A stretch of DNA of 64,000 nt. It comes from Bacteroidota bacterium. Its GTDB lineage: Bacteria > Bacteroidota > Bacteroidia > Chitinophagales > Saprospiraceae. This document shows, piece by piece, positions 1 to 64,000 of the stretch. The notes under the pieces were generated by a model that was not told the origin of the DNA, searched no databases, and saw only the letters and a list, made by a program, of their open reading frames with translations. Location of the stretch: positions 1 to 64,000 of the forward strand of contig JASBVF010000026.1 of assembly GCA_030147525.1 (NCBI GenBank), given 5' to 3'. Position 1 is the first letter of the stretch. Every line of letters begins with the position of its first letter. Both the position numbers and the translations under genes were made by a program.

Positions 1-458
1 CGACGCCCGGAGCGGCCGGGTTAACTACCGGGCGATGACTCAACGGAAACGCGGGTTATAAAACCCGGCCTCTCCGAAGTGTGAGCAATTTGAATAAGCC
101 CATTTTACCTGATAAGTATGGATGAGCCTTATTTCTGAATTCCCCCTCCTGACAACTCTGAAAAAATGGCTTCAGCCAGGCTGCCGGGAGGTAGTTTTTA
201 GTTTGAAAATTTTGTAAAGTGAATAGATTGAACCGCTAATCTTTTTTTGAAAAACTGCTGTTTGAGCCAAACTTAATTTTGATTTCGCTGCTGCTTTTCT
301 TGCCGCAAATGACGGAGGGAGGAATGAAAAATCGTAAAAAATGCACCTGACAAACACTTGTCATGACGAAAATCACCGAAGGGCAGGAATCGGTGAAAAC
401 CCGCATCAGGCTTGGGCTTTGGCCGATGGCCGGGATTTTTTTTCAAAAAAAATGCACT
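1..458. other. Intergenic stretch with two small hairpins
   Basis: I see no convincing gene here; the only open frame is a 61-codon minus-strand one with no family resemblance. Two GC-rich stems are visible near the left edge: CGCCCGG at 4-10 pairs with CCGGGCG at 28-34, and CGGGTT at 52-57 pairs with AACCCG at 62-67. They could belong to the 3' end of something outside the window. The remainder, up to the stop of the propeller regulator, shows nothing recognisable. Confidence 0.4.
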
Positions 459-3400
459 CTACAACTGCCAGATGTACTCGTTGAGGGAGGCGTCTTTGTC
501 CAAATCCATTTTCTTTTTTAAACGGTACTTGCTCTGCTCGACGCCGTTGACGGTGATGTTGAGGATGGAGGCGATTTCGGCATTTGAGAATCCCATGCGG
601 ATGAAACAACTCAGCCGGACGTCGTTGGTGGAGATGCCGGAGTGCCGCCGTTGAAGTTCGTGCACGAAGTCCTGGTGCATCTGGTTGAAGGTGAGTTGGA
701 ATTGTTCCCAGTAATCTTCCTGGTTGATTTCGCTGTCGATGGCCCGCATGACCCGGCGCAGTTCTCGCTGCGGTACTTCCTTGCCGGGCGATTCCAGTTT
801 CTGGATCTGGTCTTTCAGGTCGGCCAGGAACTTGTTTTTGTGGGCGCTCTGCAACACCGAGGCGCTGAGGCGGGCCTGTTTGGCTTCCACTTCTTTTTCG
901 AGGTTTTCGTTTTGCAGCCGCAGGATTTCCTGCTCGGCCTTGAAAGTTTTTTCCTGAAAAACTGCCTTCTGGTGCTCCAGAAAATACCGGAAAATCAGGT
1001 AAGTCACGCCCAAAACCGCCGCCACGCAAAGCAGGTAAAACCACCAGGTTTCCCAAAACGGCGGTGTCACCTCGATTCGCAGTGTGCTCGTTTCACCCCA
1101 AACATCGTCGCTGTTGGCGGTTTTCACTTTCAAAAAATAAGTGCCGCCTTTCAGGAAGGAATAAATGGCCCGGTGCTGGCCGGGGCCGGTGTAGTTCCAG
1201 TCTTCGTCGAAGCCTTCGAGCTGGTAGGCGAACTTGTTCCGGGCAGGTTTGGTGTAGTCGGTGCCGGTGAATTCGAAGACGATGCCCCGGTCGGCGTAGC
1301 TGAGCCGGACGACGGTGCCGGGTTCGTTCAGGTTGCCGTCGAGTACGGTGCGCCCGTTCCAGCGGCCGATGGGGACGGGCTGGCCGGAGAGCCGCAGGTC
1401 GGTGAAAATGGTCCTCGGAGCGTGCGGATTCTGGTGGATGCTGCCGGGATTGAGGATGGAAAACCCGTTCGTGCCGCCGAAAACCAGCCTGCCGTTTTTC
1501 AGACGCAGCGAGGCACGGGGGTTGTACTGGTTGTTTTTCAGGTTGTCGTCGGTGCCGATGTCGAGGAAGGTGCGGGTGGCGGGGTCGAAACGGACAATGC
1601 CCCGCTGCGTGCCTATCCAAAGGTAGCCCTGGTCGTCTTCGGCAATGCTGTTGACCATGTTGGAGGGCAGGCCGTGGCGGGTGTCGAAGTGCAGGATTTC
1701 ACCGGATTCCGGCTCGATACAGTCCAGCCCTTTGAACTCGGTGCCGATCCAGAGCCGGCCGGTTTTATCCTGAAAAAGGCACTGGAGGTTGTCGCCGCTC
1801 AGCCGCTCTTTCGGATTTGAGTTTGTGCTGCTGTACCGCCTGATTTCACCCGTGGGAATGTGCAGCCGGTTCAGCCCTTTGTCTTCGCTGGCCGCCCAGA
1901 CCCATTCGCCGTTTTTATCAAGTAAAATATCCACGATCTGTACGCTGGACAGGCTTCGGGTATTGCCAAATTCTGGCTGAAAGTTTTTGAAAACCTGCGA
2001 TCCCGGCGTCAGGTAGTCCAGACCACCGCCGAGGGTGCCGATCCACAGCCCGCCTTGCCGGTCGAGTTCAATGCTCCAGACGTTGTTGTGGGAAAGGGTT
2101 GCCGGGTTGCCGGGCTGGTGCCGGTAATTCCGGATAGCGCCGGTGCGGGTGTTGAAATAGCTCAGCCCATCGGCGTAAGTTCCCACCCACAGCCCACCAT
2201 TTTCAGCTGTTTCGAGGCAGGTGATCACGGGTTTTGGGAACCGGGTTCCTGCTGCGGTGGCGACTTGAAGTTCGATACTCCGGTCTTCCGACGATGTGTA
2301 AAACAGGCCGCCGCCGTCCGTTCCGATCCAGATTTTACCGCTATCGTCTTCCTGGAGGGAAAGCACGGATTTGAGGCCTTTCCGGCCGTAGTCGTTCTGG
2401 TTTTCGTGGATCAAAAACGGCGGGCTGAACGTCTTGTGGATGTTGACGCCGCCGTTGAAAGTGCCCACCCACAGGTTCCCGATGTTGTCGAACAGCAAGT
2501 GGTACAATGCATTGGTATTCAGCGACATCGGGTAGCCAGGCGAGGCGGTGATGTGTTGAAATTGCCTGCTGGCCGGGTCGAAAATGTTCAGCCCGCCGCC
2601 GTCGGTGGCAATCCAGAGGCGGTCGAGTGAATCGAGCGCCAGGTCCATGATGATGTTGTGGGAGAGGCCCGGACGGGGATTGTTTTGATCGAAAAAAAAA
2701 TGCTCGAATTGATGCCTGTTCAGGTCGTACCGGTACAGCCCGCTGCCCGCCGTACCGATCCAGAGGTTACCCTGGCGGTCGAGGCAGAGCGATTTTTCGT
2801 AGCTGTTTAAATCCAGCGCATCACCGCTGTGGATGAGGGAGTTGGTTTTCGTGGCAGGGTCGAAAACGCTGAGGCCCTGGCCGTCGGTGGCGATCCAGAC
2901 CCTGCCGAGGTGGTCTTCCTGGAAATCGAAGACGAAATCGTTGCCAAGCGCCAAGGTTTTGGTGGGGCAAACGAGGCAGAGGTGGGCGATTTTCCGGCGT
3001 TTTTCATCAAAAATAAAAGCCCCGCTACCCAGCGTGCCGACCCAAAGCCAGCCCCGGCTGTCTTCGTAAAGGCTGCGAACGGAGATTTTTTTCCAGTCAA
3101 TTTCGTCGTCCGGTTCCTTCGGGAAGCGTTCGAAGCGGCCCTTCGAGCTGTCCCAGACGCTGATGCCCGCCTCCCGGTGCCCGATCCAGATCTTGCCGGA
3201 TTTATCTTCCATCAGGGCGAGGACGGTTGGCCCGTTCAGCGAGGTGCTGTCGCCTTCGACGGGCAGGAAAACCTTGCACTCGTAGCCGTCGTAGCGGTTC
3301 AGGCCGTAGCGGGTGCCGACCCAGATGAGGCCATGGCGGTCCTGCAAAGTCGAGTAAACAGTGCTGTGGGAGAGGCCGTTTTCGGGGGTGAGGTGGTCGA

Positions 3401-3500
3401 ATGCTACCGGGATATGGAGGGGCTGCCCTTTCCCGGTAAACGGGAACAGCATTATCAGGGCGGGCAGAAAAAACAGATGGCGGATCGAACCGGGCAGCAT
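459..3500 (-). CDS. Two-component-propeller / Y_Y_Y membrane regulator with C-terminal HTH
   Basis: A 1,013-residue one-component sensor that probably binds an extracytoplasmic ligand and acts on transcription directly. A signal-anchor-like segment (1-25) is followed by about 14 beta-propeller blades, each ending in W(I/V)GT..G(L)..D motifs (about 55-700), consistent with two seven-bladed propellers. A Y_Y_Y-type Ig-like domain follows (about 730-800), then one transmembrane helix (about 815-840), a long coiled coil rich in K/E/Q, and a C-terminal helix-turn-helix (about 950-1013, around FSNAEIASILNITVNGVEQS) resembling LuxR-type HTHs. No histidine kinase or receiver domain is present, so this is the shorter class of the Bacteroidota hybrid-sensor architecture. 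The ligand cannot be told from sequence. It ends in a spacer with no obvious target operon; the divergent neighbour at 3621 is a candidate target. Confidence 0.85.
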   Translation of the reverse strand: MLPGSIRHLFFLPALIMLFPFTGKGQPLHIPVAFDHLTPENGLSHSTVYSTLQDRHGLIWVGTRYGLNRYDGYECKVFLPVEGDSTSLNGPTVLALMEDKSGKIWIGHREAGISVWDSSKGRFERFPKEPDDEIDWKKISVRSLYEDSRGWLWVGTLGSGAFIFDEKRRKIAHLCLVCPTKTLALGNDFVFDFQEDHLGRVWIATDGQGLSVFDPATKTNSLIHSGDALDLNSYEKSLCLDRQGNLWIGTAGSGLYRYDLNRHQFEHFFFDQNNPRPGLSHNIIMDLALDSLDRLWIATDGGGLNIFDPASRQFQHITASPGYPMSLNTNALYHLLFDNIGNLWVGTFNGGVNIHKTFSPPFLIHENQNDYGRKGLKSVLSLQEDDSGKIWIGTDGGGLFYTSSEDRSIELQVATAAGTRFPKPVITCLETAENGGLWVGTYADGLSYFNTRTGAIRNYRHQPGNPATLSHNNVWSIELDRQGGLWIGTLGGGLDYLTPGSQVFKNFQPEFGNTRSLSSVQIVDILLDKNGEWVWAASEDKGLNRLHIPTGEIRRYSSTNSNPKERLSGDNLQCLFQDKTGRLWIGTEFKGLDCIEPESGEILHFDTRHGLPSNMVNSIAEDDQGYLWIGTQRGIVRFDPATRTFLDIGTDDNLKNNQYNPRASLRLKNGRLVFGGTNGFSILNPGSIHQNPHAPRTIFTDLRLSGQPVPIGRWNGRTVLDGNLNEPGTVVRLSYADRGIVFEFTGTDYTKPARNKFAYQLEGFDEDWNYTGPGQHRAIYSFLKGGTYFLKVKTANSDDVWGETSTLRIEVTPPFWETWWFYLLCVAAVLGVTYLIFRYFLEHQKAVFQEKTFKAEQEILRLQNENLEKEVEAKQARLSASVLQSAHKNKFLADLKDQIQKLESPGKEVPQRELRRVMRAIDSEINQEDYWEQFQLTFNQMHQDFVHELQRRHSGISTNDVRLSCFIRMGFSNAEIASILNITVNGVEQSKYRLKKKMDLDKDASLNEYIWQL

Positions 3501-3584
3501 CGCAGGTTTTGCTTTTAGCGCAAATTAACGCAAGTTCCGGTTTTGCCGACGAAGAATAAATCGACCGAAGTGCCCCAAAAGCCA

Positions 3585-3592
3585 TAATTTTG
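3585..3592 (+). promoter_or_regulatory. Bacteroidota -7 promoter element (TAATTTTG)
   Basis: A perfect TAnnTTTG match lies 28 nt before the start codon of the charged secreted protein. A TTTG that could serve as a -33 box is further away (3542-3545) than usual, so only the -7 element is supported. Confidence 0.4.
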
Positions 3593-3620
3593 TGTGTTTT
3601 TTAACTTAAAACTGCATGCA

Positions 3621-4262
3621 ATGAAATTTAAAGCTTTAAAAACTATCACACTGTTGCTGTTGGGGATTGCATTGTTTTCACAAAATGCATTTGCGCAGCA
3701 GGAGAAAAAGTCAAAAAAGAAAATTGAAGTTGTCACCAAAACTGTCGATGAAAACGGCGAGGAAAAAGTGACCAGAATCATCCGGGAGGGAGAAGAGGTG
3801 AATGAGGAGGAAATAGATAAACTGATGAAGGAGCACCTTGGCGAATCAAAAACCATGGATGTTACGGTAGAGATGGACGAGGGTGGTAAAGAAAAAATTA
3901 TCATCAAGGAAACCGGAAAAGATGGCAAGGTCATCAAGCGCAAGATCGTCACCCAGGGTCAGGATGTGGAAGTTGAAGGTGATGGCAGCGATGAAATGAT
4001 TTTCATTACAGAAGATGGCGAAGTGACTGAACTTAAAGACAAAGAAGTGAAAATCATTCGTAAAAAGTCAGGCGAAAACATTCAAATTGAAGTCGAGGAT
4101 CTTGTCGAAGATAAAATGATCTGGACAGAAAAGGATGGCGCTGAAAAAGGCGATGTCATCATTATCGAAGAAGAAATCACCGAAGAGCTGGACAAGGACG
4201 GCAAAACCGTCAAAAAAACAGTCAAAAAAAGAAAAACGATCAAAAAAGGGGAGGGGCAATAA
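3621..4262 (+). CDS. Highly charged secreted protein, unknown function
   Basis: 213 residues. The ATG at 3621 is preferred to an upstream GTG at 3594 because it gives a clean signal peptide (MKFKALKTITLLLLGIALFS, cleavage after AFA). The mature chain is almost only K, E, D, V and I, with loosely repeated strands of the form K-V-x-x-x-V-D-E-N-G-E-E (for example around residues 30-45, 75-90 and 175-195), suggesting a repetitive beta-rich, strongly charged exported protein. A metal-binding or periplasmic chaperone role is possible but not shown. No family recognised. It is transcribed alone, with a hairpin overlapping its stop codon. Confidence 0.7.
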   Translation: MKFKALKTITLLLLGIALFSQNAFAQQEKKSKKKIEVVTKTVDENGEEKVTRIIREGEEVNEEEIDKLMKEHLGESKTMDVTVEMDEGGKEKIIIKETGKDGKVIKRKIVTQGQDVEVEGDGSDEMIFITEDGEVTELKDKEVKIIRKKSGENIQIEVEDLVEDKMIWTEKDGAEKGDVIIIEEEITEELDKDGKTVKKTVKKRKTIKKGEGQ

Positions 4263-4275
4263 GCCCCTTTTCTTT
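4253..4275 (+). terminator. Rho-independent terminator overlapping a stop codon
   Basis: GGGGC (4253-4257) and GCCCC (4263-4267) close on the loop AATAA, followed by TTTTCTTTT. The TAA stop of the charged protein lies in the loop region. Confidence 0.6.
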
Positions 4276-4296
4276 TGGGTGAAATGGCGTTTTGGC

Positions 4297-4860
4297 TCAG
4301 TTCAAATTCAATCCCAGGGTGAGCATGACGCCGGAAGTGGTCCATTCGTAAGTGCGTTCCCTGATCACAGAGCAAGCGCCAGTCGTGTCATCGATGAACC
4401 AGATTTCATGCTTCACCTCCGGTAAGCCCGAAGCACAAAGTCCCAGCGTGAAAAGACTACCCAGTTTCCATCCCACCTGTATTTTATAAAACGGATACCA
4501 ATCGGGAATGTAACGCATGTCGCAGTTGGAGTCGGTGCCCTGCCGATGCCTTAAAATATAGCCGAAATCGAAACTGCCAACGAACCGGGCGGTAGGACGA
4601 ATCCGGTATTGCAGCGAAAGGCCGGTGAAACTGGATGCAAAATAACCTGCCCCTAACTGTGAAGTCAGGCTGGCTCCGAGCCCCGCCCATTTATTTAGCT
4701 GATAGCCTCCACCTGACCAAACGCCTAACACCAAGCCCTCGTCATACGGGCCAATGCCTGCATGGCCGGAGAAATAACCGCCGGGTGTATTCAGATAAGA
4801 CTGGGCTTCAGTTTTGATGGAAATAGAAAGACAGAATAGGAATAAGATTATTGTTTTCAT
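4297..4860 (-). CDS. Small outer-membrane beta-barrel-like protein
   Basis: 187 residues with a signal peptide (cleavage near TEAQS, residue 19-20). Alternating hydrophobic/polar strands rich in G, Y, F and W (GVWSGGGYQLNKWAGLGASL, GLSLQYRIRPTARFVGSFDF) and a terminal strand ending TSGVMLTLGLNLN are typical of 8-stranded outer-membrane barrels in Bacteroidota. The function is unknown. It converges with the charged protein gene and is followed in the same direction as the A2M gene, but a terminator and about 115 bp lie upstream, so it is likely its own unit. Confidence 0.65.
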   Translation of the reverse strand: MKTIILFLFCLSISIKTEAQSYLNTPGGYFSGHAGIGPYDEGLVLGVWSGGGYQLNKWAGLGASLTSQLGAGYFASSFTGLSLQYRIRPTARFVGSFDFGYILRHRQGTDSNCDMRYIPDWYPFYKIQVGWKLGSLFTLGLCASGLPEVKHEIWFIDDTTGACSVIRERTYEWTTSGVMLTLGLNLN

Positions 4861-4917
4861 AATCGTGTTTTTTGTGAGGTCCGGCTAACATAAAAAAATT
4901 AGCACGGTGCACAAAAT

Positions 4918-4959
4918 AAAAACTGCCCTGAATGTTGGCTGCAATTCAGGGCAGTTTTT
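4918..4959 (-). terminator. Bidirectional terminator after the A2M gene
   Basis: CTGCCCTGAAT (4923-4933) pairs with ATTCAGGGCAG (4944-4954), with an A-run before and a T-run after, so it can end transcription in both directions. It sits 16 bp past the stop of the alpha-2-macroglobulin gene. Confidence 0.8.
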
Positions 4960-4974
4960 AAGGGCAGAAGTTCA

Positions 4975-7900
4975 TCAAAGGCTTCTTTCTCCACTCACCA
5001 CCTCCACCCACATCCCCGGCCTCCTGGCCGAGATCGTGTGGTCGTACATCGCTTCGCAACTCACCGTCGGCAGGTAGTAGCGGCCCTGGTAGGCGGCATT
5101 CAGGCGCACCCGGTACACCTGCCGCTGGCCCCGCCGGATGTCGAAGTAGGTCAGCACCCGGTCGTCACGGATGTCCTGGTATTCCGGTACGGTGGTGTTC
5201 GAAAACTCCTGCATGTTGTGCAAACGGGCGTTGATGATCTCCCAACCGGAAGGGAAAATTTGCGTCAGTGCCATTTCTTCGAAATTCATCGCACGGGTGC
5301 CGGGGTGCGTCACGATCACTTCGGCGATGAAATCCGTACCCTGCGGAATGGCGTTCGGGTTCACTTTTTCACCTGTCGGCAGCGAGTAGCTCACGTCTAT
5401 TTGCAGGTTGTTGGAGGCGGCGGTGGCGTCGCCGATGAGCGGTTTGCCGGTGCTGATGAGGCGGGCGAAGAGAACGCCGGAGCCGGTGTTTTTCACAGTA
5501 ACTGTCTTCCCGTTGCCGTTCACCGGCACGTCGATTTGCATCACGGGCGTATTGCTGCCTGCATTCACCACCTTGCCGTCGCCGAGGTCGAAGCTGAATT
5601 TGAATTCGTCGCTCACCTTCGATTTTCCGGCAAACTTGCCGATGGCGAGCAGTGAGTATGCTGTCGTTTGAGTCGAGTACCAACTTTCCGCACTGAGCTG
5701 TTCGGCCACATGGCGCAGGTTGGCGGCAGCGGCGGTCATGTCTTCGAGCAGCACCTGCGTTTCGAGGATCATGGCTTCGTCCCGGAGGCTGCTGCCGTAG
5801 GTATTGCCCCACCACTCGTAAGGTTTCACGTTGACGGGCAGGTTCTGGGCGAGTTGCTGGCCGATCTCTTTTTTACCGGCCAGGGCATACGCCGCAGCGA
5901 GCCGCCAGCGGGCTTCGGAAGAGAGGTTTTTCATTTCCCGCATGCGGTTCATGGCGCCCATTTCAGCCTTGCGGGCCAGGGCCAAAGTGTAAAGGCGGTA
6001 GGCCTGGTCGAGTTCGGTCTGGCTGTACCGGTCGCCACGGGTGTCCGGGTTCCAGCGCTTGGCGGTCGTTTGCTGGAATTTCACAAAACGGTCGATCATC
6101 GTCTCTGGCACGGCGTACCCGGCGGCTTTGGCTTCCAGCAGGAAGTGGCCGGCGTAGTTGGTACCCCAGCTGTCGTAGTCGTTGCCGGGCCAGTAGGTGA
6201 AACCACCGGCGGGCATCTGGAAATTTTTCAGCTTCGCAATGGCAGCCTCGACGTTGCCTTTCACCTCGGCTTTTTGTTTGTCGTTCAGTTTCATCAGCTT
6301 GTCCACGTAGAGTTGTGGGAAAGCCCCGGAAGTGATCTGTTCGATGCAGCCGTGCGGGTACTGGATGAGGTAGCGCAGCCGCTCACCGAGCTTCAGCGGA
6401 GGAATACTCGACACTTCGAGTACGGCCGTGTTCGTGCCGGGCGTACCAATGGGTTTTAAAACCTGCGACCAGCTTTCGCCGCCCTGCATCAGCCCGTCGT
6501 ACACGTTGGTGACGTAGGGATTGGGGTTGCGAACGTCGATCTCGATGTCCTGTTTGGCTTGCTCGCCTGCGCCGCTGGCAGTGATCTTGAACTTGGCGAT
6601 GCCCGTTTTTTCACCCACTTTTAAATCAAAATAAACCATGTCCTCGCCGGGCTGGGCGAAGCTGAGTTGCTTGGTTGCGCCGCCGCTGATGTTCACCAGG
6701 CCGGTGGTTTCGGCGATCTGCACGTCCACGTTCCGCACTTTTTTATCCATGGCAAAAATGCTGACGGGCAGTTTCAGCGATTCGCCGGGGCCAAGCACCC
6801 GTGGAAGGGTAGCCAGCGCCATCAGCGGTTTTTTCACCGGAACAATTTTCTCCGCATTGCCGTAGGCGCCGTCGGCATGGGCCGCCACGAGCATCACCCG
6901 GACGGAGCCGACGTAATTCGGCATTTTGAAAGTGTGTTTTTTCTTGCCGCCGCTCAGGTAAAACGGTCCGGCATGCAGCACGACCGGCTTGAAGCGGTTG
7001 GCGTTCTTGCGTTCGAGCGGGGCCGAGATTTCACCGTCCCCACCGATGCTGAGGATGCGCTCCAACTCGCCGCCGTAAGCGCCGAGCACGTAGTCGTAGA
7101 GGTCCCAGGTTTTTACCCCCAAAGCCTCTTTGGCGTAGAGTGCGCCGTGCGGGTCGGGTGTTTTAAAATTGGTCAAACCCAGCAAGCCTTCGTCTACCAC
7201 CGCCAGGGTGTAGGCCATGTCTTCGTTGTTTTCTTCGCTCACTTCCACGGTGAACTCCTGCTCCGGCTTGAGCTCGTCCGCCATTTTTATCAGAGGTTTC
7301 AGAATCGTTTTTGGATCTTCAACTGTGATCGGCATCACGCCATACATTCGAATGGGCAGGTCGTTTTGCGTCTGTCCGTGTGGCTGAATGAGGCTGACGT
7401 GAGCGTAAACCGTCGGCGACATTTCGTTGGTAGCTTCAAATTCGAACTTGTTCTCGCCTTTTTTAACCTCCTTCCAGAAAGACTGGATGACCTTCGTGCC
7501 GGTTTCCAGGGTGATGAGTACCCGGCCTTTGTCGCCTGCCGGCACAGTAATTTCCACGTCGTCGCCCACGTTGTATTTGTCTTTATCGGAGGTAAAAGTC
7601 ATCATCGCCGCTTCCTGGCGGGCTGCGATGCCCCCTTCGTCGCCATACCACGGGTACCCGGCATAGAAAAAGTCGCCGGAACAGTGGCCGGTCTCCGTAT
7701 CGCAGACCCGGACGAGGTAACGGCCCCAGTCGCTGACGTTGACATTCCAGGTAGCGATGCCGTCGTTGCCGGTCATCACCCCGTCGCTGCTGATGGCGTT
7801 GAAGTGGTTGCTGGAGTTGAATTGTGAAACGTAGTCGTCGTTGGAATCCCACCACCAGCGCCACTCGACCCGGTAGAGGCCGACGCTTAAGTTTTTGTTT

Positions 7901-10629
7901 TTCAATAAATTACCCTTGTCGTCCACGGCCACGAACTTGAGTTTCCCATCCTTGCCGATGTCCACCCGCTTCTCGCCGTACTGGTTTTTTGGTATCAAAA
8001 TACCGGTGTAGGCAGGGTAGGGGCTGTAGCCGATTTTGGTGTTGAAAATACTGGCATCGCCGCCTTTCTCGAAGGCACGTGCCCGCAGGTTGACGCTAAG
8101 TTTGCCGGGGGCGGTCTGGTTATCAGCGTAGATGTCGGTGGTGAAACTGGCGTTCCCGTTTTTGTCGGTCATTCCGTCGAAGATCACGACGGGTTCAGAG
8201 CCCCAAAGCCGGCGGGCCGGATCGTCAAATTCGTAATCCGGGAACTTGGAAAATTCTGTGTTCACCTGATTGACTTGTGCCTCTACGACTGTTTTCAAAT
8301 TCTGGCCGGTGGCGCCGTGCAGCCAGTTCACCTTGATTTTTCCTGTTACCGGTTCGTCCCGTGCCGAAAGTTCTTCCTTGCCAAAATCGAGGTCAATTTT
8401 CAGGCGATTGGGTTTCACCGTCTCGATTTTCAGGGACTTAGTGAACGTGGCGCCACCTGCTTTCACCGTGGCGATCCAGTTGCCCGTCGGCGCATCGGGG
8501 CTGGTGGCGACGGGCAGGGCGTAGAGGTTCTGGACGTTTTTCGTGGTCACGGTTTTGTACTGCATTTGACCACGGGAATCCGTCAGCTCGAAGGCGATCG
8601 GGTAGTTGTCGGGCAGCGTGGCATCCTTGTCTTCGAGGATGAAATTCAGGAACAGGCTGTCGCCGGGCCGCCAAACCCCACGGTCGCCGTAGAGGTAGCC
8701 CTTCAGGCCTTTTTGTGAAATAGCTCCCGCTACATCGAAACGGCTGAGGCTCAACGAGTTGCCATCGGCAGTTTTTAGGTAGCCTTTCATTTTATCTTTT
8801 TTCGCAATGATGAGGAACGGCTTCCGGTCGAGCGGGAGTTGGGCGAGGCCGTCTCCGGTGGTTTTAGCCGTCTGAATCAGTTGCTGCTGGTAGTCGTAAA
8901 ATTCAAGTTCCACTTCAGCCATCGGTTTGGCGCTACTCAAATCGGCAACGGCCACGAACCAGGTATTGTCAGCGCCGCCTTTTGCTGTGATACCGAGGTC
9001 GGTTGCAAGTACATTTGATTCCACAAAATTTTCTGAATTGTAGTAAGCCGGGAAGCAGGGGTTGGTGCGATGCTGCCACCTGAAGCTCTCGTAGTAACCG
9101 TTGATACCGTAGTAGTCACCCCACATCGAGCGGATTTCGCCGTTTTCATCGGTGAAATTTTGCTGGCTGGCCAATTTCAGGTTGTCGTTTTTTGTCTGGT
9201 TATCACATTGGTAAACTGCATATTCGGGCCGGAAGCCGATGCGTACCTGGTAGATGGCGTTCGGGTCGGCTTTGAAAAGTTTACTGAGGTCGAGGGCGTA
9301 GCGAGTCCACGAATTGGGGTTGGCGTTCGGGTTGAGTCCTTTCAGCGGCACCATCTGGCGCCGGATGACCCGGCCTACCCGTGAAAGTTCGTATTCGTTC
9401 GTGCCGTTGAGTTCGCTGGTTTGCAGGAACTGGAGGATGTTGTTGTCGTAAATTTTGAAAATCTCCACCTCAATGGCCTGCAGGCTGATGGCCTCGAACG
9501 GAAGCACCAGTCCTTGCTCGGAAGTTGGCAAGATCACGCCCCGCCCGACGAGCCGGACTTTCGGTTTCACCTGCTCGAAATTCACCTTCCAGATTGTCGG
9601 TTTTTCCATGCGCCGGTCGGCAATATTGCGGATGCCCGGACGCACTTCGACGGTCTGTTCGCCTGCCAAACGGCGGCTGGGGTAAACGAAAACCCGGTTT
9701 CCGTCGATGGTGAAATTCAGGCTAATGGGCTGCTGCTCATCGTAGTAGTATTCGTCGTCCTGCGCCGCCTGTCCGCCGCCCCGCAGGCCGATGAGGCCGT
9801 TCAAATCCTGCGACGGTTGCAGCGGGTCGGAGAAGTGCAGCACGACGTACTGGTTTTCTTCCGAAACCACCCTCGCCGTCATCACGCTGAAATCGCTGAG
9901 CGAGGGAATTTCGATCTTTCGGCTATCCTTCACTTTCACGCCGATGGGTTTGCCGTTCCAACTGACCTCGACGGAGGCCGCTTTTTCACCCCGTGAAATG
10001 CCGGTAGCGGTGAAATAGTGGTTCAGACCGCTGGCGTCGTGGTCCCAGGTGATGGGCAGTTCCTTGCCGTTCTGTGTGACGGTGAGCGTTTTTTCCAAAT
10101 CTTCCGTTTGGGCAGCGTCATTGGTCGTGATGGAGCCTTTGAGTTGTTGCTTCGTCAGGTCGTTCGGATCTTCGGCTTCGATGCCGAAGACTTCAGTGCT
10201 CAGGCTTTGTTCCCGCACAAGAAAGTCGAATTCAAAGCTACGGGCTTCCTTGGGCAGGTTGTCGAAAACGTCATCGAGGTCGACCGTAGCAATGTAGGAA
10301 GTGCCGGATTCCCAGCCATTTTTTGGTTCAAAACGAACGGTGTGATCGTCTTCCCAAATGGCGGTACCGCTGGCAGAGGGCTTGAAATCAATCACATCCG
10401 CTTCCTTGCCGATTTTATCTTCACTCACGGCAGCCCCGGCAAAGCGCACGCGTACGGGGTCGTTTTTTGAAATGACGCCGGTAGTGTAGGCATAGACGTA
10501 GCTTTTTACAGCGTCAGGGATTTCTTTCGCCCGTGCGATGTCTTTTTTGCCGCAGGCAGGAATGAAAATAAGGCCCAAAAGGGCGAGGTACATGTAGATT
10601 GGAAATTGATTTTTCAATGATTTAAGCAT
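4975..10629 (-). CDS. Alpha-2-macroglobulin family lipoprotein (bacterial A2M, YfhM-like)
   Basis: 1,884 residues, the length of long bacterial A2Ms. The N-terminus has a lipobox (LIFIPAC, Cys26), so the mature protein is lipid-anchored in the envelope. The order fits the family: N-terminal MG-type domains, MG2 (around the 'KGYLYGDRGVWRPGDSLFLN' region near residue 645), a bait-like region, the A2M domain and a C-terminal thioester/complement-like domain. The thioester motif GCIEQ is intact near residue 1425, so covalent trapping of attacking proteases is expected. In proteobacteria the family is often paired with pbpC; no penicillin-binding protein is adjacent here. The PIN/antitoxin pair lies upstream on the same strand but is probably unrelated. 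Confidence 0.92.
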   Translation of the reverse strand: MLKSLKNQFPIYMYLALLGLIFIPACGKKDIARAKEIPDAVKSYVYAYTTGVISKNDPVRVRFAGAAVSEDKIGKEADVIDFKPSASGTAIWEDDHTVRFEPKNGWESGTSYIATVDLDDVFDNLPKEARSFEFDFLVREQSLSTEVFGIEAEDPNDLTKQQLKGSITTNDAAQTEDLEKTLTVTQNGKELPITWDHDASGLNHYFTATGISRGEKAASVEVSWNGKPIGVKVKDSRKIEIPSLSDFSVMTARVVSEENQYVVLHFSDPLQPSQDLNGLIGLRGGGQAAQDDEYYYDEQQPISLNFTIDGNRVFVYPSRRLAGEQTVEVRPGIRNIADRRMEKPTIWKVNFEQVKPKVRLVGRGVILPTSEQGLVLPFEAISLQAIEVEIFKIYDNNILQFLQTSELNGTNEYELSRVGRVIRRQMVPLKGLNPNANPNSWTRYALDLSKLFKADPNAIYQVRIGFRPEYAVYQCDNQTKNDNLKLASQQNFTDENGEIRSMWGDYYGINGYYESFRWQHRTNPCFPAYYNSENFVESNVLATDLGITAKGGADNTWFVAVADLSSAKPMAEVELEFYDYQQQLIQTAKTTGDGLAQLPLDRKPFLIIAKKDKMKGYLKTADGNSLSLSRFDVAGAISQKGLKGYLYGDRGVWRPGDSLFLNFILEDKDATLPDNYPIAFELTDSRGQMQYKTVTTKNVQNLYALPVATSPDAPTGNWIATVKAGGATFTKSLKIETVKPNRLKIDLDFGKEELSARDEPVTGKIKVNWLHGATGQNLKTVVEAQVNQVNTEFSKFPDYEFDDPARRLWGSEPVVIFDGMTDKNGNASFTTDIYADNQTAPGKLSVNLRARAFEKGGDASIFNTKIGYSPYPAYTGILIPKNQYGEKRVDIGKDGKLKFVAVDDKGNLLKNKNLSVGLYRVEWRWWWDSNDDYVSQFNSSNHFNAISSDGVMTGNDGIATWNVNVSDWGRYLVRVCDTETGHCSGDFFYAGYPWYGDEGGIAARQEAAMMTFTSDKDKYNVGDDVEITVPAGDKGRVLITLETGTKVIQSFWKEVKKGENKFEFEATNEMSPTVYAHVSLIQPHGQTQNDLPIRMYGVMPITVEDPKTILKPLIKMADELKPEQEFTVEVSEENNEDMAYTLAVVDEGLLGLTNFKTPDPHGALYAKEALGVKTWDLYDYVLGAYGGELERILSIGGDGEISAPLERKNANRFKPVVLHAGPFYLSGGKKKHTFKMPNYVGSVRVMLVAAHADGAYGNAEKIVPVKKPLMALATLPRVLGPGESLKLPVSIFAMDKKVRNVDVQIAETTGLVNISGGATKQLSFAQPGEDMVYFDLKVGEKTGIAKFKITASGAGEQAKQDIEIDVRNPNPYVTNVYDGLMQGGESWSQVLKPIGTPGTNTAVLEVSSIPPLKLGERLRYLIQYPHGCIEQITSGAFPQLYVDKLMKLNDKQKAEVKGNVEAAIAKLKNFQMPAGGFTYWPGNDYDSWGTNYAGHFLLEAKAAGYAVPETMIDRFVKFQQTTAKRWNPDTRGDRYSQTELDQAYRLYTLALARKAEMGAMNRMREMKNLSSEARWRLAAAYALAGKKEIGQQLAQNLPVNVKPYEWWGNTYGSSLRDEAMILETQVLLEDMTAAAANLRHVAEQLSAESWYSTQTTAYSLLAIGKFAGKSKVSDEFKFSFDLGDGKVVNAGSNTPVMQIDVPVNGNGKTVTVKNTGSGVLFARLISTGKPLIGDATAASNNLQIDVSYSLPTGEKVNPNAIPQGTDFIAEVIVTHPGTRAMNFEEMALTQIFPSGWEIINARLHNMQEFSNTTVPEYQDIRDDRVLTYFDIRRGQRQVYRVRLNAAYQGRYYLPTVSCEAMYDHTISARRPGMWVEVVSGERSL

Positions 10630-10677
10630 GGTGTTGGTGATTTTTAGATTTGTGGGTTTTCGGAGGTTAGAAAATAT

Positions 10678-11046
10678 CTATGACAACGGGTTAACGACCT
10701 TCAATCCTGGTATCCATGTAAAGTCTGCTGTATTTCTGGTAAAAAGTTCCAGGTTGTGTAAAAGAGCAGTTGCAGCGTGAACTGCGTCACCTACCGATAG
10801 CTTTTTTTGTTGGCGAAGTTCGATGGCTTTGTCGATGATGGCTTTATCAATGCCGAGTGTTTGCATGGTTGAAAAGATCGTTTCAAGAAATATTTTATCT
10901 CCGGGAGTCAAGTTATGATAGCCAAATGCTTCCAGCCGGGTTATTTCTGAGACTACGCTTTCTGAATCGGCTAAGAGTTGGACTAACTTTGGCAGATGCT
11001 GCGGCAATGTTGAGTAGATCAAGATGTTGCTATCCAAAAGGCGCAT
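10678..11046 (-). CDS. PIN-domain ribonuclease toxin (VapC-like)
   Basis: 122 residues, usual PIN length. Acidic residues in the expected places are Asp5 (MRLLDSNILIYS), Glu39 (EITRLEAFG), Asp87 (SVGDAVHAATAL) and Asp108 (TRNTADF), which would bind Mg2+/Mn2+ for RNA cleavage. It follows the 152-residue upstream gene by only 12 bp, the toxin-second order common in VapBC-like modules. The RNA target cannot be deduced. VapC-like nuclease is the safe call. Confidence 0.85.
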   Translation of the reverse strand: MRLLDSNILIYSTLPQHLPKLVQLLADSESVVSEITRLEAFGYHNLTPGDKIFLETIFSTMQTLGIDKAIIDKAIELRQQKKLSVGDAVHAATALLHNLELFTRNTADFTWIPGLKVVNPLS

Positions 11047-11058
11047 TTATTTTAAATT

Positions 11059-11517
11059 TTAGGGTTCACGAAAAGGCAAGGGACGATCCTGAGTGCTTTC
11101 TTCGAAATCTTTCATGTATTGATCAAAATTTTCTTTTTCAGTTAAATATTTGCCTGCTTCCATTATTATTTTCAGCCTCTCTTCGTAAGTGTGCCCTCTC
11201 TCTTTTCCCGGTAACGGCTGTTTTTTAGTTAATAACCCGGAGATTATTTTCTGTAACTCAGGCAACAGGTGTTCCGGCAAGCGTTTGATCTCCCTGGTCA
11301 CATTGGCCAGCAGTTTTTCATCAGGCAATGTGTAGGTGTTTTCCGCCGGTTCGTTCAAAATATCAGGAGCGGTAGGGGGCCTGCCCTCGCCGGTATCATC
11401 CTCATCTTCAGGGAGGAGGATGATAATTTTAACCTGCTCTATGCCGGCGGGCAGTGGTTCATCCGTATGAATCTTGCCCTCATTGTCTATCCAGGCAGTT
11501 GTTTCTATGGCCTTCAT
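11059..11517 (-). CDS. Probable antitoxin partner of the PIN toxin
   Basis: 152 residues starting MKAIETTAWIDNEGKIHTDE, a short beta-strand N-terminus seen in small Bacteroidota/cyanobacterial antitoxin-like proteins (swapped-hairpin/DUF2281-like), followed by an acidic linker and a helical C-terminal half (KLLANVTREIKRLPEHLLPE; TYEERLKIIMEAGKYLTEKE). The tight spacing to the PIN gene is the main evidence for its role. The N-terminal part may be the DNA-binding or neutralising portion; this is inference. Confidence 0.55.
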   Translation of the reverse strand: MKAIETTAWIDNEGKIHTDEPLPAGIEQVKIIILLPEDEDDTGEGRPPTAPDILNEPAENTYTLPDEKLLANVTREIKRLPEHLLPELQKIISGLLTKKQPLPGKERGHTYEERLKIIMEAGKYLTEKENFDQYMKDFEESTQDRPLPFREP

Positions 11518-11828
11518 ATTTAAATGTTTGCTTTTTTCATCCTTTTATTGTTAAAATGAAAATCATGAATGGGTAGGCAGTTGTGTGTTATCGATTAGGG
11601 TAGAAATTTGCCCGAAATTTAGCAAAGTTCAGGTGGTATTTCAAATGTCATTTTGCCGGTAGCTGTAAGGAGGTAGGTGTTTGTGAAAAATCCATACACA
11701 ATTGCTGCTTTCGATGTTGAAAGAATTTTCAAATTGCCGCTGCTCGGGTTCATTTTTAAGAACCGGAATGTGCCCGAAACGTTTTAAGGTCGATTCGAAC
11801 TCCTTATTTTTACAGCAAATACCGAGTT
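11518..11828. other. Intergenic, divergent promoters expected
   Basis: About 310 bp between the antitoxin-like gene (minus) and the LON-domain gene (plus). It must hold both promoters. I see no gene, repeat or strong structure; a TTATTTTTA tract about 20 bp before the LON-domain start is a weak -7 candidate. Confidence 0.3.
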
Positions 11829-12467
11829 ATGCAAACTGTTTTCCTTCCGCTTTTTCCGCTTCGACTGGTCGCCTACCCCGGCGAGGAGTTGAACCTTCAC
11901 ATCTTCGAACCACGCTACAAACAGCTCATCAGCGAGTGTGAGGCGAAAGGAACAACCTTTGGAATTCCCTCCTACATCGACGACAAAGTGCAGACCATAG
12001 GTACTGAAATTCAGCTGGTTTCCGTGGACAAGCATTACCCGAAAGGTGAGATGGACATCCGTACCCGGGGTATCGGCCTTTTTAAAATCAATGAATTTTT
12101 TGCCCAGGTGGAAAACCGTCTCTACACCGGCGCTGAAGTAGAGCGCATTTCATTCGATACGCAGGGCGATTTCCTCAAGAATGAGAAAATCCTCGAATAC
12201 CTCGGCGAGCTTTACAACATCCTGCAGATCCGCAAACCGCTGCCTGAAAATACGACCTCGTTCCACACCTACGACATTGCTCATCTCGTGGGTTTCTCCC
12301 TCCAGCAAGAGTATGAACTGCTTTGCATCACCAACGAACAAAGCCGCCAGGACTACATGATCCAGCACATGGAAAAATTACTGCCTATGGCCCGTGAAAT
12401 GGAGGAGCTGCGCAGAAAAGTGCAGATGAACGGCCATTTTAAGAATATACTGCCGCCGGAGGTGTGA
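11829..12467 (+). CDS. Stand-alone LON substrate-binding domain protein
   Basis: 212 residues matching the N-terminal substrate-binding domain of Lon proteases: LPLFPLRLVAYPGEELNLHI and FEPRYKQLISECE near the start, then a helical bundle to the end. The AAA+ and Ser/Lys protease domains are absent and the length is that of free-standing LON-domain proteins, so it is not a truncated lon. The role is unknown; such proteins are thought to recognise unfolded or damaged proteins. It ends in a snap-back array shared with the convergent LysM gene. Confidence 0.85.
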   Translation: MQTVFLPLFPLRLVAYPGEELNLHIFEPRYKQLISECEAKGTTFGIPSYIDDKVQTIGTEIQLVSVDKHYPKGEMDIRTRGIGLFKINEFFAQVENRLYTGAEVERISFDTQGDFLKNEKILEYLGELYNILQIRKPLPENTTSFHTYDIAHLVGFSLQQEYELLCITNEQSRQDYMIQHMEKLLPMAREMEELRRKVQMNGHFKNILPPEV

Positions 12468-12557
12468 TCAATGATAGAATGAGAGAAGGATACAATGAGT
12501 GAATTTACCGGGGCTCCCTATTCTCTCATTTCATCATTCTATCATTCACTCATTTAA
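12468..12557. repeat. Snap-back array, GAATGATA theme (convergent spacer)
   Basis: Starts right after the LON-domain stop. The left arm (12470-12503) reads AATGATAG-AATGAGAG-AAGGATAC-AATGAGTG; the right arm (12522-12556) is its reverse-complement type (TCATTCTATCATTCACTCAT) and overlaps the LysM gene's TGA stop (12550-12552). The loop is about 18 nt. Both genes therefore read out into a G-rich arm. Confidence 0.8.
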
Positions 12558-13404
12558 AATACCTCACCTCCACAAAAAACTTGGCGTCTTTGGCATCCAG
12601 CAATTTGGCCAGGGAAGGGGAAATCACGACGACGATATCATCGCCATAAGCCCGGTCAGGGATGGGAGCCAACACCTTGGCGTACACCGTTTTCTTTTTC
12701 ATGGGATTGGTAATTTCCACCACGGAACCCACCGGGGCGAATCGGTGCAGGGCGTAGTAGTCGTTGTTGCCTTTTTTCTCCCGCTGCCAGTAGGCGGCGC
12801 CGTTGTGGAACTGTTCTTTTTTGTTGGCTTTGGCGGCATCGTAGCGGAGCTTCAACTCCAGCATTTTAGCGCTCATGGGATTGGCGTTCAGCAGTTGCAG
12901 GGAGTCGGGAATGCCGTCAAGACTGAGCCAGCCGACGTGGATTCGCTGGCCGGTGAACAGCACTGTTTTTTCCAGGCGGTTTCGTTTTTTCAGTGTGTCG
13001 AGCGGTATTTGAAAATAATTTTTGGCAATGCGGTAAAACGTGTCGCCATGCTTCACCACATAAAAAACGGGGGCAAACTTAGTCCTTGGCCAGGCATCCT
13101 GCGGAGATTTTACGATGGCGGAGTCAGGGATGGGGATTTTGATGCGCTGCCCCGGTTCGAAATTTCCGTCTTGTTCCACCTCCGGATTGAAGGCGTAGAG
13201 CGCATTCAGCTTCAGACCGTAGAAGCGGGCGAGGGAGTAGAAGGTCTGGCCTTTCTCCATCGTATGTTCAAAAATCTTATTACCAAAGTCGTCCGCCGAG
13301 AGGAAAACCGTATCTTTCGGCGTGAGGTAGCTCAGGCTGTCGCCCGTGGCGAAGAGGTGAAGGAAAAGTGGAATGCAGGTAAGGGTTAAAGCAAGCTTTC
13401 TCAT
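12550..13404 (-). CDS. Secreted double-LysM protein with RlpA-like C-terminus
   Basis: 284 residues with a signal peptide (MRKLALTLTCIPLFLHLFA). Two LysM modules are visible: HTMEKGQTFYSLARFYGLK (about 45-92) and YVVKHGDTFYRIAKNYFQIP (about 113-156), which should bind glycan strands of peptidoglycan. The C-terminal 80 residues (GSVVEITNPMKKKTVYAKVL, then DRAYGDDIVVVISPSLAKLL) resemble the double-psi beta-barrel of RlpA-like proteins. Likely a periplasmic or outer-membrane cell-wall protein. Whether the barrel is catalytic is not clear; the short form may only bind. Confidence 0.82.
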   Translation of the reverse strand: MRKLALTLTCIPLFLHLFATGDSLSYLTPKDTVFLSADDFGNKIFEHTMEKGQTFYSLARFYGLKLNALYAFNPEVEQDGNFEPGQRIKIPIPDSAIVKSPQDAWPRTKFAPVFYVVKHGDTFYRIAKNYFQIPLDTLKKRNRLEKTVLFTGQRIHVGWLSLDGIPDSLQLLNANPMSAKMLELKLRYDAAKANKKEQFHNGAAYWQREKKGNNDYYALHRFAPVGSVVEITNPMKKKTVYAKVLAPIPDRAYGDDIVVVISPSLAKLLDAKDAKFFVEVRYFK

Positions 13405-13409
13405 TATTG

Positions 13410-13479
13410 TAATTAGGTATTGGGAATTAGGTATTAGTTATGGTTTGCAAAATTCCCGATTACTAATTCCTGATTCCAA
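13410..13479. repeat. Snap-back array, GAATTAGGTATT theme (divergent spacer)
   Basis: Lies between the start codons of the LysM gene (minus) and kdsB (plus). The left arm (13410-13443) is made of GAATTAGGTATT-like units; the right arm (13451-13478) is ATTCCCGATTACTAATTCCT-like, its inverse. Read toward either gene, the arm next to the start codon is C-rich and G-poor. Confidence 0.7.
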
Positions 13480-13485
13480 AAATTC

Positions 13486-14232
13486 ATGGTCAAAAATACA
13501 AATTCACTCGGTATCATACCCGCCCGTTTTGCGTCCACCCGGTTTCCGGGGAAGCCGTTGGTCGAAATTTTGGGTAAAACCATGATCCGGCGGGTGTACG
13601 AGCAGGTGTCGAAGTCCGGTTTGAATAATATTGTGGTCGCCACCGACGACGAACGCATTTTCACCCACGTCAAAGATTTTGGTGGAAATGTGGTGATGAC
13701 TTCGCCGGACCATACCTCCGGAACCGACCGCTGCGCCGAAGTGGCAGCGCTCCCGCAATACGCTGATATTGAAATCATTGTAAATATCCAGGGCGACGAG
13801 CCGTTCATTCAACCATCGCAGATCGACCTGGCGGTGGATGTTTTGATCAAAAACAAAAACTACCCCATCGCCACGCTGGCCAAGCAGATTGAACAAACCG
13901 AAGCAATTTTTAACCCAAACGTGGTGAAAGTTGTTTTCGGTGAAAACATGCAGGCGCTCTACTTCAGCCGGTCGCCTGTGCCGTACTTGCGGAATGTGCC
14001 GCAAGCGGAGTGGCTGGCGCAAGGCCGTTTTTTCAAACACATCGGCCTCTACGCCTTCCGCCGGGAAGCACTGTTGGCTGTGGCGGCCCTGCTTCCCGGC
14101 CAGCTCGAGCGGGACGAGTCGCTGGAACAACTGCGCTGGCTGGAAAACGGCTACGCCATCGGCATCGCCCTGACGGAATTTGAAACCATCGGCATTGATG
14201 TGCCGGAAGATATCTTGAGAGTAGGCCGGTAA
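13486..14232 (+). CDS. kdsB: 3-deoxy-manno-octulosonate cytidylyltransferase
   Basis: 248 residues, normal family length. It activates Kdo as CMP-Kdo with CTP for lipopolysaccharide inner-core synthesis in the cytoplasm. The N-terminus has the nucleotide-binding signature IIPARFASTRFPGKPLVEI, followed by VVATDDERI, TSGTDRCAEV and NIQGDEPFI, the expected active-site motifs. The final residues VGR and the stop are encoded by GTAGGCCGGTAA, which is also the first unit of the spacer repeat. No other Kdo or LPS genes are adjacent. Confidence 0.96.
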   Translation: MVKNTNSLGIIPARFASTRFPGKPLVEILGKTMIRRVYEQVSKSGLNNIVVATDDERIFTHVKDFGGNVVMTSPDHTSGTDRCAEVAALPQYADIEIIVNIQGDEPFIQPSQIDLAVDVLIKNKNYPIATLAKQIEQTEAIFNPNVVKVVFGENMQALYFSRSPVPYLRNVPQAEWLAQGRFFKHIGLYAFRREALLAVAALLPGQLERDESLEQLRWLENGYAIGIALTEFETIGIDVPEDILRVGR

Positions 14233-14328
14233 GCAAGTAGGCGAGTAGGCAGTAGGGAGCCGGGTAATTTTGAAATACCCTTCCCGAAGCGCCTACTCGC
14301 CTACTGCCTACTTGCCTACCGGCCTACT
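14220..14328. repeat. Snap-back array, GTAGGC theme (kdsB-Nudix spacer)
   Basis: The left arm (14220-14257) is a GTAGGC(N)2-4 array beginning inside the last kdsB codons; the right arm (14289-14328) is GCCTACTCGCCTACTGCCTA-type and ends 6 bp before the Nudix start codon. The arms are imperfect inverses with a spacer of about 30 nt. Confidence 0.85.
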
Positions 14329-14334
14329 AAAAAA

Positions 14335-14862
14335 ATGAATTTTTGCTCCAACTGCGGTTCTCCTGATCTTTCTTCGATTGTCCCCACGGGCGACAACCGG
14401 CCCCGGCTTGTGTGCGGCCGTTGTGGGACCATTCATTACCATAATCCCAAGATCATCGCCGGGTGCCTGCCGCTTTGGGAAGATAAAGTGTTGCTTTGCC
14501 GCCGGGCCATCGAGCCACGGCAGGGGTTCTGGAACATCCCCGCCGGGTTCATGGAGGTCGGTGAAACAGTGGAACAGGGCGCCATCCGGGAAGTGTGGGA
14601 AGAAGCTGAGGCGGAGGTGAAACTGTTGGGCGTACACACCATTTTTACCTTCACCAGGTTTCACCATGTTTACATCCAGTTCCTTGGTGAGTTGATCGGC
14701 GGCAAATTCGGGGTAGGGGAGGAGAGTCTGGAAACGAAGCTGTTCACCGAAGCGGAAATTCCCTGGGATAAAATTGCTTTCGAGTCGTCCGTTTTCGCCC
14801 TCCACCGTTTTTTCGAAGACCGGAAAAATGGCGGGCGGAAGGTGCATGTCGGGTCGGTTTGA
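14335..14862 (+). CDS. Nudix hydrolase with N-terminal zinc ribbon
   Basis: 175 residues. Cys4/Cys7 and Cys27/Cys30 (FCSNCG, LVCGRCG) form a zinc ribbon like that of NudC-type and related Nudix proteins. The Nudix box begins at Gly72: G-x5-E-x7-REVWEE (Glu78, Arg86, Glu87, Glu90, Glu91), all key residues present, so Mg2+-dependent cleavage of an X-linked nucleoside diphosphate is expected. The zinc ribbon plus the short C-terminus recalls NADH/ADP-ribose-type enzymes, but the substrate cannot be fixed. It sits between two GTAGGC arrays. Confidence 0.9.
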   Translation: MNFCSNCGSPDLSSIVPTGDNRPRLVCGRCGTIHYHNPKIIAGCLPLWEDKVLLCRRAIEPRQGFWNIPAGFMEVGETVEQGAIREVWEEAEAEVKLLGVHTIFTFTRFHHVYIQFLGELIGGKFGVGEESLETKLFTEAEIPWDKIAFESSVFALHRFFEDRKNGGRKVHVGSV

Positions 14863-14955
14863 AGTAGGCCGGTAGGCCGGTAGGCAAGTAGGCAGTAGGC
14901 GAGTAGGCCCCGGCGCAATCACCAATTCACTAATTTACTAATTCACCAATTCACC
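14863..14955. repeat. Mosaic spacer: GTAGGC arm plus AATTCACC arm
   Basis: Right after the Nudix stop comes a G-rich GTAGGC array (14863-14909), but the C-rich array leading to the subtilase start (14919-14955) is CACCAATTCACTAATTTACT-type, which pairs with a different theme. The two arms are therefore not inverses of each other, unlike in other spacers. Confidence 0.8.
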
Positions 14956-16929
14956 ATGAAAACTCTCCTCCACCGTGGCGGCCACGCCATACCGATCCAG
15001 AAAGAAACCGAATTTTTCACCGTCAATGCCCGGTCGCTCAGGGATGTGCAGCGGCTGTCGGAGTGGGGCGTCGTGCAGGAGGTGAGGCAGGTTTTTGGTG
15101 ATGTTTTTAAAATAAAAACCACCGGCGATGCCCTCGACGACGTGATGAAATCGGCCCGTTTGGAAAACCTCGTGAGCCATCACGCCTATTGCCCGGAGGG
15201 CGATCCAAGCACCCGCTACTACCTCACCGACCTGATCGTGGTGACGGTGAAACCCAAAACCCGAACTACCACCATCGAAAATTTGCTGGAAAAACACGGC
15301 CTGACTTTCGTCAAAAAATACCCTGGCATGGACGGCGTTTTCCTCGTCCGGGTGACCAAGTCGGCGGAGAAAAACCCTGTTAAAATTGCCAGCGACCTGC
15401 TCGACCATCCCTATGTCCTGAGCGCCGAACCCAACCTCATCAACCGCTTCGAACCCGCCTACGAACCCAGGGACAAATACTTCTCCCGCCAGTGGCACCT
15501 CCACAGCAAACGGGGCGTGGAACTTGCCGCCGATGCGGGTGTGGAAGCCCCGAAAGCCTGGGACCTGACCCGTGGCAGCCGGGACGTCGTCGTGGCAGTG
15601 ATCGACGATGGCTTCGACCTCTCGCACCCCGATCTGCGAGGCCCCGGCAAGGTCGTTTTTCCTAAAGACTACGCAGACGGCGATGCCGAACCGTTTCCCG
15701 GGAAGGACGATTGTCACGGCACAGCGGTTGCTGGCGTCGCCATCGGCGAGGAAAATGGCGAGGGCATTGTCGGAGTGGCGCCGGGCTGTGCGTTCATGCC
15801 CGTCCGGTTTCGGTTAAATGCTGACGACGATACGCTGTGGGAAATTTTTCACTTCACCGGCGCACGGGCGGACGTGATTTGTTGCAGTTGGAACACGGTG
15901 CCAGTTTATTCACCGCTGCCTTCGATTTTGGATAAAAAATTTCACCAACTCGCCGCCACCGGCGGCCCTCGTGGCAAGGGCGTGGTGATCTGTTTTGCCT
16001 CCGGCAATTTCGATGCACCGGTTTTTCAAACGGGCAACGCTAATTTTCAATGGCTGCACCCGAAGGCGGGCTTGAAAACCACCGCTGGTTCCATCCTCAA
16101 CGGCTTCGCAGCGCACCCGGACGTGATCGCCGTGTCGGCCTCCACCAGCCAGAACCGCAAGGCGGCCTACTCCAACTGGGGCAAGGAAATTTCGCTCTGC
16201 GCCCCAAGCAACAATTTTCACCCGCTCGACCCGCAACTGCGCCTGCCCGGCCGCAGCATCTGGACGACGGATAATCACCACGAAGGCGGCGGCTACTCGG
16301 CCGGACGCTACACCGGCGCATTTGGCGGCACGTCGAGCGCAACGCCGCTGGTGGCGGGGATCGCCGCCCTCGTTCGCTCGGCGAACCCGGAACTGACGGC
16401 CGTGGAAGTGCGCCAAATTTTACAGGAAACCACCGATAAAATCACGGACGGTAACAACGACGTGATCCTCGGCCACTGCAAGGGAAATTATGATAAAAAA
16501 GGCCACTGCGAGTGGTTCGGTTACGGCAAGGTCAACGCCGCCAGGGCCGTGCAGCGGGCGAAGGAGCTGGTGCCGCCGCCCCCGCCGGAGGAGGTGATCT
16601 CGGAGGGAATTTTCATCGCTGCGGCCCTGGTTAACCCCGTGGGCAGCGACGTGTGGCGGGAGACGGTGACGCTGTTCAACACGCATTTCGAAGAGGTGAA
16701 CCTCGACGGCTGGTCGCTGGTGGAAAAACACGGCTGGGTGCAGCCCATCGAAAACCTGAAAATCGGCGCCCGGCAGTTCCTCGCCATCCAGATCAAAAAA
16801 TTCCTGCTGAGCAACCGGGGCGGTTCGATCACCTTATTTAATGATGTGCAACAGCAGGTGGACAAGGTGACGTACACGCTGGAGCAGGCGGAAAGGGAAG
16901 GGGAGACGATTCGGTTTTTGGGAGGGTAA
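14956..16929 (+). CDS. Subtilisin-like (S8) serine protease with lamin-tail-like C-terminus
   Basis: 657 residues. The catalytic triad is complete: Asp217 (VAVIDDGFD), His254 (CHGTAVAG) and Ser460 (GGTSSATPLVAG). An N-terminal region of about 190 residues looks like a fervidolysin-type propeptide (YYLTDLIVVTVKP; SAEPNLI). After a proline run (PPPPPEE, near 538) the last 115 residues (GIFIAAALVNPVGSDVWRET; GWSLVEKHGW) resemble a lamin-tail beta-sandwich domain. No signal peptide or lipobox precedes the propeptide, so the protein may be cytoplasmic or exported by an unusual route. The start is the first ATG after the C-rich repeat arm. Confidence 0.9.
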   Translation: MKTLLHRGGHAIPIQKETEFFTVNARSLRDVQRLSEWGVVQEVRQVFGDVFKIKTTGDALDDVMKSARLENLVSHHAYCPEGDPSTRYYLTDLIVVTVKPKTRTTTIENLLEKHGLTFVKKYPGMDGVFLVRVTKSAEKNPVKIASDLLDHPYVLSAEPNLINRFEPAYEPRDKYFSRQWHLHSKRGVELAADAGVEAPKAWDLTRGSRDVVVAVIDDGFDLSHPDLRGPGKVVFPKDYADGDAEPFPGKDDCHGTAVAGVAIGEENGEGIVGVAPGCAFMPVRFRLNADDDTLWEIFHFTGARADVICCSWNTVPVYSPLPSILDKKFHQLAATGGPRGKGVVICFASGNFDAPVFQTGNANFQWLHPKAGLKTTAGSILNGFAAHPDVIAVSASTSQNRKAAYSNWGKEISLCAPSNNFHPLDPQLRLPGRSIWTTDNHHEGGGYSAGRYTGAFGGTSSATPLVAGIAALVRSANPELTAVEVRQILQETTDKITDGNNDVILGHCKGNYDKKGHCEWFGYGKVNAARAVQRAKELVPPPPPEEVISEGIFIAAALVNPVGSDVWRETVTLFNTHFEEVNLDGWSLVEKHGWVQPIENLKIGARQFLAIQIKKFLLSNRGGSITLFNDVQQQVDKVTYTLEQAEREGETIRFLGG

Positions 16930-17400
16930 GCGTTTAAAACATGGATTACGCATACCAACTTACCTGAATGAAGATCCCATTGTGGAGTTTGCCACCCTGA
17001 GAACCGGGCGGTTTATTGAAGAATATAATACCTGCGTGACGTTGGTCACTGATTCTCCCCTTGTCTTTTCCGCACTTTTGACTATCACTTTTTTTTCGGC
17101 ATGAGCGCTGCACGCCGGGTTTCATTTTTGATAAAAATCATTCCACGCCAGTGGTGTTCATCATTTTAAAAAATAAAACCAGATGCGAATTTTGTCCACA
17201 TGCCAAAGACCGTGCTTCGGCAGGTGCCCGTAGTTTGAAGTAGGCCAGTAGGCAGGTAGGCAAGTAGGCCGGCGGGTGATTTTCAATCGGTTGGGTTTAC
17301 TTGTTTCACAAAACAAATTCCTGCGAGTTTACACCTTTTCACCTTCGAAGAATGTCGCTTGAAACTCATCATTTTTCCTAACTAAATTTTTTGATACATC
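16930..17400. other. Intergenic, with a single GTAGGC array
   Basis: About 470 bp with no credible open frame. At 17239-17271 there is one arm of the GTAGGC theme (GTAGGCCAGTAGGCAGGTAGG), without a partner. A TAAATTTTTTG tract about 15 bp before the following start codon could be part of its promoter. Confidence 0.5.
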
Positions 17401-18813
17401 ATGAAAGTTGAACAAATCTATACCGGTTGCCTGGCAGAAGCCGCTTATTACATCGAGAGCAACGGCGAAGCCGTCATCATCGACCCGCTGCGTGACGTGG
17501 AACCTTACATCGAGCGGGCCAAAGCCGACAACGCCAAAATCAAATACATTCTTGAAACCCACTTCCACGCCGACTTCGTCTCCGGCCACATCGATCTGGC
17601 CAAAAAAACCGGTGCTAAGATAGTTTTTGGCCCTACAGCTCAACCCAACTACGTTGCCCACATCGCCAAGGACGGCGAAATCCTGAAAGTGGGGAATGTC
17701 ACCATAAAAGTACTTCACACCCCCGGCCACACCATGGAAAGTTCCACCTACCTGCTCAAGGATGAAAACGGGAAGGACTACGCTATTTTCACCGGCGACA
17801 CCCTCTTCCTCGGCGACGTCGGACGTCCCGACCTGGCCATAAAACAGGGCGAACTGACCCGGGAAGACCTGGCCGGCTACCTCTTCGATTCGCTCCGCAA
17901 TAAGATTATGCCGCTGGCCGATGAGGTGATCGTTTACCCGGGCCACGGCGCCGGTTCCGCCTGCGGAAAGAAAATGAGCAAAGCCACAGAAGGGTTGCTC
18001 GGCGACCAGAAAAAATTCAACTACGCCCTTCGTGCAGATATGACAAAGGCTGAGTTTGTGAAAGAAGTCACCACCGGCCTCGTCGAACCGCCACAGTATT
18101 TCCCGAAGAATGCGATGATGAATAAAATGGGGTACTCCAGCATTGAAGACGTGCGCAAGCGGGGACTGAAGGCGCTGAGCGTGCGGGCTTTCAAAGCAGC
18201 CTGGGAGGGCGAAGAGGCACTCGTACTCGATACCCGTAACGAAGCCGAGTTCGTGAAAGGATTCATTCCCGGTTCCATTTTTATCGGAGTGGAAGGCGAT
18301 TTCGCTCCGTGGGTAGGCGCATTAATCCCGGATTTGAAATTGCCGATTCTGTTCGTTTGCGAACCTGGAAAGGAAGAGGAAGTGGTGGACCGCCTCGCCA
18401 GAGTCGGCTACGATAACTCCATCGGCTATCTCAACGGAGGTTTCGAAGCCTGGAAAAAAGCCGGTGAAGATATGGACACGCTGCCGGAAGTTAACGCAGA
18501 GCAGCTTGCCAGTTTGATGAAAACGGAAAAAATCAACCTGCTTGATGTGCGCAGAGCCAGTGAATACAATACTGAACACGTCGTTGGCGCTCAGAATTTT
18601 CCGCTGGATTTCATCAATAAAAACATGGCTCAACTGGATCATCATAAAAAATACTACGTCCACTGCCGCAGTGGCTACCGTTCGGTCATCGCAGCATCTA
18701 TTCTCAAATCGAGAGGTGTGGACAACCTGGTCAATATTCCCGGCGGCTACGAGGCTATGGGAAAAACTGACCTGAAGCGCACGGATTTCGTCGAGCAAAA
18801 CACAGAGCTTTAA
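17401..18813 (+). CDS. MBL-fold persulfide dioxygenase-like protein with two rhodanese domains
   Basis: 470 residues. The N-terminal MBL domain (1-230) carries THFHADFVSGH (His54, His56, Asp58), TPGHTMES and FTGDTLFLGDVGRPD, the pattern of ETHE1/CstB-like mononuclear-iron persulfide dioxygenases. Two rhodanese domains follow (about 255-355 and 365-460). The second has a canonical active loop CRSGYR (Cys422); the first has Cys320 in CEPGKE, an altered loop that is probably not a normal sulfurtransferase. The likely role is oxidation of glutathione or low-molecular-weight persulfides and sulfide detoxification in the cytoplasm. It is monocistronic; no sqr or cst-type regulator is nearby. Confidence 0.88.
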   Translation: MKVEQIYTGCLAEAAYYIESNGEAVIIDPLRDVEPYIERAKADNAKIKYILETHFHADFVSGHIDLAKKTGAKIVFGPTAQPNYVAHIAKDGEILKVGNVTIKVLHTPGHTMESSTYLLKDENGKDYAIFTGDTLFLGDVGRPDLAIKQGELTREDLAGYLFDSLRNKIMPLADEVIVYPGHGAGSACGKKMSKATEGLLGDQKKFNYALRADMTKAEFVKEVTTGLVEPPQYFPKNAMMNKMGYSSIEDVRKRGLKALSVRAFKAAWEGEEALVLDTRNEAEFVKGFIPGSIFIGVEGDFAPWVGALIPDLKLPILFVCEPGKEEEVVDRLARVGYDNSIGYLNGGFEAWKKAGEDMDTLPEVNAEQLASLMKTEKINLLDVRRASEYNTEHVVGAQNFPLDFINKNMAQLDHHKKYYVHCRSGYRSVIAASILKSRGVDNLVNIPGGYEAMGKTDLKRTDFVEQNTEL

Positions 18814-18961
18814 GAAATTCGATTTAGTGAAAGTGGGTAAGCGCTCTATCTTCATGGTGGGGCGCTCCCTTTCACTTGATGCGATGCAGGAAATATCAGA
18901 ATGAGTTGTTCGATTTTCAGATGAGGGTTAATTCGATTTCGAATTAGCCCTTTTTCGTTTA

Positions 18962-19055
18962 TGGTAAATTGGTAAATTAGTGAATTGGTAAATTGGGGAG
19001 CCACAGTGTCCAGTCCTAATTCACCAATTCACTAATTTACCAATCCACTAATTCC
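18962..19055. repeat. Snap-back array, GAATTGGTAAATTA theme
   Basis: The left arm 18962-18996 (GGTAAATTGGTAAATTAGTG...) and right arm 19016-19055 (AATTCACCAATTCACTAATT...) are near-perfect inverses over about 30 bp with a loop of about 20 nt. The right arm ends 11 bp before the glycerate kinase start. Confidence 0.85.
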
Positions 19056-19066
19056 TATTTTACGGC

Positions 19067-20203
19067 ATGAAAATCCTTATCGCTCCCGATTCTTTCAAAG
19101 ACGCACTCGCCGCACCCGATGTTTGCCGTGCCATCCGGCGGGGCATTCTGAAAGCCCGCCCGGAGGCTGACTGCACCCTGTTCCCGCTGGCTGACGGCGG
19201 GGAAGGTACCTCCGAAATCCTTGCCTGGCATTTGAAAGGTGAAATGATCCGGCTCACCGTCACCGGACCGCTGGGGCAGCCCGTCGAAGCGCATTATTTT
19301 CTGGCTGAAAACGGCCGGGTGGCTTTTGTTGAAATGGCGCAGGCCAGCGGCCTCCAACTGCTGCGGGCGGAGGAGCGCAACCCGTTGAAAACCAGTACCT
19401 ACGGCACCGGCGAACTCATTGCGGATGCGATCAAGAAAGGCGCCCGTAAAATTCTGCTTGGCATTGGCGGCAGCGCCACCAACGATGCAGGCATGGGCAT
19501 GGCGGCGGCGTTGGGTTGGCGGTTTTTATCAAAAAACGGAGAAGCGCTGCGACCGGCAGGGGAGAGTCTGGAGGCGGTGGAGGAAATTGTTGCGCCAGGT
19601 GAGGGCCCTGCTGGAACCAACTTGCAGGTTGAAGTCATCTGTGACGTGACCAACCCGCTTTTTGGCCCCGAGGGAGCTGCCCACGTTTACGCCCGGCAAA
19701 AGGGTGCTGACGATACCGCCATCGTCCGACTTGACGCCGGACTCCGGCATTTTTCAAAAAAACTGGAAGCGCATTTTGGTAAAAATTTCGCAGAAATACC
19801 CGGTGCCGGTGCAGCGGGCGGTTTGGGTGCTGGCGCAATGGCCTTTCTTGGCGCAAAGCTCAGGCCCGGCATCGAAGCGGTGATGGAACTGGCTGGTTTT
19901 GAGGAGGTTTTGAAAAATGCAGACCTCGTCATCACCGGCGAAGGCAAGCTGGACGGGCAGACGCTGCATGGCAAGCTGATTCACGGCATTTGTAAAAAAG
20001 CGGCGAAGCACGGCGTGCCGGTCATCGCCTTCTGCGGAACTTTGGAAGCTACCCCGGATTCGATCGCTGCGACGGGACTTCGGGCAGCGTTTTCTGTGCT
20101 GCGAAGGCCGGCAAATCTCAGCGAATCGATTGCGTCGACGGAGGAGGGGTTGCAATCATTAGCCTATAATGTACTGAAAATCATTGGGTTGAAAATACCC
20201 TAA
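19067..20203 (+). CDS. Glycerate kinase (GarK/GlxK type)
   Basis: 378 residues, normal for glycerate kinase family type I. It phosphorylates D-glycerate with ATP, giving 2- or 3-phosphoglycerate, in the cytoplasm. Typical motifs are KILIAPDSFKDALAAPDVC at the start, PLADGGEGT, the glycine-rich GIGGSATNDAGMGM and, near the C-terminus, TGEGKLDGQTLHGK. No glyoxylate-pathway genes are adjacent, so it probably works as a single salvage enzyme. Confidence 0.95.
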   Translation: MKILIAPDSFKDALAAPDVCRAIRRGILKARPEADCTLFPLADGGEGTSEILAWHLKGEMIRLTVTGPLGQPVEAHYFLAENGRVAFVEMAQASGLQLLRAEERNPLKTSTYGTGELIADAIKKGARKILLGIGGSATNDAGMGMAAALGWRFLSKNGEALRPAGESLEAVEEIVAPGEGPAGTNLQVEVICDVTNPLFGPEGAAHVYARQKGADDTAIVRLDAGLRHFSKKLEAHFGKNFAEIPGAGAAGGLGAGAMAFLGAKLRPGIEAVMELAGFEEVLKNADLVITGEGKLDGQTLHGKLIHGICKKAAKHGVPVIAFCGTLEATPDSIAATGLRAAFSVLRRPANLSESIASTEEGLQSLAYNVLKIIGLKIP

Positions 20204-20297
20204 ATATTAGTGAATATTTTAACAGACAATTCTCTAAAGCAAAGTAAATTCTCATTACATTAGCGTCCTAACCAAATAACACTACACCAAATTCCGC

Positions 20298-20570
20298 ATG
20301 AAAATCTACAGCACCCTACTTGCGTCTTTGATTGCATTCGTGTTTCCCTGCCAATCTGTTGACTTCGCTATTAATAAGGATGGACCTGGCGAGTTTCGTT
20401 CACTGGAAAAAATGTATGGAGAGCTTTTGTACGATGTGCAAATGGGGAAGGTATTTCCAGACGGAGAAGCCTTTGTGGACGATGTGCCGAATTTTTCGCC
20501 CGGAAAAGATTTCGAAATAGTACATAGCAGGAAAAACAGGGGAGGTTTCTATTTCGTGAAACCTAATTGA
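20298..20570 (+). pseudogene. Trehalase N-terminal stub (possible relic of a GH37 gene)
   Basis: 90 codons with a signal-peptide-like start (MKIYSTLLASLIAFVFPCQS). Residues about 40-80 (GELLYDVQMGKVFPDGEAFV, then DDVPN..P and an NRGGF near the end) strongly recall the conserved opening of GH37 trehalases, where L(F)xDVQ...FPDxKTFxDxxP is followed by a short helix and GFDL. The rest of the ~500-residue enzyme, including the catalytic Asp and Glu, is missing, and no continuing frame follows. Either a truncated trehalase gene or a short secreted protein derived from one. The similarity is judged by eye only. Confidence 0.5.
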
Positions 20571-20654
20571 CGATTATAAAAATGGCAAATCTAACGCCGG
20601 TCTATGCCGGTATCTTCTTGAAAACCTTATTTTTTCATTAAATCATTAATTGTT

Positions 20655-23600
20655 ATGCTAAAAGACTACTTAACCAAATTTTTTGCTTTTGCTGTCCTTT
20701 TTTTGGCAGCAAACTACATGCAGGCGCAGTTTGCCACTGTGACGGTTACGTCCGGTGCAGCTGCAGGTGACTACTACGGAAAAGTAGCTGCCTTTGGCCC
20801 GGACTGGGCTCCAACTTCCGGTACCGTCGTGCTGGTCGATGATGGAACCGGTGCAACTAACGGTTGCAACACTATCGTAAATGATGTTTCCGGTAAAATC
20901 GCCTTGATCGACCGGGGAGCATGCGGTTTTGTCAACAAGGTTTACAATGCTGACACTCTTGGCGCAATCGCAGTGATCATTTGCAACAACAACATTGCCT
21001 CACCCAATGCAGCTATCGTAATGGGAGGAACCGACCCCGGTATCACCATCCCTTCTCTGATGCTGAGCTACAACGACTGTCAGACGATCCGGGCTGCATT
21101 GCCGGATGTAGAGGTTTCCGTTGATTTGGGTGTGCCGGCGGCGCTTCCCGGTGAGCGTTGTGAAAATCCGATCGCTGTAACGCCTGGTACTTATACCATC
21201 AGTGAAATCTCAGCAGGTTTGGGAGCTATTTTCGCAGGTGCCGGTAATGCAGTATGGTATGAGTACACACCTGCTGCCACGACCCTTGCTACCGTCAGCT
21301 CCTGCGGTGGCGTAGACTCCCGTGTTTTTGTTGGTACAGCTTGTGGCGGTGCAGATTTTGCCGGGGATGATGATTGTGCTGACGCAAACGGAGATATCAC
21401 TTCTGCGGAAGTTTCATGGTTGGCGGTTGGCGGCACTACTTACTACATTCACTTCGATGACAGATGGACGGATGCCGGGTTTGACTGGACGCTTTCGGAA
21501 GGTACGCCTCCTGATGTTTCCGTCACTTTCAACGTGGACATGCAGTTTGAAACGACTGATCCAGCCGGTGTTTTCATCGCAGGTACTTTCAATGGCTGGA
21601 CACCTGAACCCATGACAGACAATGGCAACGACACCTGGTCTTACACCGCTGATGTTGAAGCTGGCTCAGAGGTACAGTGGAAGTACGTCAATGGCAACAC
21701 CTTCGAAAACGGTGACCTGTCTGATTGTGGCGTTGACGATGGTTTCGGTGGCTTTAACCGGGCTATTGTTGTAAACACACTGGAACCTGTTATTCTTGAC
21801 CTTACCTGCTACAACGCTTGTGTAGGTTGTGTGCCAACTGATTGTGATGTGCCTATCGCATTGATCGATGACAACCTGGACAGTTACACCCCCGGCCCAA
21901 GTGGAACTCAGGCTCCTCACTGGTCAACCTGGAGTGGCACAGTTGGTGGTGCGGAAGACGGCGTCATCAGCACCGAACAGTTTAATTCAGCACCTAACTC
22001 TTTGAAATTGACAGGTGGTGGATCTCAGGATGTTGTTTTGCTTTTAGGTGAAAAAACTTCCGGTCACTACATCCTGAGCTGGAAAATGTTTATCCCTACA
22101 GCACGCAGAGCTTATTATAACCTTCAGCACTTTGAAGTATTTGGAACAGGGGGAGAGTGGGCCATCGAAATCGCTTTCGATGCCAATAACCAGGGAGCTA
22201 TTACGATTGGCGGCGGCACTGTTCCGTTTACCTATCCGAATGGCGAGTGGTTCGACGTGGTACACTACATCGACCTGGATAATGACCAGGCAACTTTGTA
22301 CCTCAACAACCAGCACCTCTACAGCTGGCCTTTCAGCTGGCAGGGTGGCTCACAGAGCGGAGCACTTTCATTAGGCGCTGCGAACTTCTATCCACGTAAC
22401 GCTACTGACGTTTACTTCATTGATGATGTTTTCTACGCAGCGATCCCGCCTGCTGCCGATGGCAATTACTGCTACACAGCGATCCCAGTGGCCGAGGGCG
22501 TACACACTGCTCCTGACATCTCCTGCTTTGGTGGTCCTGATCAGGAAAATGCACCTAAAGGTCTGTGGTATTCTTATACCGCTGCAGAAGATGGCTTCAT
22601 CTACGTCGGTAGCTGTGGCGCCGGTGTTGATACCCGTGTATGGATTTTCAGTGGCGACTGCCAGGGCACCCGTTCTACCCTCGGCGTGAACGATGACGAG
22701 TGTGAAATGACTCCGGGCGGCGATCTCTACGCTTCCTACCGTGAAGCTGCAGTGACTGCCGGTGAAACTTACTACATCGTTTGGGATAACCGCTGGGATG
22801 ATGCCGGATTCGACTGGGAGCTTGGATTTTTCCCGGAAGTTTATCCAGGCGACTTCTGCTCTACTGCGGAAGTGGTTGATTTTGGCACGCACACCATTGA
22901 ATACTTTGGCTGGGCTTCTGTTTCCGGACCTCAGCTTGGAGCTTTCCTTGGCTATACGCCATATACCAACTCCAAATGGTTCTCTTTCACGCCAACTGCA
23001 AACACGCAAGTGAGAGCTTACACCTGTGGTTTAACTGGCGAGGATTCAAGGGTTTGGGTTTACACGGGCGATTGCAGCTCTTTTGAAACTTTGAACCTGA
23101 TAGCATCCAGCGATGACGAATGTGGTCTTCAGACTGACCTTACCTGGGATGTTACTGCCGGAACTACTTACTACATCGAGTGGGATGACAACTCAAATGA
23201 CTTCGAAGGTCACGACTGGGTATTGGAAGAGATCGTTCCTACCGTTTCTGTTACTTTCCAGGTTGATCTGACGCCTTACCTCGCTGCAGGTAACACCCTC
23301 GAAACAGTGAAAATCGCCGGTAACTTCGCTGACAATGGCGCTATCGGTGTGCCTAACTGGGATCCGCCTTCAGCTCCGGCTTTCACCGACCTCGGCAATG
23401 ATGTATGGAGTACGACCATCGAGTTTCCTGTTACTTCTGCAGGCCAAAACCTCGAGTTCAAATTCTTGAACACTGCCAACTCGTGGGGCGATTGTGGCGT
23501 TCAGCAGGAATGTATGGGGCCAGAAGACGCTGATTGTAAGAATCCGTCCAACGACAACCGTCTCCTCGTAATTCCTTCTGCCGACGAAACTCTTTGCTTT

Positions 23601-23891
23601 ACCTGGGAAACTTGCCTCGGTTGCAACGTAACCGGTACGAATGAATTGATCGATATTCCAATGACGGTTGCACCGAATCCATTCAGCAACCGCACCGTGG
23701 TTACTTTCAACAAATCTATCGTTGACGGACAGGTTCGCCTGACTTCCCTCACCGGACAGTTGGTCAGAACTTACAGAGTGAACGCTCCGCAGTTGATCAT
23801 CGAAAAAGATGGTCTGACGCCAGGCATTTACTTCCTCAACGTGGTCACTGAATCAGGTACTTCCGTTGCGCAGAAACTGATCGTCGAATAA
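20655..23891 (+). CDS. Large secreted PA-domain protein, T9SS type A cargo
   Basis: 1,078 residues. After a signal peptide (to about residue 24) comes a protease-associated (PA) domain (about 30-160; GKIALIDRGACGFVNKVYNA). Three similar beta-sandwich modules follow, each with CENPI/YCYTAI..., WYSYT, SCGAGVDTRVW, DDEC and TYYIxWDxxxxDAGFDWxL signatures (about 165-285, 600-730, 735-865), close to the PPC-like domains of secreted peptidases. Two starch-binding-like E-set modules (VSVTFNVDM...GTFNGW and VSVTFQVDLT...) and a laminin-G-like segment (about 400-590) are interspersed. The last 80 residues (VAPNPFSNRTVV ... GIYFLNVVTESG...QKLIVE) are a T9SS type A sorting signal. No catalytic domain is present, so an adhesive or polymer-binding surface role is likely. 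Confidence 0.88.
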   Translation: MLKDYLTKFFAFAVLFLAANYMQAQFATVTVTSGAAAGDYYGKVAAFGPDWAPTSGTVVLVDDGTGATNGCNTIVNDVSGKIALIDRGACGFVNKVYNADTLGAIAVIICNNNIASPNAAIVMGGTDPGITIPSLMLSYNDCQTIRAALPDVEVSVDLGVPAALPGERCENPIAVTPGTYTISEISAGLGAIFAGAGNAVWYEYTPAATTLATVSSCGGVDSRVFVGTACGGADFAGDDDCADANGDITSAEVSWLAVGGTTYYIHFDDRWTDAGFDWTLSEGTPPDVSVTFNVDMQFETTDPAGVFIAGTFNGWTPEPMTDNGNDTWSYTADVEAGSEVQWKYVNGNTFENGDLSDCGVDDGFGGFNRAIVVNTLEPVILDLTCYNACVGCVPTDCDVPIALIDDNLDSYTPGPSGTQAPHWSTWSGTVGGAEDGVISTEQFNSAPNSLKLTGGGSQDVVLLLGEKTSGHYILSWKMFIPTARRAYYNLQHFEVFGTGGEWAIEIAFDANNQGAITIGGGTVPFTYPNGEWFDVVHYIDLDNDQATLYLNNQHLYSWPFSWQGGSQSGALSLGAANFYPRNATDVYFIDDVFYAAIPPAADGNYCYTAIPVAEGVHTAPDISCFGGPDQENAPKGLWYSYTAAEDGFIYVGSCGAGVDTRVWIFSGDCQGTRSTLGVNDDECEMTPGGDLYASYREAAVTAGETYYIVWDNRWDDAGFDWELGFFPEVYPGDFCSTAEVVDFGTHTIEYFGWASVSGPQLGAFLGYTPYTNSKWFSFTPTANTQVRAYTCGLTGEDSRVWVYTGDCSSFETLNLIASSDDECGLQTDLTWDVTAGTTYYIEWDDNSNDFEGHDWVLEEIVPTVSVTFQVDLTPYLAAGNTLETVKIAGNFADNGAIGVPNWDPPSAPAFTDLGNDVWSTTIEFPVTSAGQNLEFKFLNTANSWGDCGVQQECMGPEDADCKNPSNDNRLLVIPSADETLCFTWETCLGCNVTGTNELIDIPMTVAPNPFSNRTVVTFNKSIVDGQVRLTSLTGQLVRTYRVNAPQLIIEKDGLTPGIYFLNVVTESGTSVAQKLIVE

Positions 23892-23929
23892 TCGACAACA
23901 GTTATTGAAACGGTAGTTTCATAAAATAA

Positions 23930-23968
23930 AAAAGCCCGTTCCGGACGTTCCGGGGCGGGCTTTTTTTT
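23930..23968 (+). terminator. Rho-independent terminator of the T9SS cargo gene
   Basis: AAGCCCG (23932-23938) pairs with CGGGCTT around 23955-23962, followed by eight Ts. It lies about 40 bp after the stop codon. Confidence 0.85.
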
Positions 23969-24056
23969 GGGTTGAAAAGTTAATTTGGTTGAATGGTTTA
24001 AAATGAGCAGTTACTATGGTTGACCCGTTCAATTTTTTAACTCATTCATCCAATTT
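23969..24056. repeat. Snap-back array, GTTGAAAAGTTAATTT theme (convergent spacer)
   Basis: The left arm (23969-24007; GGTTGAAAAGTTAATTTGGT...) and right arm (24020-24056; GTTCAATTTTTTAACTCATT...) are degenerate inverses. The right arm begins, on the minus strand, exactly at the cmk stop codon. Confidence 0.6.
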
Positions 24057-24726
24057 CCCTCACCCGTTCCCTCACCAGGTCCAGTGCTACTTCGAGCTGC
24101 TGCTCGTGATTCAGGAAGGTATTATCGATGATGACGGAGTCTTCTGCTTTCATCAGCGGGCTGTCGGCCCGGCTGGAGTCGATGCGGTCACGTTCTGAGA
24201 GATTGGTTTTGATTTCTTCCAACTGAACATCGTGGCCTTTGACGATGAGTTCTTCGTAGCGGCGGCGGGCACGTTCTTCAACATCAGCGGTCAGAAAAAT
24301 CTTCAGTTCCGCTTCCGGGAAAACGACGGTCCCGATATCCCGGCCATCCATCACGATGCCTTTCTGTTTACCCATTTCCTGCTGCTGGCGTACCATTTCC
24401 CGGCGGACTTCCGGAATGGTAGCGACCGGGCTGACGAGGTCAGCCACATGCATTTTCCGGATTTCTTCTGAAACATCCCTGCCGTTCAAGTGAATGCGAT
24501 TGCCGTTTTCATCCGTTTCGAAATGCAGCCGGATGTGTGTCAGCGCTTCTTTCACCGCTGCGATATTTTTGATATCTACCTGGTTTTCAATAAAATAAAG
24601 GGTGACGGCCCGGTACATGTCGCCGGTGCTGATGTAGGTGTAGCCGAGGGCGTTGCCCATGGCTTTGGCCAGGGTACTTTTGCCGCAGGAGGAATGCCCG
24701 TCAATGGCGATGATTATTTTTTTCAA
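24046..24726 (-). CDS. cmk: (d)CMP kinase
   Basis: 226 residues, typical cytidylate kinase; it phosphorylates CMP/dCMP with ATP in pyrimidine nucleotide metabolism. The P-loop GHSSCGKST lies at residues 10-18, followed by YISTGDMYRAVT, GIVMDGRDIGTVVFPEAELK and LTADVEERARRRYEE, all conserved. The frame has no nearby ATG; the start is TTG at 24726, which gives the correct N-terminus MKKIIIAIDGHSS. A C-rich repeat arm precedes the start. Confidence 0.95.
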   Translation of the reverse strand: MKKIIIAIDGHSSCGKSTLAKAMGNALGYTYISTGDMYRAVTLYFIENQVDIKNIAAVKEALTHIRLHFETDENGNRIHLNGRDVSEEIRKMHVADLVSPVATIPEVRREMVRQQQEMGKQKGIVMDGRDIGTVVFPEAELKIFLTADVEERARRRYEELIVKGHDVQLEEIKTNLSERDRIDSSRADSPLMKAEDSVIIDNTFLNHEQQLEVALDLVRERVREIG

Positions 24727-24727
24727 G

Positions 24728-24757
24728 TCGTTTGGTGATTAGTGACTGGTGTTGATT
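24728..24757. repeat. Single array arm before cmk (GGTGATTAGTGACTGGTG theme)
   Basis: On the minus strand this reads as a C-rich CACCAGTCACTAATCACC tract ending 12 bp before the cmk start. No inverse partner is seen. Confidence 0.5.
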
Positions 24758-24796
24758 CCGGATCGGCAAAAGTCTGTTTTTTTCATAAAAACAAAA

Positions 24797-24833
24797 AAGC
24801 CCCGGACAATTTTGCCCGGGGCTCTACGCTAAG
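24797..24833 (-). terminator. Terminator of the T9SS minus-strand cluster
   Basis: On the minus strand AGCCCCGGGC pairs with CCGGGGCT across the loop AAAATTGT and is followed by TTTTTTG. It lies 23 bp past the OmpA/PorE-like stop. Confidence 0.85.
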
Positions 24834-24855
24834 CTATGTTCTACTTTAATCTTTA

Positions 24856-27354
24856 TCAGAATGGACAGCTCTTGCACTCATCCACCCGAACGTTTTTATT
24901 TTCTTTTGAAAGCAGCGTCTTCGACGGATCGATGCAGTTCGTACAGCCGATTACTTTGAATTCGGTACGGCGGTTCATCTGGTGTTCCCGTTCGCTACAT
25001 GGTACGTTATTCACGCAATCGTTCACGTTCACGGTTTCACCGTATCCTCTGGCTACCAGGCGGCTGCGGCTGATACCTTTGTCGCTCAGCCAGCGTACCA
25101 CTGATTCGGCACGGCGCTGTGACAGGCGCTGGTTGTAGTGATTCGAACCACGGGCATCTGTGTGAGATCCGATCTCGATGATGTACTGCGTATTTTCTTC
25201 CAGCAATTTATGAAGCTTGGTCAACTCGGGAATGGCGTCTTCCCGAATGTAAGCCTGATCAAAATCGTAGTAAATGTGCAGCAGGTACGGGATGGTCGGG
25301 TCTTCAGCCGTAGGCTTTTTCGGACTTTCAACGAAGTCGTCGCCGCCGCCTTTCAGCACGCCTTTTTCGTACATTTTGCCATCGGGGTATTTACCGTCGG
25401 CAGGCAGGCGGGTATCCTTGTCCATCCATGTATCTGTTGTTGGGTCGTAGTAAGTATAGCTCGTTTCAGGAGCACCTTTGGTTTTCATTTTGTCAATCAA
25501 CTTACCGGGGTCCTGTCCGGGGATCGCCGTGATGGAAGTTGGTTGCAGGTAAAGGTTCTCTTTCAACGTTTCAGATTCTTCTTTTCCACGAGTACAAACA
25601 TTTTCAGCAATGCCGGCGAAGTAACCTTCCTGCGTCGCTTTCAGTTTGTAGCAGCAATCTTTATCCAGCTTGAAATAGTAGCGGCCAGTCTGAGAAGTGC
25701 GGAAAGACTCGGCCAGCGGTTTGCCGCAATCGTTCTCAAGAGTAACCGTCGCACCTGCCATTGGCAGTCCGGTCAGGTTGTCGAAGACAATACCTTCCAC
25801 GTCAAATTCGGTGGCACGGCCCAGCGGGATTTTCACCTCCAGTTTGTCCGAGAGTGTCAGATCGTACGTGCATGCTTCTGATTCGCCGGGTCTGTAATCT
25901 TTCATGCTGGCGTAAAGGTCACAGCAGGCGTCCAGTTTCATGTCGAAACGGATTTTTCCATCTGCATCTGCTGTCATACTGTCCTTTTTGCAGGCTACAT
26001 AAACGGTGGCTCCTTCGAGCGGCACCTCAGTTTTTTCATCGTAAACGAGCACTTCAACAGTGATCGCTGTCTTTTTAAAGCTGTAAATGTCGTCACGTCC
26101 AACGCCTCCTTGCCGGTCAGAAGCAAAAAATCCACAAGTGCCCTGCTCGTTAAACACAATGCTGAAATCGTCGGCGATGGTGTTGATCGGGTATCCCAGG
26201 TTTTCGGGTGTGGCCCAGGTGCGTCCGCCTTTGTCGGAGGTGAAGAAAATATCCAGACCGCCAAGCCCGACGTGCCCGTCAGAAGCGAAGTAGATTTTAT
26301 TATCAATCGCAGCGTAAGGGAAAATTTCGTGACCTTCCGTATTCACCTCAGGTCCGAGGTTCAGGGGTGGTCCCCAGCGGCCGCTTTCTTTTTCTGAAAC
26401 ATAGAGGTCCATGCCACCGAAGCCGCCGGGCATGTCAGAAGCGAAGTAAAGCTTCGTACCGTCGGCAGAGATACTCGGGTGTGCAACGGAATACTCGTTA
26501 CTGTTGAAAGGCAGGCTCTGAAGCGGGCCCCATTTACCTTCGCCTTCGCTGCGGGCGTAGAAAATTTTCAGGCGCATAATGCCGGCATCATCCTGTTCTT
26601 TTTTACCGTCGAGGAAGTTGTTACGGGTAAAAAATACCTCTTCGCCGTTGCGTGAAAACGAAACCGATGCGTCGTGATATTTGGTGTTGATTTCGTTGGA
26701 GAACTTCTCCGGGCGGCCGAAAGTGTAGTTGCCGCAGCCGGCATCTTTATTTGATTGCTTGAAGTCGATGTAGTAAAGTTCGAGGAAGGGGTTTCCCGTC
26801 CAGGTATGCGTCCGGCGGATGATGGGGTTAGTGTCCCTTTCGGAGGAGAAAACCAGCCCTGCCTTGTAAAAATACGGGCTGAAATCATCAGAACTTGAGT
26901 TGAAACTACAGTTTTCCACCTCAAAGATGCCGGCGCTTTTGGTCATCAATTCATCTTCGTAATCGCAGGCTCTCAGCAGGTAGCGGCCACGCTGGTCGCT
27001 GGGTGTCAGGTCCACGTATTGCTGGTACCATTCACGGGCAATGTCGCACTTGCCATTGCGCTGAAGCATCATGCCGTAGTACAGTTTGTGGATGGGCTCA
27101 GCCTGCGGCAAACGCACCACCTGACCATACCAGAACTCAGCGTTTGGCGTATCATTTATTTTACGATAAGCCTCCGCCAGGTTGATCTTGGCGGTCGGGT
27201 CGTCGTGACTTTCCAGGATTTGATTGTATAGTTCAATGGCCCCGATGTAGTCGAGGTTATCCATCTTCTGCTGTGCCAGTTTAAGCTTGCCGGACTGAGC
27301 GATCGCCCCGAAGGCGGTTGCAAGGATGAAAACAGAAGTTATGAAAATTCGCAT
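24856..27354 (-). CDS. PorE-like OmpA-family protein (TPR, propeller, CRD, OmpA)
   Basis: 832 residues from the ATG at 27354, chosen over an upstream start because it gives a clean signal peptide (MRIFITSVFILATAFGAIAQ). Domain order: TPR repeats (about 20-125), a PD40/WD40-like beta-propeller (about 150-410; repeated YFASDxxxGxGGxDxY), two carboxypeptidase-regulatory-like modules (about 420-610) and a C-terminal OmpA peptidoglycan-binding domain (about 695-810; IEIGSHTDARGSNHYNQRLS, with Asp and Arg for diaminopimelate). This is the layout of PorE, the periplasmic anchor of type IX secretion. It is the last gene of a cluster with a PorP/SprF protein and a type B cargo, which supports a role in T9SS substrate handling. 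Confidence 0.85.
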   Translation of the reverse strand: MRIFITSVFILATAFGAIAQSGKLKLAQQKMDNLDYIGAIELYNQILESHDDPTAKINLAEAYRKINDTPNAEFWYGQVVRLPQAEPIHKLYYGMMLQRNGKCDIAREWYQQYVDLTPSDQRGRYLLRACDYEDELMTKSAGIFEVENCSFNSSSDDFSPYFYKAGLVFSSERDTNPIIRRTHTWTGNPFLELYYIDFKQSNKDAGCGNYTFGRPEKFSNEINTKYHDASVSFSRNGEEVFFTRNNFLDGKKEQDDAGIMRLKIFYARSEGEGKWGPLQSLPFNSNEYSVAHPSISADGTKLYFASDMPGGFGGMDLYVSEKESGRWGPPLNLGPEVNTEGHEIFPYAAIDNKIYFASDGHVGLGGLDIFFTSDKGGRTWATPENLGYPINTIADDFSIVFNEQGTCGFFASDRQGGVGRDDIYSFKKTAITVEVLVYDEKTEVPLEGATVYVACKKDSMTADADGKIRFDMKLDACCDLYASMKDYRPGESEACTYDLTLSDKLEVKIPLGRATEFDVEGIVFDNLTGLPMAGATVTLENDCGKPLAESFRTSQTGRYYFKLDKDCCYKLKATQEGYFAGIAENVCTRGKEESETLKENLYLQPTSITAIPGQDPGKLIDKMKTKGAPETSYTYYDPTTDTWMDKDTRLPADGKYPDGKMYEKGVLKGGGDDFVESPKKPTAEDPTIPYLLHIYYDFDQAYIREDAIPELTKLHKLLEENTQYIIEIGSHTDARGSNHYNQRLSQRRAESVVRWLSDKGISRSRLVARGYGETVNVNDCVNNVPCSEREHQMNRRTEFKVIGCTNCIDPSKTLLSKENKNVRVDECKSCPF

Positions 27355-27386
27355 GGCTATTATTTTGAAAAAAGGGATGGAGGATT

Positions 27387-27453
27387 TGTTGAAAAGTTTA
27401 AAAGTTGAAGGGGGCAAGAGTTTAACCCGTTAAACCCTTCAACTTTTAAACTG
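27387..27453. repeat. Snap-back array, GTTGAAAAGTTTAAAA theme
   Basis: On the plus strand GTTGAAAAGTTTAAAAGTTG (from 27389) is inverted by GTTAAACCCTTCAACTTTTA (from 27428). It fills the spacer from the PorP/SprF stop to the OmpA/PorE-like gene. Confidence 0.8.
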
Positions 27454-27454
27454 C

Positions 27455-28453
27455 TTAGAAATAACGTGGTGTTACCACTTTCTTTTCTTTAAAATTAAAT
27501 TCGTAACCCAACATGATTTCGAAAGCGCCGCTTGTAACGTTCGAAAGCTCTGTGAGCGGATAATCGTAAGCTGCGCCAAAACGGAGGCCGTTTTTCATCA
27601 GGTAAGAGACCCAAATGTCGGCGGAGTCATAAGAACTTCTTGCATTTTTTTCAAAGCCCGGAGCTGAAAATGCCGAGCGGAAAGAAGCGCCCACCCAAAG
27701 TGTCTCCTGAAAAAGCAGCGACAAGTCGATATCAAATTCGTTGGGAGCACCGATGTCCTTGAATTCTTCCAGTTTTGAAAGGCGCTTATCCCAACCCACG
27801 TTTTTCCAGAGGAAAGATGGTTTGAAAATAAGCGCATCGCCGTTGAGCGGAATGGCAGCGCCCGTCATGAAATAAAAGTGGCGAACCTGCCTTGCATATA
27901 CGTCGACGTCCACGTTTTCACGCAGGTCGTACTCAACCAGGTGAGGAGAGGAAACGCCGGCATAGAAATATTTTCCATAGAAATATAGTCCTGCACCAAA
28001 GTTTGGCAACACCTTACTCACATTGATGAAAGACGGATCGGAGTCGATGTCGAGGTTCAGTTTTGAGAAATCAGCCTGGTAACTTTCAAGCCCGGCCTGA
28101 ATACCAAAGGAAAGTTTGTACTTACCCATTGGAATCCGGTAAGCGTAGATAAAATTGGCGCCTACCGTTTGGGTCGGACCGATGATGTCATTTACAGCAC
28201 TGAAACCAACGCCAACCCGCTCATTGCGAAGCGGCGTATGCGCCGTGAGCGTCTGCGTGTGCGGTGCGCCGTCAATTTCGTACCACTGCGTGCGGTGCAA
28301 CAGTCCCAGTGACAGGTGATCCTTCGAGCCGGCATATCCGGGGTTGAAAATCAGGCTGTTGAACATGTATTTCGTAAACATCGGCTCTTGCTGACCGTGG
28401 GCAGAATAACCAAGGAAAAGCAGGAGTGAGAGGAAAGTCAATATTTTTTTCAT
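27455..28453 (-). CDS. PorP/SprF family type IX secretion membrane protein
   Basis: 332 residues; the ATG at 28453 is preferred over a TTG two codons upstream. A signal peptide (MKKILTFLSLLLFLGYSAHG) precedes the family signature QEPMFTKYMFNSLIFNPGYAGSK-like N-terminus, and the body alternates beta-strands (GVGFSAVNDIIGPTQTVGAN, YAYRIPMGKYKLSFGIQAGL) as expected for an outer-membrane barrel, ending LGYEFNFKEK. SprF-type proteins are needed for surface delivery of type B-CTD cargo, and such a cargo is the gene directly upstream. Confidence 0.93.
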   Translation of the reverse strand: MKKILTFLSLLLFLGYSAHGQQEPMFTKYMFNSLIFNPGYAGSKDHLSLGLLHRTQWYEIDGAPHTQTLTAHTPLRNERVGVGFSAVNDIIGPTQTVGANFIYAYRIPMGKYKLSFGIQAGLESYQADFSKLNLDIDSDPSFINVSKVLPNFGAGLYFYGKYFYAGVSSPHLVEYDLRENVDVDVYARQVRHFYFMTGAAIPLNGDALIFKPSFLWKNVGWDKRLSKLEEFKDIGAPNEFDIDLSLLFQETLWVGASFRSAFSAPGFEKNARSSYDSADIWVSYLMKNGLRFGAAYDYPLTELSNVTSGAFEIMLGYEFNFKEKKVVTPRYF

Positions 28454-28539
28454 TTTCAAGGTATTTGAAAAAGTTTGGTGTCAATGGTTAATTTAAAGAT
28501 GATGAATTGTTATTCGTTAAATACCGGCGGCAAAAAACC

Positions 28540-30576
28540 TTACCGGTGTATCTGAACATACCCACTGTAAATTCGCCGTCCGTTGCCCTCTAAATCAAGT
28601 TTGTAGAAATAGGTGCCATCCGGGCTGTCAGCGCTACTGTAGGTGCCTTTCCAGGTATTGTTATAGCCGTTGGTTTGGTAAATCAGGTTACCCCAGCGAT
28701 TGAAAATCTGCAATTGATTGTCGGGGTAATTCTCAATATTTTCAATTTTGAAGAAATCATTCACACCGTCTCCGTTGGGTGAAAAGCCATTGTAAATAAT
28801 GATCGAATCCCAGGTTGTCATGCAGGAAATGAACACCACGACAAGCCCTGTGTCACAACCAACGGGGCTGCAAAGGACGTACTCGAAGGAGTCCACCAGC
28901 CCGCATACATCTGCACCGGGCATGTAATCAACCGTTTGATTTACATTCAGCACTGCAAGTCCGTGTTTTGGGCCGATGCCGCCACTGCTTTGGTCGAGCA
29001 ATGTGAGGGAAACAGGCAGACAGGTGCCGAGCGTATCATTGGCTAAAATGTCAATGTTAACGGGGGTGTTCAAAAGTGTGGCAGCCGAATCAAAAACGGC
29101 TACTGGGGGTAGGGAATTAGCGCATGGGTTTCCTTGGTCCGGAACAACTGTGATGTAAACGTAAGTCGTGTCACAAACACCGTAGCTATCGCAAATTACG
29201 ATGCAGGCAGTGTCAGTTCCGACCGCTAAACCTTTTGCATCTGCGCATAAAGTTACATTGTTTAACAGGAAATTCACCTGTTGACCGGATAATGCAGGAC
29301 AAAAATTTTCTATACTTACAATATTGCCTGCCAGTTCAGTAGTGTCAAAACAGTAGGTCTCATTTTGACCCAGCAAGATTGTGTCAATAATTATACCAGA
29401 CTCAGGCAGTCCGACAATTACACAAAGGAAGGTCGTGTCGGTGTTTCCAAACTCATCCGTGAGCAGGTAACAGGCTTGATCCTGACCTGGAGCGAAGCCG
29501 GTATAGTTCACACAGTGTGTTGTTTCATCATATTCAAAATCCACACTCTCGCCTGAGTCGTCAGGGCAAAGGTTTTCCACTGAAACAATAGCACCGGGCA
29601 GCAGGCTCGTGTTGAGGCAATAGGTGCTGCTGAAATTGATCAGAATATTGTCCGTTACCTTCCGTGAACTGGTCTGGCAAGCAGAGTCGTCAACGTAAAC
29701 GATAACGTAGGTAGTGTCGCACATGCCGAGCTCATCGCAAACCACGATGCAGGCCTGTTCAGTGCCGTTGCACTTCAACCCCTGATATTTCACGCAAAAG
29801 TTATTCTGGTCAAAATAAAAATTGACGAAAGTTCCCGATTCATCGGGGCATGCGTTGAAAATGGTATCCGGAACACCCTGTAAATCGGTGTTGTTCAGAC
29901 AAAGCGTGTAGGGCAGCCCGTCAGCAGGGATCGTATCGGTGAATGTTTCCGGAGGAGGCATTTGATAACAATCAACCACAACGACCAGAGTGTCCTTGGT
30001 GCCGGTGGCGTTGTCCCAAACGATGAGGGAATTCGTGCCTTCGCTGAACACCAGTTTGGTGCCTTGCGGCAACAAGCCAAAGTTCATTCCGATGGTGGAG
30101 GGGGTCTGGTTGGCCATGACGGTCACCTGCATGGCGCTGTAATAATTATTCGAATAGCCGCCCTTGATGGTGAGGGAGGCAGGCTCATGTACCCATGCTC
30201 CCAGCGGGTCCCACATATTGAGCATGGTTACTAACTCGTTGATATTCATGAAGGTACCTTCGTAAACTTCATTGTTGACGGCCCAGGAATCGAGGTGGTA
30301 AGGCCCCATGTTTCCCAATCCCAGCAACGTGTTGTAGCTGTATGTGACGGTGGTATCGTAATCGCAGCCGGAAACACCCGATGCGTAAGGTTGGCCGTTT
30401 TGAAACAGTACATAGTTCTGGATATTGCCGGCAGGCAATGGAACGCAAACGCCCACATCCTGGCAATTGTAGGAAACCGAATAAATGGTGTCGACGGGAA
30501 AAATGCCGTTTGCCCGGACGGCAAAGGCCAATAAAGTGAAGGTGACGATCAGACAATGACGTGTAATCCTATTCAT
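28540..30576 (-). CDS. Secreted repeat protein with T9SS type B (gliding-motility-associated) C-terminal domain
   Basis: 678 residues from the ATG at 30576, which gives a clean signal peptide (MNRITRHCLIVTFTLLAFAV). The central region has three copies of an Ig-like module with the pattern YCL/FNTTxLxGxIVSxENxCPxxSGxxVxF...CVxY...ACxxxxDxxGxxDTTxV (about 240-510), then an Ig-like domain starting PPVAVFDSAATL...DILANDT. The last 85 residues (YNGFSPNGDGVNDFFKIENI, FNRWGNLIYQT, PDGTYFYKLDL) are the CHU_C/type B CTD. Probably a cell-surface adhesin or motility protein exported with its partner PorP/SprF. Confidence 0.92.
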   Translation of the reverse strand: MNRITRHCLIVTFTLLAFAVRANGIFPVDTIYSVSYNCQDVGVCVPLPAGNIQNYVLFQNGQPYASGVSGCDYDTTVTYSYNTLLGLGNMGPYHLDSWAVNNEVYEGTFMNINELVTMLNMWDPLGAWVHEPASLTIKGGYSNNYYSAMQVTVMANQTPSTIGMNFGLLPQGTKLVFSEGTNSLIVWDNATGTKDTLVVVVDCYQMPPPETFTDTIPADGLPYTLCLNNTDLQGVPDTIFNACPDESGTFVNFYFDQNNFCVKYQGLKCNGTEQACIVVCDELGMCDTTYVIVYVDDSACQTSSRKVTDNILINFSSTYCLNTSLLPGAIVSVENLCPDDSGESVDFEYDETTHCVNYTGFAPGQDQACYLLTDEFGNTDTTFLCVIVGLPESGIIIDTILLGQNETYCFDTTELAGNIVSIENFCPALSGQQVNFLLNNVTLCADAKGLAVGTDTACIVICDSYGVCDTTYVYITVVPDQGNPCANSLPPVAVFDSAATLLNTPVNIDILANDTLGTCLPVSLTLLDQSSGGIGPKHGLAVLNVNQTVDYMPGADVCGLVDSFEYVLCSPVGCDTGLVVVFISCMTTWDSIIIYNGFSPNGDGVNDFFKIENIENYPDNQLQIFNRWGNLIYQTNGYNNTWKGTYSSADSPDGTYFYKLDLEGNGRRIYSGYVQIHR

Positions 30577-31076
30577 GGGTTGAGAATTTATTTTGTTTCT
30601 CAAAAAATTTGTGTGTCGGAATTCTGAAAGGAAAGTTTTAACAGCTTAGCCTTTTGCAAGTAGTTGATAATCAATTCTATAAGAAATTAAACCATCCAGC
30701 TTTTAACCTTTCAACTTTATTTATCAGAATTCCTTTTGGAATATTTTATCATGCTTAAAATCCGGCATCAGCTACCCGGGTCGCAAATGAGCGCGACGTT
30801 CGGTTAGCCAGTCTTGTGCTTGAAATTTTTGCCGGAGAAAGTCGGTGCCTGAATTTTGTGATGATGAATGTCCGGTTGCGATGCCGGAGCATGATTGAAT
30901 CACGGATTCAGTTGCAAAAAAGAAGTGTCTGCTGGAAGGTGTTTGTGTTCTGGTACTTTTAATTCGGGCCGGGAAGCTAAGCCACGACTATCAAATTAAA
31001 ATTACTTTACATATACCGAAAACTGTGCCAGATTTAGAAAAATATTTAATATGTTTTCAACATCGGGAAGGGATTT
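30577..31076. other. Intergenic, one possible single arm
   Basis: About 500 bp between purM and the T9SS cluster, which must contain the cluster promoter. No gene seen. At about 30690-30716 a CTTTTAACCTTTCAACTTTA tract resembles a single arm of the GTTGAAAAGTTTAAAA theme, and GAATC-ACG-GATTC (near 30897-30910) is a small hairpin. Confidence 0.35.
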
Positions 31077-32255
31077 TCAATAGTTGAAAACCCCGTAAGG
31101 GCTTTCCACCCGTACCTGCTCACCCTCCGCATCTTCCACATATCCAATGATTTGCGCATCGATATTAAAGTGTTTTGAAATGTCGATGACTGTCTGTGCA
31201 TCTTTTTCATTCAGGTAAAATTCCAACCGGTGGCCCATGTTGAAAACCTGGTACATCTCCTGCCAGCCGGTGCCGGATTCCTCCCGGATGAGTTCGAAAA
31301 GGGGAGGAAGAGGTAGCAGGTTGTTTTTCACCACCCTTTTATTTTGGATGAATTTCTGGACTTTGGTCTGGCCGCCGCCGGTGCAATGGATGATGCCGTG
31401 GATGTCTTTTCGTCTGCCACCACTGAAGTTTTCAAGTATTTTTTTCAAAACCGGGAGGTAAGTGCGGGTAGGGGAGAGGACGAGTTTGCCCACAGAAATG
31501 GACTGCCCTGCAATTTCAACGGTGTCCGTCAGTTTTTTACTGCCGGTGTAGATGACTTCGGTCGGGGTGTTGGGATCATAGCTGTCGGGGTATTTTTCAG
31601 CATAAATTTTTGAAAAAACATCGTGCCGGGCGCCGGTCAGGCCATTGCTGCCCATGCCGCCGTTGTACTCGTCTTCGTAGGTTGCCTGGCCGTAACTGGC
31701 GAGGCCGACGATGACGTCACCGGCCTGTATGTCGTTGACGATCAAATCATTGCGGTTCATTCGGGCAAAGGTGGTATAGCCCACATCGATGGTCCGTACG
31801 ATGTCGCCTACGTCGGCAGTTTCGCCGCCGGAGAGGTGCAGGCCGATGCCATGTGCCGTCATTTTTTCAACAAAATCAACGCCCGCCTGAATCAAAGTGG
31901 AGATGACGTCGCCGGAGATCAGATTTTTATTCCGTCCGATGGTGGAGGAGACGAGGATGCCGTCCGTGCAACCCACGCAGGCCATGTCGTCGAGATTCAT
32001 CACGAGAGCATCCTGAGCGATGCCCTTCCAAACGCTGAGGTCGCCGGTTTCCCGCCAGTAAAGGTAGGAAAGGCTGGTTTTCGTGCCAGCGGTGTCGGCG
32101 TGCATAATGTTGCAATGATCTTCGCTGCCTGCTACCACGTCGGGCAAAATTTTACAAAAAGCCATTGGGAAAAGCCCCTTGTCGAGATCTTTGATGGCTG
32201 CGTGAACTTCGTCTTTGCTGGCGGAAACGCCACGGAGGTCGTATTTGTATTTCAT
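31077..32255 (-). CDS. purM: Phosphoribosylformylglycinamidine cyclo-ligase (AIR synthetase)
   Basis: 392 residues. It closes FGAM to AIR with ATP, step 5 of purine synthesis. AIRS-family signatures are visible: DLRGVSASKDEVHAAIKDLD at the start, ADTAGTKTSLSYLYWRETGD, NLDDMACVGC, HLSGGETADVGD and NMGHRLEFYL near the C-terminus. This slightly long form is the one usual in Bacteroidota. It stands alone, without other pur genes nearby. Confidence 0.93.
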   Translation of the reverse strand: MKYKYDLRGVSASKDEVHAAIKDLDKGLFPMAFCKILPDVVAGSEDHCNIMHADTAGTKTSLSYLYWRETGDLSVWKGIAQDALVMNLDDMACVGCTDGILVSSTIGRNKNLISGDVISTLIQAGVDFVEKMTAHGIGLHLSGGETADVGDIVRTIDVGYTTFARMNRNDLIVNDIQAGDVIVGLASYGQATYEDEYNGGMGSNGLTGARHDVFSKIYAEKYPDSYDPNTPTEVIYTGSKKLTDTVEIAGQSISVGKLVLSPTRTYLPVLKKILENFSGGRRKDIHGIIHCTGGGQTKVQKFIQNKRVVKNNLLPLPPLFELIREESGTGWQEMYQVFNMGHRLEFYLNEKDAQTVIDISKHFNIDAQIIGYVEDAEGEQVRVESPYGVFNY

Positions 32256-32389
32256 TGAAAAAAAAACTGTGAATCGGAATTTAAGGCGGCAAAGATAGGT
32301 AGGGTTTTCGGAGCGAACGACTTACTGCCAAAGTTTTGACCCTTTGGTTTTCATTAAAATTATATTCCAGACAGCAGGGAAGTTGCCTG

Positions 32390-32423
32390 TTTGCCGGTTT
32401 TCGAAGGAAGATTTCTACCTTGG
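32390..32423 (+). promoter_or_regulatory. Candidate -33/-7 promoter
   Basis: TTTG at 32390-32393 and TACCTTGG at 32416-32423, 22 nt apart and 30 nt before the lipoprotein start, fit the Bacteroidota TTTG/TAnnTTTG pattern with one mismatch. Confidence 0.4.
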
Positions 32424-32453
32424 CTGTTCACATTTCAACAAAAATTATCCAAC

Positions 32454-33485
32454 ATGAAAAATTGCCAATACTCCCCCTTACTCGCTGCTATGGCGTTGTT
32501 TCTCTGGTTTTCCTGTGGTCAAAAATCACCGCAGGAGCCCGTGGCTGAAGCACCGAAAGCCATCGGAAAAATCGAACGCCTCTCCCCTGAGCTTGACGCT
32601 ATAGTGGCCCCGGATGCCAAAATCGAAGTGCTTGCCGAAGGCTACAACTGGTCAGAGGGCCCCGTTTGGGTGGCAGATGGCGGCTACCTGCTGTTTTCCG
32701 ATGTGCCTGAAAATACAGTTTTTAAATGGAAAGAAGGCGAAGGCGCCAGCGTTTACCTCCAGCCTTCAGGTTTCACAGGAGAAAAAACGGAGAAGCGGGA
32801 AGGCGCTAACGGACTTACACTCGATGCAGCCGGCAGACTGGTACTTTGCCAACACGGCGACCGCCGGGTGGCCCGGATGAGGGCACCGCTTGGCGAACCC
32901 AAACCTGAGTTTGAAACACTGGCGGATCAGTGGAACGGCAAGCGTTTCAACAGCCCGAATGACCTGTGTTTTGACAGGCAAGGAAATCTCTATTTCACCG
33001 ATCCGCCTTACGGTTTACCGCAGCAAATGGACGACCCGGGCAAGGAGATACCCTTCCAGGGAGTTTACCGGCGCAATACGGACGGCTCGGTCGATATGCT
33101 CATCGATTCGCTGAGCCGGCCGAATGGTATCGCACTTTCTCCTGATGAAAAAACGCTCTACGTTGCCAACTCTGACTTCGGCCGGGCCGTCTGGATGGCT
33201 TACGATATTGCCGAAGGCGGCAAACTGGTGAATGGCCGTACATTTTACGATGCGACGGCGATGGTTGGCGAAGAGTTGAAAGGTTTGCCGGATGGCCTGA
33301 AGGTGGACGGGAACGGGGTGGTTTTCGGCACGGGCCCCGGCGGAGTATGGGTTTTTAAACCGGATGGCACGGCACTTGGCCGCATCGATCCCGGCGAGGC
33401 AACGGCTAATTGCGCACTCGGCGGAGATGGCTATCTGTACATGACGGCGGATATGTATTTGTGCAGGGTAAAGTTGGGGAATTAG
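32454..33485 (+). CDS. SMP-30/gluconolactonase-like lipoprotein
   Basis: 343 residues from the ATG at 32454, which places a lipobox correctly (LWFSC, Cys20). The mature part is a six-bladed propeller of the SMP-30/LRE family: EGPVWVADGGYLLFSD, NGLTLDAAGRLVLCQHGDR, FNSPNDLCFDRQGNLYFTDP, RPNGIALSPDEKTLYVANSD and LPDGLKVDGNGVVF. The metal-ligand positions Glu (SEGP), Asn (SPNDL) and Asp (PDGLKVD) are present, so Ca2+/Zn2+-dependent lactone hydrolysis is possible. Probably a periplasmic lactonase for sugar acids; the substrate is unknown. The stop codon lies inside the spacer repeat. Confidence 0.88.
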   Translation: MKNCQYSPLLAAMALFLWFSCGQKSPQEPVAEAPKAIGKIERLSPELDAIVAPDAKIEVLAEGYNWSEGPVWVADGGYLLFSDVPENTVFKWKEGEGASVYLQPSGFTGEKTEKREGANGLTLDAAGRLVLCQHGDRRVARMRAPLGEPKPEFETLADQWNGKRFNSPNDLCFDRQGNLYFTDPPYGLPQQMDDPGKEIPFQGVYRRNTDGSVDMLIDSLSRPNGIALSPDEKTLYVANSDFGRAVWMAYDIAEGGKLVNGRTFYDATAMVGEELKGLPDGLKVDGNGVVFGTGPGGVWVFKPDGTALGRIDPGEATANCALGGDGYLYMTADMYLCRVKLGN

Positions 33486-33540
33486 TGAATTGGTTTTGCG
33501 GGCCAGGCCCAATTTACCAATTCACTAATTCACCAATTTA
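33479..33540. repeat. Snap-back array, GAATTAGTGAATTGG theme (convergent spacer)
   Basis: The left arm (33479-33493) contains the stop codon of the lactonase-like gene; the right arm (33509-33540; CCAATTTACCAATTCACTAA...) ends 6 bp from the MFS stop. The loop is GC-rich (GCGGGCCAGGC). Confidence 0.85.
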
Positions 33541-33546
33541 CAACAG

Positions 33547-35076
33547 TTACCCTTTCGTATCATCGACCAGCATCGTCACTACCGCAGCGATGACGAATGA
33601 AACACCGCCGATAAAGAGTGCATTGATCGGTTCGTTGTTGAAAAATTTCGAAACCATGAAACCCAGTACAGCGGAAGCCAGCAACTGGGGAATGACAATG
33701 AAAAAGTTGAAAACCCCCATGAAATAGCCCATTTTATCAGAAGGCAACGAGCCGGTCAGGATGGCGTAAGGGATGGAAAGGATACTCGCCCAGGCAAAGC
33801 CGATGCCGACCATCGATACCAGCAGCATGTTGGGGTCTTTGATGAAAAAGATGGACGCCAGACCCAGTGCTCCGAGCAGGAGACAGACCATGTGCGTGAT
33901 TTTACGGTTGTACCACCTTGCCATGATCGGCAGGAAAAACGCTGCCAGCGCTGCCACGCCATTGTAAACGGCAAAGCAGACATTGACCCAATCCGCACCG
34001 TCGTTGTAAGCCTTGGAAGTCGTGTCAGATGAACCGTAGATGTGGCTCGTAACGGCAGCCGTGGTGTAAATCCACATGGAAAACAGGGCAAACCAGGAGA
34101 AAAATTGCACCCAGGCCAGTTGTTTCATGGTCTTCGGCATGTTCAGTAAGTCAGACATGATGGTAATGAAACCGCCGGTGCCGCCGCCTTTTCTCATCTG
34201 TCCGGCAATGATGAACATCAATCCAACGAGGGTCAGGCCAATTGAAAGTATGTACAAATCCTTTTTCAAATCGGCAGCTACGAACCAGGCCGTTAGCGCA
34301 GAACCCACCGCCAGGAAAGAAATACCGTAGGTGATCATTTGCTTAGACCTCCGGAGGAGTTCTTCCGGGCTCAGGGCATCATCCGCCGGAATTTCATGCT
34401 CCGAGCTTTCCCCAAAAGAGGCCAGTTCCTCCGGTGAATACTCCCTCGACTTGATGACCGTCCACATTACCGCCAGAAAAAAGATGATGCCACCCAGGTA
34501 AAACGACCACTTTACGGAGTCCGGCACCACGCCCTCCGGTGCGGTATTGCTCACATTGAACCAGTTAGTCAGGACATACGGCAGCATGGAAGCGACCACA
34601 GCACCGACACCAATGAACAGACTTTGCATCGCAAAACCGGTGGTGCGCTGCTCGTCCGGCAGGTTGTCGCCGACAAAGGCCCGAAACGGCTCCATCGAAA
34701 TATTGATGGAGGCATCCATGATCCAAAGCATACCGGCAGCCACCCAAAGCACCGGAGAGTTCGGCATAATAAAAAGCGCTATGGAAGCGAAGATCGCCCC
34801 GACGAGGAAGTAAGGCCGTCGTCTTCCCAGCCGGTTCCAGGTGCGATCGCTCATGTAGCCGATGATGGGTTGAACGATCAGGCCGGTAGCCGGAGCTGCC
34901 ACCCACAGGATCGGAATGTCCTCCACGTTGGCGCCGAGTGTTTCAAAAATCCGGCTTACGTTGGCATTTTGCAACGCAAACCCGAACTGAATACCCAGAA
35001 ACCCGAAACTCATGTTCCAGATTTGCCAGAATGAAAGGCGGGGTTTGGTGCGGCGGTTGATGTTTTCGTTTTGCAT
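33547..35076 (-). CDS. MFS transporter, SLC45-like (disaccharide type)
   Basis: 509 residues with about 12 membrane helices; the ATG at 35076 is chosen because the upstream codons are translated repeat. The signature motif A-like loops (IGYMSDRTWNRLGRRRPYFL), the FWQIWNMSFGFLGIQFGFAL opening and the FRAFVGDNLPDEQRTTGFAM region are typical of the SLC45/SUC-like branch of MFS sugar transporters in Bacteroidota, usually for maltose or sucrose with H+ symport. It lies directly downstream of a GH13 amylase on the same strand, so import of alpha-glucosides is a reasonable inference. Confidence 0.88.
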   Translation of the reverse strand: MQNENINRRTKPRLSFWQIWNMSFGFLGIQFGFALQNANVSRIFETLGANVEDIPILWVAAPATGLIVQPIIGYMSDRTWNRLGRRRPYFLVGAIFASIALFIMPNSPVLWVAAGMLWIMDASINISMEPFRAFVGDNLPDEQRTTGFAMQSLFIGVGAVVASMLPYVLTNWFNVSNTAPEGVVPDSVKWSFYLGGIIFFLAVMWTVIKSREYSPEELASFGESSEHEIPADDALSPEELLRRSKQMITYGISFLAVGSALTAWFVAADLKKDLYILSIGLTLVGLMFIIAGQMRKGGGTGGFITIMSDLLNMPKTMKQLAWVQFFSWFALFSMWIYTTAAVTSHIYGSSDTTSKAYNDGADWVNVCFAVYNGVAALAAFFLPIMARWYNRKITHMVCLLLGALGLASIFFIKDPNMLLVSMVGIGFAWASILSIPYAILTGSLPSDKMGYFMGVFNFFIVIPQLLASAVLGFMVSKFFNNEPINALFIGGVSFVIAAVVTMLVDDTKG

Positions 35077-35079
35077 GAT

Positions 35080-35135
35080 GATGGTGATTGGTGATTGGTG
35101 ACTGGTGATCGGGCGACCTCCCAATCACCAGTCAC
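35080..35135. repeat. Snap-back array, GGTGATTGGTGACTGG theme
   Basis: On the plus strand GGTGATTGGTGATTGGTGAC (from 35083) is inverted by CCAATCACCAGTCAC (from 35120). On the coding (minus) strand the G-rich arm follows the GH13 stop and the C-rich arm ends at the MFS start codon. Confidence 0.85.
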
Positions 35136-35142
35136 ATTTTAT

Positions 35143-36540
35143 TTATTTGTTGGATAAAACCACAAAGTCCCAGGGTTTGAGGTAAATGGTCATTTCAGAC
35201 GTAAAATCTACGGTGCCTTTGGCAAATACGTTGTTGTAGGCCCCGTCGAGGCTGGAGTCGTTGAGTTGAACGTTTTTTTCATCAGCAGAAAGATTGACGA
35301 CGACAATAACCCGGTCTCCGTCTTTTTCCCTTTTGAAAGCAAAAACATCTTCATCGTCCATGGAAATGCTCATAGGCCGACCACCGGCCTCGCCATTCCA
35401 AAGCGCCTTGTTTTTATGTTTTAACTCAAAAAGCATAGTGTAAAAATCGACATATTCGGTGCCTTGCCACTGGATGGGATCTTTTTCAAAAAACTCCAGC
35501 CGCTTGTCCATGGCAGTTTCCTGTCCGTTGTAAATCAAAGGCATTCCGTCGATCGTTGCACAAAGTACGGCAAAGGTTTGATGCCCGTCGCCGAGGCGTT
35601 CGAATTCAGTGCCTGCCCACGAGTTTTCATCGTGATTGGTGGTGAAATAAATATGGTAGCCCGATTGATAGGCTGCCTGATCCTTAGCGAGGTATGCGTT
35701 GATGTCAAAGGCTTTTTTCTCGCCTTTGGCAATGGCGTTGCAGAGGTCTTTGAACTTCCAGCTGTAGTCGGCGAGGAAGCCGCCTTCATTTCGAAGTTCC
35801 GGTTTTTCAGCTTCTGCAAGCATGAAAAGCGGGCGGATGCTGTTCAGCTCAGTATTGGCGTCTTGCCAAAAATCCAGCGGCACACCATGTGCGACATCGC
35901 ATCGGAAGCCGTCGATATCCGCTTCTTTCACCCAGAAACTCATGGCGTCGATCATGGCTGTCCGCATTTCCGAATTGTCGTAATTCAGGTCGGCTACATC
36001 CGTCCAGCCCCACGATTTTCCGGTTTCTTCGTTGATCGGGTCAATCACATTGCCCAGCGAATCCTGCGTGTACCAGTCGGGATGTTCCGTGATCCAGGGA
36101 TGGTCCCAGCCGGTGTGGTTCGGCACCCAGTCGATGATGAGGCGCATGCCTAACTCGTGGGCTTTTTTAACGAGGTTTTTAAAATCCTCCATCGTTCCAA
36201 ACTCAGGGTTCACTGCCCGGTAGTCCGCCACGGCGTAATTACTGCCCAGCGTGCCCTTCCTGTTTTTTTTGCTGATGGGGTGAATAGGCATCAGCCAGAG
36301 GATGTCGACGCCCATATCCTGCAAGCGGGGGAGGTGATCACTAAAGGCATTCAGGGTGCCTTCTGGAGTGAATTGCCGGATATTGACTTCGTAAAGCACT
36401 GCGTTTTTTGTCCACTCGGGAATAGCAGGAGCTACGGCGGGGGTAGCCTCGCCGACGGAAGTGCCTTCAGGGCTGTTTTGTCTGCATGCCGAAAGGAGTA
36501 GAAGAACTAAGAGGAGGAAGAATGAGCTTTTAAACTTCAT
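35143..36540 (-). CDS. Alpha-amylase family (GH13) lipoprotein
   Basis: 465 residues with a lipobox (LLLLSAC, Cys19), so membrane-anchored in the periplasm or on the surface. GH13 catalytic residues are complete: Asp215 (GFRCDVAHGV), Glu243 (LAEAE) and Asp304 (TTNHDENS); NHT and the IIDWVPNH strand (136-143) are also present. It hydrolyses alpha-glucans or maltooligosaccharides; exact specificity is not visible. Together with the downstream SLC45-like transporter it forms a minimal alpha-glucan use operon, with no SusCD pair nearby. Confidence 0.92.
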   Translation of the reverse strand: MKFKSSFFLLLVLLLLSACRQNSPEGTSVGEATPAVAPAIPEWTKNAVLYEVNIRQFTPEGTLNAFSDHLPRLQDMGVDILWLMPIHPISKKNRKGTLGSNYAVADYRAVNPEFGTMEDFKNLVKKAHELGMRLIIDWVPNHTGWDHPWITEHPDWYTQDSLGNVIDPINEETGKSWGWTDVADLNYDNSEMRTAMIDAMSFWVKEADIDGFRCDVAHGVPLDFWQDANTELNSIRPLFMLAEAEKPELRNEGGFLADYSWKFKDLCNAIAKGEKKAFDINAYLAKDQAAYQSGYHIYFTTNHDENSWAGTEFERLGDGHQTFAVLCATIDGMPLIYNGQETAMDKRLEFFEKDPIQWQGTEYVDFYTMLFELKHKNKALWNGEAGGRPMSISMDDEDVFAFKREKDGDRVIVVVNLSADEKNVQLNDSSLDGAYNNVFAKGTVDFTSEMTIYLKPWDFVVLSNK

Positions 36541-36566
36541 GTTTGTGGTTTAGTTGTTTAGTATCG

Positions 36567-36606
36567 GTAAAAATAAAAACCGGGTGTTGTTTACCAACTA
36601 CCCGGT
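36567..36606. terminator. Bidirectional terminator
   Basis: ACCGGGTGTTG and CAACTACCCGGT (36579-36606) form a stem flanked by an A-run on the left and CATTTTTTT on the right. It separates the lipoprotein gene (36673) from the GH13 gene and can stop transcription in both directions. Confidence 0.75.
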
Positions 36607-36672
36607 CATTTTTTTAATGATTAAATGTCTTGTTGCGCACGTCGTCTTCCTTGAGGAGGTTACGACTGACGT

Positions 36673-37350
36673 TTACTGTTCGTATCCCATTTCACCCTTG
36701 TTTTTGGGGATGAAAAGGAAGTTTTCCAGTTTTGTTTGTACGTCGGTGGTGGCAAAGCGGCTTGTGCCGACCCAGACCATGACATCTTCCGTGTTGCCGA
36801 TTTTGATGGACCACTCCCGGTCGTCGCCGAGTAGCTCAGAATCCAGCAGAATCAGTGCTTTCTGGCCGTCAAATGTCCATGCGCCGGAGCCAATTTTGTT
36901 TTCAAAATAGCCATAGTCATAGGAGCCGTCCTCTTTAAATTTGAACCAGGCTCCCTGGTTTTGTCCATTGGCGGCCGGGTCGCTCATTTTTACCAAAGCT
37001 TTCACCACCCAGTAGTTGCTCGTTAAAACCCTGACCACCCGGCTTTGCTGAGGAGTCTGGGGGGAAGGGGGTGTAAAGGAAGGCTTCACCGGGTCCACTT
37101 TCGTGATGGGCGAAGCGGAAATGGCTGTGCTGAGCGGATTCAAAGGCTTTTGCTTTTTGTAAACCTGACCACTGATGGAATCCACGACGGAAACAGACTC
37201 GAAAATACCGTCGCTTGATTCGCCAGGCTTGTCGAGTGGCACGGAGCCGTCCGCTTGTTCAGTGGCAGATGCTGCCTCATCGTTTTTGGGTTCTTCCGTG
37301 CAGGAAAACCACGTCAAAGTCGCTATTAATAGCAGAAAAAGGTGTTTCAT
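36673..37350 (-). CDS. Lipocalin-like lipoprotein, unknown function
   Basis: 225 residues from the ATG at 37350, which sets the lipobox (LTWFSC, Cys17). An acidic, low-complexity linker (about 20-45) precedes a C-terminal beta-rich module (about 110-225: YWVVKALVKMSDPA, AWFKFKEDGSYDYGYFENK, WTFDGQKALILLDSE) similar to lipocalin-like/copper-resistance-like calycin domains of Bacteroidota. No function can be assigned. Confidence 0.6.
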   Translation of the reverse strand: MKHLFLLLIATLTWFSCTEEPKNDEAASATEQADGSVPLDKPGESSDGIFESVSVVDSISGQVYKKQKPLNPLSTAISASPITKVDPVKPSFTPPSPQTPQQSRVVRVLTSNYWVVKALVKMSDPAANGQNQGAWFKFKEDGSYDYGYFENKIGSGAWTFDGQKALILLDSELLGDDREWSIKIGNTEDVMVWVGTSRFATTDVQTKLENFLFIPKNKGEMGYEQ

Positions 37351-37532
37351 GATAAAATTTGTTAAGTCTTTCATTTTGGAAAAACGCCGCAAAGATATTC
37401 GAGAATTGATGTATCTGTGTTTTTGTTTCAAAAACCATACGCAGGTTTTTGCAGTTGGTTCAAATTTTTAGCTGATTGATCACCACGGTTGCCTGATAAA
37501 ACTCCACAACCCAGGAGGTAAAGTGAGTCATT

Positions 37533-38363
37533 TTAGCCAATTTCTCTGCGCATCAACTGCTCGTTTTCATCGTGAAATTTTTGCATACCCCGGCGGAAAT
37601 GATACCGCTGCCAGAGCTTTTTCATGTCAAAATCCCGGCCTTGCAACAGGGAATCCCGCAACTCCCGGATGTAAGCCAGCGATTCATCTCTGCGTTGAAG
37701 AATTTCCTTCGCATTGGTTGCCGCATCCCCATGTCCTGTTACCATCAGGCGGACAGGATGTTTTTTTAAAATTTCATCCACCTTCGCCAGCGTCTCTTCG
37801 TAAGCCTTGCTACTGTGGTAGATGTAAGGAAATTCAACATTGCTGAGGTAATCTCCGGCGAGCCAGATTGCCCCTTCACTTGTCAGGTTATTGTTTTCAA
37901 CCAGGGTGAAAATACCGTCAGGATTGTGACCGGGCGCCAGATAAAAAGTGAGCCGGGTGTTGCCTTCGTTGAAAGTTTGACCGTCCTGTATCACCTCGAT
38001 ATCTGCTTCAGGATATTCAATGGGGTAGTTCCGTGTGACGTAGTATTCATCGTCCCAGGCGAGAATTTGTTCAACGATCTTCTGCTTCTCAGGATTTTGG
38101 GTAAACGCCTGCGAGGCAATGACTTTGGCACCGGGAAAAGCTAGCCACCCGATGATGTGGTCGTAATCAGAGTGCGTAAAAAGCAGGTAAACCGGCCGTT
38201 CTTTTTTCGCAAACTCCACGAAACGGCGAATGTTTTCCACCTCGGCAGGCAACCAGTTCGGATCAACAACTAACAATAAGTCTCCGGTCAAAATGACAGT
38301 AGAAGTCGTTCGGAAAAGTGAACTTTCAAATACAACTGCCTGGTCATTTTTAAATTGAATCAT
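37533..38363 (-). CDS. MBL-fold metallohydrolase
   Basis: 276 residues from the ATG at 38363. The metal-binding motif THSDYDHIIG (HxDxDH form), APGHNPDG, WLAGDYLSN and VTGHGDA match a class of small MBL hydrolases. The C-terminal helices (about 215-276) are typical of the subgroup. The substrate is unknown. It is divergent from ggt and has its own -7 element. Confidence 0.85.
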   Translation of the reverse strand: MIQFKNDQAVVFESSLFRTTSTVILTGDLLLVVDPNWLPAEVENIRRFVEFAKKERPVYLLFTHSDYDHIIGWLAFPGAKVIASQAFTQNPEKQKIVEQILAWDDEYYVTRNYPIEYPEADIEVIQDGQTFNEGNTRLTFYLAPGHNPDGIFTLVENNNLTSEGAIWLAGDYLSNVEFPYIYHSSKAYEETLAKVDEILKKHPVRLMVTGHGDAATNAKEILQRRDESLAYIRELRDSLLQGRDFDMKKLWQRYHFRRGMQKFHDENEQLMRREIG

Positions 38364-38384
38364 AGTTTTTTTTAACTTGGGCTC

Positions 38385-38392
38385 CAAAATTA
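38385..38392 (-). promoter_or_regulatory. -7 promoter element (TAATTTTG) of the MBL gene
   Basis: A perfect TAnnTTTG on the minus strand, 21 nt before the MBL start codon. Confidence 0.45.
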
Positions 38393-38439
38393 TGAAAACA
38401 GGACATTTCACTCTGCGACATACTAAATAACTGAGCATA

Positions 38440-40125
38440 ATGAAACATCAACTACTACTTTTTATCCTACTCATTCCTTTCACAATTTTTGCACAGGACC
38501 GGATTACCGGCCATAATTTCGCAACCCGCTCAGAGGTAATTGCACAACACGGAATGGCATGTACGAGTCAGCCTCTTGCCACACAGGTCGCACTCGACAT
38601 TTTAAAAAAAGGCGGCAACGCAATGGATGCAGCCATCGCTGCAAACGCCTGCCTCGGCTTGATGGAGCCCACCGGCTGCGGGATCGGTGGAGATCTTTTT
38701 GCCATCATCTGGGATGCAAAAACGAAAAAGCTTTACGGGCTGAATGCATCCGGCCGCTCACCCAAATCGCTGACGCTTGATTATTTCAAAGAACAGGGAA
38801 TGACAGAAATTCCGGCTTACGGACCGCTGCCGGTCAGTGTGCCGGGGTGTGTAGACGGCTGGTTTGAGATTCATAAAAAATTCGGAAAGCTTCCCATGAA
38901 TCAGATCCTTGAACCTGCGATCAAATACGCAGAGGAAGGATTTCCTGTTTCGGAATTGATCGCTTACTATCTCAATGGCTCTGTCCCCCGCCTTGCCAGC
39001 CGTTACCCGAATGTCGGGGACATCTGGACCAACGACGGGAAGGTGCCTCAAAAAGGAGATGTTTTCAAAAATCCCTACCTCGCCAACACGCTGCGCAAAA
39101 TAGCGGCAGGAGGCAGGGATGCTTTCTACAAAGGTGACATCGCCCGCACGATTGCAGATTTTATCAAATCGCAGGGCGGTTTTCTCAGCTATGAAGATTT
39201 GGCAACCCACACTTCGGAGTGGGTGGAGCCTGTCTCAGTGAATTACCGGGGGTACGATGTCTGGGAACTGCCACCCAACGGCCAGGGCATTGCTGCCCTG
39301 CAAATGCTGAACATCCTGGAAGCTTACGATTTCAGCCAGTGGGGTTTTGGCAGCCCGGAGCATATTCATTATTTTGTGGAAGCTAAAAAGCTGGCCTTTG
39401 AAGACCGGGCGAAGTATTATGCAGACCCCGCTTTTTTTGATGTGCCGTTGGAGCAGTTGCTGTCAAAAGAATATGCGGCTGCTCGCCGCAAGGAAATCCG
39501 TGCTGACCGGGCAGGTGTTTACCAGGCTGGTGAGATCAGTGCAGGTGAGACCATCTACCTGACCACTGCCGATGAGGCAGGCAACATGGTTTCTTTCATT
39601 CAAAGCAACTACCGGGGAATGGGCTCCGGCATGGCGCCTCCGGGCCTTGGTTTTATGTTGCAGGACCGTGGCGAACTTTTCACATTGGAAGAGGGTAAAG
39701 CCAACAGCTACGCTCCCGGCAAGCGCCCGTTTCACACCATCATCCCAGCCTTCGTGACGAAGGACGGGCAGCCGTTCATGAGTTTTGGCGTTATGGGGGG
39801 AGATTTTCAACCGCAGGGCCACGTTGAGATATTGATGAACATGATTGATTTTGGAATGAACCTGCAGGAGGCCGGCGACGCTCCCCGCATCGATCATGGC
39901 GGATCATCTTCGCCAACAGGCGAGAAGGCTTCAGGCCGTGGCGTGATATCGCTCGAATCCGGATTTGACTACAGCACCATCCGGAAGCTGATGGAAATGG
40001 GGCATGATGTCCAGTTTGCAAGAGGTGCTTACGGCGGCTACCAGGCCATCATGTACGACGCCGGGCGGAAAGTTTTCTTTGGCGCATCCGAGTCAAGGAA
40101 AGACGGACAGGCTGCCGGTTATTAA
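38440..40125 (+). CDS. ggt: Gamma-glutamyltransferase family protein
   Basis: 561 residues with a signal peptide (cleavage after IFA). An N-terminal nucleophile hydrolase that cleaves itself before a threonine: by alignment to the E. coli TTHYSV site the nucleophile is Thr371 in GETIYLTTADEAGNMV. GNAMDAAIAANACLGLMEPTGCGIGGD, PVSVPGCVDGW, and the substrate-loop GMGSGMAPPGLGFMLQDRG are conserved. The form with IYLTT and SFIQSN after the nucleophile is the GGT-like branch common in soil and marine bacteria; glutathione or gamma-glutamyl peptide hydrolysis in the periplasm is likely. Confidence 0.92.
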   Translation: MKHQLLLFILLIPFTIFAQDRITGHNFATRSEVIAQHGMACTSQPLATQVALDILKKGGNAMDAAIAANACLGLMEPTGCGIGGDLFAIIWDAKTKKLYGLNASGRSPKSLTLDYFKEQGMTEIPAYGPLPVSVPGCVDGWFEIHKKFGKLPMNQILEPAIKYAEEGFPVSELIAYYLNGSVPRLASRYPNVGDIWTNDGKVPQKGDVFKNPYLANTLRKIAAGGRDAFYKGDIARTIADFIKSQGGFLSYEDLATHTSEWVEPVSVNYRGYDVWELPPNGQGIAALQMLNILEAYDFSQWGFGSPEHIHYFVEAKKLAFEDRAKYYADPAFFDVPLEQLLSKEYAAARRKEIRADRAGVYQAGEISAGETIYLTTADEAGNMVSFIQSNYRGMGSGMAPPGLGFMLQDRGELFTLEEGKANSYAPGKRPFHTIIPAFVTKDGQPFMSFGVMGGDFQPQGHVEILMNMIDFGMNLQEAGDAPRIDHGGSSSPTGEKASGRGVISLESGFDYSTIRKLMEMGHDVQFARGAYGGYQAIMYDAGRKVFFGASESRKDGQAAGY

Positions 40126-40219
40126 ATGTTTGGATATTTAGGAGACTGTATATAAACTACTTGGAGGTATTTTTATCAGGGTAGGTTGTTTTAATAACCT
40201 GCTTAATCCCCTTGAGAAA

Positions 40220-41104
40220 ATGATAAAAATATTAGACCTCCGTTTTCAAAATCATCCTGATACAATCGCTGCTTTTCTCGTAGAAACGACAAAAGGGCCA
40301 GTGCTTGTAGAAACAGGACCACATTCAACCTTTCCAACGCTGAAGGAAGGGCTGAAAAAACATGGCTACGTCCCGGAAGATATTCGCCATGTCTTCCTTT
40401 CCCACATTCACCTTGATCATGGTGGTGCGGCTTGGGTCTTTGCCCGGCACGGAGCCACCATTTACCTGCATCCCTTCGGTAAACCTCATTATGAAAATCC
40501 GGAGAAACTATTAGAGTCCGCCCGCCGCATTTACAAGGATGATATGGACCGGTTGTGGGGTGATCTCAAACCCATTCCCGGTGAAAGGATGTACACGGTC
40601 GACCACAATGAAAGAATCAGAGTCGGACACCAATCTTTTAAAGCCTTACACACACCTGGCCATGCCGTCCATCATGTCGCCTGGCAGTTTGGGGATGTGC
40701 TTTTTACCGGAGATGTTGGAGGGGTGAGGATAGGGGAGACAGGTTTGGTCATGCCTCCATGCCCTCCGCCGGACATTCATATTGAAGACTGGCTGGAGTC
40801 TATTCAACTCATCCGGTCAAATCGATACAAATCGCTGTACCTCACCCATTTCGGAGAAGTGAAAAATGTAAAAAGTCACCTGATTCAGCTGGAAGGAAGA
40901 TTGCTCAACTGGGCAAACTGGATCAAACCTCACTATGAAAAAGGGACAGACATTGAGAAGGTAACCCGCCTTTTCAAGGCTTACGTTAAAAAACAGCTGG
41001 TTGAAGGTGGCATTAAGGGTGCAACCCTCAAAAAATATGAAAAAGCAAATCCTGCCTGGATGAGTGTGGCAGGGCTTATGCGGTATTGGAAAAAGTACGG
41101 CTGA
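40220..41104 (+). CDS. MBL-fold metallohydrolase (glyoxalase II-like)
   Basis: 294 residues, no signal peptide. Metal motifs HIHLDHGGAA, TPGHAVHH, FTGDVGG and LTHFGE are in the expected order, so a dinuclear metal centre is likely. A long C-terminal helical part (about 215-294) is typical of a subgroup of Bacteroidota MBL proteins with unknown substrates. It follows ggt by about 95 bp on the same strand and may be co-transcribed, which would suit gamma-glutamyl or glutathione-thioester turnover, but this is only positional. Confidence 0.82.
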   Translation: MIKILDLRFQNHPDTIAAFLVETTKGPVLVETGPHSTFPTLKEGLKKHGYVPEDIRHVFLSHIHLDHGGAAWVFARHGATIYLHPFGKPHYENPEKLLESARRIYKDDMDRLWGDLKPIPGERMYTVDHNERIRVGHQSFKALHTPGHAVHHVAWQFGDVLFTGDVGGVRIGETGLVMPPCPPPDIHIEDWLESIQLIRSNRYKSLYLTHFGEVKNVKSHLIQLEGRLLNWANWIKPHYEKGTDIEKVTRLFKAYVKKQLVEGGIKGATLKKYEKANPAWMSVAGLMRYWKKYG

Positions 41105-41114
41105 GAAGGAAAGA

Positions 41115-41147
41115 AAAAAGCCTCATGGGCGAACCGTCCATGAGGCT
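41115..41147 (-). terminator. Terminator of the small membrane-protein gene
   Basis: AGCCTCATGG (41119-41128) pairs with CCATGAGGCT (41138-41147). Reading the minus strand it is followed by TTTTTTC; the plus side has no T-run. Confidence 0.75.
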
Positions 41148-41173
41148 TGATATACAGATTGTTTTAAATGATT

Positions 41174-41416
41174 TTATTCAGTTGGTAAAACTATTTTGGT
41201 GATGTTTAAAATTTTCTTGATCAAAACGACATCCGGAAGGATGATTTTGGATTCACGATTTACGTCTTCCTGATTTGATTCCTGTTGAGAAATGGAGAAG
41301 ACGGAGTTGTCGTAACCGTACTCTTCAACAGCTGTCGAATGCAGATAGAGGTAGCAAAAGATACTGAGAGATGTGAGTGCTGCCCAAATAATTGTTGGAA
41401 TTTTCCTTTTTTCCAT
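41174..41416 (-). CDS. Small single-pass membrane protein, unknown
   Basis: 80 residues from the ATG at 41416, chosen because it starts with a basic cluster before a membrane helix (MEKRKIPTIIWAALTSLSIF); the longer frame upstream lacks any feature. After the helix come an acidic stretch and a hydrophobic C-terminus (IILPDVVLIKKILNITKIVL). No family recognised. It is ended by its own terminator, which argues that it is expressed. Confidence 0.5.
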   Translation of the reverse strand: MEKRKIPTIIWAALTSLSIFCYLYLHSTAVEEYGYDNSVFSISQQESNQEDVNRESKIILPDVVLIKKILNITKIVLPTE

Positions 41417-41689
41417 GATGCAGAGATGTTTTCTTTTGTCGTAAAATTTGGTAGTTGTTGAGAAAGTCACGCCGAAAATACGTAAAAATATATAAAGCTG
41501 GTATGTTTTACGACGTTCGATCAAATATTCATGATCAACTTTCAGGAGTATAGACAGGGGGAAATTGAAATCGGTTGCAAAAAATGCCACTTTTTTTTAA
41601 AAAACTTTTCCGCTGTCAAAATTGAACTGCCGATGTGTTGCTGAAGCCTGGGTTTCAGGCTGGAAAAAGCGTCATTTCTGCTGCCAGTC

Positions 41690-42577
41690 TCACCTCTTTT
41701 GCCTGAATTGTTCTACTTCATCCTCACTGATAGACGGCGTGCCTCCTTTCCTGGATGCCACAAGCGCTCCGGTTGCGCAAGCGAAAGCAAGGCATTCCTG
41801 CGGAGATGCTCCTGTCAAGTGTTTTTTTAAAAAACCGGCGAGAAACGAATCGCCGCTGCCAATGGTATCCTGAACTTTTACCGAAAATCCGCTTTGCGTG
41901 AAAAACCCTTCTGCATTTTGCAGCACAGCGCCGTCCGGGCCTTTGGTCATCACGATGGCCTTAAGGCCAAATTTCTCCCTTACCGACTCCAGATCGATAC
42001 GTTCGTTGTTGCCTCCGCCATACCAACCGGCTATGATCTCAAGTTCCTCATCATTCATTTTAACGATATCGGATTTTTTGAGCAGGGTTTCCAGTAGTTC
42101 TCTCGAATAAAACGGGGGGCGAAGATTCACATCGAAAACCTTGAGCCCAGCAATGCCGAGTAGTTCCAGCAAAGTTTTTTTGGTGCGCTCAGTGCGGCAG
42201 GCGAGGCTGCCAAAGACAAGCGCAGCGGCGTTTTTCACCGCTTTTCGAGCGGCATCGTCGGGGTGGATGAAATCCCAGGCGACGGGTTCAACGATTTCGT
42301 AGGATGGCGAGCCTTTTTCATCCAGTTTAACGTTGACGACGCCGGTTTGAAAAGTGTGGTCGGTTTGGATCAAATCGGTGGAGACGCCTTTTTCTTTTAA
42401 AAAAGCCAGCAATTCCTTGCCGAGGTCATCATTGCCTACACGGCTGATCATTTTTGATTTAAGGCCAAAATTATTGGCGTGGTAAGCAACATTCATCGGG
42501 GCGCCACCGGCAATTTTTCCCGAGGGCAGCAAATCCCATAAGACTTCGCCGTAACAGACAATTGTGGGGTGAGACAT
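41690..42577 (-). CDS. PfkB-family sugar kinase (fructokinase-like)
   Basis: 295 residues from the ATG at 42577. Ribokinase-fold motifs are GEVLWDLLPSGKIAGGAPMN at the start and DTIGSGDSFLAGF near the C-terminus, the latter carrying the catalytic Asp. It phosphorylates a free sugar with ATP; the closest resemblance is to fructokinases of Bacteroidota (MNVAYHANNFG). It is the second gene of an operon with a sugar porter, so it should trap the imported sugar. Confidence 0.88.
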   Translation of the reverse strand: MSHPTIVCYGEVLWDLLPSGKIAGGAPMNVAYHANNFGLKSKMISRVGNDDLGKELLAFLKEKGVSTDLIQTDHTFQTGVVNVKLDEKGSPSYEIVEPVAWDFIHPDDAARKAVKNAAALVFGSLACRTERTKKTLLELLGIAGLKVFDVNLRPPFYSRELLETLLKKSDIVKMNDEELEIIAGWYGGGNNERIDLESVREKFGLKAIVMTKGPDGAVLQNAEGFFTQSGFSVKVQDTIGSGDSFLAGFLKKHLTGASPQECLAFACATGALVASRKGGTPSISEDEVEQFRQKR

Positions 42578-42587
42578 GGCTATCTTG

Positions 42588-42656
42588 TATTTGTGTGTTT
42601 GTGTGTTTGTGAGGAGCGCAGTGATTTCACAAACACCCAAACACTCATCTGATCAT
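42588..42656. repeat. Snap-back array, GTGTTTGTGT theme
   Basis: On the plus strand TTGTGTGTTTGTGTGTTTGT (from 42590) is inverted by CACAAACACCCAAACAC (from 42628). On the minus strand the G-rich arm starts at the sugar-porter stop codon (42645-42647) and the C-rich arm ends about 10 bp before the PfkB start. Confidence 0.85.
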
Positions 42657-43967
42657 TTGTTTTTCAAGTTCTTCCAGCGGGACGCCCTTTGTTTCAGGCA
42701 TCATCCGCCAGACGAAGAGGAGTTGCAGCACCATCATGAAAGCGAAAAATGCAAATACAGGAGCAGTGCCGACATTGGCAAATAACAGCGGGATGAAAGA
42801 CGGAATGACCGCCGCCAGTACCCAGTGAACCGAGCTGCCGAGTGCCTGCCCGTTGGCTCGTAAATGCGTGGGAAAAATTTCAGAAATAAAAACCCAAATC
42901 ACCGTGCCCTGCCCGACGGCATGGGCGGCGATGAACAGGAAAAGAAATATCGGTACGGCCAACCCCTTCCAGCCCAGCAAAAAGGCAACTGCTACCATTG
43001 TGAGTGAAATGATGTAACCCACCGAGCCCACATACATCAACTGCCGCCGGCCTAATTTGTCAATAAGTGATAAACCTAACAGCGTAAAAATAAGGTTGGT
43101 GACCCCGATGCCAATGCTGCTGAGCAGGGCCGAACTTTGTTCCAGCCCCGCCGCTTCGAAGATACGAGGTGCGTAGTATAAAAATGCATTGATGCCTGAG
43201 AATTGATTGAAAAACGCTATCAGAAAGGCGAGCATGAGCGGGAACCGGTATTTTTTCATAAAAATATTCTCCGTGTGATCGGTTGTGTCGTGGTCGGCCA
43301 GCATGCGGTTGATTTGAGCATCCACGTCGGCTGTAGGGTCGATAATGCGGAGTACTTTGGCAGCTCCTTCCCGGTCATTCTTTTTAAACAAAAGCCATCT
43401 TGGACTTTTCGGCACGGTAAAAACCATGACGGTGTATATGAATGCCGGAATTGCTTCCACGCCTACCATCCAGCGCCAGGCATCGTTATCGATATTGCTG
43501 AGCAGGTAGTTGGAAACGAAGGCGATGAGGATACCAAAAACGATGTTGAACTGGTACAGCGCCACCAGCTTCCCACGGTTGCCTGCCGGTGCAATTTCCG
43601 AAACGTAAGCAGGCGCCGCTATGGTCGAAGCGCCCACGCCCAGGCCGCCCAGAAACCGGAAAAAGGCAAACACCCAGGGATCATTGGCGAGGGCGGAACC
43701 CAATGCCGAAACGAGGTAAAAAATACCGATCCAAATCAAGGTTTTTTTGCGACCAAGTTTATCTGTTGGAATGCCGCCCAACATTGCTCCGATGACGGTG
43801 CCCCATAAGGCAGAAGCCATAATAACAAAGCCATGAAAGGCGTCGCCCCGTGGCCACAATGCTTGCAGTGATAGGTCGGCGCCGGAGATGACTACGGTGT
43901 CGAAGCCGAACAGAAAACCTGCCAAAGCAACCGTGATGGACCAAAAGAATACTTTTCTGTGATTCAT
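42645..43967 (-). CDS. Sugar porter family MFS transporter
   Basis: 440 residues, 12 predicted helices. Sugar-porter signatures include ALAGFLFGFDTVVISGA in helix 1, GGIPTDKLGRKKTL (motif A), RFLGGLGVGASTIAAPAYVS, PKSPRWLL before the central loop, NQFSGINAFLYYAP in helix 7 and PETKGVPLEELE at the end. Proton-coupled uptake of a hexose, likely fructose or a similar sugar given the downstream kinase. First gene of the two-gene operon. Confidence 0.94.
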   Translation of the reverse strand: MNHRKVFFWSITVALAGFLFGFDTVVISGADLSLQALWPRGDAFHGFVIMASALWGTVIGAMLGGIPTDKLGRKKTLIWIGIFYLVSALGSALANDPWVFAFFRFLGGLGVGASTIAAPAYVSEIAPAGNRGKLVALYQFNIVFGILIAFVSNYLLSNIDNDAWRWMVGVEAIPAFIYTVMVFTVPKSPRWLLFKKNDREGAAKVLRIIDPTADVDAQINRMLADHDTTDHTENIFMKKYRFPLMLAFLIAFFNQFSGINAFLYYAPRIFEAAGLEQSSALLSSIGIGVTNLIFTLLGLSLIDKLGRRQLMYVGSVGYIISLTMVAVAFLLGWKGLAVPIFLFLFIAAHAVGQGTVIWVFISEIFPTHLRANGQALGSSVHWVLAAVIPSFIPLLFANVGTAPVFAFFAFMMVLQLLFVWRMMPETKGVPLEELEKQMIR

Positions 43968-44099
43968 GTTTTACCGTTTTGTTTTGACAAATGTAGTAAG
44001 GTATGTGATAACGAGTCTTATCAGACAACAGCTAAAGTGTAGAAAAATTTTCGAGCATTGTAGAAAGCTTGATGTTTACAAAAAATCGTTGTTCTCAGG
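43968..44099. other. Upstream region of the sugar operon
   Basis: About 130 bp before the 21-bp array. It should hold the sugar-operon promoter; I see no clear box or operator. Confidence 0.25.
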
Positions 44100-44410
44100 A
44101 TAAATGTTTGTCACCTGGCTGATAATTTTTATCAGGCCGCTGATAATGTTTGTCAGGCTGCTGATAATGTTTGTCAGGCTGCTGATAATGTTTGTCAGGC
44201 CGCTGATAATGTTTGTCAGATCGCTGATAATATTTGTCAGGCTGCTGATAATGTTTGTCAGATTGCTGATAATGTTTGTCAGGCTGCTGATAATGTTTGT
44301 CAGGCTGCTGATAATGTTTGTCAGATCGCTGATAATATTTGTCAGGCTGCCGATAATGTTTGTCAGGCTGCTGATAATGTTTGTCAGGCCAATGATAATT
44401 GAAAACAGGC
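44100..44410. repeat. 21-bp tandem array, about 13 full copies
   Basis: Unit GATAATGTTTGTCAGGCTGC plus T, phased from 44121 to 44393, with degenerate half-matching copies at both ends (44100-44120 and 44394-44410). Variation is confined to positions 7 and 16-20. A two-unit variant block (AGATCGCT then GATAATATT) recurs at 44205-44246 and 44310-44351, 105 bp apart, so five units were duplicated as a block. Because 21 is divisible by 3, both strands stay open (LIMFVRL repeats on plus, PDKHYQQ repeats on minus). There are no spacers, so it is not a CRISPR. Confidence 0.95.
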
Positions 44411-44816
44411 GGGCCGGTGAACTGGCAAACTGGTAAAAAATTGATTTTCAACTGTTTATTATAGCATGTCGTCGCCTGTTTTTTTATTCAGGGTCAAATG
44501 AAATTAGATGAAGGCTGTTTTAAAACAGCTAAAAAATTTTCAATCGGTATTTCTTTTGAAAAAAACTGGTTTTAAATTTGATGGTGTGTTATGACCGAAA
44601 AACTGGAATCGACCCTTTGAAAACAACTGAATCCTGCCATTTAGAAGTTTTAAAGCTTCAAATTCCATTTGTTGAAAAATTTAGTTCAGACGGCCTTTTG
44701 AAGGGTTGGTGATGAGGTGCGATACAGGCGTGTCGAATACCGATACCCGGTATTTGATGCTGAATCCCTGATCCCAAACTCTGAAAAAGTTTTTTTCACT
44801 ATCTATTTGCCTATTT
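44411..44816. other. Intergenic, AT-rich
   Basis: About 400 bp with no gene. Right after the tandem array lies a GGTGAACTGGCAAACTGG tract (about 44416-44433) that looks like a single array arm. A 14-bp perfect palindrome CTGTTTTAAAACAG sits at 44514-44527. Otherwise nothing is seen. Confidence 0.3.
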
Positions 44817-45785
44817 ATGAGAGAAAACAATAGCGACAATATGTCCTTAGTGGACTTTTTAAACGTGTACAGGCAACTGTTTACCAATTACCTGACGCAC
44901 GTGGCTTCGTTTACAGCTTTTAAGTCCAAATACACTGAACAGTACGGGGCAGAGTTGCTTGAATTGGTGAACGAAACGCTGAAAATACCGAATTTTCAGC
45001 AACGTTTGTTGCCCGGCATTTCGCTGCGGGAACTGAATGAACAGAGGACCAGGGAGTATCTGCAACGGTTTGCGGAACTGAAAAGCTATATCGACACGGC
45101 TTTTCCTGAAAACGCTGCAGATATGAAGGTAGAAGCGGGTGCAGGATATGTAAGGGCTGCCCGAACGTATAAATGGCCGAAAATCCAGAAAATGATCGTC
45201 AGTGTGAAAGCCTTTTTGACCACTCATGCAGCAAGGCTGGAAGCTGAGGGGTTTATGCCGGCTTCGTTTTCCACCGAAACTATTGATGCAGGCCAAACGC
45301 TCGATCAGGGCATTTTTGATTATTCCAACACCAAAACAAAACGTCCGGATAAAACGAAAGAATTGACGGACAAAATGAAAGCTATATTGGCGGCCGGAAA
45401 GATGATCAGCCGTGACGGGAAGCTGATTTTTAAAAATAGCGATATTAAGCGCCGGTTGTTCATCCTGTCGCATATCAAAACTACGGTGTTGGGTGCGAAA
45501 GCCGGCGGTATCAAGATTTGGGTCAGGGATGTGGACGAGGCGCTGCTTCAGCCGGGTGTTTCTATCCATATATCAGCGCTGGGTTTTGTGGAGAGGCATT
45601 ATATGACGGATGAAAATGGATTTGTCAAAGTTCATCCGATAGAGTCGGGTACTTATACGGTGGTGTTTTCCAAGCCGGGCTTTGTGACCCGTGCGGTAGA
45701 ATGGAAGGTGAAAACGAGTGTTTCCGGCCGGTTGAAGGTGATGTTGGAACGGGAGGTGGTGGAGGGTTCTCAAGGTGATCTTTGA
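44817..45785 (+). CDS. Unknown protein with C-terminal carboxypeptidase-regulatory-like fold
   Basis: 322 residues, no signal peptide. The N-terminal 200 residues are helical and charged (LVDFLNVYRQLFTNYLTHVA, LNEQRTREYLQRFAELKSYI). The last 90 (GGIKIWVRDVDEALLQPGVS, FVKVHPIESGTYTVVFSKPG) resemble a CRD/CarboxypepD_reg-like beta-sandwich, which is normally extracytoplasmic, so the absence of an export signal is odd. The second ATG (MSLVDF) is an alternative start. Not recognised as a named family. Confidence 0.6.
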   Translation: MRENNSDNMSLVDFLNVYRQLFTNYLTHVASFTAFKSKYTEQYGAELLELVNETLKIPNFQQRLLPGISLRELNEQRTREYLQRFAELKSYIDTAFPENAADMKVEAGAGYVRAARTYKWPKIQKMIVSVKAFLTTHAARLEAEGFMPASFSTETIDAGQTLDQGIFDYSNTKTKRPDKTKELTDKMKAILAAGKMISRDGKLIFKNSDIKRRLFILSHIKTTVLGAKAGGIKIWVRDVDEALLQPGVSIHISALGFVERHYMTDENGFVKVHPIESGTYTVVFSKPGFVTRAVEWKVKTSVSGRLKVMLEREVVEGSQGDL

Positions 45786-45863
45786 TTGGGGGCTCCCGCA
45801 GATATACGCAGATAAAGTATTGCACGTTCACTTTCAAGGTATAGTAAACATGAGTCTCTTAAA

Positions 45864-46454
45864 ATGAAACATCAGGAACCATATAAAAACCTGAATATAG
45901 TCAGGGTCATTCCTGCCGATTGGTATGAGCTGATTATTGAATTATCGAACGGAGAGAAACGGGTATTTCCCGGCAGCAAGGAGCTATATAAAACGCACGG
46001 CTTTCTGGCTTATCCGGATAAATTAAGGGCATTCGAATTTGATGAAAAGCATATAGAATGGGGTCATGAGTTGAAATTTGATTTACAGCAACTGCTGCAA
46101 CACTCCGAACGGGCAGATGATGAAACGCTTAAAAAGAAGCCATTATCCATCAGCCGGAAAAATCAGGCGCCGACGGAAAAGCATGCTAAGCATCATATCT
46201 ATGAGGTCGCCATAAAGCCTTATGATTCGGATCGTTTATTTATACTCTCCGAATCGATCGGCGGCGGGATAGCGGATGGGGGCGGAGCGCACTATTTTAC
46301 GTTAGAAGCATTGATTAAAAGCCCCGGCTGGAAGGAGCATTTCAAATTGTCGGATTGCGAATGGGGAATTGAATTGGTGGAGAGATGCAAGGCTGAGCCG
46401 GTGAAATTGATAGCGAGGATGGTCGATAGAAAACTGGAGGAATACAGCAGTTGA
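45864..46454 (+). CDS. DUF2442-like N-terminal domain protein
   Basis: 196 residues. The first 70 (IVRVIPADWYELIIELSNGE, KRVFPGSKELYKTHGFLAYP) resemble DUF2442, a small domain found in toxin-antitoxin neighbourhoods and with unknown function. The C-terminal half (HIYEVAIKPYDSDRLFILSE, SIGGGIADGGGAHYFTLEAL) is not familiar. It lies downstream of the helical/CRD protein without clear coupling. Confidence 0.55.
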   Translation: MKHQEPYKNLNIVRVIPADWYELIIELSNGEKRVFPGSKELYKTHGFLAYPDKLRAFEFDEKHIEWGHELKFDLQQLLQHSERADDETLKKKPLSISRKNQAPTEKHAKHHIYEVAIKPYDSDRLFILSESIGGGIADGGGAHYFTLEALIKSPGWKEHFKLSDCEWGIELVERCKAEPVKLIARMVDRKLEEYSS

Positions 46455-46501
46455 TAAACATGATTCATCCCTAATTTTCAAATTGGGTTTAAAGCCAAAA
46501 T

Positions 46502-46650
46502 AGCCCCGGAGGGGCGGCTATGTTTGTAGAAAAATGACCAAATAATAAAAAATGGAGCCCCAGCGGGGCGGCAATCGATAGATGACCGCCCCGCTGGGGC
46601 TCCGTTTTTGGATAAAATTATGCTACAAACATGATCGCCCCTCTGGGGCT
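46502..46650. repeat. Nested palindrome, REP/BIME-like element
   Basis: Outer arms 46502-46529 and 46623-46650 are 28-bp inverted copies (AGCCCCRGAGGGGCG then a variable part and ATGTTTGTAG, 24 of 28 matching). They enclose a perfect 18-bp hairpin, GGAGCCCCAGCGGGGCGG (46554-46571) with its inverse (46586-46603), flanked by an A-run and a T-run. GTAG next to a GC-rich hairpin is the layout of REP sequences. The inner hairpin can also act as a terminator for the two convergent genes. Confidence 0.8.
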
Positions 46651-46690
46651 GAAATTCTATCAAAATTCGGAATGACTCATGTATCATCCC

Positions 46691-49600
46691 TCACTCCACC
46701 ACCACCTTCCCCGTCACCCGCCGCTCACCGGCGACAATTTGATAACCGTAGATACCTTTGGCAAGATCAAGTCCGGACAATGTCGCATCGCCCTGCAGCG
46801 TCCGTTCGAACGCCACCCGTCCCTTCGCATCGTAGAGCAGCAGGCGGTATTCGCCCGGCAGGTTCGTGCGGATTTGCAGCGGTTGCCCTGCGGGCAATGG
46901 GTTTGGAAACATCACCCACTCGCCGGGCAGGGCGTTTACGAGCACCTGCCGGACGGAGGAGTACGTCGTTTTACCATCCAAATCCACCTGTCGCAGCCGG
47001 TAAAAATTCAGGCCACGGAACGGCGCCGGGTCTTTCGATTGGTAGCTGCGCACGATGCCGGGTTGGGCATTTACTTTGGTCAAAAACTGAAAGTCAAGGC
47101 CGTCAGCGCTTTTTTCCAGGATGAAATGCGAAACGCCAAGCGTCTGCTCCACCGTCCAGTACAGCTTCACCGTCTGGTCGGGTTGGAGCGCCGCCTGGAA
47201 ATCCTGCCAGTCCACGCCGGTCGTCGTTTCCTGCATGACGACGAACTGGCCGAAGAATTCCACCCCGTTGCCGGAGGCAAAAGTCACGGCGCCGTCCGGG
47301 CCGGTCGTCAGTTCATCGCCGTCGTCGAGCGGGCTGCCCCAGGTGTCGCCGTCGTCGAAGGCGCTGCGGGTGTAGAGCACGTAGTCGCCGGCCTGCGAGC
47401 CGCCGGGTTGGATGTCGCCGTAGCCGCCAAAGCGAATGTATTCCGGCTCATCGATCAGGAAGTTTTGACCAAAATTATTGATCGCCCAATAGGCCTGACT
47501 GTGCGGCGAAGCGTTCGGCAACTGATCGGGCGCCAGGTTGATCCGGCTGACGACGACCTCGCCATCGGGCAGGGTGGTGCCTTCGGCAAACTTCATCGCC
47601 ACGCCCGTTTCACCAAAAACATACTCGCCTGCCTCGCTGACGGTCAGGCGGGAACTTACGCCGCCGCCCAGCGGGGCCGTCGAAGTGGTGCGGCCGGCCG
47701 TGCCGGTCAGTGAGAGGTGGCGGACGCCGGTGCGGTCCATCACCTGTCCGGTCGTTTCATTAAACTGGTAGTAGCTCACAAGGTCCGGCTGTTCCGCCGG
47801 TATTTTGGTCAAATGCATCAGTTCACGGATTTCCTCCTGCGTCAGGGCTTTGTTCCAAATGGCCACCTCGTCGATCAGGCCGTTCAGGCGGCGGGCGTTG
47901 CTGTTGGGGTCCCAGCCGAGCAGCAGGGGCGTGTCAAAGGCTTCGGGGTTGTGGGCTACGTTGTTCGTGGAACCCACACCATTCATGTAAATCGTTGCGG
48001 AAGAAGGAGTTACGACGAGCGCTACGTGCGTCCAGACTTCCGTTGGCAAGGTCAAACCGGAATTCCACCACCACTGCGAGCCGTCCCAATGGTAACGCAA
48101 ACCGAGGTCGTCGCCGAAGCCGATGCCGGTCGTTGTGGTACCGCCTCTTGCGAAAACGAAGGGCGCCCAGGGGTTCTGCGTGGGTTTGGCTTTCACCCAG
48201 CAGGTGATCGTCACGGTGTTGGAGTTAAGGTTCAGGTTGCTGTTGGCAGCGGCATTGCTGGTGCCGTCGAGGCTGAGGGCGTTGCCGGGCACGGCTTCCG
48301 CATCGCAGGCGGAATTGACAGTGAGGTCAAGCGTTTGGGTGTACATCCCGTTCAGGGTCATCATGGCAGTGAAGCTGCCTGCCTCCCCGAAAACGACTTT
48401 CGGATTGCGGTCGCTGAAACTGCTCACATACTGCGGGGTGGGAGAAAACGACCATTGCCAGGTCGCACCGTCGTGGTTGATCATGCTGTAATCATCAAAG
48501 TAAAACGTGTCCCGTGCACAGTTGGCCGTCAGCTTGTCTACGGTAGGCTGCACGACGGTTTCGGTGGGCATTTCAACAAAATCCGACTGCCAGATGCCAC
48601 GGCCGTAGGTGGCGATGCGCACTTTGCTTTTTGCATAAAACGGCAACAGGCGGTTGACGGCAGCCTTTGCCGGAAGTCCTTCAGAGCAGGGCAGCCAGTC
48701 GGTTTCGCTTTGGCTTCGGTAAAAAACGCCGTAGTCCGTGGCGAGGTACACGCCCCCGTCCGTGCCGCCGATGTGGAGTATTTGCTCGACGTGGTGGCCG
48801 TTCAAAGTGGCGGTAGTCAAATTCGTCCAGGTAGTGCCGCCGTCGGTGGTTTCAAAAACCTTGTTGCCATTCGAGCCGCCCCGGTTCCAGGCCAGCCAGA
48901 GGTGGTTTTCGTCGAGGGGGTCGAGGGTGATGAAAGCGCCGTTGACGGGAGCGGGCGGCAGGTTGGTTTGGGTGAAACTAAGCCCGCCGTCCGATGACTT
49001 CCAGAGTTTGGAAGTTCCGTCGTTTTGCACACAAAAAATTCGATCAGGATTGGAGCGGCTGATTTCGATGCCCGTCACGATGCGTGAGGGATCGTTGCCG
49101 AATGTGGCCAGTGTTGTCCATGAAATGCCGCCGTCCAAAGATTTTTGCAGGGTGTTTTCGTTGCCGATGTACAGGTGATTGTAGCAGCGGGGGTCGGGTT
49201 CGATTTCGGAAGAATTTTCGTTGTTTCCGGCGTAGCCTTCATTGGGGTAAGTGGTGAAACTGAAACCGGAAGTCGGTCCGGTCACCGTCAGGGGCAGCAC
49301 TTTCGGGCTGATGTCGGAGTGCATCACCTTGCGGCCGCCGGCGGGGTGAACGTAGCCGGTGGTTGCTTCAGCTCCGCCCAGGCGGATGTATTCGCCGTCG
49401 GGGTAGAGGCCCAAAATCGTAGCGGTATTGCCGTTGTGGTAGCGGCCGCCGGTCATTACGTCCTCGTTCCAGCCCACGTCGAAGCCCCAGAAATCGGAGC
49501 CGCCAATGCCCACGTTTTTCGCTTCGTGGCTGCTGAAATTGGCAGCGTACCGGTTCAGTCCGCCGTCAGAGCTGACCCACACGTCGCCCCCGTTGATGTC

Positions 49601-51013
49601 AATATCCTGAATATCAGGATGCTGCCAACCGGGGCCGCCGCCGTAGCCGCCCCAGCGTTCGAAGGTGGCGCCGCCGTTTTCCGATTTAAAAAGGTTTAAA
49701 AAACCCACCAGAAACTTGTCCGGATCGGTGTCGGAGGCGTCGAGGGCGAGGTTGTAAAATCCCTGGTTGTACTCCGAGCCTGCGTTCGGGTAGCGCTGTG
49801 CATCGTTGAACCAGAAGGTGACGAGGCAGCTGTGCTGGCCTGCATAGGGACCGCCGGGGCCGCCGCTGGCGTTGGCGTTGGGCAGCGTCCAGTTTTCACC
49901 GGCATCGTCGCTGCGGTACACGCCGAGGTAGTTGTTATCGTTCACGCCGTCGTTGTACTGCCCGATCAGCACGGCGTAAAGGCGGTCGGGATCGGCAGCG
50001 GTGACGGCGAGGCGGGCGCCGTTGTCGGCATTGTCGGCGGTGGAATTAGCGGCGGGGTCGATCCAGCCGTTGGTGATTTTAGTCCAGTTTTCGCCTTGAT
50101 CAGTGGATTTGAAAAACTCGCACAGCTTCGTTACGGGATTGTTTTTGAGTAAAAAAACGGTGTTAGGGTCGTCGGTTTTGACCTCCATGTCCCAGCATTT
50201 TTCGGTGAAAAGCTGTGTCCAGGTTGCTCCGCTGTTCTTGGATTGATGCAAGCCTTTTTCTGTGGCCAGAAGAATGATGTCGGGATTGGCGGGGTTGATG
50301 GAGATATCGTTGGTTTTCAGGTTGTTGACGTTGAGGACGAGTTGCCAGTTTGCACCGCCGTCGGTGGTTTTGTAAACGTTATGATTGTCGCCAAAAAAAG
50401 CCGTGTTAGGGTCGGTCGGGTCCACTTTTACGGCCCGTATGCCGCCGCTGGTGTTGATGTTGCTGGCAACGGGCATCCAGCTTTCGCCGTGGTCGGTGCT
50501 TTTGAAAACGAGGCCGTTTTCCGTGCCTGCGTACAGCGTGTTAGGATCGCTGACGGACTGGTCGAGGCAGTAGATATTGACCTGCCAGGAGACCTGTTTG
50601 TTTTCGCCTTCGGCAAAGGTTTTGAAGGGGCCGAGGTTCTCCCAGGTGATGCTGCGGCTAATATTATTCTTGCTGACCATCAGCCAATTATGAAAATTGG
50701 CAGCGGCTTCTTCAGCGCTTGGCGGCGCCCAGAAGCCTTCCGGTGAAACATGGCTGCCGATGGCCCTGCGCCAGTGTTTGTAGAATTGGGTATGGTAAGT
50801 ACGGCCAACCGGGTTTTCCTTGCGCCAAAGCACGAAAGCGCTGTCAACCTTGAAAACGTTGGGTTGTTCGGCGTACATTTCCTGCGCCCACCAGGGAGCT
50901 TCGGCGATGGTGGCCGGGGAGGGGTGCGGGCGTTCGGTTTGCGCCGGCAGCATTTCAGCAAAAGCAAAAATGAAAAAAAGCAAAAGCAGGGTAGGGCAAG
51001 TGTGGGTTTGCAT
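46691..51013 (-). CDS. Giant sortilin-type propeller/LamG/PKD protein, T9SS type A cargo
   Basis: 1,440 residues from the ATG at 51013, which gives a signal peptide (MQTHTCPTLLLLFFIFAFAE). Residues about 130-820 hold BNR/sortilin-like propeller blades (STDHGESWMPVASN, TTDGGANWQLVL, KSKNSGATWTQLF-like). A PKD domain follows (about 830-900), then a laminin-G-like concanavalin domain (about 920-1080; AWSxW-like GNALSLDGTSNAAANSNLNL, LNGLIDEVAIWNKALTQEEI). The C-terminus (MFPNPLPAGQPLQIRTNLPG ... KGIYGYQIVAGERRVTGKVV) is a T9SS type A sorting signal. Likely a surface protein binding polysaccharide or protein; no catalytic residues seen. Confidence 0.9.
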   Translation of the reverse strand: MQTHTCPTLLLLFFIFAFAEMLPAQTERPHPSPATIAEAPWWAQEMYAEQPNVFKVDSAFVLWRKENPVGRTYHTQFYKHWRRAIGSHVSPEGFWAPPSAEEAAANFHNWLMVSKNNISRSITWENLGPFKTFAEGENKQVSWQVNIYCLDQSVSDPNTLYAGTENGLVFKSTDHGESWMPVASNINTSGGIRAVKVDPTDPNTAFFGDNHNVYKTTDGGANWQLVLNVNNLKTNDISINPANPDIILLATEKGLHQSKNSGATWTQLFTEKCWDMEVKTDDPNTVFLLKNNPVTKLCEFFKSTDQGENWTKITNGWIDPAANSTADNADNGARLAVTAADPDRLYAVLIGQYNDGVNDNNYLGVYRSDDAGENWTLPNANASGGPGGPYAGQHSCLVTFWFNDAQRYPNAGSEYNQGFYNLALDASDTDPDKFLVGFLNLFKSENGGATFERWGGYGGGPGWQHPDIQDIDINGGDVWVSSDGGLNRYAANFSSHEAKNVGIGGSDFWGFDVGWNEDVMTGGRYHNGNTATILGLYPDGEYIRLGGAEATTGYVHPAGGRKVMHSDISPKVLPLTVTGPTSGFSFTTYPNEGYAGNNENSSEIEPDPRCYNHLYIGNENTLQKSLDGGISWTTLATFGNDPSRIVTGIEISRSNPDRIFCVQNDGTSKLWKSSDGGLSFTQTNLPPAPVNGAFITLDPLDENHLWLAWNRGGSNGNKVFETTDGGTTWTNLTTATLNGHHVEQILHIGGTDGGVYLATDYGVFYRSQSETDWLPCSEGLPAKAAVNRLLPFYAKSKVRIATYGRGIWQSDFVEMPTETVVQPTVDKLTANCARDTFYFDDYSMINHDGATWQWSFSPTPQYVSSFSDRNPKVVFGEAGSFTAMMTLNGMYTQTLDLTVNSACDAEAVPGNALSLDGTSNAAANSNLNLNSNTVTITCWVKAKPTQNPWAPFVFARGGTTTTGIGFGDDLGLRYHWDGSQWWWNSGLTLPTEVWTHVALVVTPSSATIYMNGVGSTNNVAHNPEAFDTPLLLGWDPNSNARRLNGLIDEVAIWNKALTQEEIRELMHLTKIPAEQPDLVSYYQFNETTGQVMDRTGVRHLSLTGTAGRTTSTAPLGGGVSSRLTVSEAGEYVFGETGVAMKFAEGTTLPDGEVVVSRINLAPDQLPNASPHSQAYWAINNFGQNFLIDEPEYIRFGGYGDIQPGGSQAGDYVLYTRSAFDDGDTWGSPLDDGDELTTGPDGAVTFASGNGVEFFGQFVVMQETTTGVDWQDFQAALQPDQTVKLYWTVEQTLGVSHFILEKSADGLDFQFLTKVNAQPGIVRSYQSKDPAPFRGLNFYRLRQVDLDGKTTYSSVRQVLVNALPGEWVMFPNPLPAGQPLQIRTNLPGEYRLLLYDAKGRVAFERTLQGDATLSGLDLAKGIYGYQIVAGERRVTGKVVVE

Positions 51014-51188
51014 GTTAGTGTTTGTTTTAAAAATTGTGTTCAAAAAAAATTGCGGGAGCTAAATTAAAATATTTGAGAGGAGAGAAATGTAGGGATATTG
51101 TTATCTACAAATATGATTCCATCTCTGGTCCAATTTGAAAAAACGCTGCGAAAAAAGCCGATTAAAATTGAAATCCCCTGCAAACGGC

Positions 51189-51196
51189 TATTTTTG
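51189..51196 (+). promoter_or_regulatory. lysS promoter -7 element (TATTTTTG)
   Basis: A perfect TAnnTTTG 38 nt before the lysS start, with ATTG 18 nt upstream of it as a plausible -33 box. Confidence 0.55.
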
Positions 51197-51234
51197 CGGC
51201 TTCATTTTGAACGTCAAAAAATACAACTATCGAT

Positions 51235-52767
51235 ATGCAGCTATCCGAACAAGAAATCGTGCGCAGAGAAAACCTGCAGAAAATCAAAGATCTGGGCATC
51301 AACCCCTATCCGCCGGAAGCTTTTCCGGTGAATGCATTTGCCGCTGATATCAAGGCAAATTATAAAGAAGAAATCCTCGACGACGGCACCAAAAACCGCC
51401 TGAATTACCAGGACGTTTGCGTTGCCGGCCGCATCATGGCACAGCGGGAGGCAGGAAAGGCCATGTTCATGAATATTCAGGATTCGACCGGACAGATACA
51501 GCTCTACCTTCGCCGGAATGAAATGGGCGAGGGTGAAGACTTTACTTTTTTCGATGTTTTGATCAAAAAACTGCTCGACATCGGCGACGTCATCGGCGTG
51601 AAGGGCTACGTTTTTAATACAAAAACCGGTGAAACGAGCATCCACGTCACCGAGTTGAAGCTGCTCGCCAAGGCACTGCGCCCGCTGCCCATCGTGAAGC
51701 GGGACGCCGAAGGCAACGTCCATGACGCTTTCACCGACCCGGAACTGCGCTACCGCCAGCGCTACGTCGATCTGATCGTGAACCCGGAGGTGAAGGAGAC
51801 TTTTTTAAAACGCACGAAACTGGTCAACTCCATCCGTCAGTTCCTCAACGAGCAGGGCGCTTTGGAGGTGGACACGCCGGTGCTGCAAGCCATTCCCGGC
51901 GGTGCGGCGGCCCGTCCGTTCATCACGCACCACAATGCGCTCGACGTGCCGTTTTACCTGCGTATTGCTAATGAGCTGTATCTCAAGCGGTTGATCGTGG
52001 GCGGTTTTGACTGGGTGTACGAGTTCAGTCGCAACTTCCGCAACGAGGGCATGGATCGGACGCACAACCCGGAGTTTACCATCCTCGAATTCTACGTGGC
52101 CTACCAGGACTATTTCTGGATGATGGAAACCACCGAAAAAATGCTCGAAAAAGCTGCCATCGATACCAACGGCACGACGGATGTGAAGGTGGGTGAAAAC
52201 ACCATCAGCTTCAAAGCGCCCTTCAAGCGGGTGTCCATTTTTGATGCCATCAAAGAACACAGCGGATTTGACGTGTCTGAAATGGACGAAGCCGGCTTGC
52301 GGGATGTTTGCAAAAAACTGCACATCGAGGTGGACAAAACGATGGGCAAGGGCAAGTTGATCGACGAGATATTTGGTGAAACGGCCGAGAAGCATTTCAT
52401 CCAGCCTACTTTCATCACGGATTACCCCGTCGAAATGTCGCCGCTGACGAAGAAACACCGCAGCAAGTCCGGTCTGGTGGAGCGCTTCGAGTTGTTCTGC
52501 AACGGCAAGGAAATCGCCAATGCCTACACCGAGTTGAACGACCCGATCGACCAGCGGGAGCGTTTTGAAGAGCAAGTGAAACTGATGGAGCGTGGCGACG
52601 ACGAGGCTATGTTCATCGACCACGATTTCCTGCGGGCGATGGAGTACGGTATGCCGCCGATGTCGGGTATCGGTTTCGGTATCGACCGATTGGCGATGTT
52701 GTTCACGAACCAGGCGAGTATTCAGGAGGTGTTGTTCTTTCCGCAGATGAGGCCGGAGAGTTTTTAG
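51235..52767 (+). CDS. lysS: Lysyl-tRNA synthetase, class II
   Basis: 510 residues, normal length. It charges tRNA-Lys with lysine using ATP. An N-terminal OB-fold anticodon-binding domain (about 55-165; [20 protein letters not shown]) precedes the class II catalytic core with motif 2 ([15 protein letters not shown]) and motif 3 ([14 protein letters not shown]). The TAG stop is followed without any gap by the AGGATTGA repeat array. Confidence 0.97.
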
Positions 52768-52847
52768 AGGATTGAAGGATTGAAGGATTGAAGGATTGAA
52801 GGATTGAAGGATTGGAGGATTGAAGGATTGGAGGATTGAAGGATTGG
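52768..52847. repeat. 8-bp array AGGATTGA, ten copies, left arm of the lysS-ddl spacer
   Basis: Exactly ten 8-bp units run from 52768 to 52847, the first base after the lysS stop. Five copies are AGGATTGA in a row, then GG- and GA-ending units alternate, a 16-bp higher-order pattern. The inverse array lies at 53283-53390, with the S23-like gene between them. Confidence 0.95.
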
Positions 52848-52888
52848 AGGGGGGAGGCGCAGTTTTAGTTTTAAAAAATGAGAAAACT

Positions 52889-53278
52889 ATGGATAATCAG
52901 GTGTTTAAAACTAAGGAGGAATATATTGCGTGGTTTCAAAAGAAGACTAAGCAATTTGCAATTGATGTGATCAAATTTTGCAGGACTTTTCCTCCTGATC
53001 AGGCATCCAGAGTAATCTCGTACCAATTAATAAAAGCGGCAACTTCTGTTGCTGCAAATTACCGGGCTGCTTGCCGGGGCAGGTCGAAAGCTGAATTTTT
53101 TACCAAAATATGCACCGTTGTCGAAGAGGCAGATGAGTCCGTCTTCTGGCTCGAAATGGTCGATGGCGCAGATTTTAATGTTGATAAAACCGAACTAAAA
53201 CGTTTGCAGGGAGAGGCAGATTCCATTTTAGCTCTTTCCGCCAAAGCAAAAAAAACCGCAGGTGGAAAGTCCGATTGA
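52889..53278 (+). CDS. Four-helix-bundle protein, S23/23S rRNA intervening-sequence-protein type
   Basis: 129 residues from the ATG at 52889 (an in-frame upstream start would translate the repeat). The family signature is clear: SYQLIKAATSVAANYRAACR, GRSKAEFFTKICTVVEEADE, ESVFWLEMV. Relatives are encoded inside intervening sequences of 23S rRNA in spirochaetes and others, or as stand-alone genes; Avd of diversity-generating retroelements shares the fold. Here the gene sits between two inverted 8-bp arrays, so its mRNA should form a stem with the gene in the loop. The function is unknown; nucleic-acid binding is suggested by the basic surface of the family. Confidence 0.88.
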   Translation: MDNQVFKTKEEYIAWFQKKTKQFAIDVIKFCRTFPPDQASRVISYQLIKAATSVAANYRAACRGRSKAEFFTKICTVVEEADESVFWLEMVDGADFNVDKTELKRLQGEADSILALSAKAKKTAGGKSD

Positions 53279-53282
53279 TCCC

Positions 53283-53390
53283 TCAACCCTTCAATCCTAC
53301 AATCCTACAATCCTTCAATCCTTCAATCCCTCAATCCTTCCAACTATGCCCACTTCAACCCTTCAATCCTCCAATCCTCCAATCCTTCAA
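53283..53390. repeat. 8-bp array TCAATCCT, right arm of the lysS-ddl spacer
   Basis: Seven units (53283-53338) and four more (53355-53390) of TCAATCCT and variants, inverse of the AGGATTGA array. The ddl start codon (53346-53348) interrupts the array, and the last units are coding sequence of ddl. Confidence 0.95.
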
Positions 53391-54458
53391 AAAGTCGCCC
53401 TCCTCTGCGGAGGCGTTTCCCCGGAGCACGAAGTTTCGATGAACTCCGCCCGCAACATTTACAAGGCGATCGATAAAAACAAATACCACGTCGAAGTCAT
53501 CGGCGTGAGCCGGGCCGGGCAGTGGTTTCACTTGCCGGTGGAGGCATTCATGAAACTGACTGCCGTCGAGGGTAGGGTTGGGCGCCGTTTGGCCCTTGCG
53601 CCGGGGCAGGAGAATGCCATTGTTTATAAAACCGGCGTGGGGAAATTCCCGAAAATCGACATCGTATTCCCCATCATCCACGGGCCGTTTGGGGAGGATG
53701 GAACCTTGCAGGGGCTGCTGGCCATCCTCGGTTTGCCATTCGTCGGGCCGGGCACGCTGGGCTCCTCGGTGGGCATGGACAAGGATTTCACCAAACGCCT
53801 GCTGCGGGATGCGGGCATACTCGTCGCTCCCTGGGTTACCGTTTTAAAACATGAAAAACCTGACTATCAGGCGATGGTGAAACAACTGGGCTTTCCGCTT
53901 TTTGTGAAACCCGCCAACATGGGCAGCAGTGTCGGCGTCAGCAAGGCGGAGAATGAAGCAGCGTTGAAGAAGGCCATCGAATTTGCCCTGAAGTTTGACA
54001 CCAAAGTCCTCGTCGAGCAGGGCATCAAGGGACGGGAAATCGAAACTGCCGTACTCGGCAACGTCGAAGACCCGAAAGTGAGCGGCGTCGGTGAGATCGT
54101 GATGGCCCAGGGTTTTTACGATTACGAATCCAAATACATTTCGGCGGACGCTGCCAAAGTGGTCATCCCAGCCGAAAACGTCAGCCCCGAAGCCGTCGAA
54201 ACCATCCGCCAAACGGCCCTCAAAGCCTACCGGGCGCTCGGTCTCGAAGGTCTGTCCCGCATGGACGTTTTTCTGACGGACGACGGCAAGGTTTTCGTCA
54301 ACGAGCCGAACACGCTGCCGGGTTTTACCAATATTTCCATGTATCCGAAATTGTGGGAAAAGGCTGGTTTGAAATACAGCGACCTGATTGACAGGTTGTT
54401 GCAACTGGCTATCGAAAGGCACCGGCGGGATGGGGCGTTGCAGCGGACGAGGTTTTGA
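53346..54458 (+). CDS. ddl: D-alanine--D-alanine ligase
   Basis: 370 residues. It joins two D-Ala with ATP for peptidoglycan precursor synthesis in the cytoplasm. The conserved N-terminus KVALLCGGVSPEHEVSMNSA is followed by ATP-grasp motifs (VFPIIHGPFGEDGTLQGLLA, PLFVKPANMGSSVGVSKAEN, VFVNEPNTLPGFTNISMYPK). The ATG at 53346 is the only plausible start: codons 3-15 (TSTLQSSNPPILQ) are translated repeat units, giving a short N-terminal extension absent from typical Ddl. An in-frame start at 53262 would translate still more of the array and is rejected. Confidence 0.95.
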   Translation: MPTSTLQSSNPPILQKVALLCGGVSPEHEVSMNSARNIYKAIDKNKYHVEVIGVSRAGQWFHLPVEAFMKLTAVEGRVGRRLALAPGQENAIVYKTGVGKFPKIDIVFPIIHGPFGEDGTLQGLLAILGLPFVGPGTLGSSVGMDKDFTKRLLRDAGILVAPWVTVLKHEKPDYQAMVKQLGFPLFVKPANMGSSVGVSKAENEAALKKAIEFALKFDTKVLVEQGIKGREIETAVLGNVEDPKVSGVGEIVMAQGFYDYESKYISADAAKVVIPAENVSPEAVETIRQTALKAYRALGLEGLSRMDVFLTDDGKVFVNEPNTLPGFTNISMYPKLWEKAGLKYSDLIDRLLQLAIERHRRDGALQRTRF

Positions 54459-54546
54459 AATAAATTGGAGATGTCCATAATTTTATAAATTCGTTAAGGA
54501 GTTTTATAACCCCTGCCATTCATTTTTCGTTACTTTTGCCCCATAA

Positions 54547-54981
54547 TTGAATTGCTTGATCGCTAAAATCTTCCATATCATCCTTTCCGCTGCTGTATTT
54601 TTCAGCACCACCGGCTTCACACTGAGCCACCATTTTTGCCAGAATGAACTGGCAAATACGGCGATTTTTGTGAAATCCGGCTGCCACAAATCCAGCCACC
54701 AGGGATGTGCGGAAAGCGGGCATTGCAGCAAACATCAGGACGATGATAAAAACAACTGCTGCAACGACGAAGCCCAGTATTTCAAGCTCGACCAGGACAA
54801 ACAGGTCCCGTCTTCTTCCGGTATCGACCTTGTCAAAAAACCGGAACTCCTCGCTGCCGTGCTGGTTTTATTTCAAATTGAAATGCCTGCCGCCGGCAAC
54901 CATTCTCTAACTTGTCAAGTTTACAAGCCTCCCATTGTCTGCGACGATTTCCAGTCTTTGTTGCAGACGTTCCGTTTGTGA
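54547..54981 (+). CDS. HYC_CC_PP family protein (heavy-metal-linked)
   Basis: 144 residues, starting with TTG. A short secreted protein with the family marks: a hydrophobic leader then SHHFC (HYC), a Cys/His-rich middle (GCHKSSHQGCAESGHCSKHQ, NNCC) and YKPP near the end. Members are found next to heavy-metal RND pumps in Bacteroidota and probably bind a soft metal in the periplasm. Directly upstream of the CusA-type pump. Confidence 0.75.
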   Translation: MNCLIAKIFHIILSAAVFFSTTGFTLSHHFCQNELANTAIFVKSGCHKSSHQGCAESGHCSKHQDDDKNNCCNDEAQYFKLDQDKQVPSSSGIDLVKKPELLAAVLVLFQIEMPAAGNHSLTCQVYKPPIVCDDFQSLLQTFRL

Positions 54982-55005
54982 TTAGCCATTGCTGTGTCTT
55001 TTTCC

Positions 55006-55112
55006 ATGAAATTGGAAATTGAGAAATTAGAAATTGTGTCAACGGCCTGATTGCCAGTTGCAGGCAATTTCTCAATTTCCCAATTTCCTCAATTTCCCAA
55101 TTTCAAATTTCC
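55006..55112. repeat. Snap-back array, GAAATTGGAAATT theme
   Basis: The left arm (55006-55037; GAAATTGGAAATTGAGAAAT) and right arm (55063-55112; CAATTTCTCAATTTCCCAAT) are inverses with a loop of about 25 nt. The right arm ends 9 bp before the CusA start. Confidence 0.85.
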
Positions 55113-55121
55113 ATTACAGCC

Positions 55122-58100
55122 ATGCTCAACGGAATCATTCGCTTCTTCCTCGAAAACAAATTCGTCACCCTGCTCCTGCTCGCCGGGTTCATCGGCTGGG
55201 GCATTGCCACGGCGCCGTTCGGCTGGAAGACCTTCCTGCCCTCCGACCCCGTGCCTGTGGACGCCATCCCCGACCTCGGCGAAAACCAGCAAATCGTCTT
55301 CGTGGACTGGATGGGCCGCTCCCCGCAGGACGTGGAGGACCAAATCACCTACCCGCTCACGACTTATCTGTTGGGCATTCCGGGGGTGAAATCCATCCGC
55401 AGCACCTCGATGTTCGGCTTTTCGAGCATCTACATCATTTTTGACGAAGACACTGAATTTTACTGGAGTCGAAGCCGCATTCTCGAAAAACTCAACTCCC
55501 TGCCGGAAGGCCTGCTGCCCACAGGCGTGCGGCCTGCCCTCGGCCCCGACGCCACGGCGCTGGGCCAGGTCTATTGGTACACCCTCGAAGGGCGTGACCC
55601 CGAAGGCAACGTTACCGGCGGCTGGGATTTGCACGAAATCCGTGCAGCGCAGGATTTTTATGTGAAATACGCCCTCAATGCCGTGGAAGGCGTCTCCGAG
55701 GTGGCCTCCGTTGGCGGGCAGGTGCGGGAGTACCAAATTGACGTGAACCCCGACGCCCTCAAAGCCTACGGCGTCATGCTGATGGACGTGATGAATGCCG
55801 TGAAAAAATCTAACCGTGACGCCGGGGCGCAGACCATCGAAATCAACCAGGCCGAGTACCTCGTGCGGGGGCTGGGCTACGTCAAGTCCGTCGAAGACCT
55901 CGAAAAAGCCGTTGTCAAAGTCAGCAAAAACGTGCCCATCCGCATCAAGGACATTGCCGTCGTGACGCTCGGTCCGGCCACCCGGCGGGGCATCCTCGAC
56001 AAGGACGGCGCAGAGGTGGCAGGCGGTGTGGTAGTGGCCCGCTACGGCTCCAACCCGCTGGCCGTCATCAACCGTTTGAAAGAAAAAATCACGGAAATCG
56101 CCCCCGGTTTACCCAAAAAAACGCTGGCCGACGGCACCGTAAGCCAACTGACCATCGTGCCGTTTTACGACCGCACCCAACTCATCAACGAAACCCTCGG
56201 CACCCTCGAATCGGCGCTCTCCGACGAAATCCTCATCAGCATCATCGTCGTCATCATCCTGGTACTCAACCTGCGGGCGTCCATCATCATTTCCAGCATG
56301 TTGCCGGTGGGTGTGCTCATGACCTTTATCGTCATGCGCTATGCCGGGGTGGACGCCAACATCGTGGCGCTGTCAGGCATCGCTATCGCCATCGGCGTCA
56401 TGGTGGACGTGGGGATTGTTTTTGTGGAAAACATCATCCGGCACCTCGAACTGCCCGAAAACCAGACTGAAATCAACAGCCAGAAGTCATCGGCCGGGCG
56501 CTCGAAGGTTTTGCTTGAAATCGTTTACCGGGCATCTGCCGAGGTCTCCGGCGCTATCACCGTGGCGCTGGCGACGACCATCGTCAGCTTCCTGCCCGTG
56601 TTTGCGATGGAAGCGGCAGAGGGCAAGCTGTTCAAGCCGCTGGCTTTCACGAAAACCTTTGCGCTGGGAGCTTCCTTCGTGCTGGGAATTGCTGTGATTC
56701 CGGCGATGGCACACCTCATTTTTTCCATGAATTTCGATAAAAAACGGGTGCGCATCATCTGGAACGTGGCGCTGATGGCGGCGGGCGTGTTGCTGGCTGT
56801 TTTTTATAAAACCTGGTTGCCCGTGTGGCTGGTGGTGATTGGGTTGAATAATTTGTTTACCCCGATGCTTGTCACAAGGTTCAAACTATCGGAAAGTTGG
56901 GGCAACTATATCAACATCGCCGTCGTCGTCCTCGTCGCCACATTTTTCCTGACGGAAGAATGGACACCGCTCGGTCATCACAACTCGCTGTTTGTCAATT
57001 ACCTGTTCGTGCTGGCGCTGCTTGCCGTCGTGCTGTCTGCCTTGCTCAGCATCGTATGGTTTTACGAGCCGGTGCTGAAATGGTGCCTCAGGAACAAGGG
57101 GAAATTCTTGCTGGTGCCGCTGTTTACCTGCATGTTCGGGCTGGTCATCTGGATTGGTTGGAACAATACTTTCGGCTTCGTGGCGAGGGGTTTCGATAAA
57201 ATCGGCTGGAACGTGCGCACCACCGGATTTTGGAGCACGATGATTCACAAATTCCCCGGCATGGGCAAGGAGTTCATGCCCTCCCTCGACGAAGGCAGCT
57301 TCCTGTTGATGCCGACGTCCATGCCGCACTCCGGCGTGGAGGAAAATCAGCGGGTGGTCGCACAGCTCGACATGCTGCTGGCCAACATCCCCGAAGTGGA
57401 ACTGGCCGTGGGTAAGGCCGGCCGTGCCGAAACAGCGCTCGACCCCGCCCCGATTTCCATGTTCGAGAACGTCATTAACTACAAACCGGAATTTTTAATA
57501 AATGAAAGAGGCCATCGTGAAACTTTCAAAACTGATAAAAACGACCGCTTCATACTTGTTTCGGGCGATACGCTTACTAACGAAGAAGCGCTGCTGCGGG
57601 GGGTAACCGCCAAAGACCTCATCCCCGACCCCGACGGACAGTATTTCCGCAACTGGCGTCCAGAGGTGAAAAGCCCCGACGACATCTGGAGCGAAATCGT
57701 GCGGGTGACCAAACTGCCCGGCGTCACTTCCGCCCCGAAATTGCAGCCCATCGAAACTCGTCTCGTGATGCTGCAAACCGGTATGCGGGCGCCCATGGGC
57801 ATCAAGGTCTATGGCCCTGATTTGAAAACCATCGAGGATTTCGGTTTGCAACTGGAGGCCATTTTAAAAGAAGTACCTTCCGTAAAAGCCGAGGCTGCCT
57901 TCGCCGACCGCATCGTTGGCAAGCCTTACCTCCACCTGAACATCCGTCGGGACGCCATTTCCCGCTACGGCCTCAACATCGAGGACGTGCAGGATTTCAT
58001 CGAAACCGCCATCGGAGGCATGACGCTGACCTTCACCGTGGAGGGCCGGGAACGCTTCCCTGTGCGGGTGCGCTACCCCCGTGAGCTTAGGGACAACCCG

Positions 58101-58985
58101 GAAAGCATGAAGAAAATGCTGGTGCCAACCCCAGTCATGGCACAAGTACCGCTCGGCGAACTGGTGGACTTCGAGTACGTCCGTGGCCCGCAGATGATAA
58201 AATCGGAGGACACGTTCCTCACCGGTTACGTGCTGTTTGACAAAAAAGAAGGCTTCGCCGAGGTGGACGTGGTGGAAGAGGCGCAGCGTTTTATCAACCA
58301 AAAAATTAGCGACGGCGAACTGGTCGTTCCGGCTGGCATAAGCTACAAGTTCTCAGGTACTTACGAAAACCAGTTGCGGGCGATGAAGCGGCTGTCCATC
58401 GTGATTCCGATTAGCTTGATTGTTATTTTCCTGCTGCTGTTTTTCCAGTTTAAAACCATCATCGCTTCGTCCATCCACTTTTCGGGCGTGTTCGTGGCGT
58501 TTGCCGGCGGCTTTATGATGCTTTGGCTGTACGGGCAGGACTGGTTCCTGAACTTCTCCATCGCTGAAGTCAACATGCGGGAGTTGTTTCAGTTGCACCC
58601 CATCAACCTCAGCGTAGCGGTCTGGGTGGGTTTCATCGCCCTGTTCGGCATCGCCACGGACGACGGGGTGATTATGGGCACGTACATCCATCAGGTTTTT
58701 GAGGAAAGAAACCCGCAGACCGTGCCGGAGGTGCGTGCCGCCGTGGTGGAGGCCGGTAAAAAACGGGTGCGCCCGGCGATGATGACGACTGCAGTTACCA
58801 TCATTGCCCTGCTGCCCGTGCTGACGAGTACCGGCAAGGGCGCCGACATCATGGTGCCCATGGCCATCCCGACCGTCGGTGGCATGACGATTCAATTGAT
58901 GACGATTTTCGTGGTGCCGGTGTTGCAGGCGTATTGGCGGGAGACGGTGGTGAAGAAAGCGGGAACTGGTGAATTGGTGAATTAG
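55122..58985 (+). CDS. CusA/CzcA-type heavy-metal efflux RND pump
   Basis: 1,287 residues, longer than E. coli CusA (about 1,047) but usual for Bacteroidota. A proton-driven inner-membrane pump exporting Cu(I)/Ag(I) or other divalent metals. Visible are helix 1 (FVTLLLLAGFIGWGIATAPF), PVDAIPDLGENQQIVF, VMVDVGIVFVENIIRHLELP in the helix-4 region and ATDDGVIMGTYIHQVFE near the end. Met883 in RLVMLQTGM aligns by eye with a methionine relay residue of CusA. The last residues TGELVN and the stop are encoded by the spacer repeat. The adaptor (CusB) is not in the window and probably follows later. Confidence 0.93.
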   Translation: MLNGIIRFFLENKFVTLLLLAGFIGWGIATAPFGWKTFLPSDPVPVDAIPDLGENQQIVFVDWMGRSPQDVEDQITYPLTTYLLGIPGVKSIRSTSMFGFSSIYIIFDEDTEFYWSRSRILEKLNSLPEGLLPTGVRPALGPDATALGQVYWYTLEGRDPEGNVTGGWDLHEIRAAQDFYVKYALNAVEGVSEVASVGGQVREYQIDVNPDALKAYGVMLMDVMNAVKKSNRDAGAQTIEINQAEYLVRGLGYVKSVEDLEKAVVKVSKNVPIRIKDIAVVTLGPATRRGILDKDGAEVAGGVVVARYGSNPLAVINRLKEKITEIAPGLPKKTLADGTVSQLTIVPFYDRTQLINETLGTLESALSDEILISIIVVIILVLNLRASIIISSMLPVGVLMTFIVMRYAGVDANIVALSGIAIAIGVMVDVGIVFVENIIRHLELPENQTEINSQKSSAGRSKVLLEIVYRASAEVSGAITVALATTIVSFLPVFAMEAAEGKLFKPLAFTKTFALGASFVLGIAVIPAMAHLIFSMNFDKKRVRIIWNVALMAAGVLLAVFYKTWLPVWLVVIGLNNLFTPMLVTRFKLSESWGNYINIAVVVLVATFFLTEEWTPLGHHNSLFVNYLFVLALLAVVLSALLSIVWFYEPVLKWCLRNKGKFLLVPLFTCMFGLVIWIGWNNTFGFVARGFDKIGWNVRTTGFWSTMIHKFPGMGKEFMPSLDEGSFLLMPTSMPHSGVEENQRVVAQLDMLLANIPEVELAVGKAGRAETALDPAPISMFENVINYKPEFLINERGHRETFKTDKNDRFILVSGDTLTNEEALLRGVTAKDLIPDPDGQYFRNWRPEVKSPDDIWSEIVRVTKLPGVTSAPKLQPIETRLVMLQTGMRAPMGIKVYGPDLKTIEDFGLQLEAILKEVPSVKAEAAFADRIVGKPYLHLNIRRDAISRYGLNIEDVQDFIETAIGGMTLTFTVEGRERFPVRVRYPRELRDNPESMKKMLVPTPVMAQVPLGELVDFEYVRGPQMIKSEDTFLTGYVLFDKKEGFAEVDVVEEAQRFINQKISDGELVVPAGISYKFSGTYENQLRAMKRLSIVIPISLIVIFLLLFFQFKTIIASSIHFSGVFVAFAGGFMMLWLYGQDWFLNFSIAEVNMRELFQLHPINLSVAVWVGFIALFGIATDDGVIMGTYIHQVFEERNPQTVPEVRAAVVEAGKKRVRPAMMTTAVTIIALLPVLTSTGKGADIMVPMAIPTVGGMTIQLMTIFVVPVLQAYWRETVVKKAGTGELVN

Positions 58986-58993
58986 TGAATTGG
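58963..58993. repeat. Single array arm GAATTGGTGAATTAGTG, partly coding
   Basis: GGTGAATTGGTGAATTAGTG from 58968 encodes the CusA C-terminus and its TAG stop. No inverse arm is visible before the convergent gene. Confidence 0.7.
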
Positions 58994-58997
58994 GCGG

Positions 58998-59306
58998 TTA
59001 GGCAGAGGCTTCTTCATGAAGTTTTTGCCACTGCTCGACGATTTGGCGGGTGACGTCGAGGATGTTGTCAGGTGGGAGGAAGTCGGGCATTTCAGAGAGA
59101 ATGTTGACGACGACCTGGCGGATGGGGAGCGTGGGGGTGGCGGAGTGGATTTCTTTGGTTCTGTCAAAAAGATAAGAGCGCTGGCTTTTGAAATACTTTT
59201 TAGGGAAGTAAATCTTGTTTCCCTCATTCTCCAAAATGGCAAGTGCTTCTTTGGAAAATTTGTGAACGGATTTCTTTTTATCTGAAATGGCGGCAGTTGA
59301 TGGCAT
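58998..59306 (-). CDS. Small basic protein, partner of the DUF6934 gene
   Basis: 102 residues (KKKSVHKFSKEALAILENEG, IYFPKKYFKSQRSYLFDRTK, VVVNILSEMPDFLPPDNILD). No family recognised. It follows the DUF6934 gene by 39 bp on the minus strand, against the direction of the metal island, so the two form a likely two-gene unit of toxin-antitoxin style; that is inferred from size and order only. Confidence 0.5.
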   Translation of the reverse strand: MPSTAAISDKKKSVHKFSKEALAILENEGNKIYFPKKYFKSQRSYLFDRTKEIHSATPTLPIRQVVVNILSEMPDFLPPDNILDVTRQIVEQWQKLHEEASA

Positions 59307-59345
59307 GGTTCGAAATTTTTGCTGAACGCTTATTTTACAAAAATG

Positions 59346-59780
59346 CTAAATAATATGTTGAAGTTCAAATTCATCAAAATTCTTTTCAGGGCTGTAAGGC
59401 TGCTTGGTAGTCTCGATGAAGCCTCGAATTTCAAATTTTTCCCCAATTACCCGGTGGTGCCTTCTGAAAACGGTATTGTACAGCAGTTTGCGGCCTTCAT
59501 CAACTGGGGTTATTTTGATTTTAACACCCGGATATTTCTCTACAAAGTCATAAGTACACTTTGCTACTGTAGCCAATACTTTTACAAAATCCTGGTTGTT
59601 GCTGATAACAGAATCATTGATGCTTTGTCCTTGAATGTCTCCAAAAGCAAGATTGAATACGTTGAACTCCAAAGGCTCAAACATTACAACTTTCTCAATC
59701 AGTCCTTTTGGGCCCTCACTGGTGAACAGGAAATAAAGTTTCCTTGGCGATGGTTGAATGTCGTAAGTCTCCCCAAGCAT
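59346..59780 (-). CDS. DUF6934 family protein
   Basis: 144 residues from the ATG at 59780; a TTG 12 codons upstream is less likely. It has the family core NVFNLAFGDIQGQSINDSVI, SNNQDFVKVLATVAKCTYDF and the closing R..LY...F pattern. Such proteins are frequent in Bacteroidota, usually with a second small gene; no function is established. Confidence 0.65.
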   Translation of the reverse strand: MLGETYDIQPSPRKLYFLFTSEGPKGLIEKVVMFEPLEFNVFNLAFGDIQGQSINDSVISNNQDFVKVLATVAKCTYDFVEKYPGVKIKITPVDEGRKLLYNTVFRRHHRVIGEKFEIRGFIETTKQPYSPEKNFDEFELQHII

Positions 59781-59865
59781 GCGTTGATTTTTTGTTTTGA
59801 AAAACGAAAATACCAATCCTCCTCAAACCGCCAATTTTCACAAACAATAAAAAATCCATATTAAG

Positions 59866-61095
59866 ATGATACTGCGAATTTTCATTTTTACGATCCTGAC
59901 TGTGTCAGATGCAGCGGCCCAAACCCTCGACGACTACCTCCAAATTGCCCTCGAAAACAACCCCGGCATCAAAGCCCGGCAGACCGAGGTGCAGGCAGCT
60001 CTGCAAAAACTGCCACAGGCCAAAGCATTGCCGGAACCGACAGTGAATACCTCGTTTTTTCTCAGCCCGATGATGTTGCCGATGGGCAACCAACTGGGTA
60101 GCATTTCAGCGATGCAGATGTTCCCCTGGCCCGGTACACTGAGAGCTATGGAGAATGAGGCGGCACGCATGGCTGAGGTGAAATCGCAGGCTGTTAACGT
60201 CGCCCAAAACGAGCTGGTTTTCAAAGTGAAAAACGCCTGGGTTCCGTTGCTGGAAGTGGAGGAAAAAATCCGCATCCAGCAAGAACTGCTCCGCCTGCTC
60301 GAAACGGACAAAGAACTCGCTACCACCATGTTCAGTCAGGGTATGGCCCCCATGGTGGATGCCATCCGGGCGGACATCATGATTGACGAGGTGAAAACGG
60401 AAATCGCCATTTTAGAACAAAAAAGAAAGCCGTTGGAAGTAGCTTTCAACCAACTACTGGCACGGGATGCCGATGCCCCGGTGACTATCTCCGGCTCGCT
60501 ACCCGAACCTGTGTATGGCGACGCCGAACGCAGGGACAACCTGCTGGCCAACAACCCCTCGCTGACTGTTTTTGACAAACAAATACAGGCGATGGCAGCC
60601 GAACAGGCTTCCACCGAATACATGCGCAAACCCATGATCGGCCTTGGAGCCGAGTACATGCTTTTGCAAAAAAGAAAAGGGGAGCATTCTCATATCGAAC
60701 CCAACACGGGCAAAGACATGATAATGCCAATGGTGACCGTGACGCTACCGGTTTGGAAGAAAAAATATGATGCCGCCGTCGAGGAGCGCCGGTTGATGCA
60801 ACTGATGTACGCTGACATGAAACAGGATATGAAAAACGAACTGGCGTCTATGTACGAAATGACATTTTACGAACTGGAAAAAATGGCACAAATGACCGAA
60901 CTGCTCAACCTTCAAATGACCAAAACCCAGCAGGCCATTGATCTCGTGCTGGCCGCTTACAGCAATGCCGGGCAGAATTTCGAGGAGGTGCTGCGCTTGC
61001 AGCAAATGCTGTTCCGCTACCGCATGGAAAAGGTGACAGCACAGACGGAGTACCAGTTGATGCTGGTGAAACTGGATTATTTGACGGGGCAATAA
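59866..61095 (+). CDS. TolC-family outer-membrane efflux channel (CusC-like)
   Basis: 409 residues with a signal peptide (MILRIFIFTILTVSDAAAQ). Two outer-membrane-efflux repeats of long coiled-coil helices (LDDYLQIALENNPGIKARQT ... LYELEKMAQMTELLNLQMT) and the conserved PMVTVTLPVWKKKYDAAVEE strand-helix transition. It is expected to be the outer-membrane duct for the CusA-type pump. A Met-rich segment (SPMMLPMGNQLGSISAMQMF) is consistent with copper or silver transport. Confidence 0.9.
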   Translation: MILRIFIFTILTVSDAAAQTLDDYLQIALENNPGIKARQTEVQAALQKLPQAKALPEPTVNTSFFLSPMMLPMGNQLGSISAMQMFPWPGTLRAMENEAARMAEVKSQAVNVAQNELVFKVKNAWVPLLEVEEKIRIQQELLRLLETDKELATTMFSQGMAPMVDAIRADIMIDEVKTEIAILEQKRKPLEVAFNQLLARDADAPVTISGSLPEPVYGDAERRDNLLANNPSLTVFDKQIQAMAAEQASTEYMRKPMIGLGAEYMLLQKRKGEHSHIEPNTGKDMIMPMVTVTLPVWKKKYDAAVEERRLMQLMYADMKQDMKNELASMYEMTFYELEKMAQMTELLNLQMTKTQQAIDLVLAAYSNAGQNFEEVLRLQQMLFRYRMEKVTAQTEYQLMLVKLDYLTGQ

Positions 61096-61107
61096 ATCGG
61101 GGCAACT

Positions 61108-61140
61108 AAATCATGGTGATTTTGAAAATCACCATGATTT
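61108..61140. other. Perfect 16-bp-arm palindrome between TolC and the oxidase
   Basis: AAATCATGGTGATTTT, one G, then its exact reverse complement. Thirteen bases after the TolC stop and about 20 before the oxidase start. No T-run follows, so an operator or mRNA-processing hairpin is as likely as a terminator. Confidence 0.7.
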
Positions 61141-61161
61141 AACGCTTCAAAATCTTCATCC

Positions 61162-62652
61162 ATGAAACGCAGAAAATTCATTCAATTAACAGGAGGCATC
61201 ACGCTGCTCGGCGGTGCTGTGCCCACCATGTTTTCCGCCTGCAAGAAAGGGCATATGGGCGACATGACGGACGTTGCGCATGAAGTCTTCGAAGGCGCTT
61301 TCAACGTCGCCTTGCCGGTTCCGCCCGTCGTCTCCGCCACGGGTGCTACCCTTACGGCGCAGAAGACGACCGCCGCCGTTTTCAAAGGAAAAAAATCCGA
61401 TGTACTGGGCTACCAGCAGGGTGGCATACTCGGTCCCACGCTGCGCCTGAACGCTGGCGAGCAGGCGAGTGTCACTTTTAAAAACAACCTCGACCAGCCC
61501 TCCAACGTCCACTGGCACGGGCTGCTGACGCCGGCGAACATGGATGGTCATCCCACCGATGTTGTGCAACCCGGCGGCTCGCTGAACTACTCGTTTCCTG
61601 TCAACCAGCGGGCGGGCACCTACTGGTACCATCCGCACCCTGATTTTAAAACTGCCGAACACACGTACCTCGGGCTGGCTGGTTTTTTCATCGTCGATGA
61701 TGCGGAAGAACAGGCGCTCGGGCTGCCTTCCGGCGCTTACGACCTGCCGCTCGTCATCCAGGACAAGCACAAGGATTCAAACAACAATTTCCACTACCAC
61801 CCAACGATGAGCGACCTGATGAACGGCATGACCGGCGGCAGCGTCCTCGTCAACGGCGTGCATTCGCCTTTCGCTGAGGTGGAATCCCGCACCTATCGCC
61901 TGCGCCTGCTCAATGGCTCGAACGGGCGCATTTACAACCTCGCCCTCAGCAACGGCGCCCCGTTCACCATCATCGGCACGGACGGCGGTTTGCTGGCAGC
62001 GCCCGAAACGGTGACGACCATCCTACTCGCTCCCGGCGAGCGGGCGGATGTGCTGGTCAGCTTCGCAAACATGGCATCCGGGGCAGAGGTTTTTCTGAAA
62101 AGCGAAACTTTCGGAGGCAGTGAGTTTCAGGGCAAACAGGCATTTAACATCCTGAAGTTCAGGGTGAAAGACGGGCAAGCAGACAACTTTAACGTACCTG
62201 CCGTGCTGTCTTCGTTCAGTCCTGTCCCTGGAAGTCAGGCGACCAAAACCCGCAGTTTTGACATCAGCAACGACGGAGGCCATGGCGGTCACGGAGGCCA
62301 TGGCGGCGGCATGGCTGTTCACACCATCAACGGCAAAAGCTACGACCACACCCGCATCGACGAGACCGTCAACGCCGGTGCGACCGAAATCTGGACCTTT
62401 GACAACACCCACGGCATTGACCCGCATCCCATGCACCTGCACAGCGCTTTCTTCCAGGTGCTCGACCGCACAGGCGGGCGGGGACAGGTTTTTTCCCACG
62501 AAAAAGGCTGGAAAGACACGGTGTTGGTCATGCCCGGCGAGAAGGTGCGGGTCATCGCTGTTTTTGCTGAAAACAAAGGCGTTTTCGTCTTCCACTGCCA
62601 TAACCTCGAGCATGAGGACACGGGGATGATGTTGCAGATGGAGGTGGTGTGA
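61162..62652 (+). CDS. Periplasmic multicopper oxidase (CueO/CopA-like)
   Basis: 496 residues. The N-terminus combines a Tat motif (RRKFIQL) and a lipobox-like FSAC, so Tat export, possibly as a lipoprotein, is expected. All copper-binding motifs are present: HWHG (His117, His119), HPHPD (His157, His159), HPMHLHS (His422, His425, His427) and HCHNLEHEDTGMM (His478, Cys479, His480, His484, axial Met489). A GHGGHGGHGGG tract near residue 372 could serve as an extra metal-binding loop, as Met-rich loops do in CueO. It should oxidise Cu(I) to less toxic Cu(II). Confidence 0.94.
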   Translation: MKRRKFIQLTGGITLLGGAVPTMFSACKKGHMGDMTDVAHEVFEGAFNVALPVPPVVSATGATLTAQKTTAAVFKGKKSDVLGYQQGGILGPTLRLNAGEQASVTFKNNLDQPSNVHWHGLLTPANMDGHPTDVVQPGGSLNYSFPVNQRAGTYWYHPHPDFKTAEHTYLGLAGFFIVDDAEEQALGLPSGAYDLPLVIQDKHKDSNNNFHYHPTMSDLMNGMTGGSVLVNGVHSPFAEVESRTYRLRLLNGSNGRIYNLALSNGAPFTIIGTDGGLLAAPETVTTILLAPGERADVLVSFANMASGAEVFLKSETFGGSEFQGKQAFNILKFRVKDGQADNFNVPAVLSSFSPVPGSQATKTRSFDISNDGGHGGHGGHGGGMAVHTINGKSYDHTRIDETVNAGATEIWTFDNTHGIDPHPMHLHSAFFQVLDRTGGRGQVFSHEKGWKDTVLVMPGEKVRVIAVFAENKGVFVFHCHNLEHEDTGMMLQMEVV

Positions 62653-62848
62653 GTTGTTTGAAAATTGTTTGAGTTGTTCACTTGCCAAGGCGCCCGGCAC
62701 TTTTGTCATTGCCTTCGGCAAACTGCGACGTCATGAGGGCTGCCGTATGTGTTATCCCTCGTGACGTTAGCGGTTTCTCTTTGAGGATGACAAACAGACA
62801 TCTGAAATTGAAAAGTAATTCTTCAAAAATTTTAAATTTCATTTTAAC
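62653..62848. other. Intergenic between oxidase and HMA gene
   Basis: About 195 bp. Just after the oxidase stop, TTGTTTGAAAATTGTTTGAG may be a weak single array arm. No terminator or strong promoter box recognised. Confidence 0.3.
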
Positions 62849-63505
62849 ATGAAAAGCATCAATCTGATTATCACTGTTTTATTCCTCGCCTTCCAGTTAC
62901 AGGCGCAGGACAAGGGCACTGCTACCGAAAGTTTCACCGTGTACGGCAACTGCGGTATGTGCAAATCCAAAATTGAAAAAGCAGCCACCGGCGTGAAGGG
63001 TGTCAAGTCCGCCACCTGGGACGAGGAAACGCACCAGTTGAGCGTGACTTGGAATGCTGCTAAAACCTCGGCGAACGACATTAAGCAAGCCGTCGCCGAT
63101 GCAGGCTACGACTCCGATACCCACCGTGCGAAGGACGAAGTTTACAACAATCTGCACCATTGCTGCAAGTACGACCGGCCCGCTGCCAAAGCGTCGAAAG
63201 TATCGAAAGTGTCGAAAATGACTGTGAAAGCTTCCGATACTGCCACCTTCAAAGTGTACGGCAACTGTGGGATGTGCAAGCGCCGCATCGAGGGCGCAGT
63301 AAAAGACGGAACCTCGGTCAGCGACGCCTCCTGGGATTCCGAAACTGGAAACGTGACCATCAAGTACGACCCGGCAAAGATTACGGAGGAACAACTCATG
63401 CAAAAAATAGCTGACGCCGGACACGACACGGACAAGTTCAAAGCAAAGGACGAGACTTACGACGGGCTGCCCGGCTGCTGCCAGTACGAGCGGGTGAAGC
63501 AGTAG
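62849..63505 (+). CDS. Secreted double heavy-metal-associated (HMA) domain protein
   Basis: 218 residues with a signal peptide (to about residue 20). Two HMA domains, each with GNCGMC (Cys35/Cys38 and Cys140/Cys143), each followed by a D-G-Y/HDTD...KDE and a CC pair (HHCC, GCC). The ratio of two equal halves separated by a KVSKVSKMT linker indicates an internal duplication. Likely a periplasmic copper chaperone or sink acting with the oxidase and pump. Confidence 0.88.
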   Translation: MKSINLIITVLFLAFQLQAQDKGTATESFTVYGNCGMCKSKIEKAATGVKGVKSATWDEETHQLSVTWNAAKTSANDIKQAVADAGYDSDTHRAKDEVYNNLHHCCKYDRPAAKASKVSKVSKMTVKASDTATFKVYGNCGMCKRRIEGAVKDGTSVSDASWDSETGNVTIKYDPAKITEEQLMQKIADAGHDTDKFKAKDETYDGLPGCCQYERVKQ

Positions 63506-63511
63506 GTATGT

Positions 63512-63544
63512 ACCGGTACGATTGCTCCGAGCAATCGTACCGGT
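63512..63544 (+). terminator. Perfect 15-bp-arm hairpin after the HMA gene
   Basis: ACCGGTACGATTGCT, loop CCG, then AGCAATCGTACCGGT. It starts 6 bp past the stop codon. There is no T-run, so transcript end protection or factor-dependent termination are options. Confidence 0.5.
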
Positions 63545-63565
63545 CCTAACACAAAAAATTGAACC

Positions 63566-64000
63566 ATGAAATACTTATTAATTTCAGTACTCTTAACGGG
63601 GTTGTTTTTCAGCTGTAAGAATGATGCTCCGTCGCAAAAGAAGCCATCCAGCCCACACGCTACGGCGATGACCATGGTTGGAGACGCACATATCCATATT
63701 GATTATTCTTCGCCAAGCGTAAGAGGACGGGTCATTTTCGGGGAACTGATACCTTACGGAAAACTTTGGAGGGCCGGGGCCAATAATGCTACCTGGTTGG
63801 AATCCAACAAGGATTTGATGATAGGCGGGCAAACGCTGTCTGCCGGAAAATATGCCCTGTTTGCTATTCCTGACAAGGACAAATGGACCATTAAAATCAA
63901 CAAAAACTGGGACCAGCACGGCACGGATGATTACAAGGAATCCGAAGATGTTTTAACGCTGGAGGTACAACCTGTCCGGCTGGAAGAAATTCAGGAACAG
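63566..64000 (+). CDS. DUF2911 family lipoprotein (cut by the window end)
   Basis: 145 codons visible, no stop before 64000. A lipobox (LFFSC, Cys17) starts a mature chain with the DUF2911 pattern: IDYSSPSVRGRVIFGELIPY, GKLWRAGANNATWLE, LSAGKYALFAIPDKDKWTIK. These periplasmic proteins have no known function. The gene follows the HMA gene in the same direction; a regulatory or structural link to the metal island is not shown. Confidence 0.85.
   Translation, partial: MKYLLISVLLTGLFFSCKNDAPSQKKPSSPHATAMTMVGDAHIHIDYSSPSVRGRVIFGELIPYGKLWRAGANNATWLESNKDLMIGGQTLSAGKYALFAIPDKDKWTIKINKNWDQHGTDDYKESEDVLTLEVQPVRLEEIQEQ

Follow-up and report, generated by a model that had tools for sequence, protein, structure and literature searches.

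Polarised snap-back tandem arrays in Saprospiraceae spacers as possible arms and remnants of hairpin elements carrying PF05635 or GxxExxY genes

Many spacers between genes of the window (the whole 64,000-nt stretch of Saprospiraceae DNA analysed here) hold an array of a short unit followed by an array of its own reverse complement, and the locus raises the question of what generates such arrays. They are present in the sequence at all nine spacers named in the original prediction (Table 1). The detector, which accepts only arrays whose inverted pairing occurs in two or more registers, recovers seven of the nine and misses 13410-13478 and 27387-27453; both are backed by RNA folding (z -3.3 and -5.0), and 27395-27452 has a perfect 18-bp inverted repeat. 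The kdsB stop codon sits within the first units of the array at 14220..14328. The census covered 864 kb of the same genome, with spacers counted if they were at least 50 nt long. At the working threshold it gave 52 array clusters (48 intergenic, 3 inside called genes), where three dinucleotide shuffles of the sequence averaged 0.33. The original prediction had proposed a repeat-generating process that acts on spacers, with an excess over shuffled spacers as its check; an array was found in 44 of 475 real spacers and in 0, 1, 0, 0, and 0 in five spacer shuffles, and the process is borne out. The periods of the 48 intergenic arrays are mostly 7–10. Two of the 48, at 61107 in the window and at 99616 in C54, look like plain palindromes by eye and are still included in the count. 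The tetramer GTAG, discussed below with REP/BIME repeats, is found within one unit theme of the window.

Table 1. Arrays, lone arms, and the gene-bearing element of the window (z, RNA folding z-score)
Feature	Position	Strand	Remarks
Gene-less snap-back array	12470..12554	.	Units like AATGAGAG; z -3.1
Gene-less snap-back array	13410..13478	.	Precedes kdsB; unit near TTAGGTA; z -3.3; below detector threshold
Gene-less snap-back array	14220..14328	.	Unit RGTAGGCN; z -9.8
Two unmatched half arrays	14863..14956	.	AGTAGGC G-rich arm 14863-14909, then TCACCAAT C-rich arm 14919-14956
Lone G-rich AAGTAGGC arm	17238..17269	.	No partner
Gene-less snap-back array	18962..19055	.	Unit AATTGGTA/AATTAGTG; z -8.0
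Gene-less snap-back array	27387..27453	.	Unit GTTGAAAA/GTTTAAAA; z -5.0; below detector threshold
Gene-less snap-back array	33474..33540	.	Unit AATTGGTG; overlaps 3' end of upstream called gene; z -6.8
Gene-less snap-back array	35082..35135	.	Unit TGATTGG; z -4.6
Gene-less snap-back array	42588..42645	.	Unit TGTGTTTG; z -5.8
G-rich arm, (AGGATTGA)n	52768..52851	+	Immediately 3' of lysS stop codon
Cargo gene, four-helix-bundle protein	52889..53278	+	TIGR02436; PF05635, 23S rRNA IVP family
C-rich arm, (CAATCCTT/CAATCCTA)n	53278..53390	+	Interrupted; extends into ddl start region
Gene-less snap-back array	55007..55112	.	Unit GAAATTG(A); z -6.7
Lone G-rich GAATTGGT arm	58963..58993	.	At end of upstream called gene

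The G-rich arm comes first in 46 of the 48 intergenic arrays, with one C-first and one mixed, and the composition of the first arm is A 0.32, C 0.055, G 0.30, and T 0.32. The 137 other intergenic inverted repeats are unpolarised (65 G-first, 53 C-first, 19 equal), a comparison that upholds the predicted polarity. An array begins a median of 5 nt past the upstream called gene and stops 4 nt short of the next. Set against the spacers of at least 50 nt, arrays number 13 to 63 between convergent genes, 31 to 306 between co-directional genes, and 4 to 103 between divergent genes, and therefore they are not indifferent to gene orientation, being commonest in convergent and rarest in divergent spacers. 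The RNA hairpins that had been proposed are predicted by folding to be strong at all nine named spacers, with z-scores of -3.1 to -9.8.

The lysS–ddl spacer differs from the nine in that it contains a gene. The AGGATTGA and CAATCCTT-type arrays of the originally named pair are both present, but the PF05635 gene that they enclose had been overlooked. Its protein scores 40.5 bits against PF05635 (Pfam cut-off 33.8) and 70.5 bits against TIGR02436 (cut-off 24), and the stretch 52768-53340 is predicted to fold with the arms paired (z -10.1). Searches against Rfam gave no match, either for the window or for a set of 20 out of the 80 named PF05635 loci. A diversity-generating retroelement (Avd) was considered and rejected: the Avd model is hit by a single protein among the four PF05635 proteins scanned, with 29 bits where the cut-off is 80. 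The search for a reverse-transcriptase partner returned one RVT_1 gene in the genome.

Matched arms were scored in 350 nt on each side of a family match (SW score at least 14) at the fetched, best-scoring loci. For PF05635, all seven genes found in this genome have matched arms (mispaired flanks, 0/22), as do 18 of the 21 best-scoring loci in the genus (mispaired, 3/80; best 28 new loci of 133 matches, 7 of the 28 dropped for short flanks) and 15 of the 26 in the family (mispaired, 3/101; 4 of 30 fetched loci dropped likewise). GxxExxY genes (PF13366, PD-(D/E)XK-like) have them at 4/4 loci in this genome (mispaired, 0/12), at 19 of the 22 best-scoring loci in the genus (mispaired, 5/82; best 26 new loci of 32, with 4 of the 26 dropped for short flanks), and at 15 of the 29 best-scoring loci in the phylum (mispaired, 5/109). 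For the control family PF05016, the count is 1 of 27 best-scoring loci (mispaired, 0/106; best 30 of 57 loci, 3 of the 30 dropped for short flanks). Short flanks elsewhere removed 3 of 65 loci in one flank count, 4 of the 80 named loci, and 21 of these 80 in the unit-period count. Outside the genus, matched arms are absent at 11/26 family PF05635 and 14/29 phylum GxxExxY best-scoring loci, and 4 of 6 plasmid GxxExxY loci fall under SW 14. The named PF05635 loci gave 27/76 at SW at least 15 (mispaired, 1/225), and a unit period of 7 is seen in 27 of 33 matched named loci. Matched arms occur at 7 of 10 PF05635 genes on cyanobacterial plasmids (mispaired, 4/90), with 0/40 for comparison genes on one Nostoc plasmid stretch; on Nostoc plasmids, PF05635 genes are bordered by heptamers such as AGTAGGG and ACAGGGA, which are of the cyanobacterial short tandemly repeated repetitive (STRR) kind and which we take to be known STRR units. 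Viral contigs seldom carry PF05635 (12 loci). Matched flanks (SW at least 15) were found for 5 of 590 called genes here, including one PF05635 and one GxxExxY gene; this figure covers called genes only, because the gene caller overlooked two of the three PF05635 genes that the 864 kb contain. Arms of this kind thus enclose two specific gene families, PF05635 and GxxExxY, in several bacterial groups, and flank PF05635 genes in other phyla too. Their polarity is firm around PF05635 (39 G-first and 1 C-first among 40 matched loci) and loose around GxxExxY (24 G, 6 C, and 8 equal among 38).

Each cargo family has a distinct arm vocabulary. Units of the CRCRRAK type are found at 35/38 matched GxxExxY loci versus 3/40 and 1/29 matched PF05635 loci, the motif having been picked on these same loci. 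The gene-less arrays share units with the gene-bearing elements: 22 of the 48 use units common to a gene-bearing element of the genome, compared with 0/48 after shuffling. The order of units in the two arms is matched at p ≤ 0.05 in 7 of 33 hairpins (observed mean 23.9 versus 19.9), a weak result that does not demonstrate a single clean snap-back copy for most hairpins.

Little of the window beyond lysS–ddl is syntenic with the stretches fetched from seven relatives. In the lysS–ddl spacer, the gene is present in genomes G000 and G006, and G005 and G010 have a gene-less array of a different unit. The orthologues of the kdsB spacer (13410-13478) carry arrays of different units in sister species, and one spacer that is gene-less here holds a PF05635-like gene in G001. 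An orthologous spacer in a sister species may thus hold different units, an element with its gene, or no array at all. Across 25 orthologous gene pairs, 17 have no array, 4 have one here only, 3 in the relative only, and 1 in both; one of the three relative-only arrays is a different sort of repeat, rich in GC. We saw no transposition event, no target duplication, and no excised form, and no target-site duplication was obvious in the few orthologous spacers inspected by eye. Across the family, the density of gene-less arrays does not track PF05635 in a simple dose-dependent way: 6 gene-less clusters lie in 386 kb of 16 PF05635-positive genomes, and 5, of which 2 are credible by eye, lie in 250 kb from 7 PF05635-negative genomes, one of them reading as N only.

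We favour, with a probability of roughly 0.6, the reading that the arrays derive from small IVS-like hairpin elements, as their arms or as remnants that lack a gene, and that these elements would spread through spacers while their arms are continually remodelled. In a complete element, a small gene would stand between a first array of 7–10 nt units (G-rich if the cargo is PF05635) and the complementary array, the cargo being either the four-helix-bundle PF05635 or the GxxExxY PF13366 protein. The cargo protein may recognise its own arms and drive or assist the spread of hairpin copies to other spacers. Surviving copies would lie mostly directly 3' of stop codons, presumably because they are harmful elsewhere. 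Loss of the cargo gene would leave an empty hairpin, and replication slippage together with template switching between the arms could remodel the units with their complementarity preserved. The polarity probably goes back to the ancestor of the element and is probably retained through a requirement of the cargo protein or of the transcript. A telomere-like process that adds sequence at both ends of a break is another idea that would account for it.

The arrays might instead arise in place through slippage and template switching (quasipalindrome correction) and be kept as mRNA hairpins, which PF05635 and GxxExxY genes then use as safe landing sites. Template switching is reported to make and repair hairpin stems (PMC8794818), most arrays are gene-less, and orthologous positions retain an array while its unit changes, all as such an origin would have it. 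A symmetric mutational process, however, would not predict the fixed polarity (46/48), the same units reappear at distant loci, and the arms differ according to the cargo family (35/38 versus 3/40); we regard this origin as rather unlikely. The original prediction had suggested hairpins at mRNA ends that block read-through or nucleases, a reading that is taken here to include intrinsic terminators. The position of the arrays just behind genes, their preference for convergent over divergent spacers, and the strong predicted folding fit this reading, and hairpins are indeed predicted, but T tracts accompany 11/48 arrays, compared with 274/1320 random spacer points and 38/137 other inverted repeats, and are thus not in excess, which led us to reject the intrinsic terminator; 31 of the 48 arrays lie between co-directional genes, and the cargo genes and unit themes are left unexplained. 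Structures at mRNA 3' ends are improbable as the explanation.

REP/BIME repeats are intergenic hairpins thought to be mobile and mostly non-autonomous, consisting of single palindromes with a GTAG or CGTC tag and associated with a Y1 transposase. That the arrays are such repeats moved by RAYT (Y1) transposases would agree with the presence of Y1 genes in 12 of 14 genus genomes and with REPs being palindromic, intergenic, and preferentially located in convergent and co-directional spacers (PMC3733652). The inverted repeats that flank 12 of 17 Y1 loci (17 of 30 fetched loci had enough flank; 13 were dropped) are, however, GC-rich palindromes by eye and not tandem arms; one example, read by eye, is CGTCCCGTAGGGACG with a GTAG-like tail. 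Within this genus, REP/BIME repeats with RAYT form a class of their own, and we consider it highly improbable that they account for the arrays. They have intergenic hairpins in common with the arrays, whose arms are tandem arrays of 7–10 nt units rather than single tagged palindromes.

If the hairpin-element reading is true, PF05635 and GxxExxY, common small families whose role we found unexplained, would be hairpin-element proteins, and an origin would be supplied for cyanobacterial spacer repeats and for the large array load seen here in Bacteroidota. Each protein would then be expected to bind the arm vocabulary of its own family, and array turnover to freeze once the protein is removed. 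Hairpins that keep position and pairing as their sequence is replaced would also be a natural case for direct tests of template-switch models of RNA stems.

Among the closest known systems is the 23S rRNA intervening sequence (IVS) with its S23/IVP protein, in which the two arms are complementary and pair into a stem whose loop contains a PF05635 gene, and which has been termed a selfish element (PMC4990558). The elements described here likewise have complementary arms able to form a stem and a PF05635 gene in the loop (7/7 in this genome), but lie between protein genes (lysS and ddl in the window) and not inside an rRNA gene, and have tandem-array arms, abundant gene-less copies, and a second cargo family. 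Cyanobacterial STRRs are ~7-bp repeats in spacers that are capable of forming hairpins (PMC2670836); the arrays likewise lie in spacers and repeat in tandem at roughly 7 bp, whereas the host here is a Bacteroidota and the units are different. STRR hairpins were thus already known; their link to the PF05635 cargo was not found in the literature searched. The original prediction knew of no named family of this description, which holds only in part, as the STRR hairpins and the IVS layout of stem plus PF05635 gene are already described.

Stem-loops of complementary degenerate heptamers (TDNGATT, NNTGAGT) are described for P6b of the Nostoc trnL intron, where the position is kept and the repeat class has been repeatedly swapped; these lie inside a group I intron, and the available part of that account mentions no cargo gene (PMC4476775). 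TAACTGA repeats of Beggiatoaceae, cyanobacteria, and some Bacteroidetes are tandem heptamers mostly in spacers, patchy across phyla, with suspected horizontal transfer, and in the most-studied genome are reported as direct repeats with one inverted case (PMC4679880); two tandem copies of TAACTGA with at most one mismatch gave 0 matches in the window. The BrickBuilt MITE of Porphyromonas gingivalis has minisatellite tandem repeats within an intergenic inverted-repeat element, and differs, as there described, in its 23-nt direct-repeat tract, its restriction to one species, and short inverted ends rather than array arms (PMC4596501). Tentatively, and with the odds somewhat against it, these observations may reflect a class of mobile hairpin elements found throughout bacteria, whose arms are tandem arrays and whose cargo is exchangeable, either a four-helix-bundle protein or a nuclease-like GxxExxY protein; cyanobacterial STRRs, the Nostoc P6b heptamers, the Bacteroidota spacer arrays, and the 23S rRNA IVSs would all be its members or relics.

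In each of the nine intergenic spacers listed in the original prediction, direct reading of the sequence shows a run of short tandem units and then the reverse-complementary run. Folded as RNA, these window arrays score z = -3.1 to -9.8 relative to dinucleotide-shuffled sequences. Seven of the nine are recovered by a detector that requires inverted matches in two or more registers; the two missed arrays are supported by the folding, one of them also by an 18-bp inverted repeat. Run over 864 kb of the genome, made up of the window plus portions of three other contigs, the detector reports 52 clusters (48 intergenic); three shuffled versions average 0.33. The excess over shuffled spacers, a check proposed with the prediction, is clear: arrays occupy 44 of the 475 spacers of at least 50 nt, versus 0–1 in five shuffles.

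The predicted fixed polarity also holds, with the G-rich arm leading in 46 of the 48 intergenic arrays (C-rich first in one, mixed in one). This is no general property of hairpins: 137 other intergenic inverted repeats split into 65 G-first, 53 C-first and 19 equal. In 337 kb sampled from seven relatives in the genus there are 27 clusters, of which 22 are G-first, 1 is C-first and 4 are mixed. At the median, an array starts 5 nt past the upstream called gene and ends 4 nt ahead of the next. Convergent contexts hold 13 arrays (63 spacers of at least 50 nt), co-directional ones 31 (306 such spacers) and divergent ones 4 (103 such spacers). T tracts adjoining the array hairpins are not in excess (11/48 versus 274/1320 random spacer points); at the other intergenic inverted repeats, they are found in 38/137. 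The window also contains further repeats (table), of which the GC-rich hairpins at 46502 are probably ordinary REPs, separate from the arrays.

Coordinates of the lysS–ddl element and of other repeat features
Contig	Position	Strand	Feature
Window	4917–4960		Perfect simple palindrome/hairpin, seemingly unrelated to arrays
Window	44103–44389		21-bp direct tandem repeat, 13.7 copies, in 849-nt spacer; inverted partner not seen
Window	46502–46650		Two GC-rich hairpins with GTAG-like tail, resembling repeats beside Y1 (RAYT) transposase genes of the genus
Window	52768–52851		lysS–ddl element, first arm
Window	52889–53278	+	lysS–ddl element, PF05635 gene
Window	53278–53390		lysS–ddl element, second arm
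Window	61107–61141		Perfect simple palindrome/hairpin, seemingly unrelated to arrays
Window	63512–63544		Perfect simple palindrome/hairpin, seemingly unrelated to arrays
C54 (same genome)	34171		Hairpin of the L011 element
C54 (same genome)	34681		Hairpin of the L011 element

The gene enclosed by the arms in the lysS–ddl spacer encodes a four-helix-bundle protein (PF05635, TIGR02436). Structures of relatives in this family have been solved (2GSC and 2RLD), and the Xanthomonas relative is a pentamer according to PMC4990558. All seven PF05635 genes found in the genome lie within matching arms, one of them between two complete same-theme hairpins. Matched arms (Smith–Waterman score, SW, of at least 14 between 350-nt flanks) surround 18 of the 21 genus loci retrieved, a set taken from the top of the score ranking, and 15 of 26 loci of the wider family; in the control family PF05016, they are present at 1 of 27. 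The G-rich arm is first at 39 of the 40 matched PF05635 loci and the C-rich arm at one.

The association extends beyond the phylum. Among 80 named PF05635 loci, the best of at least 586 matches in one genome scan, 76 have usable flanks, and 27 of these reach SW 15, versus 1 of 225 mispaired flanks; Geobacter, a Desulfobacteraceae member and an Atribacterota record are included at this score. Fifty-nine loci have full flanks, 33 of them at SW 13 or above (29 G-first), with a best period of 7 in 27 of the 33. Ten of the 24 cyanobacterial plasmid records with a match were retrieved; 7/10 PF05635 genes on them have matched arms, versus 4/90 mispaired flanks and 0/40 genes along 50 kb of a single Nostoc plasmid. 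Some of these elements lie between genes that serve the same function (cas6 and cas4 at loci L413 and L420; ribonucleotide reductase subunit genes). The arm units, for example AGTAGGG, ACAGGGA and GGTGACA, we take to be STRRs. Such heptamer repeats receive this name in the pertinent part of PMC2670836.

A second cargo, the GxxExxY gene (PF13366, TIGR04256), surfaced when other genes with matched flanks were sought. Matched arms are found at all four GxxExxY genes in the genome, at 19 of 22 fetched (best-scoring) genus loci and at 15 of 29 phylum loci; polarity is looser here, the 38 matched loci comprising 24 that are G-first, 6 that are C-first and 8 that are equal. A motif check entered with 59 loci left 55 with sufficient flank and 50 with a script-recognised frame; under a lenient pattern, every one of these 50 has a D...(E/Q)xK motif of PD-(D/E)XK type. 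For plasmid loci, taken from 6 of the 8 records with a match, SW is at least 16 in Gemmatirosa and Bernardetia and 9–11 in the other four, among them a Treponema locus with a short ACACGGATTCG pair. The Gemmatirosa units, GGACTGAAGAA, lie outside the CRCRRAK kind; the gene ends there are guessed because the record is unannotated. On a Sphingomonas plasmid (L426), the GxxExxY gene sits between fabD and fabG, with a CGCGAAG-like repeat on the upstream side only.

Arm vocabulary is tied to the gene. CACAGAG, CGCAGAG, CACGGATT and CGCAAAG-like units occur in 35 of 38 matched GxxExxY loci, counted with a motif picked after viewing the same loci, and are rare at matched PF05635 loci (3/40 and 1/29). 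Units common to one of the genome's eleven gene-bearing elements are found in 22 of the 48 gene-less arrays (the 48 include two hairpins of the L011 element itself) and, after shuffling, in 0/48. In the relatives, 9 of the 27 arrays have a match among this genome's arms, against 0 when shuffled.

Occupancy of a given spacer changes among relatives. At the lysS–ddl spacer, this genome and G006 share the gene-bearing AGGATTGA element, G005 and G010 have TTTACGA-type hairpins lacking a gene, and the remaining relatives show half arrays, different genes or different sequence (two loci incomplete). Small toxin–antitoxin-like genes lie there in G008 (L077) and G001 (L078), with a GATTGCGG half array also in G008, and the ddl coding region of relatives (L076, L079, L086) contains array-like stretches such as CAATTTCC and AATCCG. 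Judged by eye, the spacer before kdsB has full arrays of differing units in G000 (this genome), G001, G005, G006, G007, G008 and G011; G004 and G009 show half arrays, and no array is visible in G002, G003 and G012 (G010 yielded no match, G013 an unclear picture). Unit types do not track the kdsB tree (well-supported inner branches, 3/10). One orthologous spacer carries a AATTGGTG hairpin without a gene in this genome and, in G001, a PF05635-like element built from a different unit, its gene identified by eye; a second, with the same flanks on either side, differs in array units between this genome and G009.

Arms that pair with each other, a loop holding a small gene, numerous copies lacking that gene and a vocabulary tied to it make up the anatomy of an autonomous element with non-autonomous kin. 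The cargo protein would recognise its own arms and promote their spread among spacers, survival directly behind stop codons would reflect selection against other sites, and slippage with template switching (for the latter, PMC8794818) may renew both arms jointly. Neither element movement nor target duplication was seen, and across the family, gene-less array density bears no simple relation to PF05635 gene number.

PF05635 genes were noted earlier in cas loci, in passages of PMC3936711 that mention no flanking repeats, and GxxExxY occurs in a section of PMC8934634. Searches of an open-access library yielded no paper linking tandem-array hairpins to either family. STRR hairpins, TAACTGA repeats, P6b heptamers and rRNA intervening sequences are each already known, separately; there is a fair chance that the hairpin–cargo association is the key to a wider class. 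The PF05635 family itself is common to 23S rRNA intervening sequences and the lysS–ddl element.
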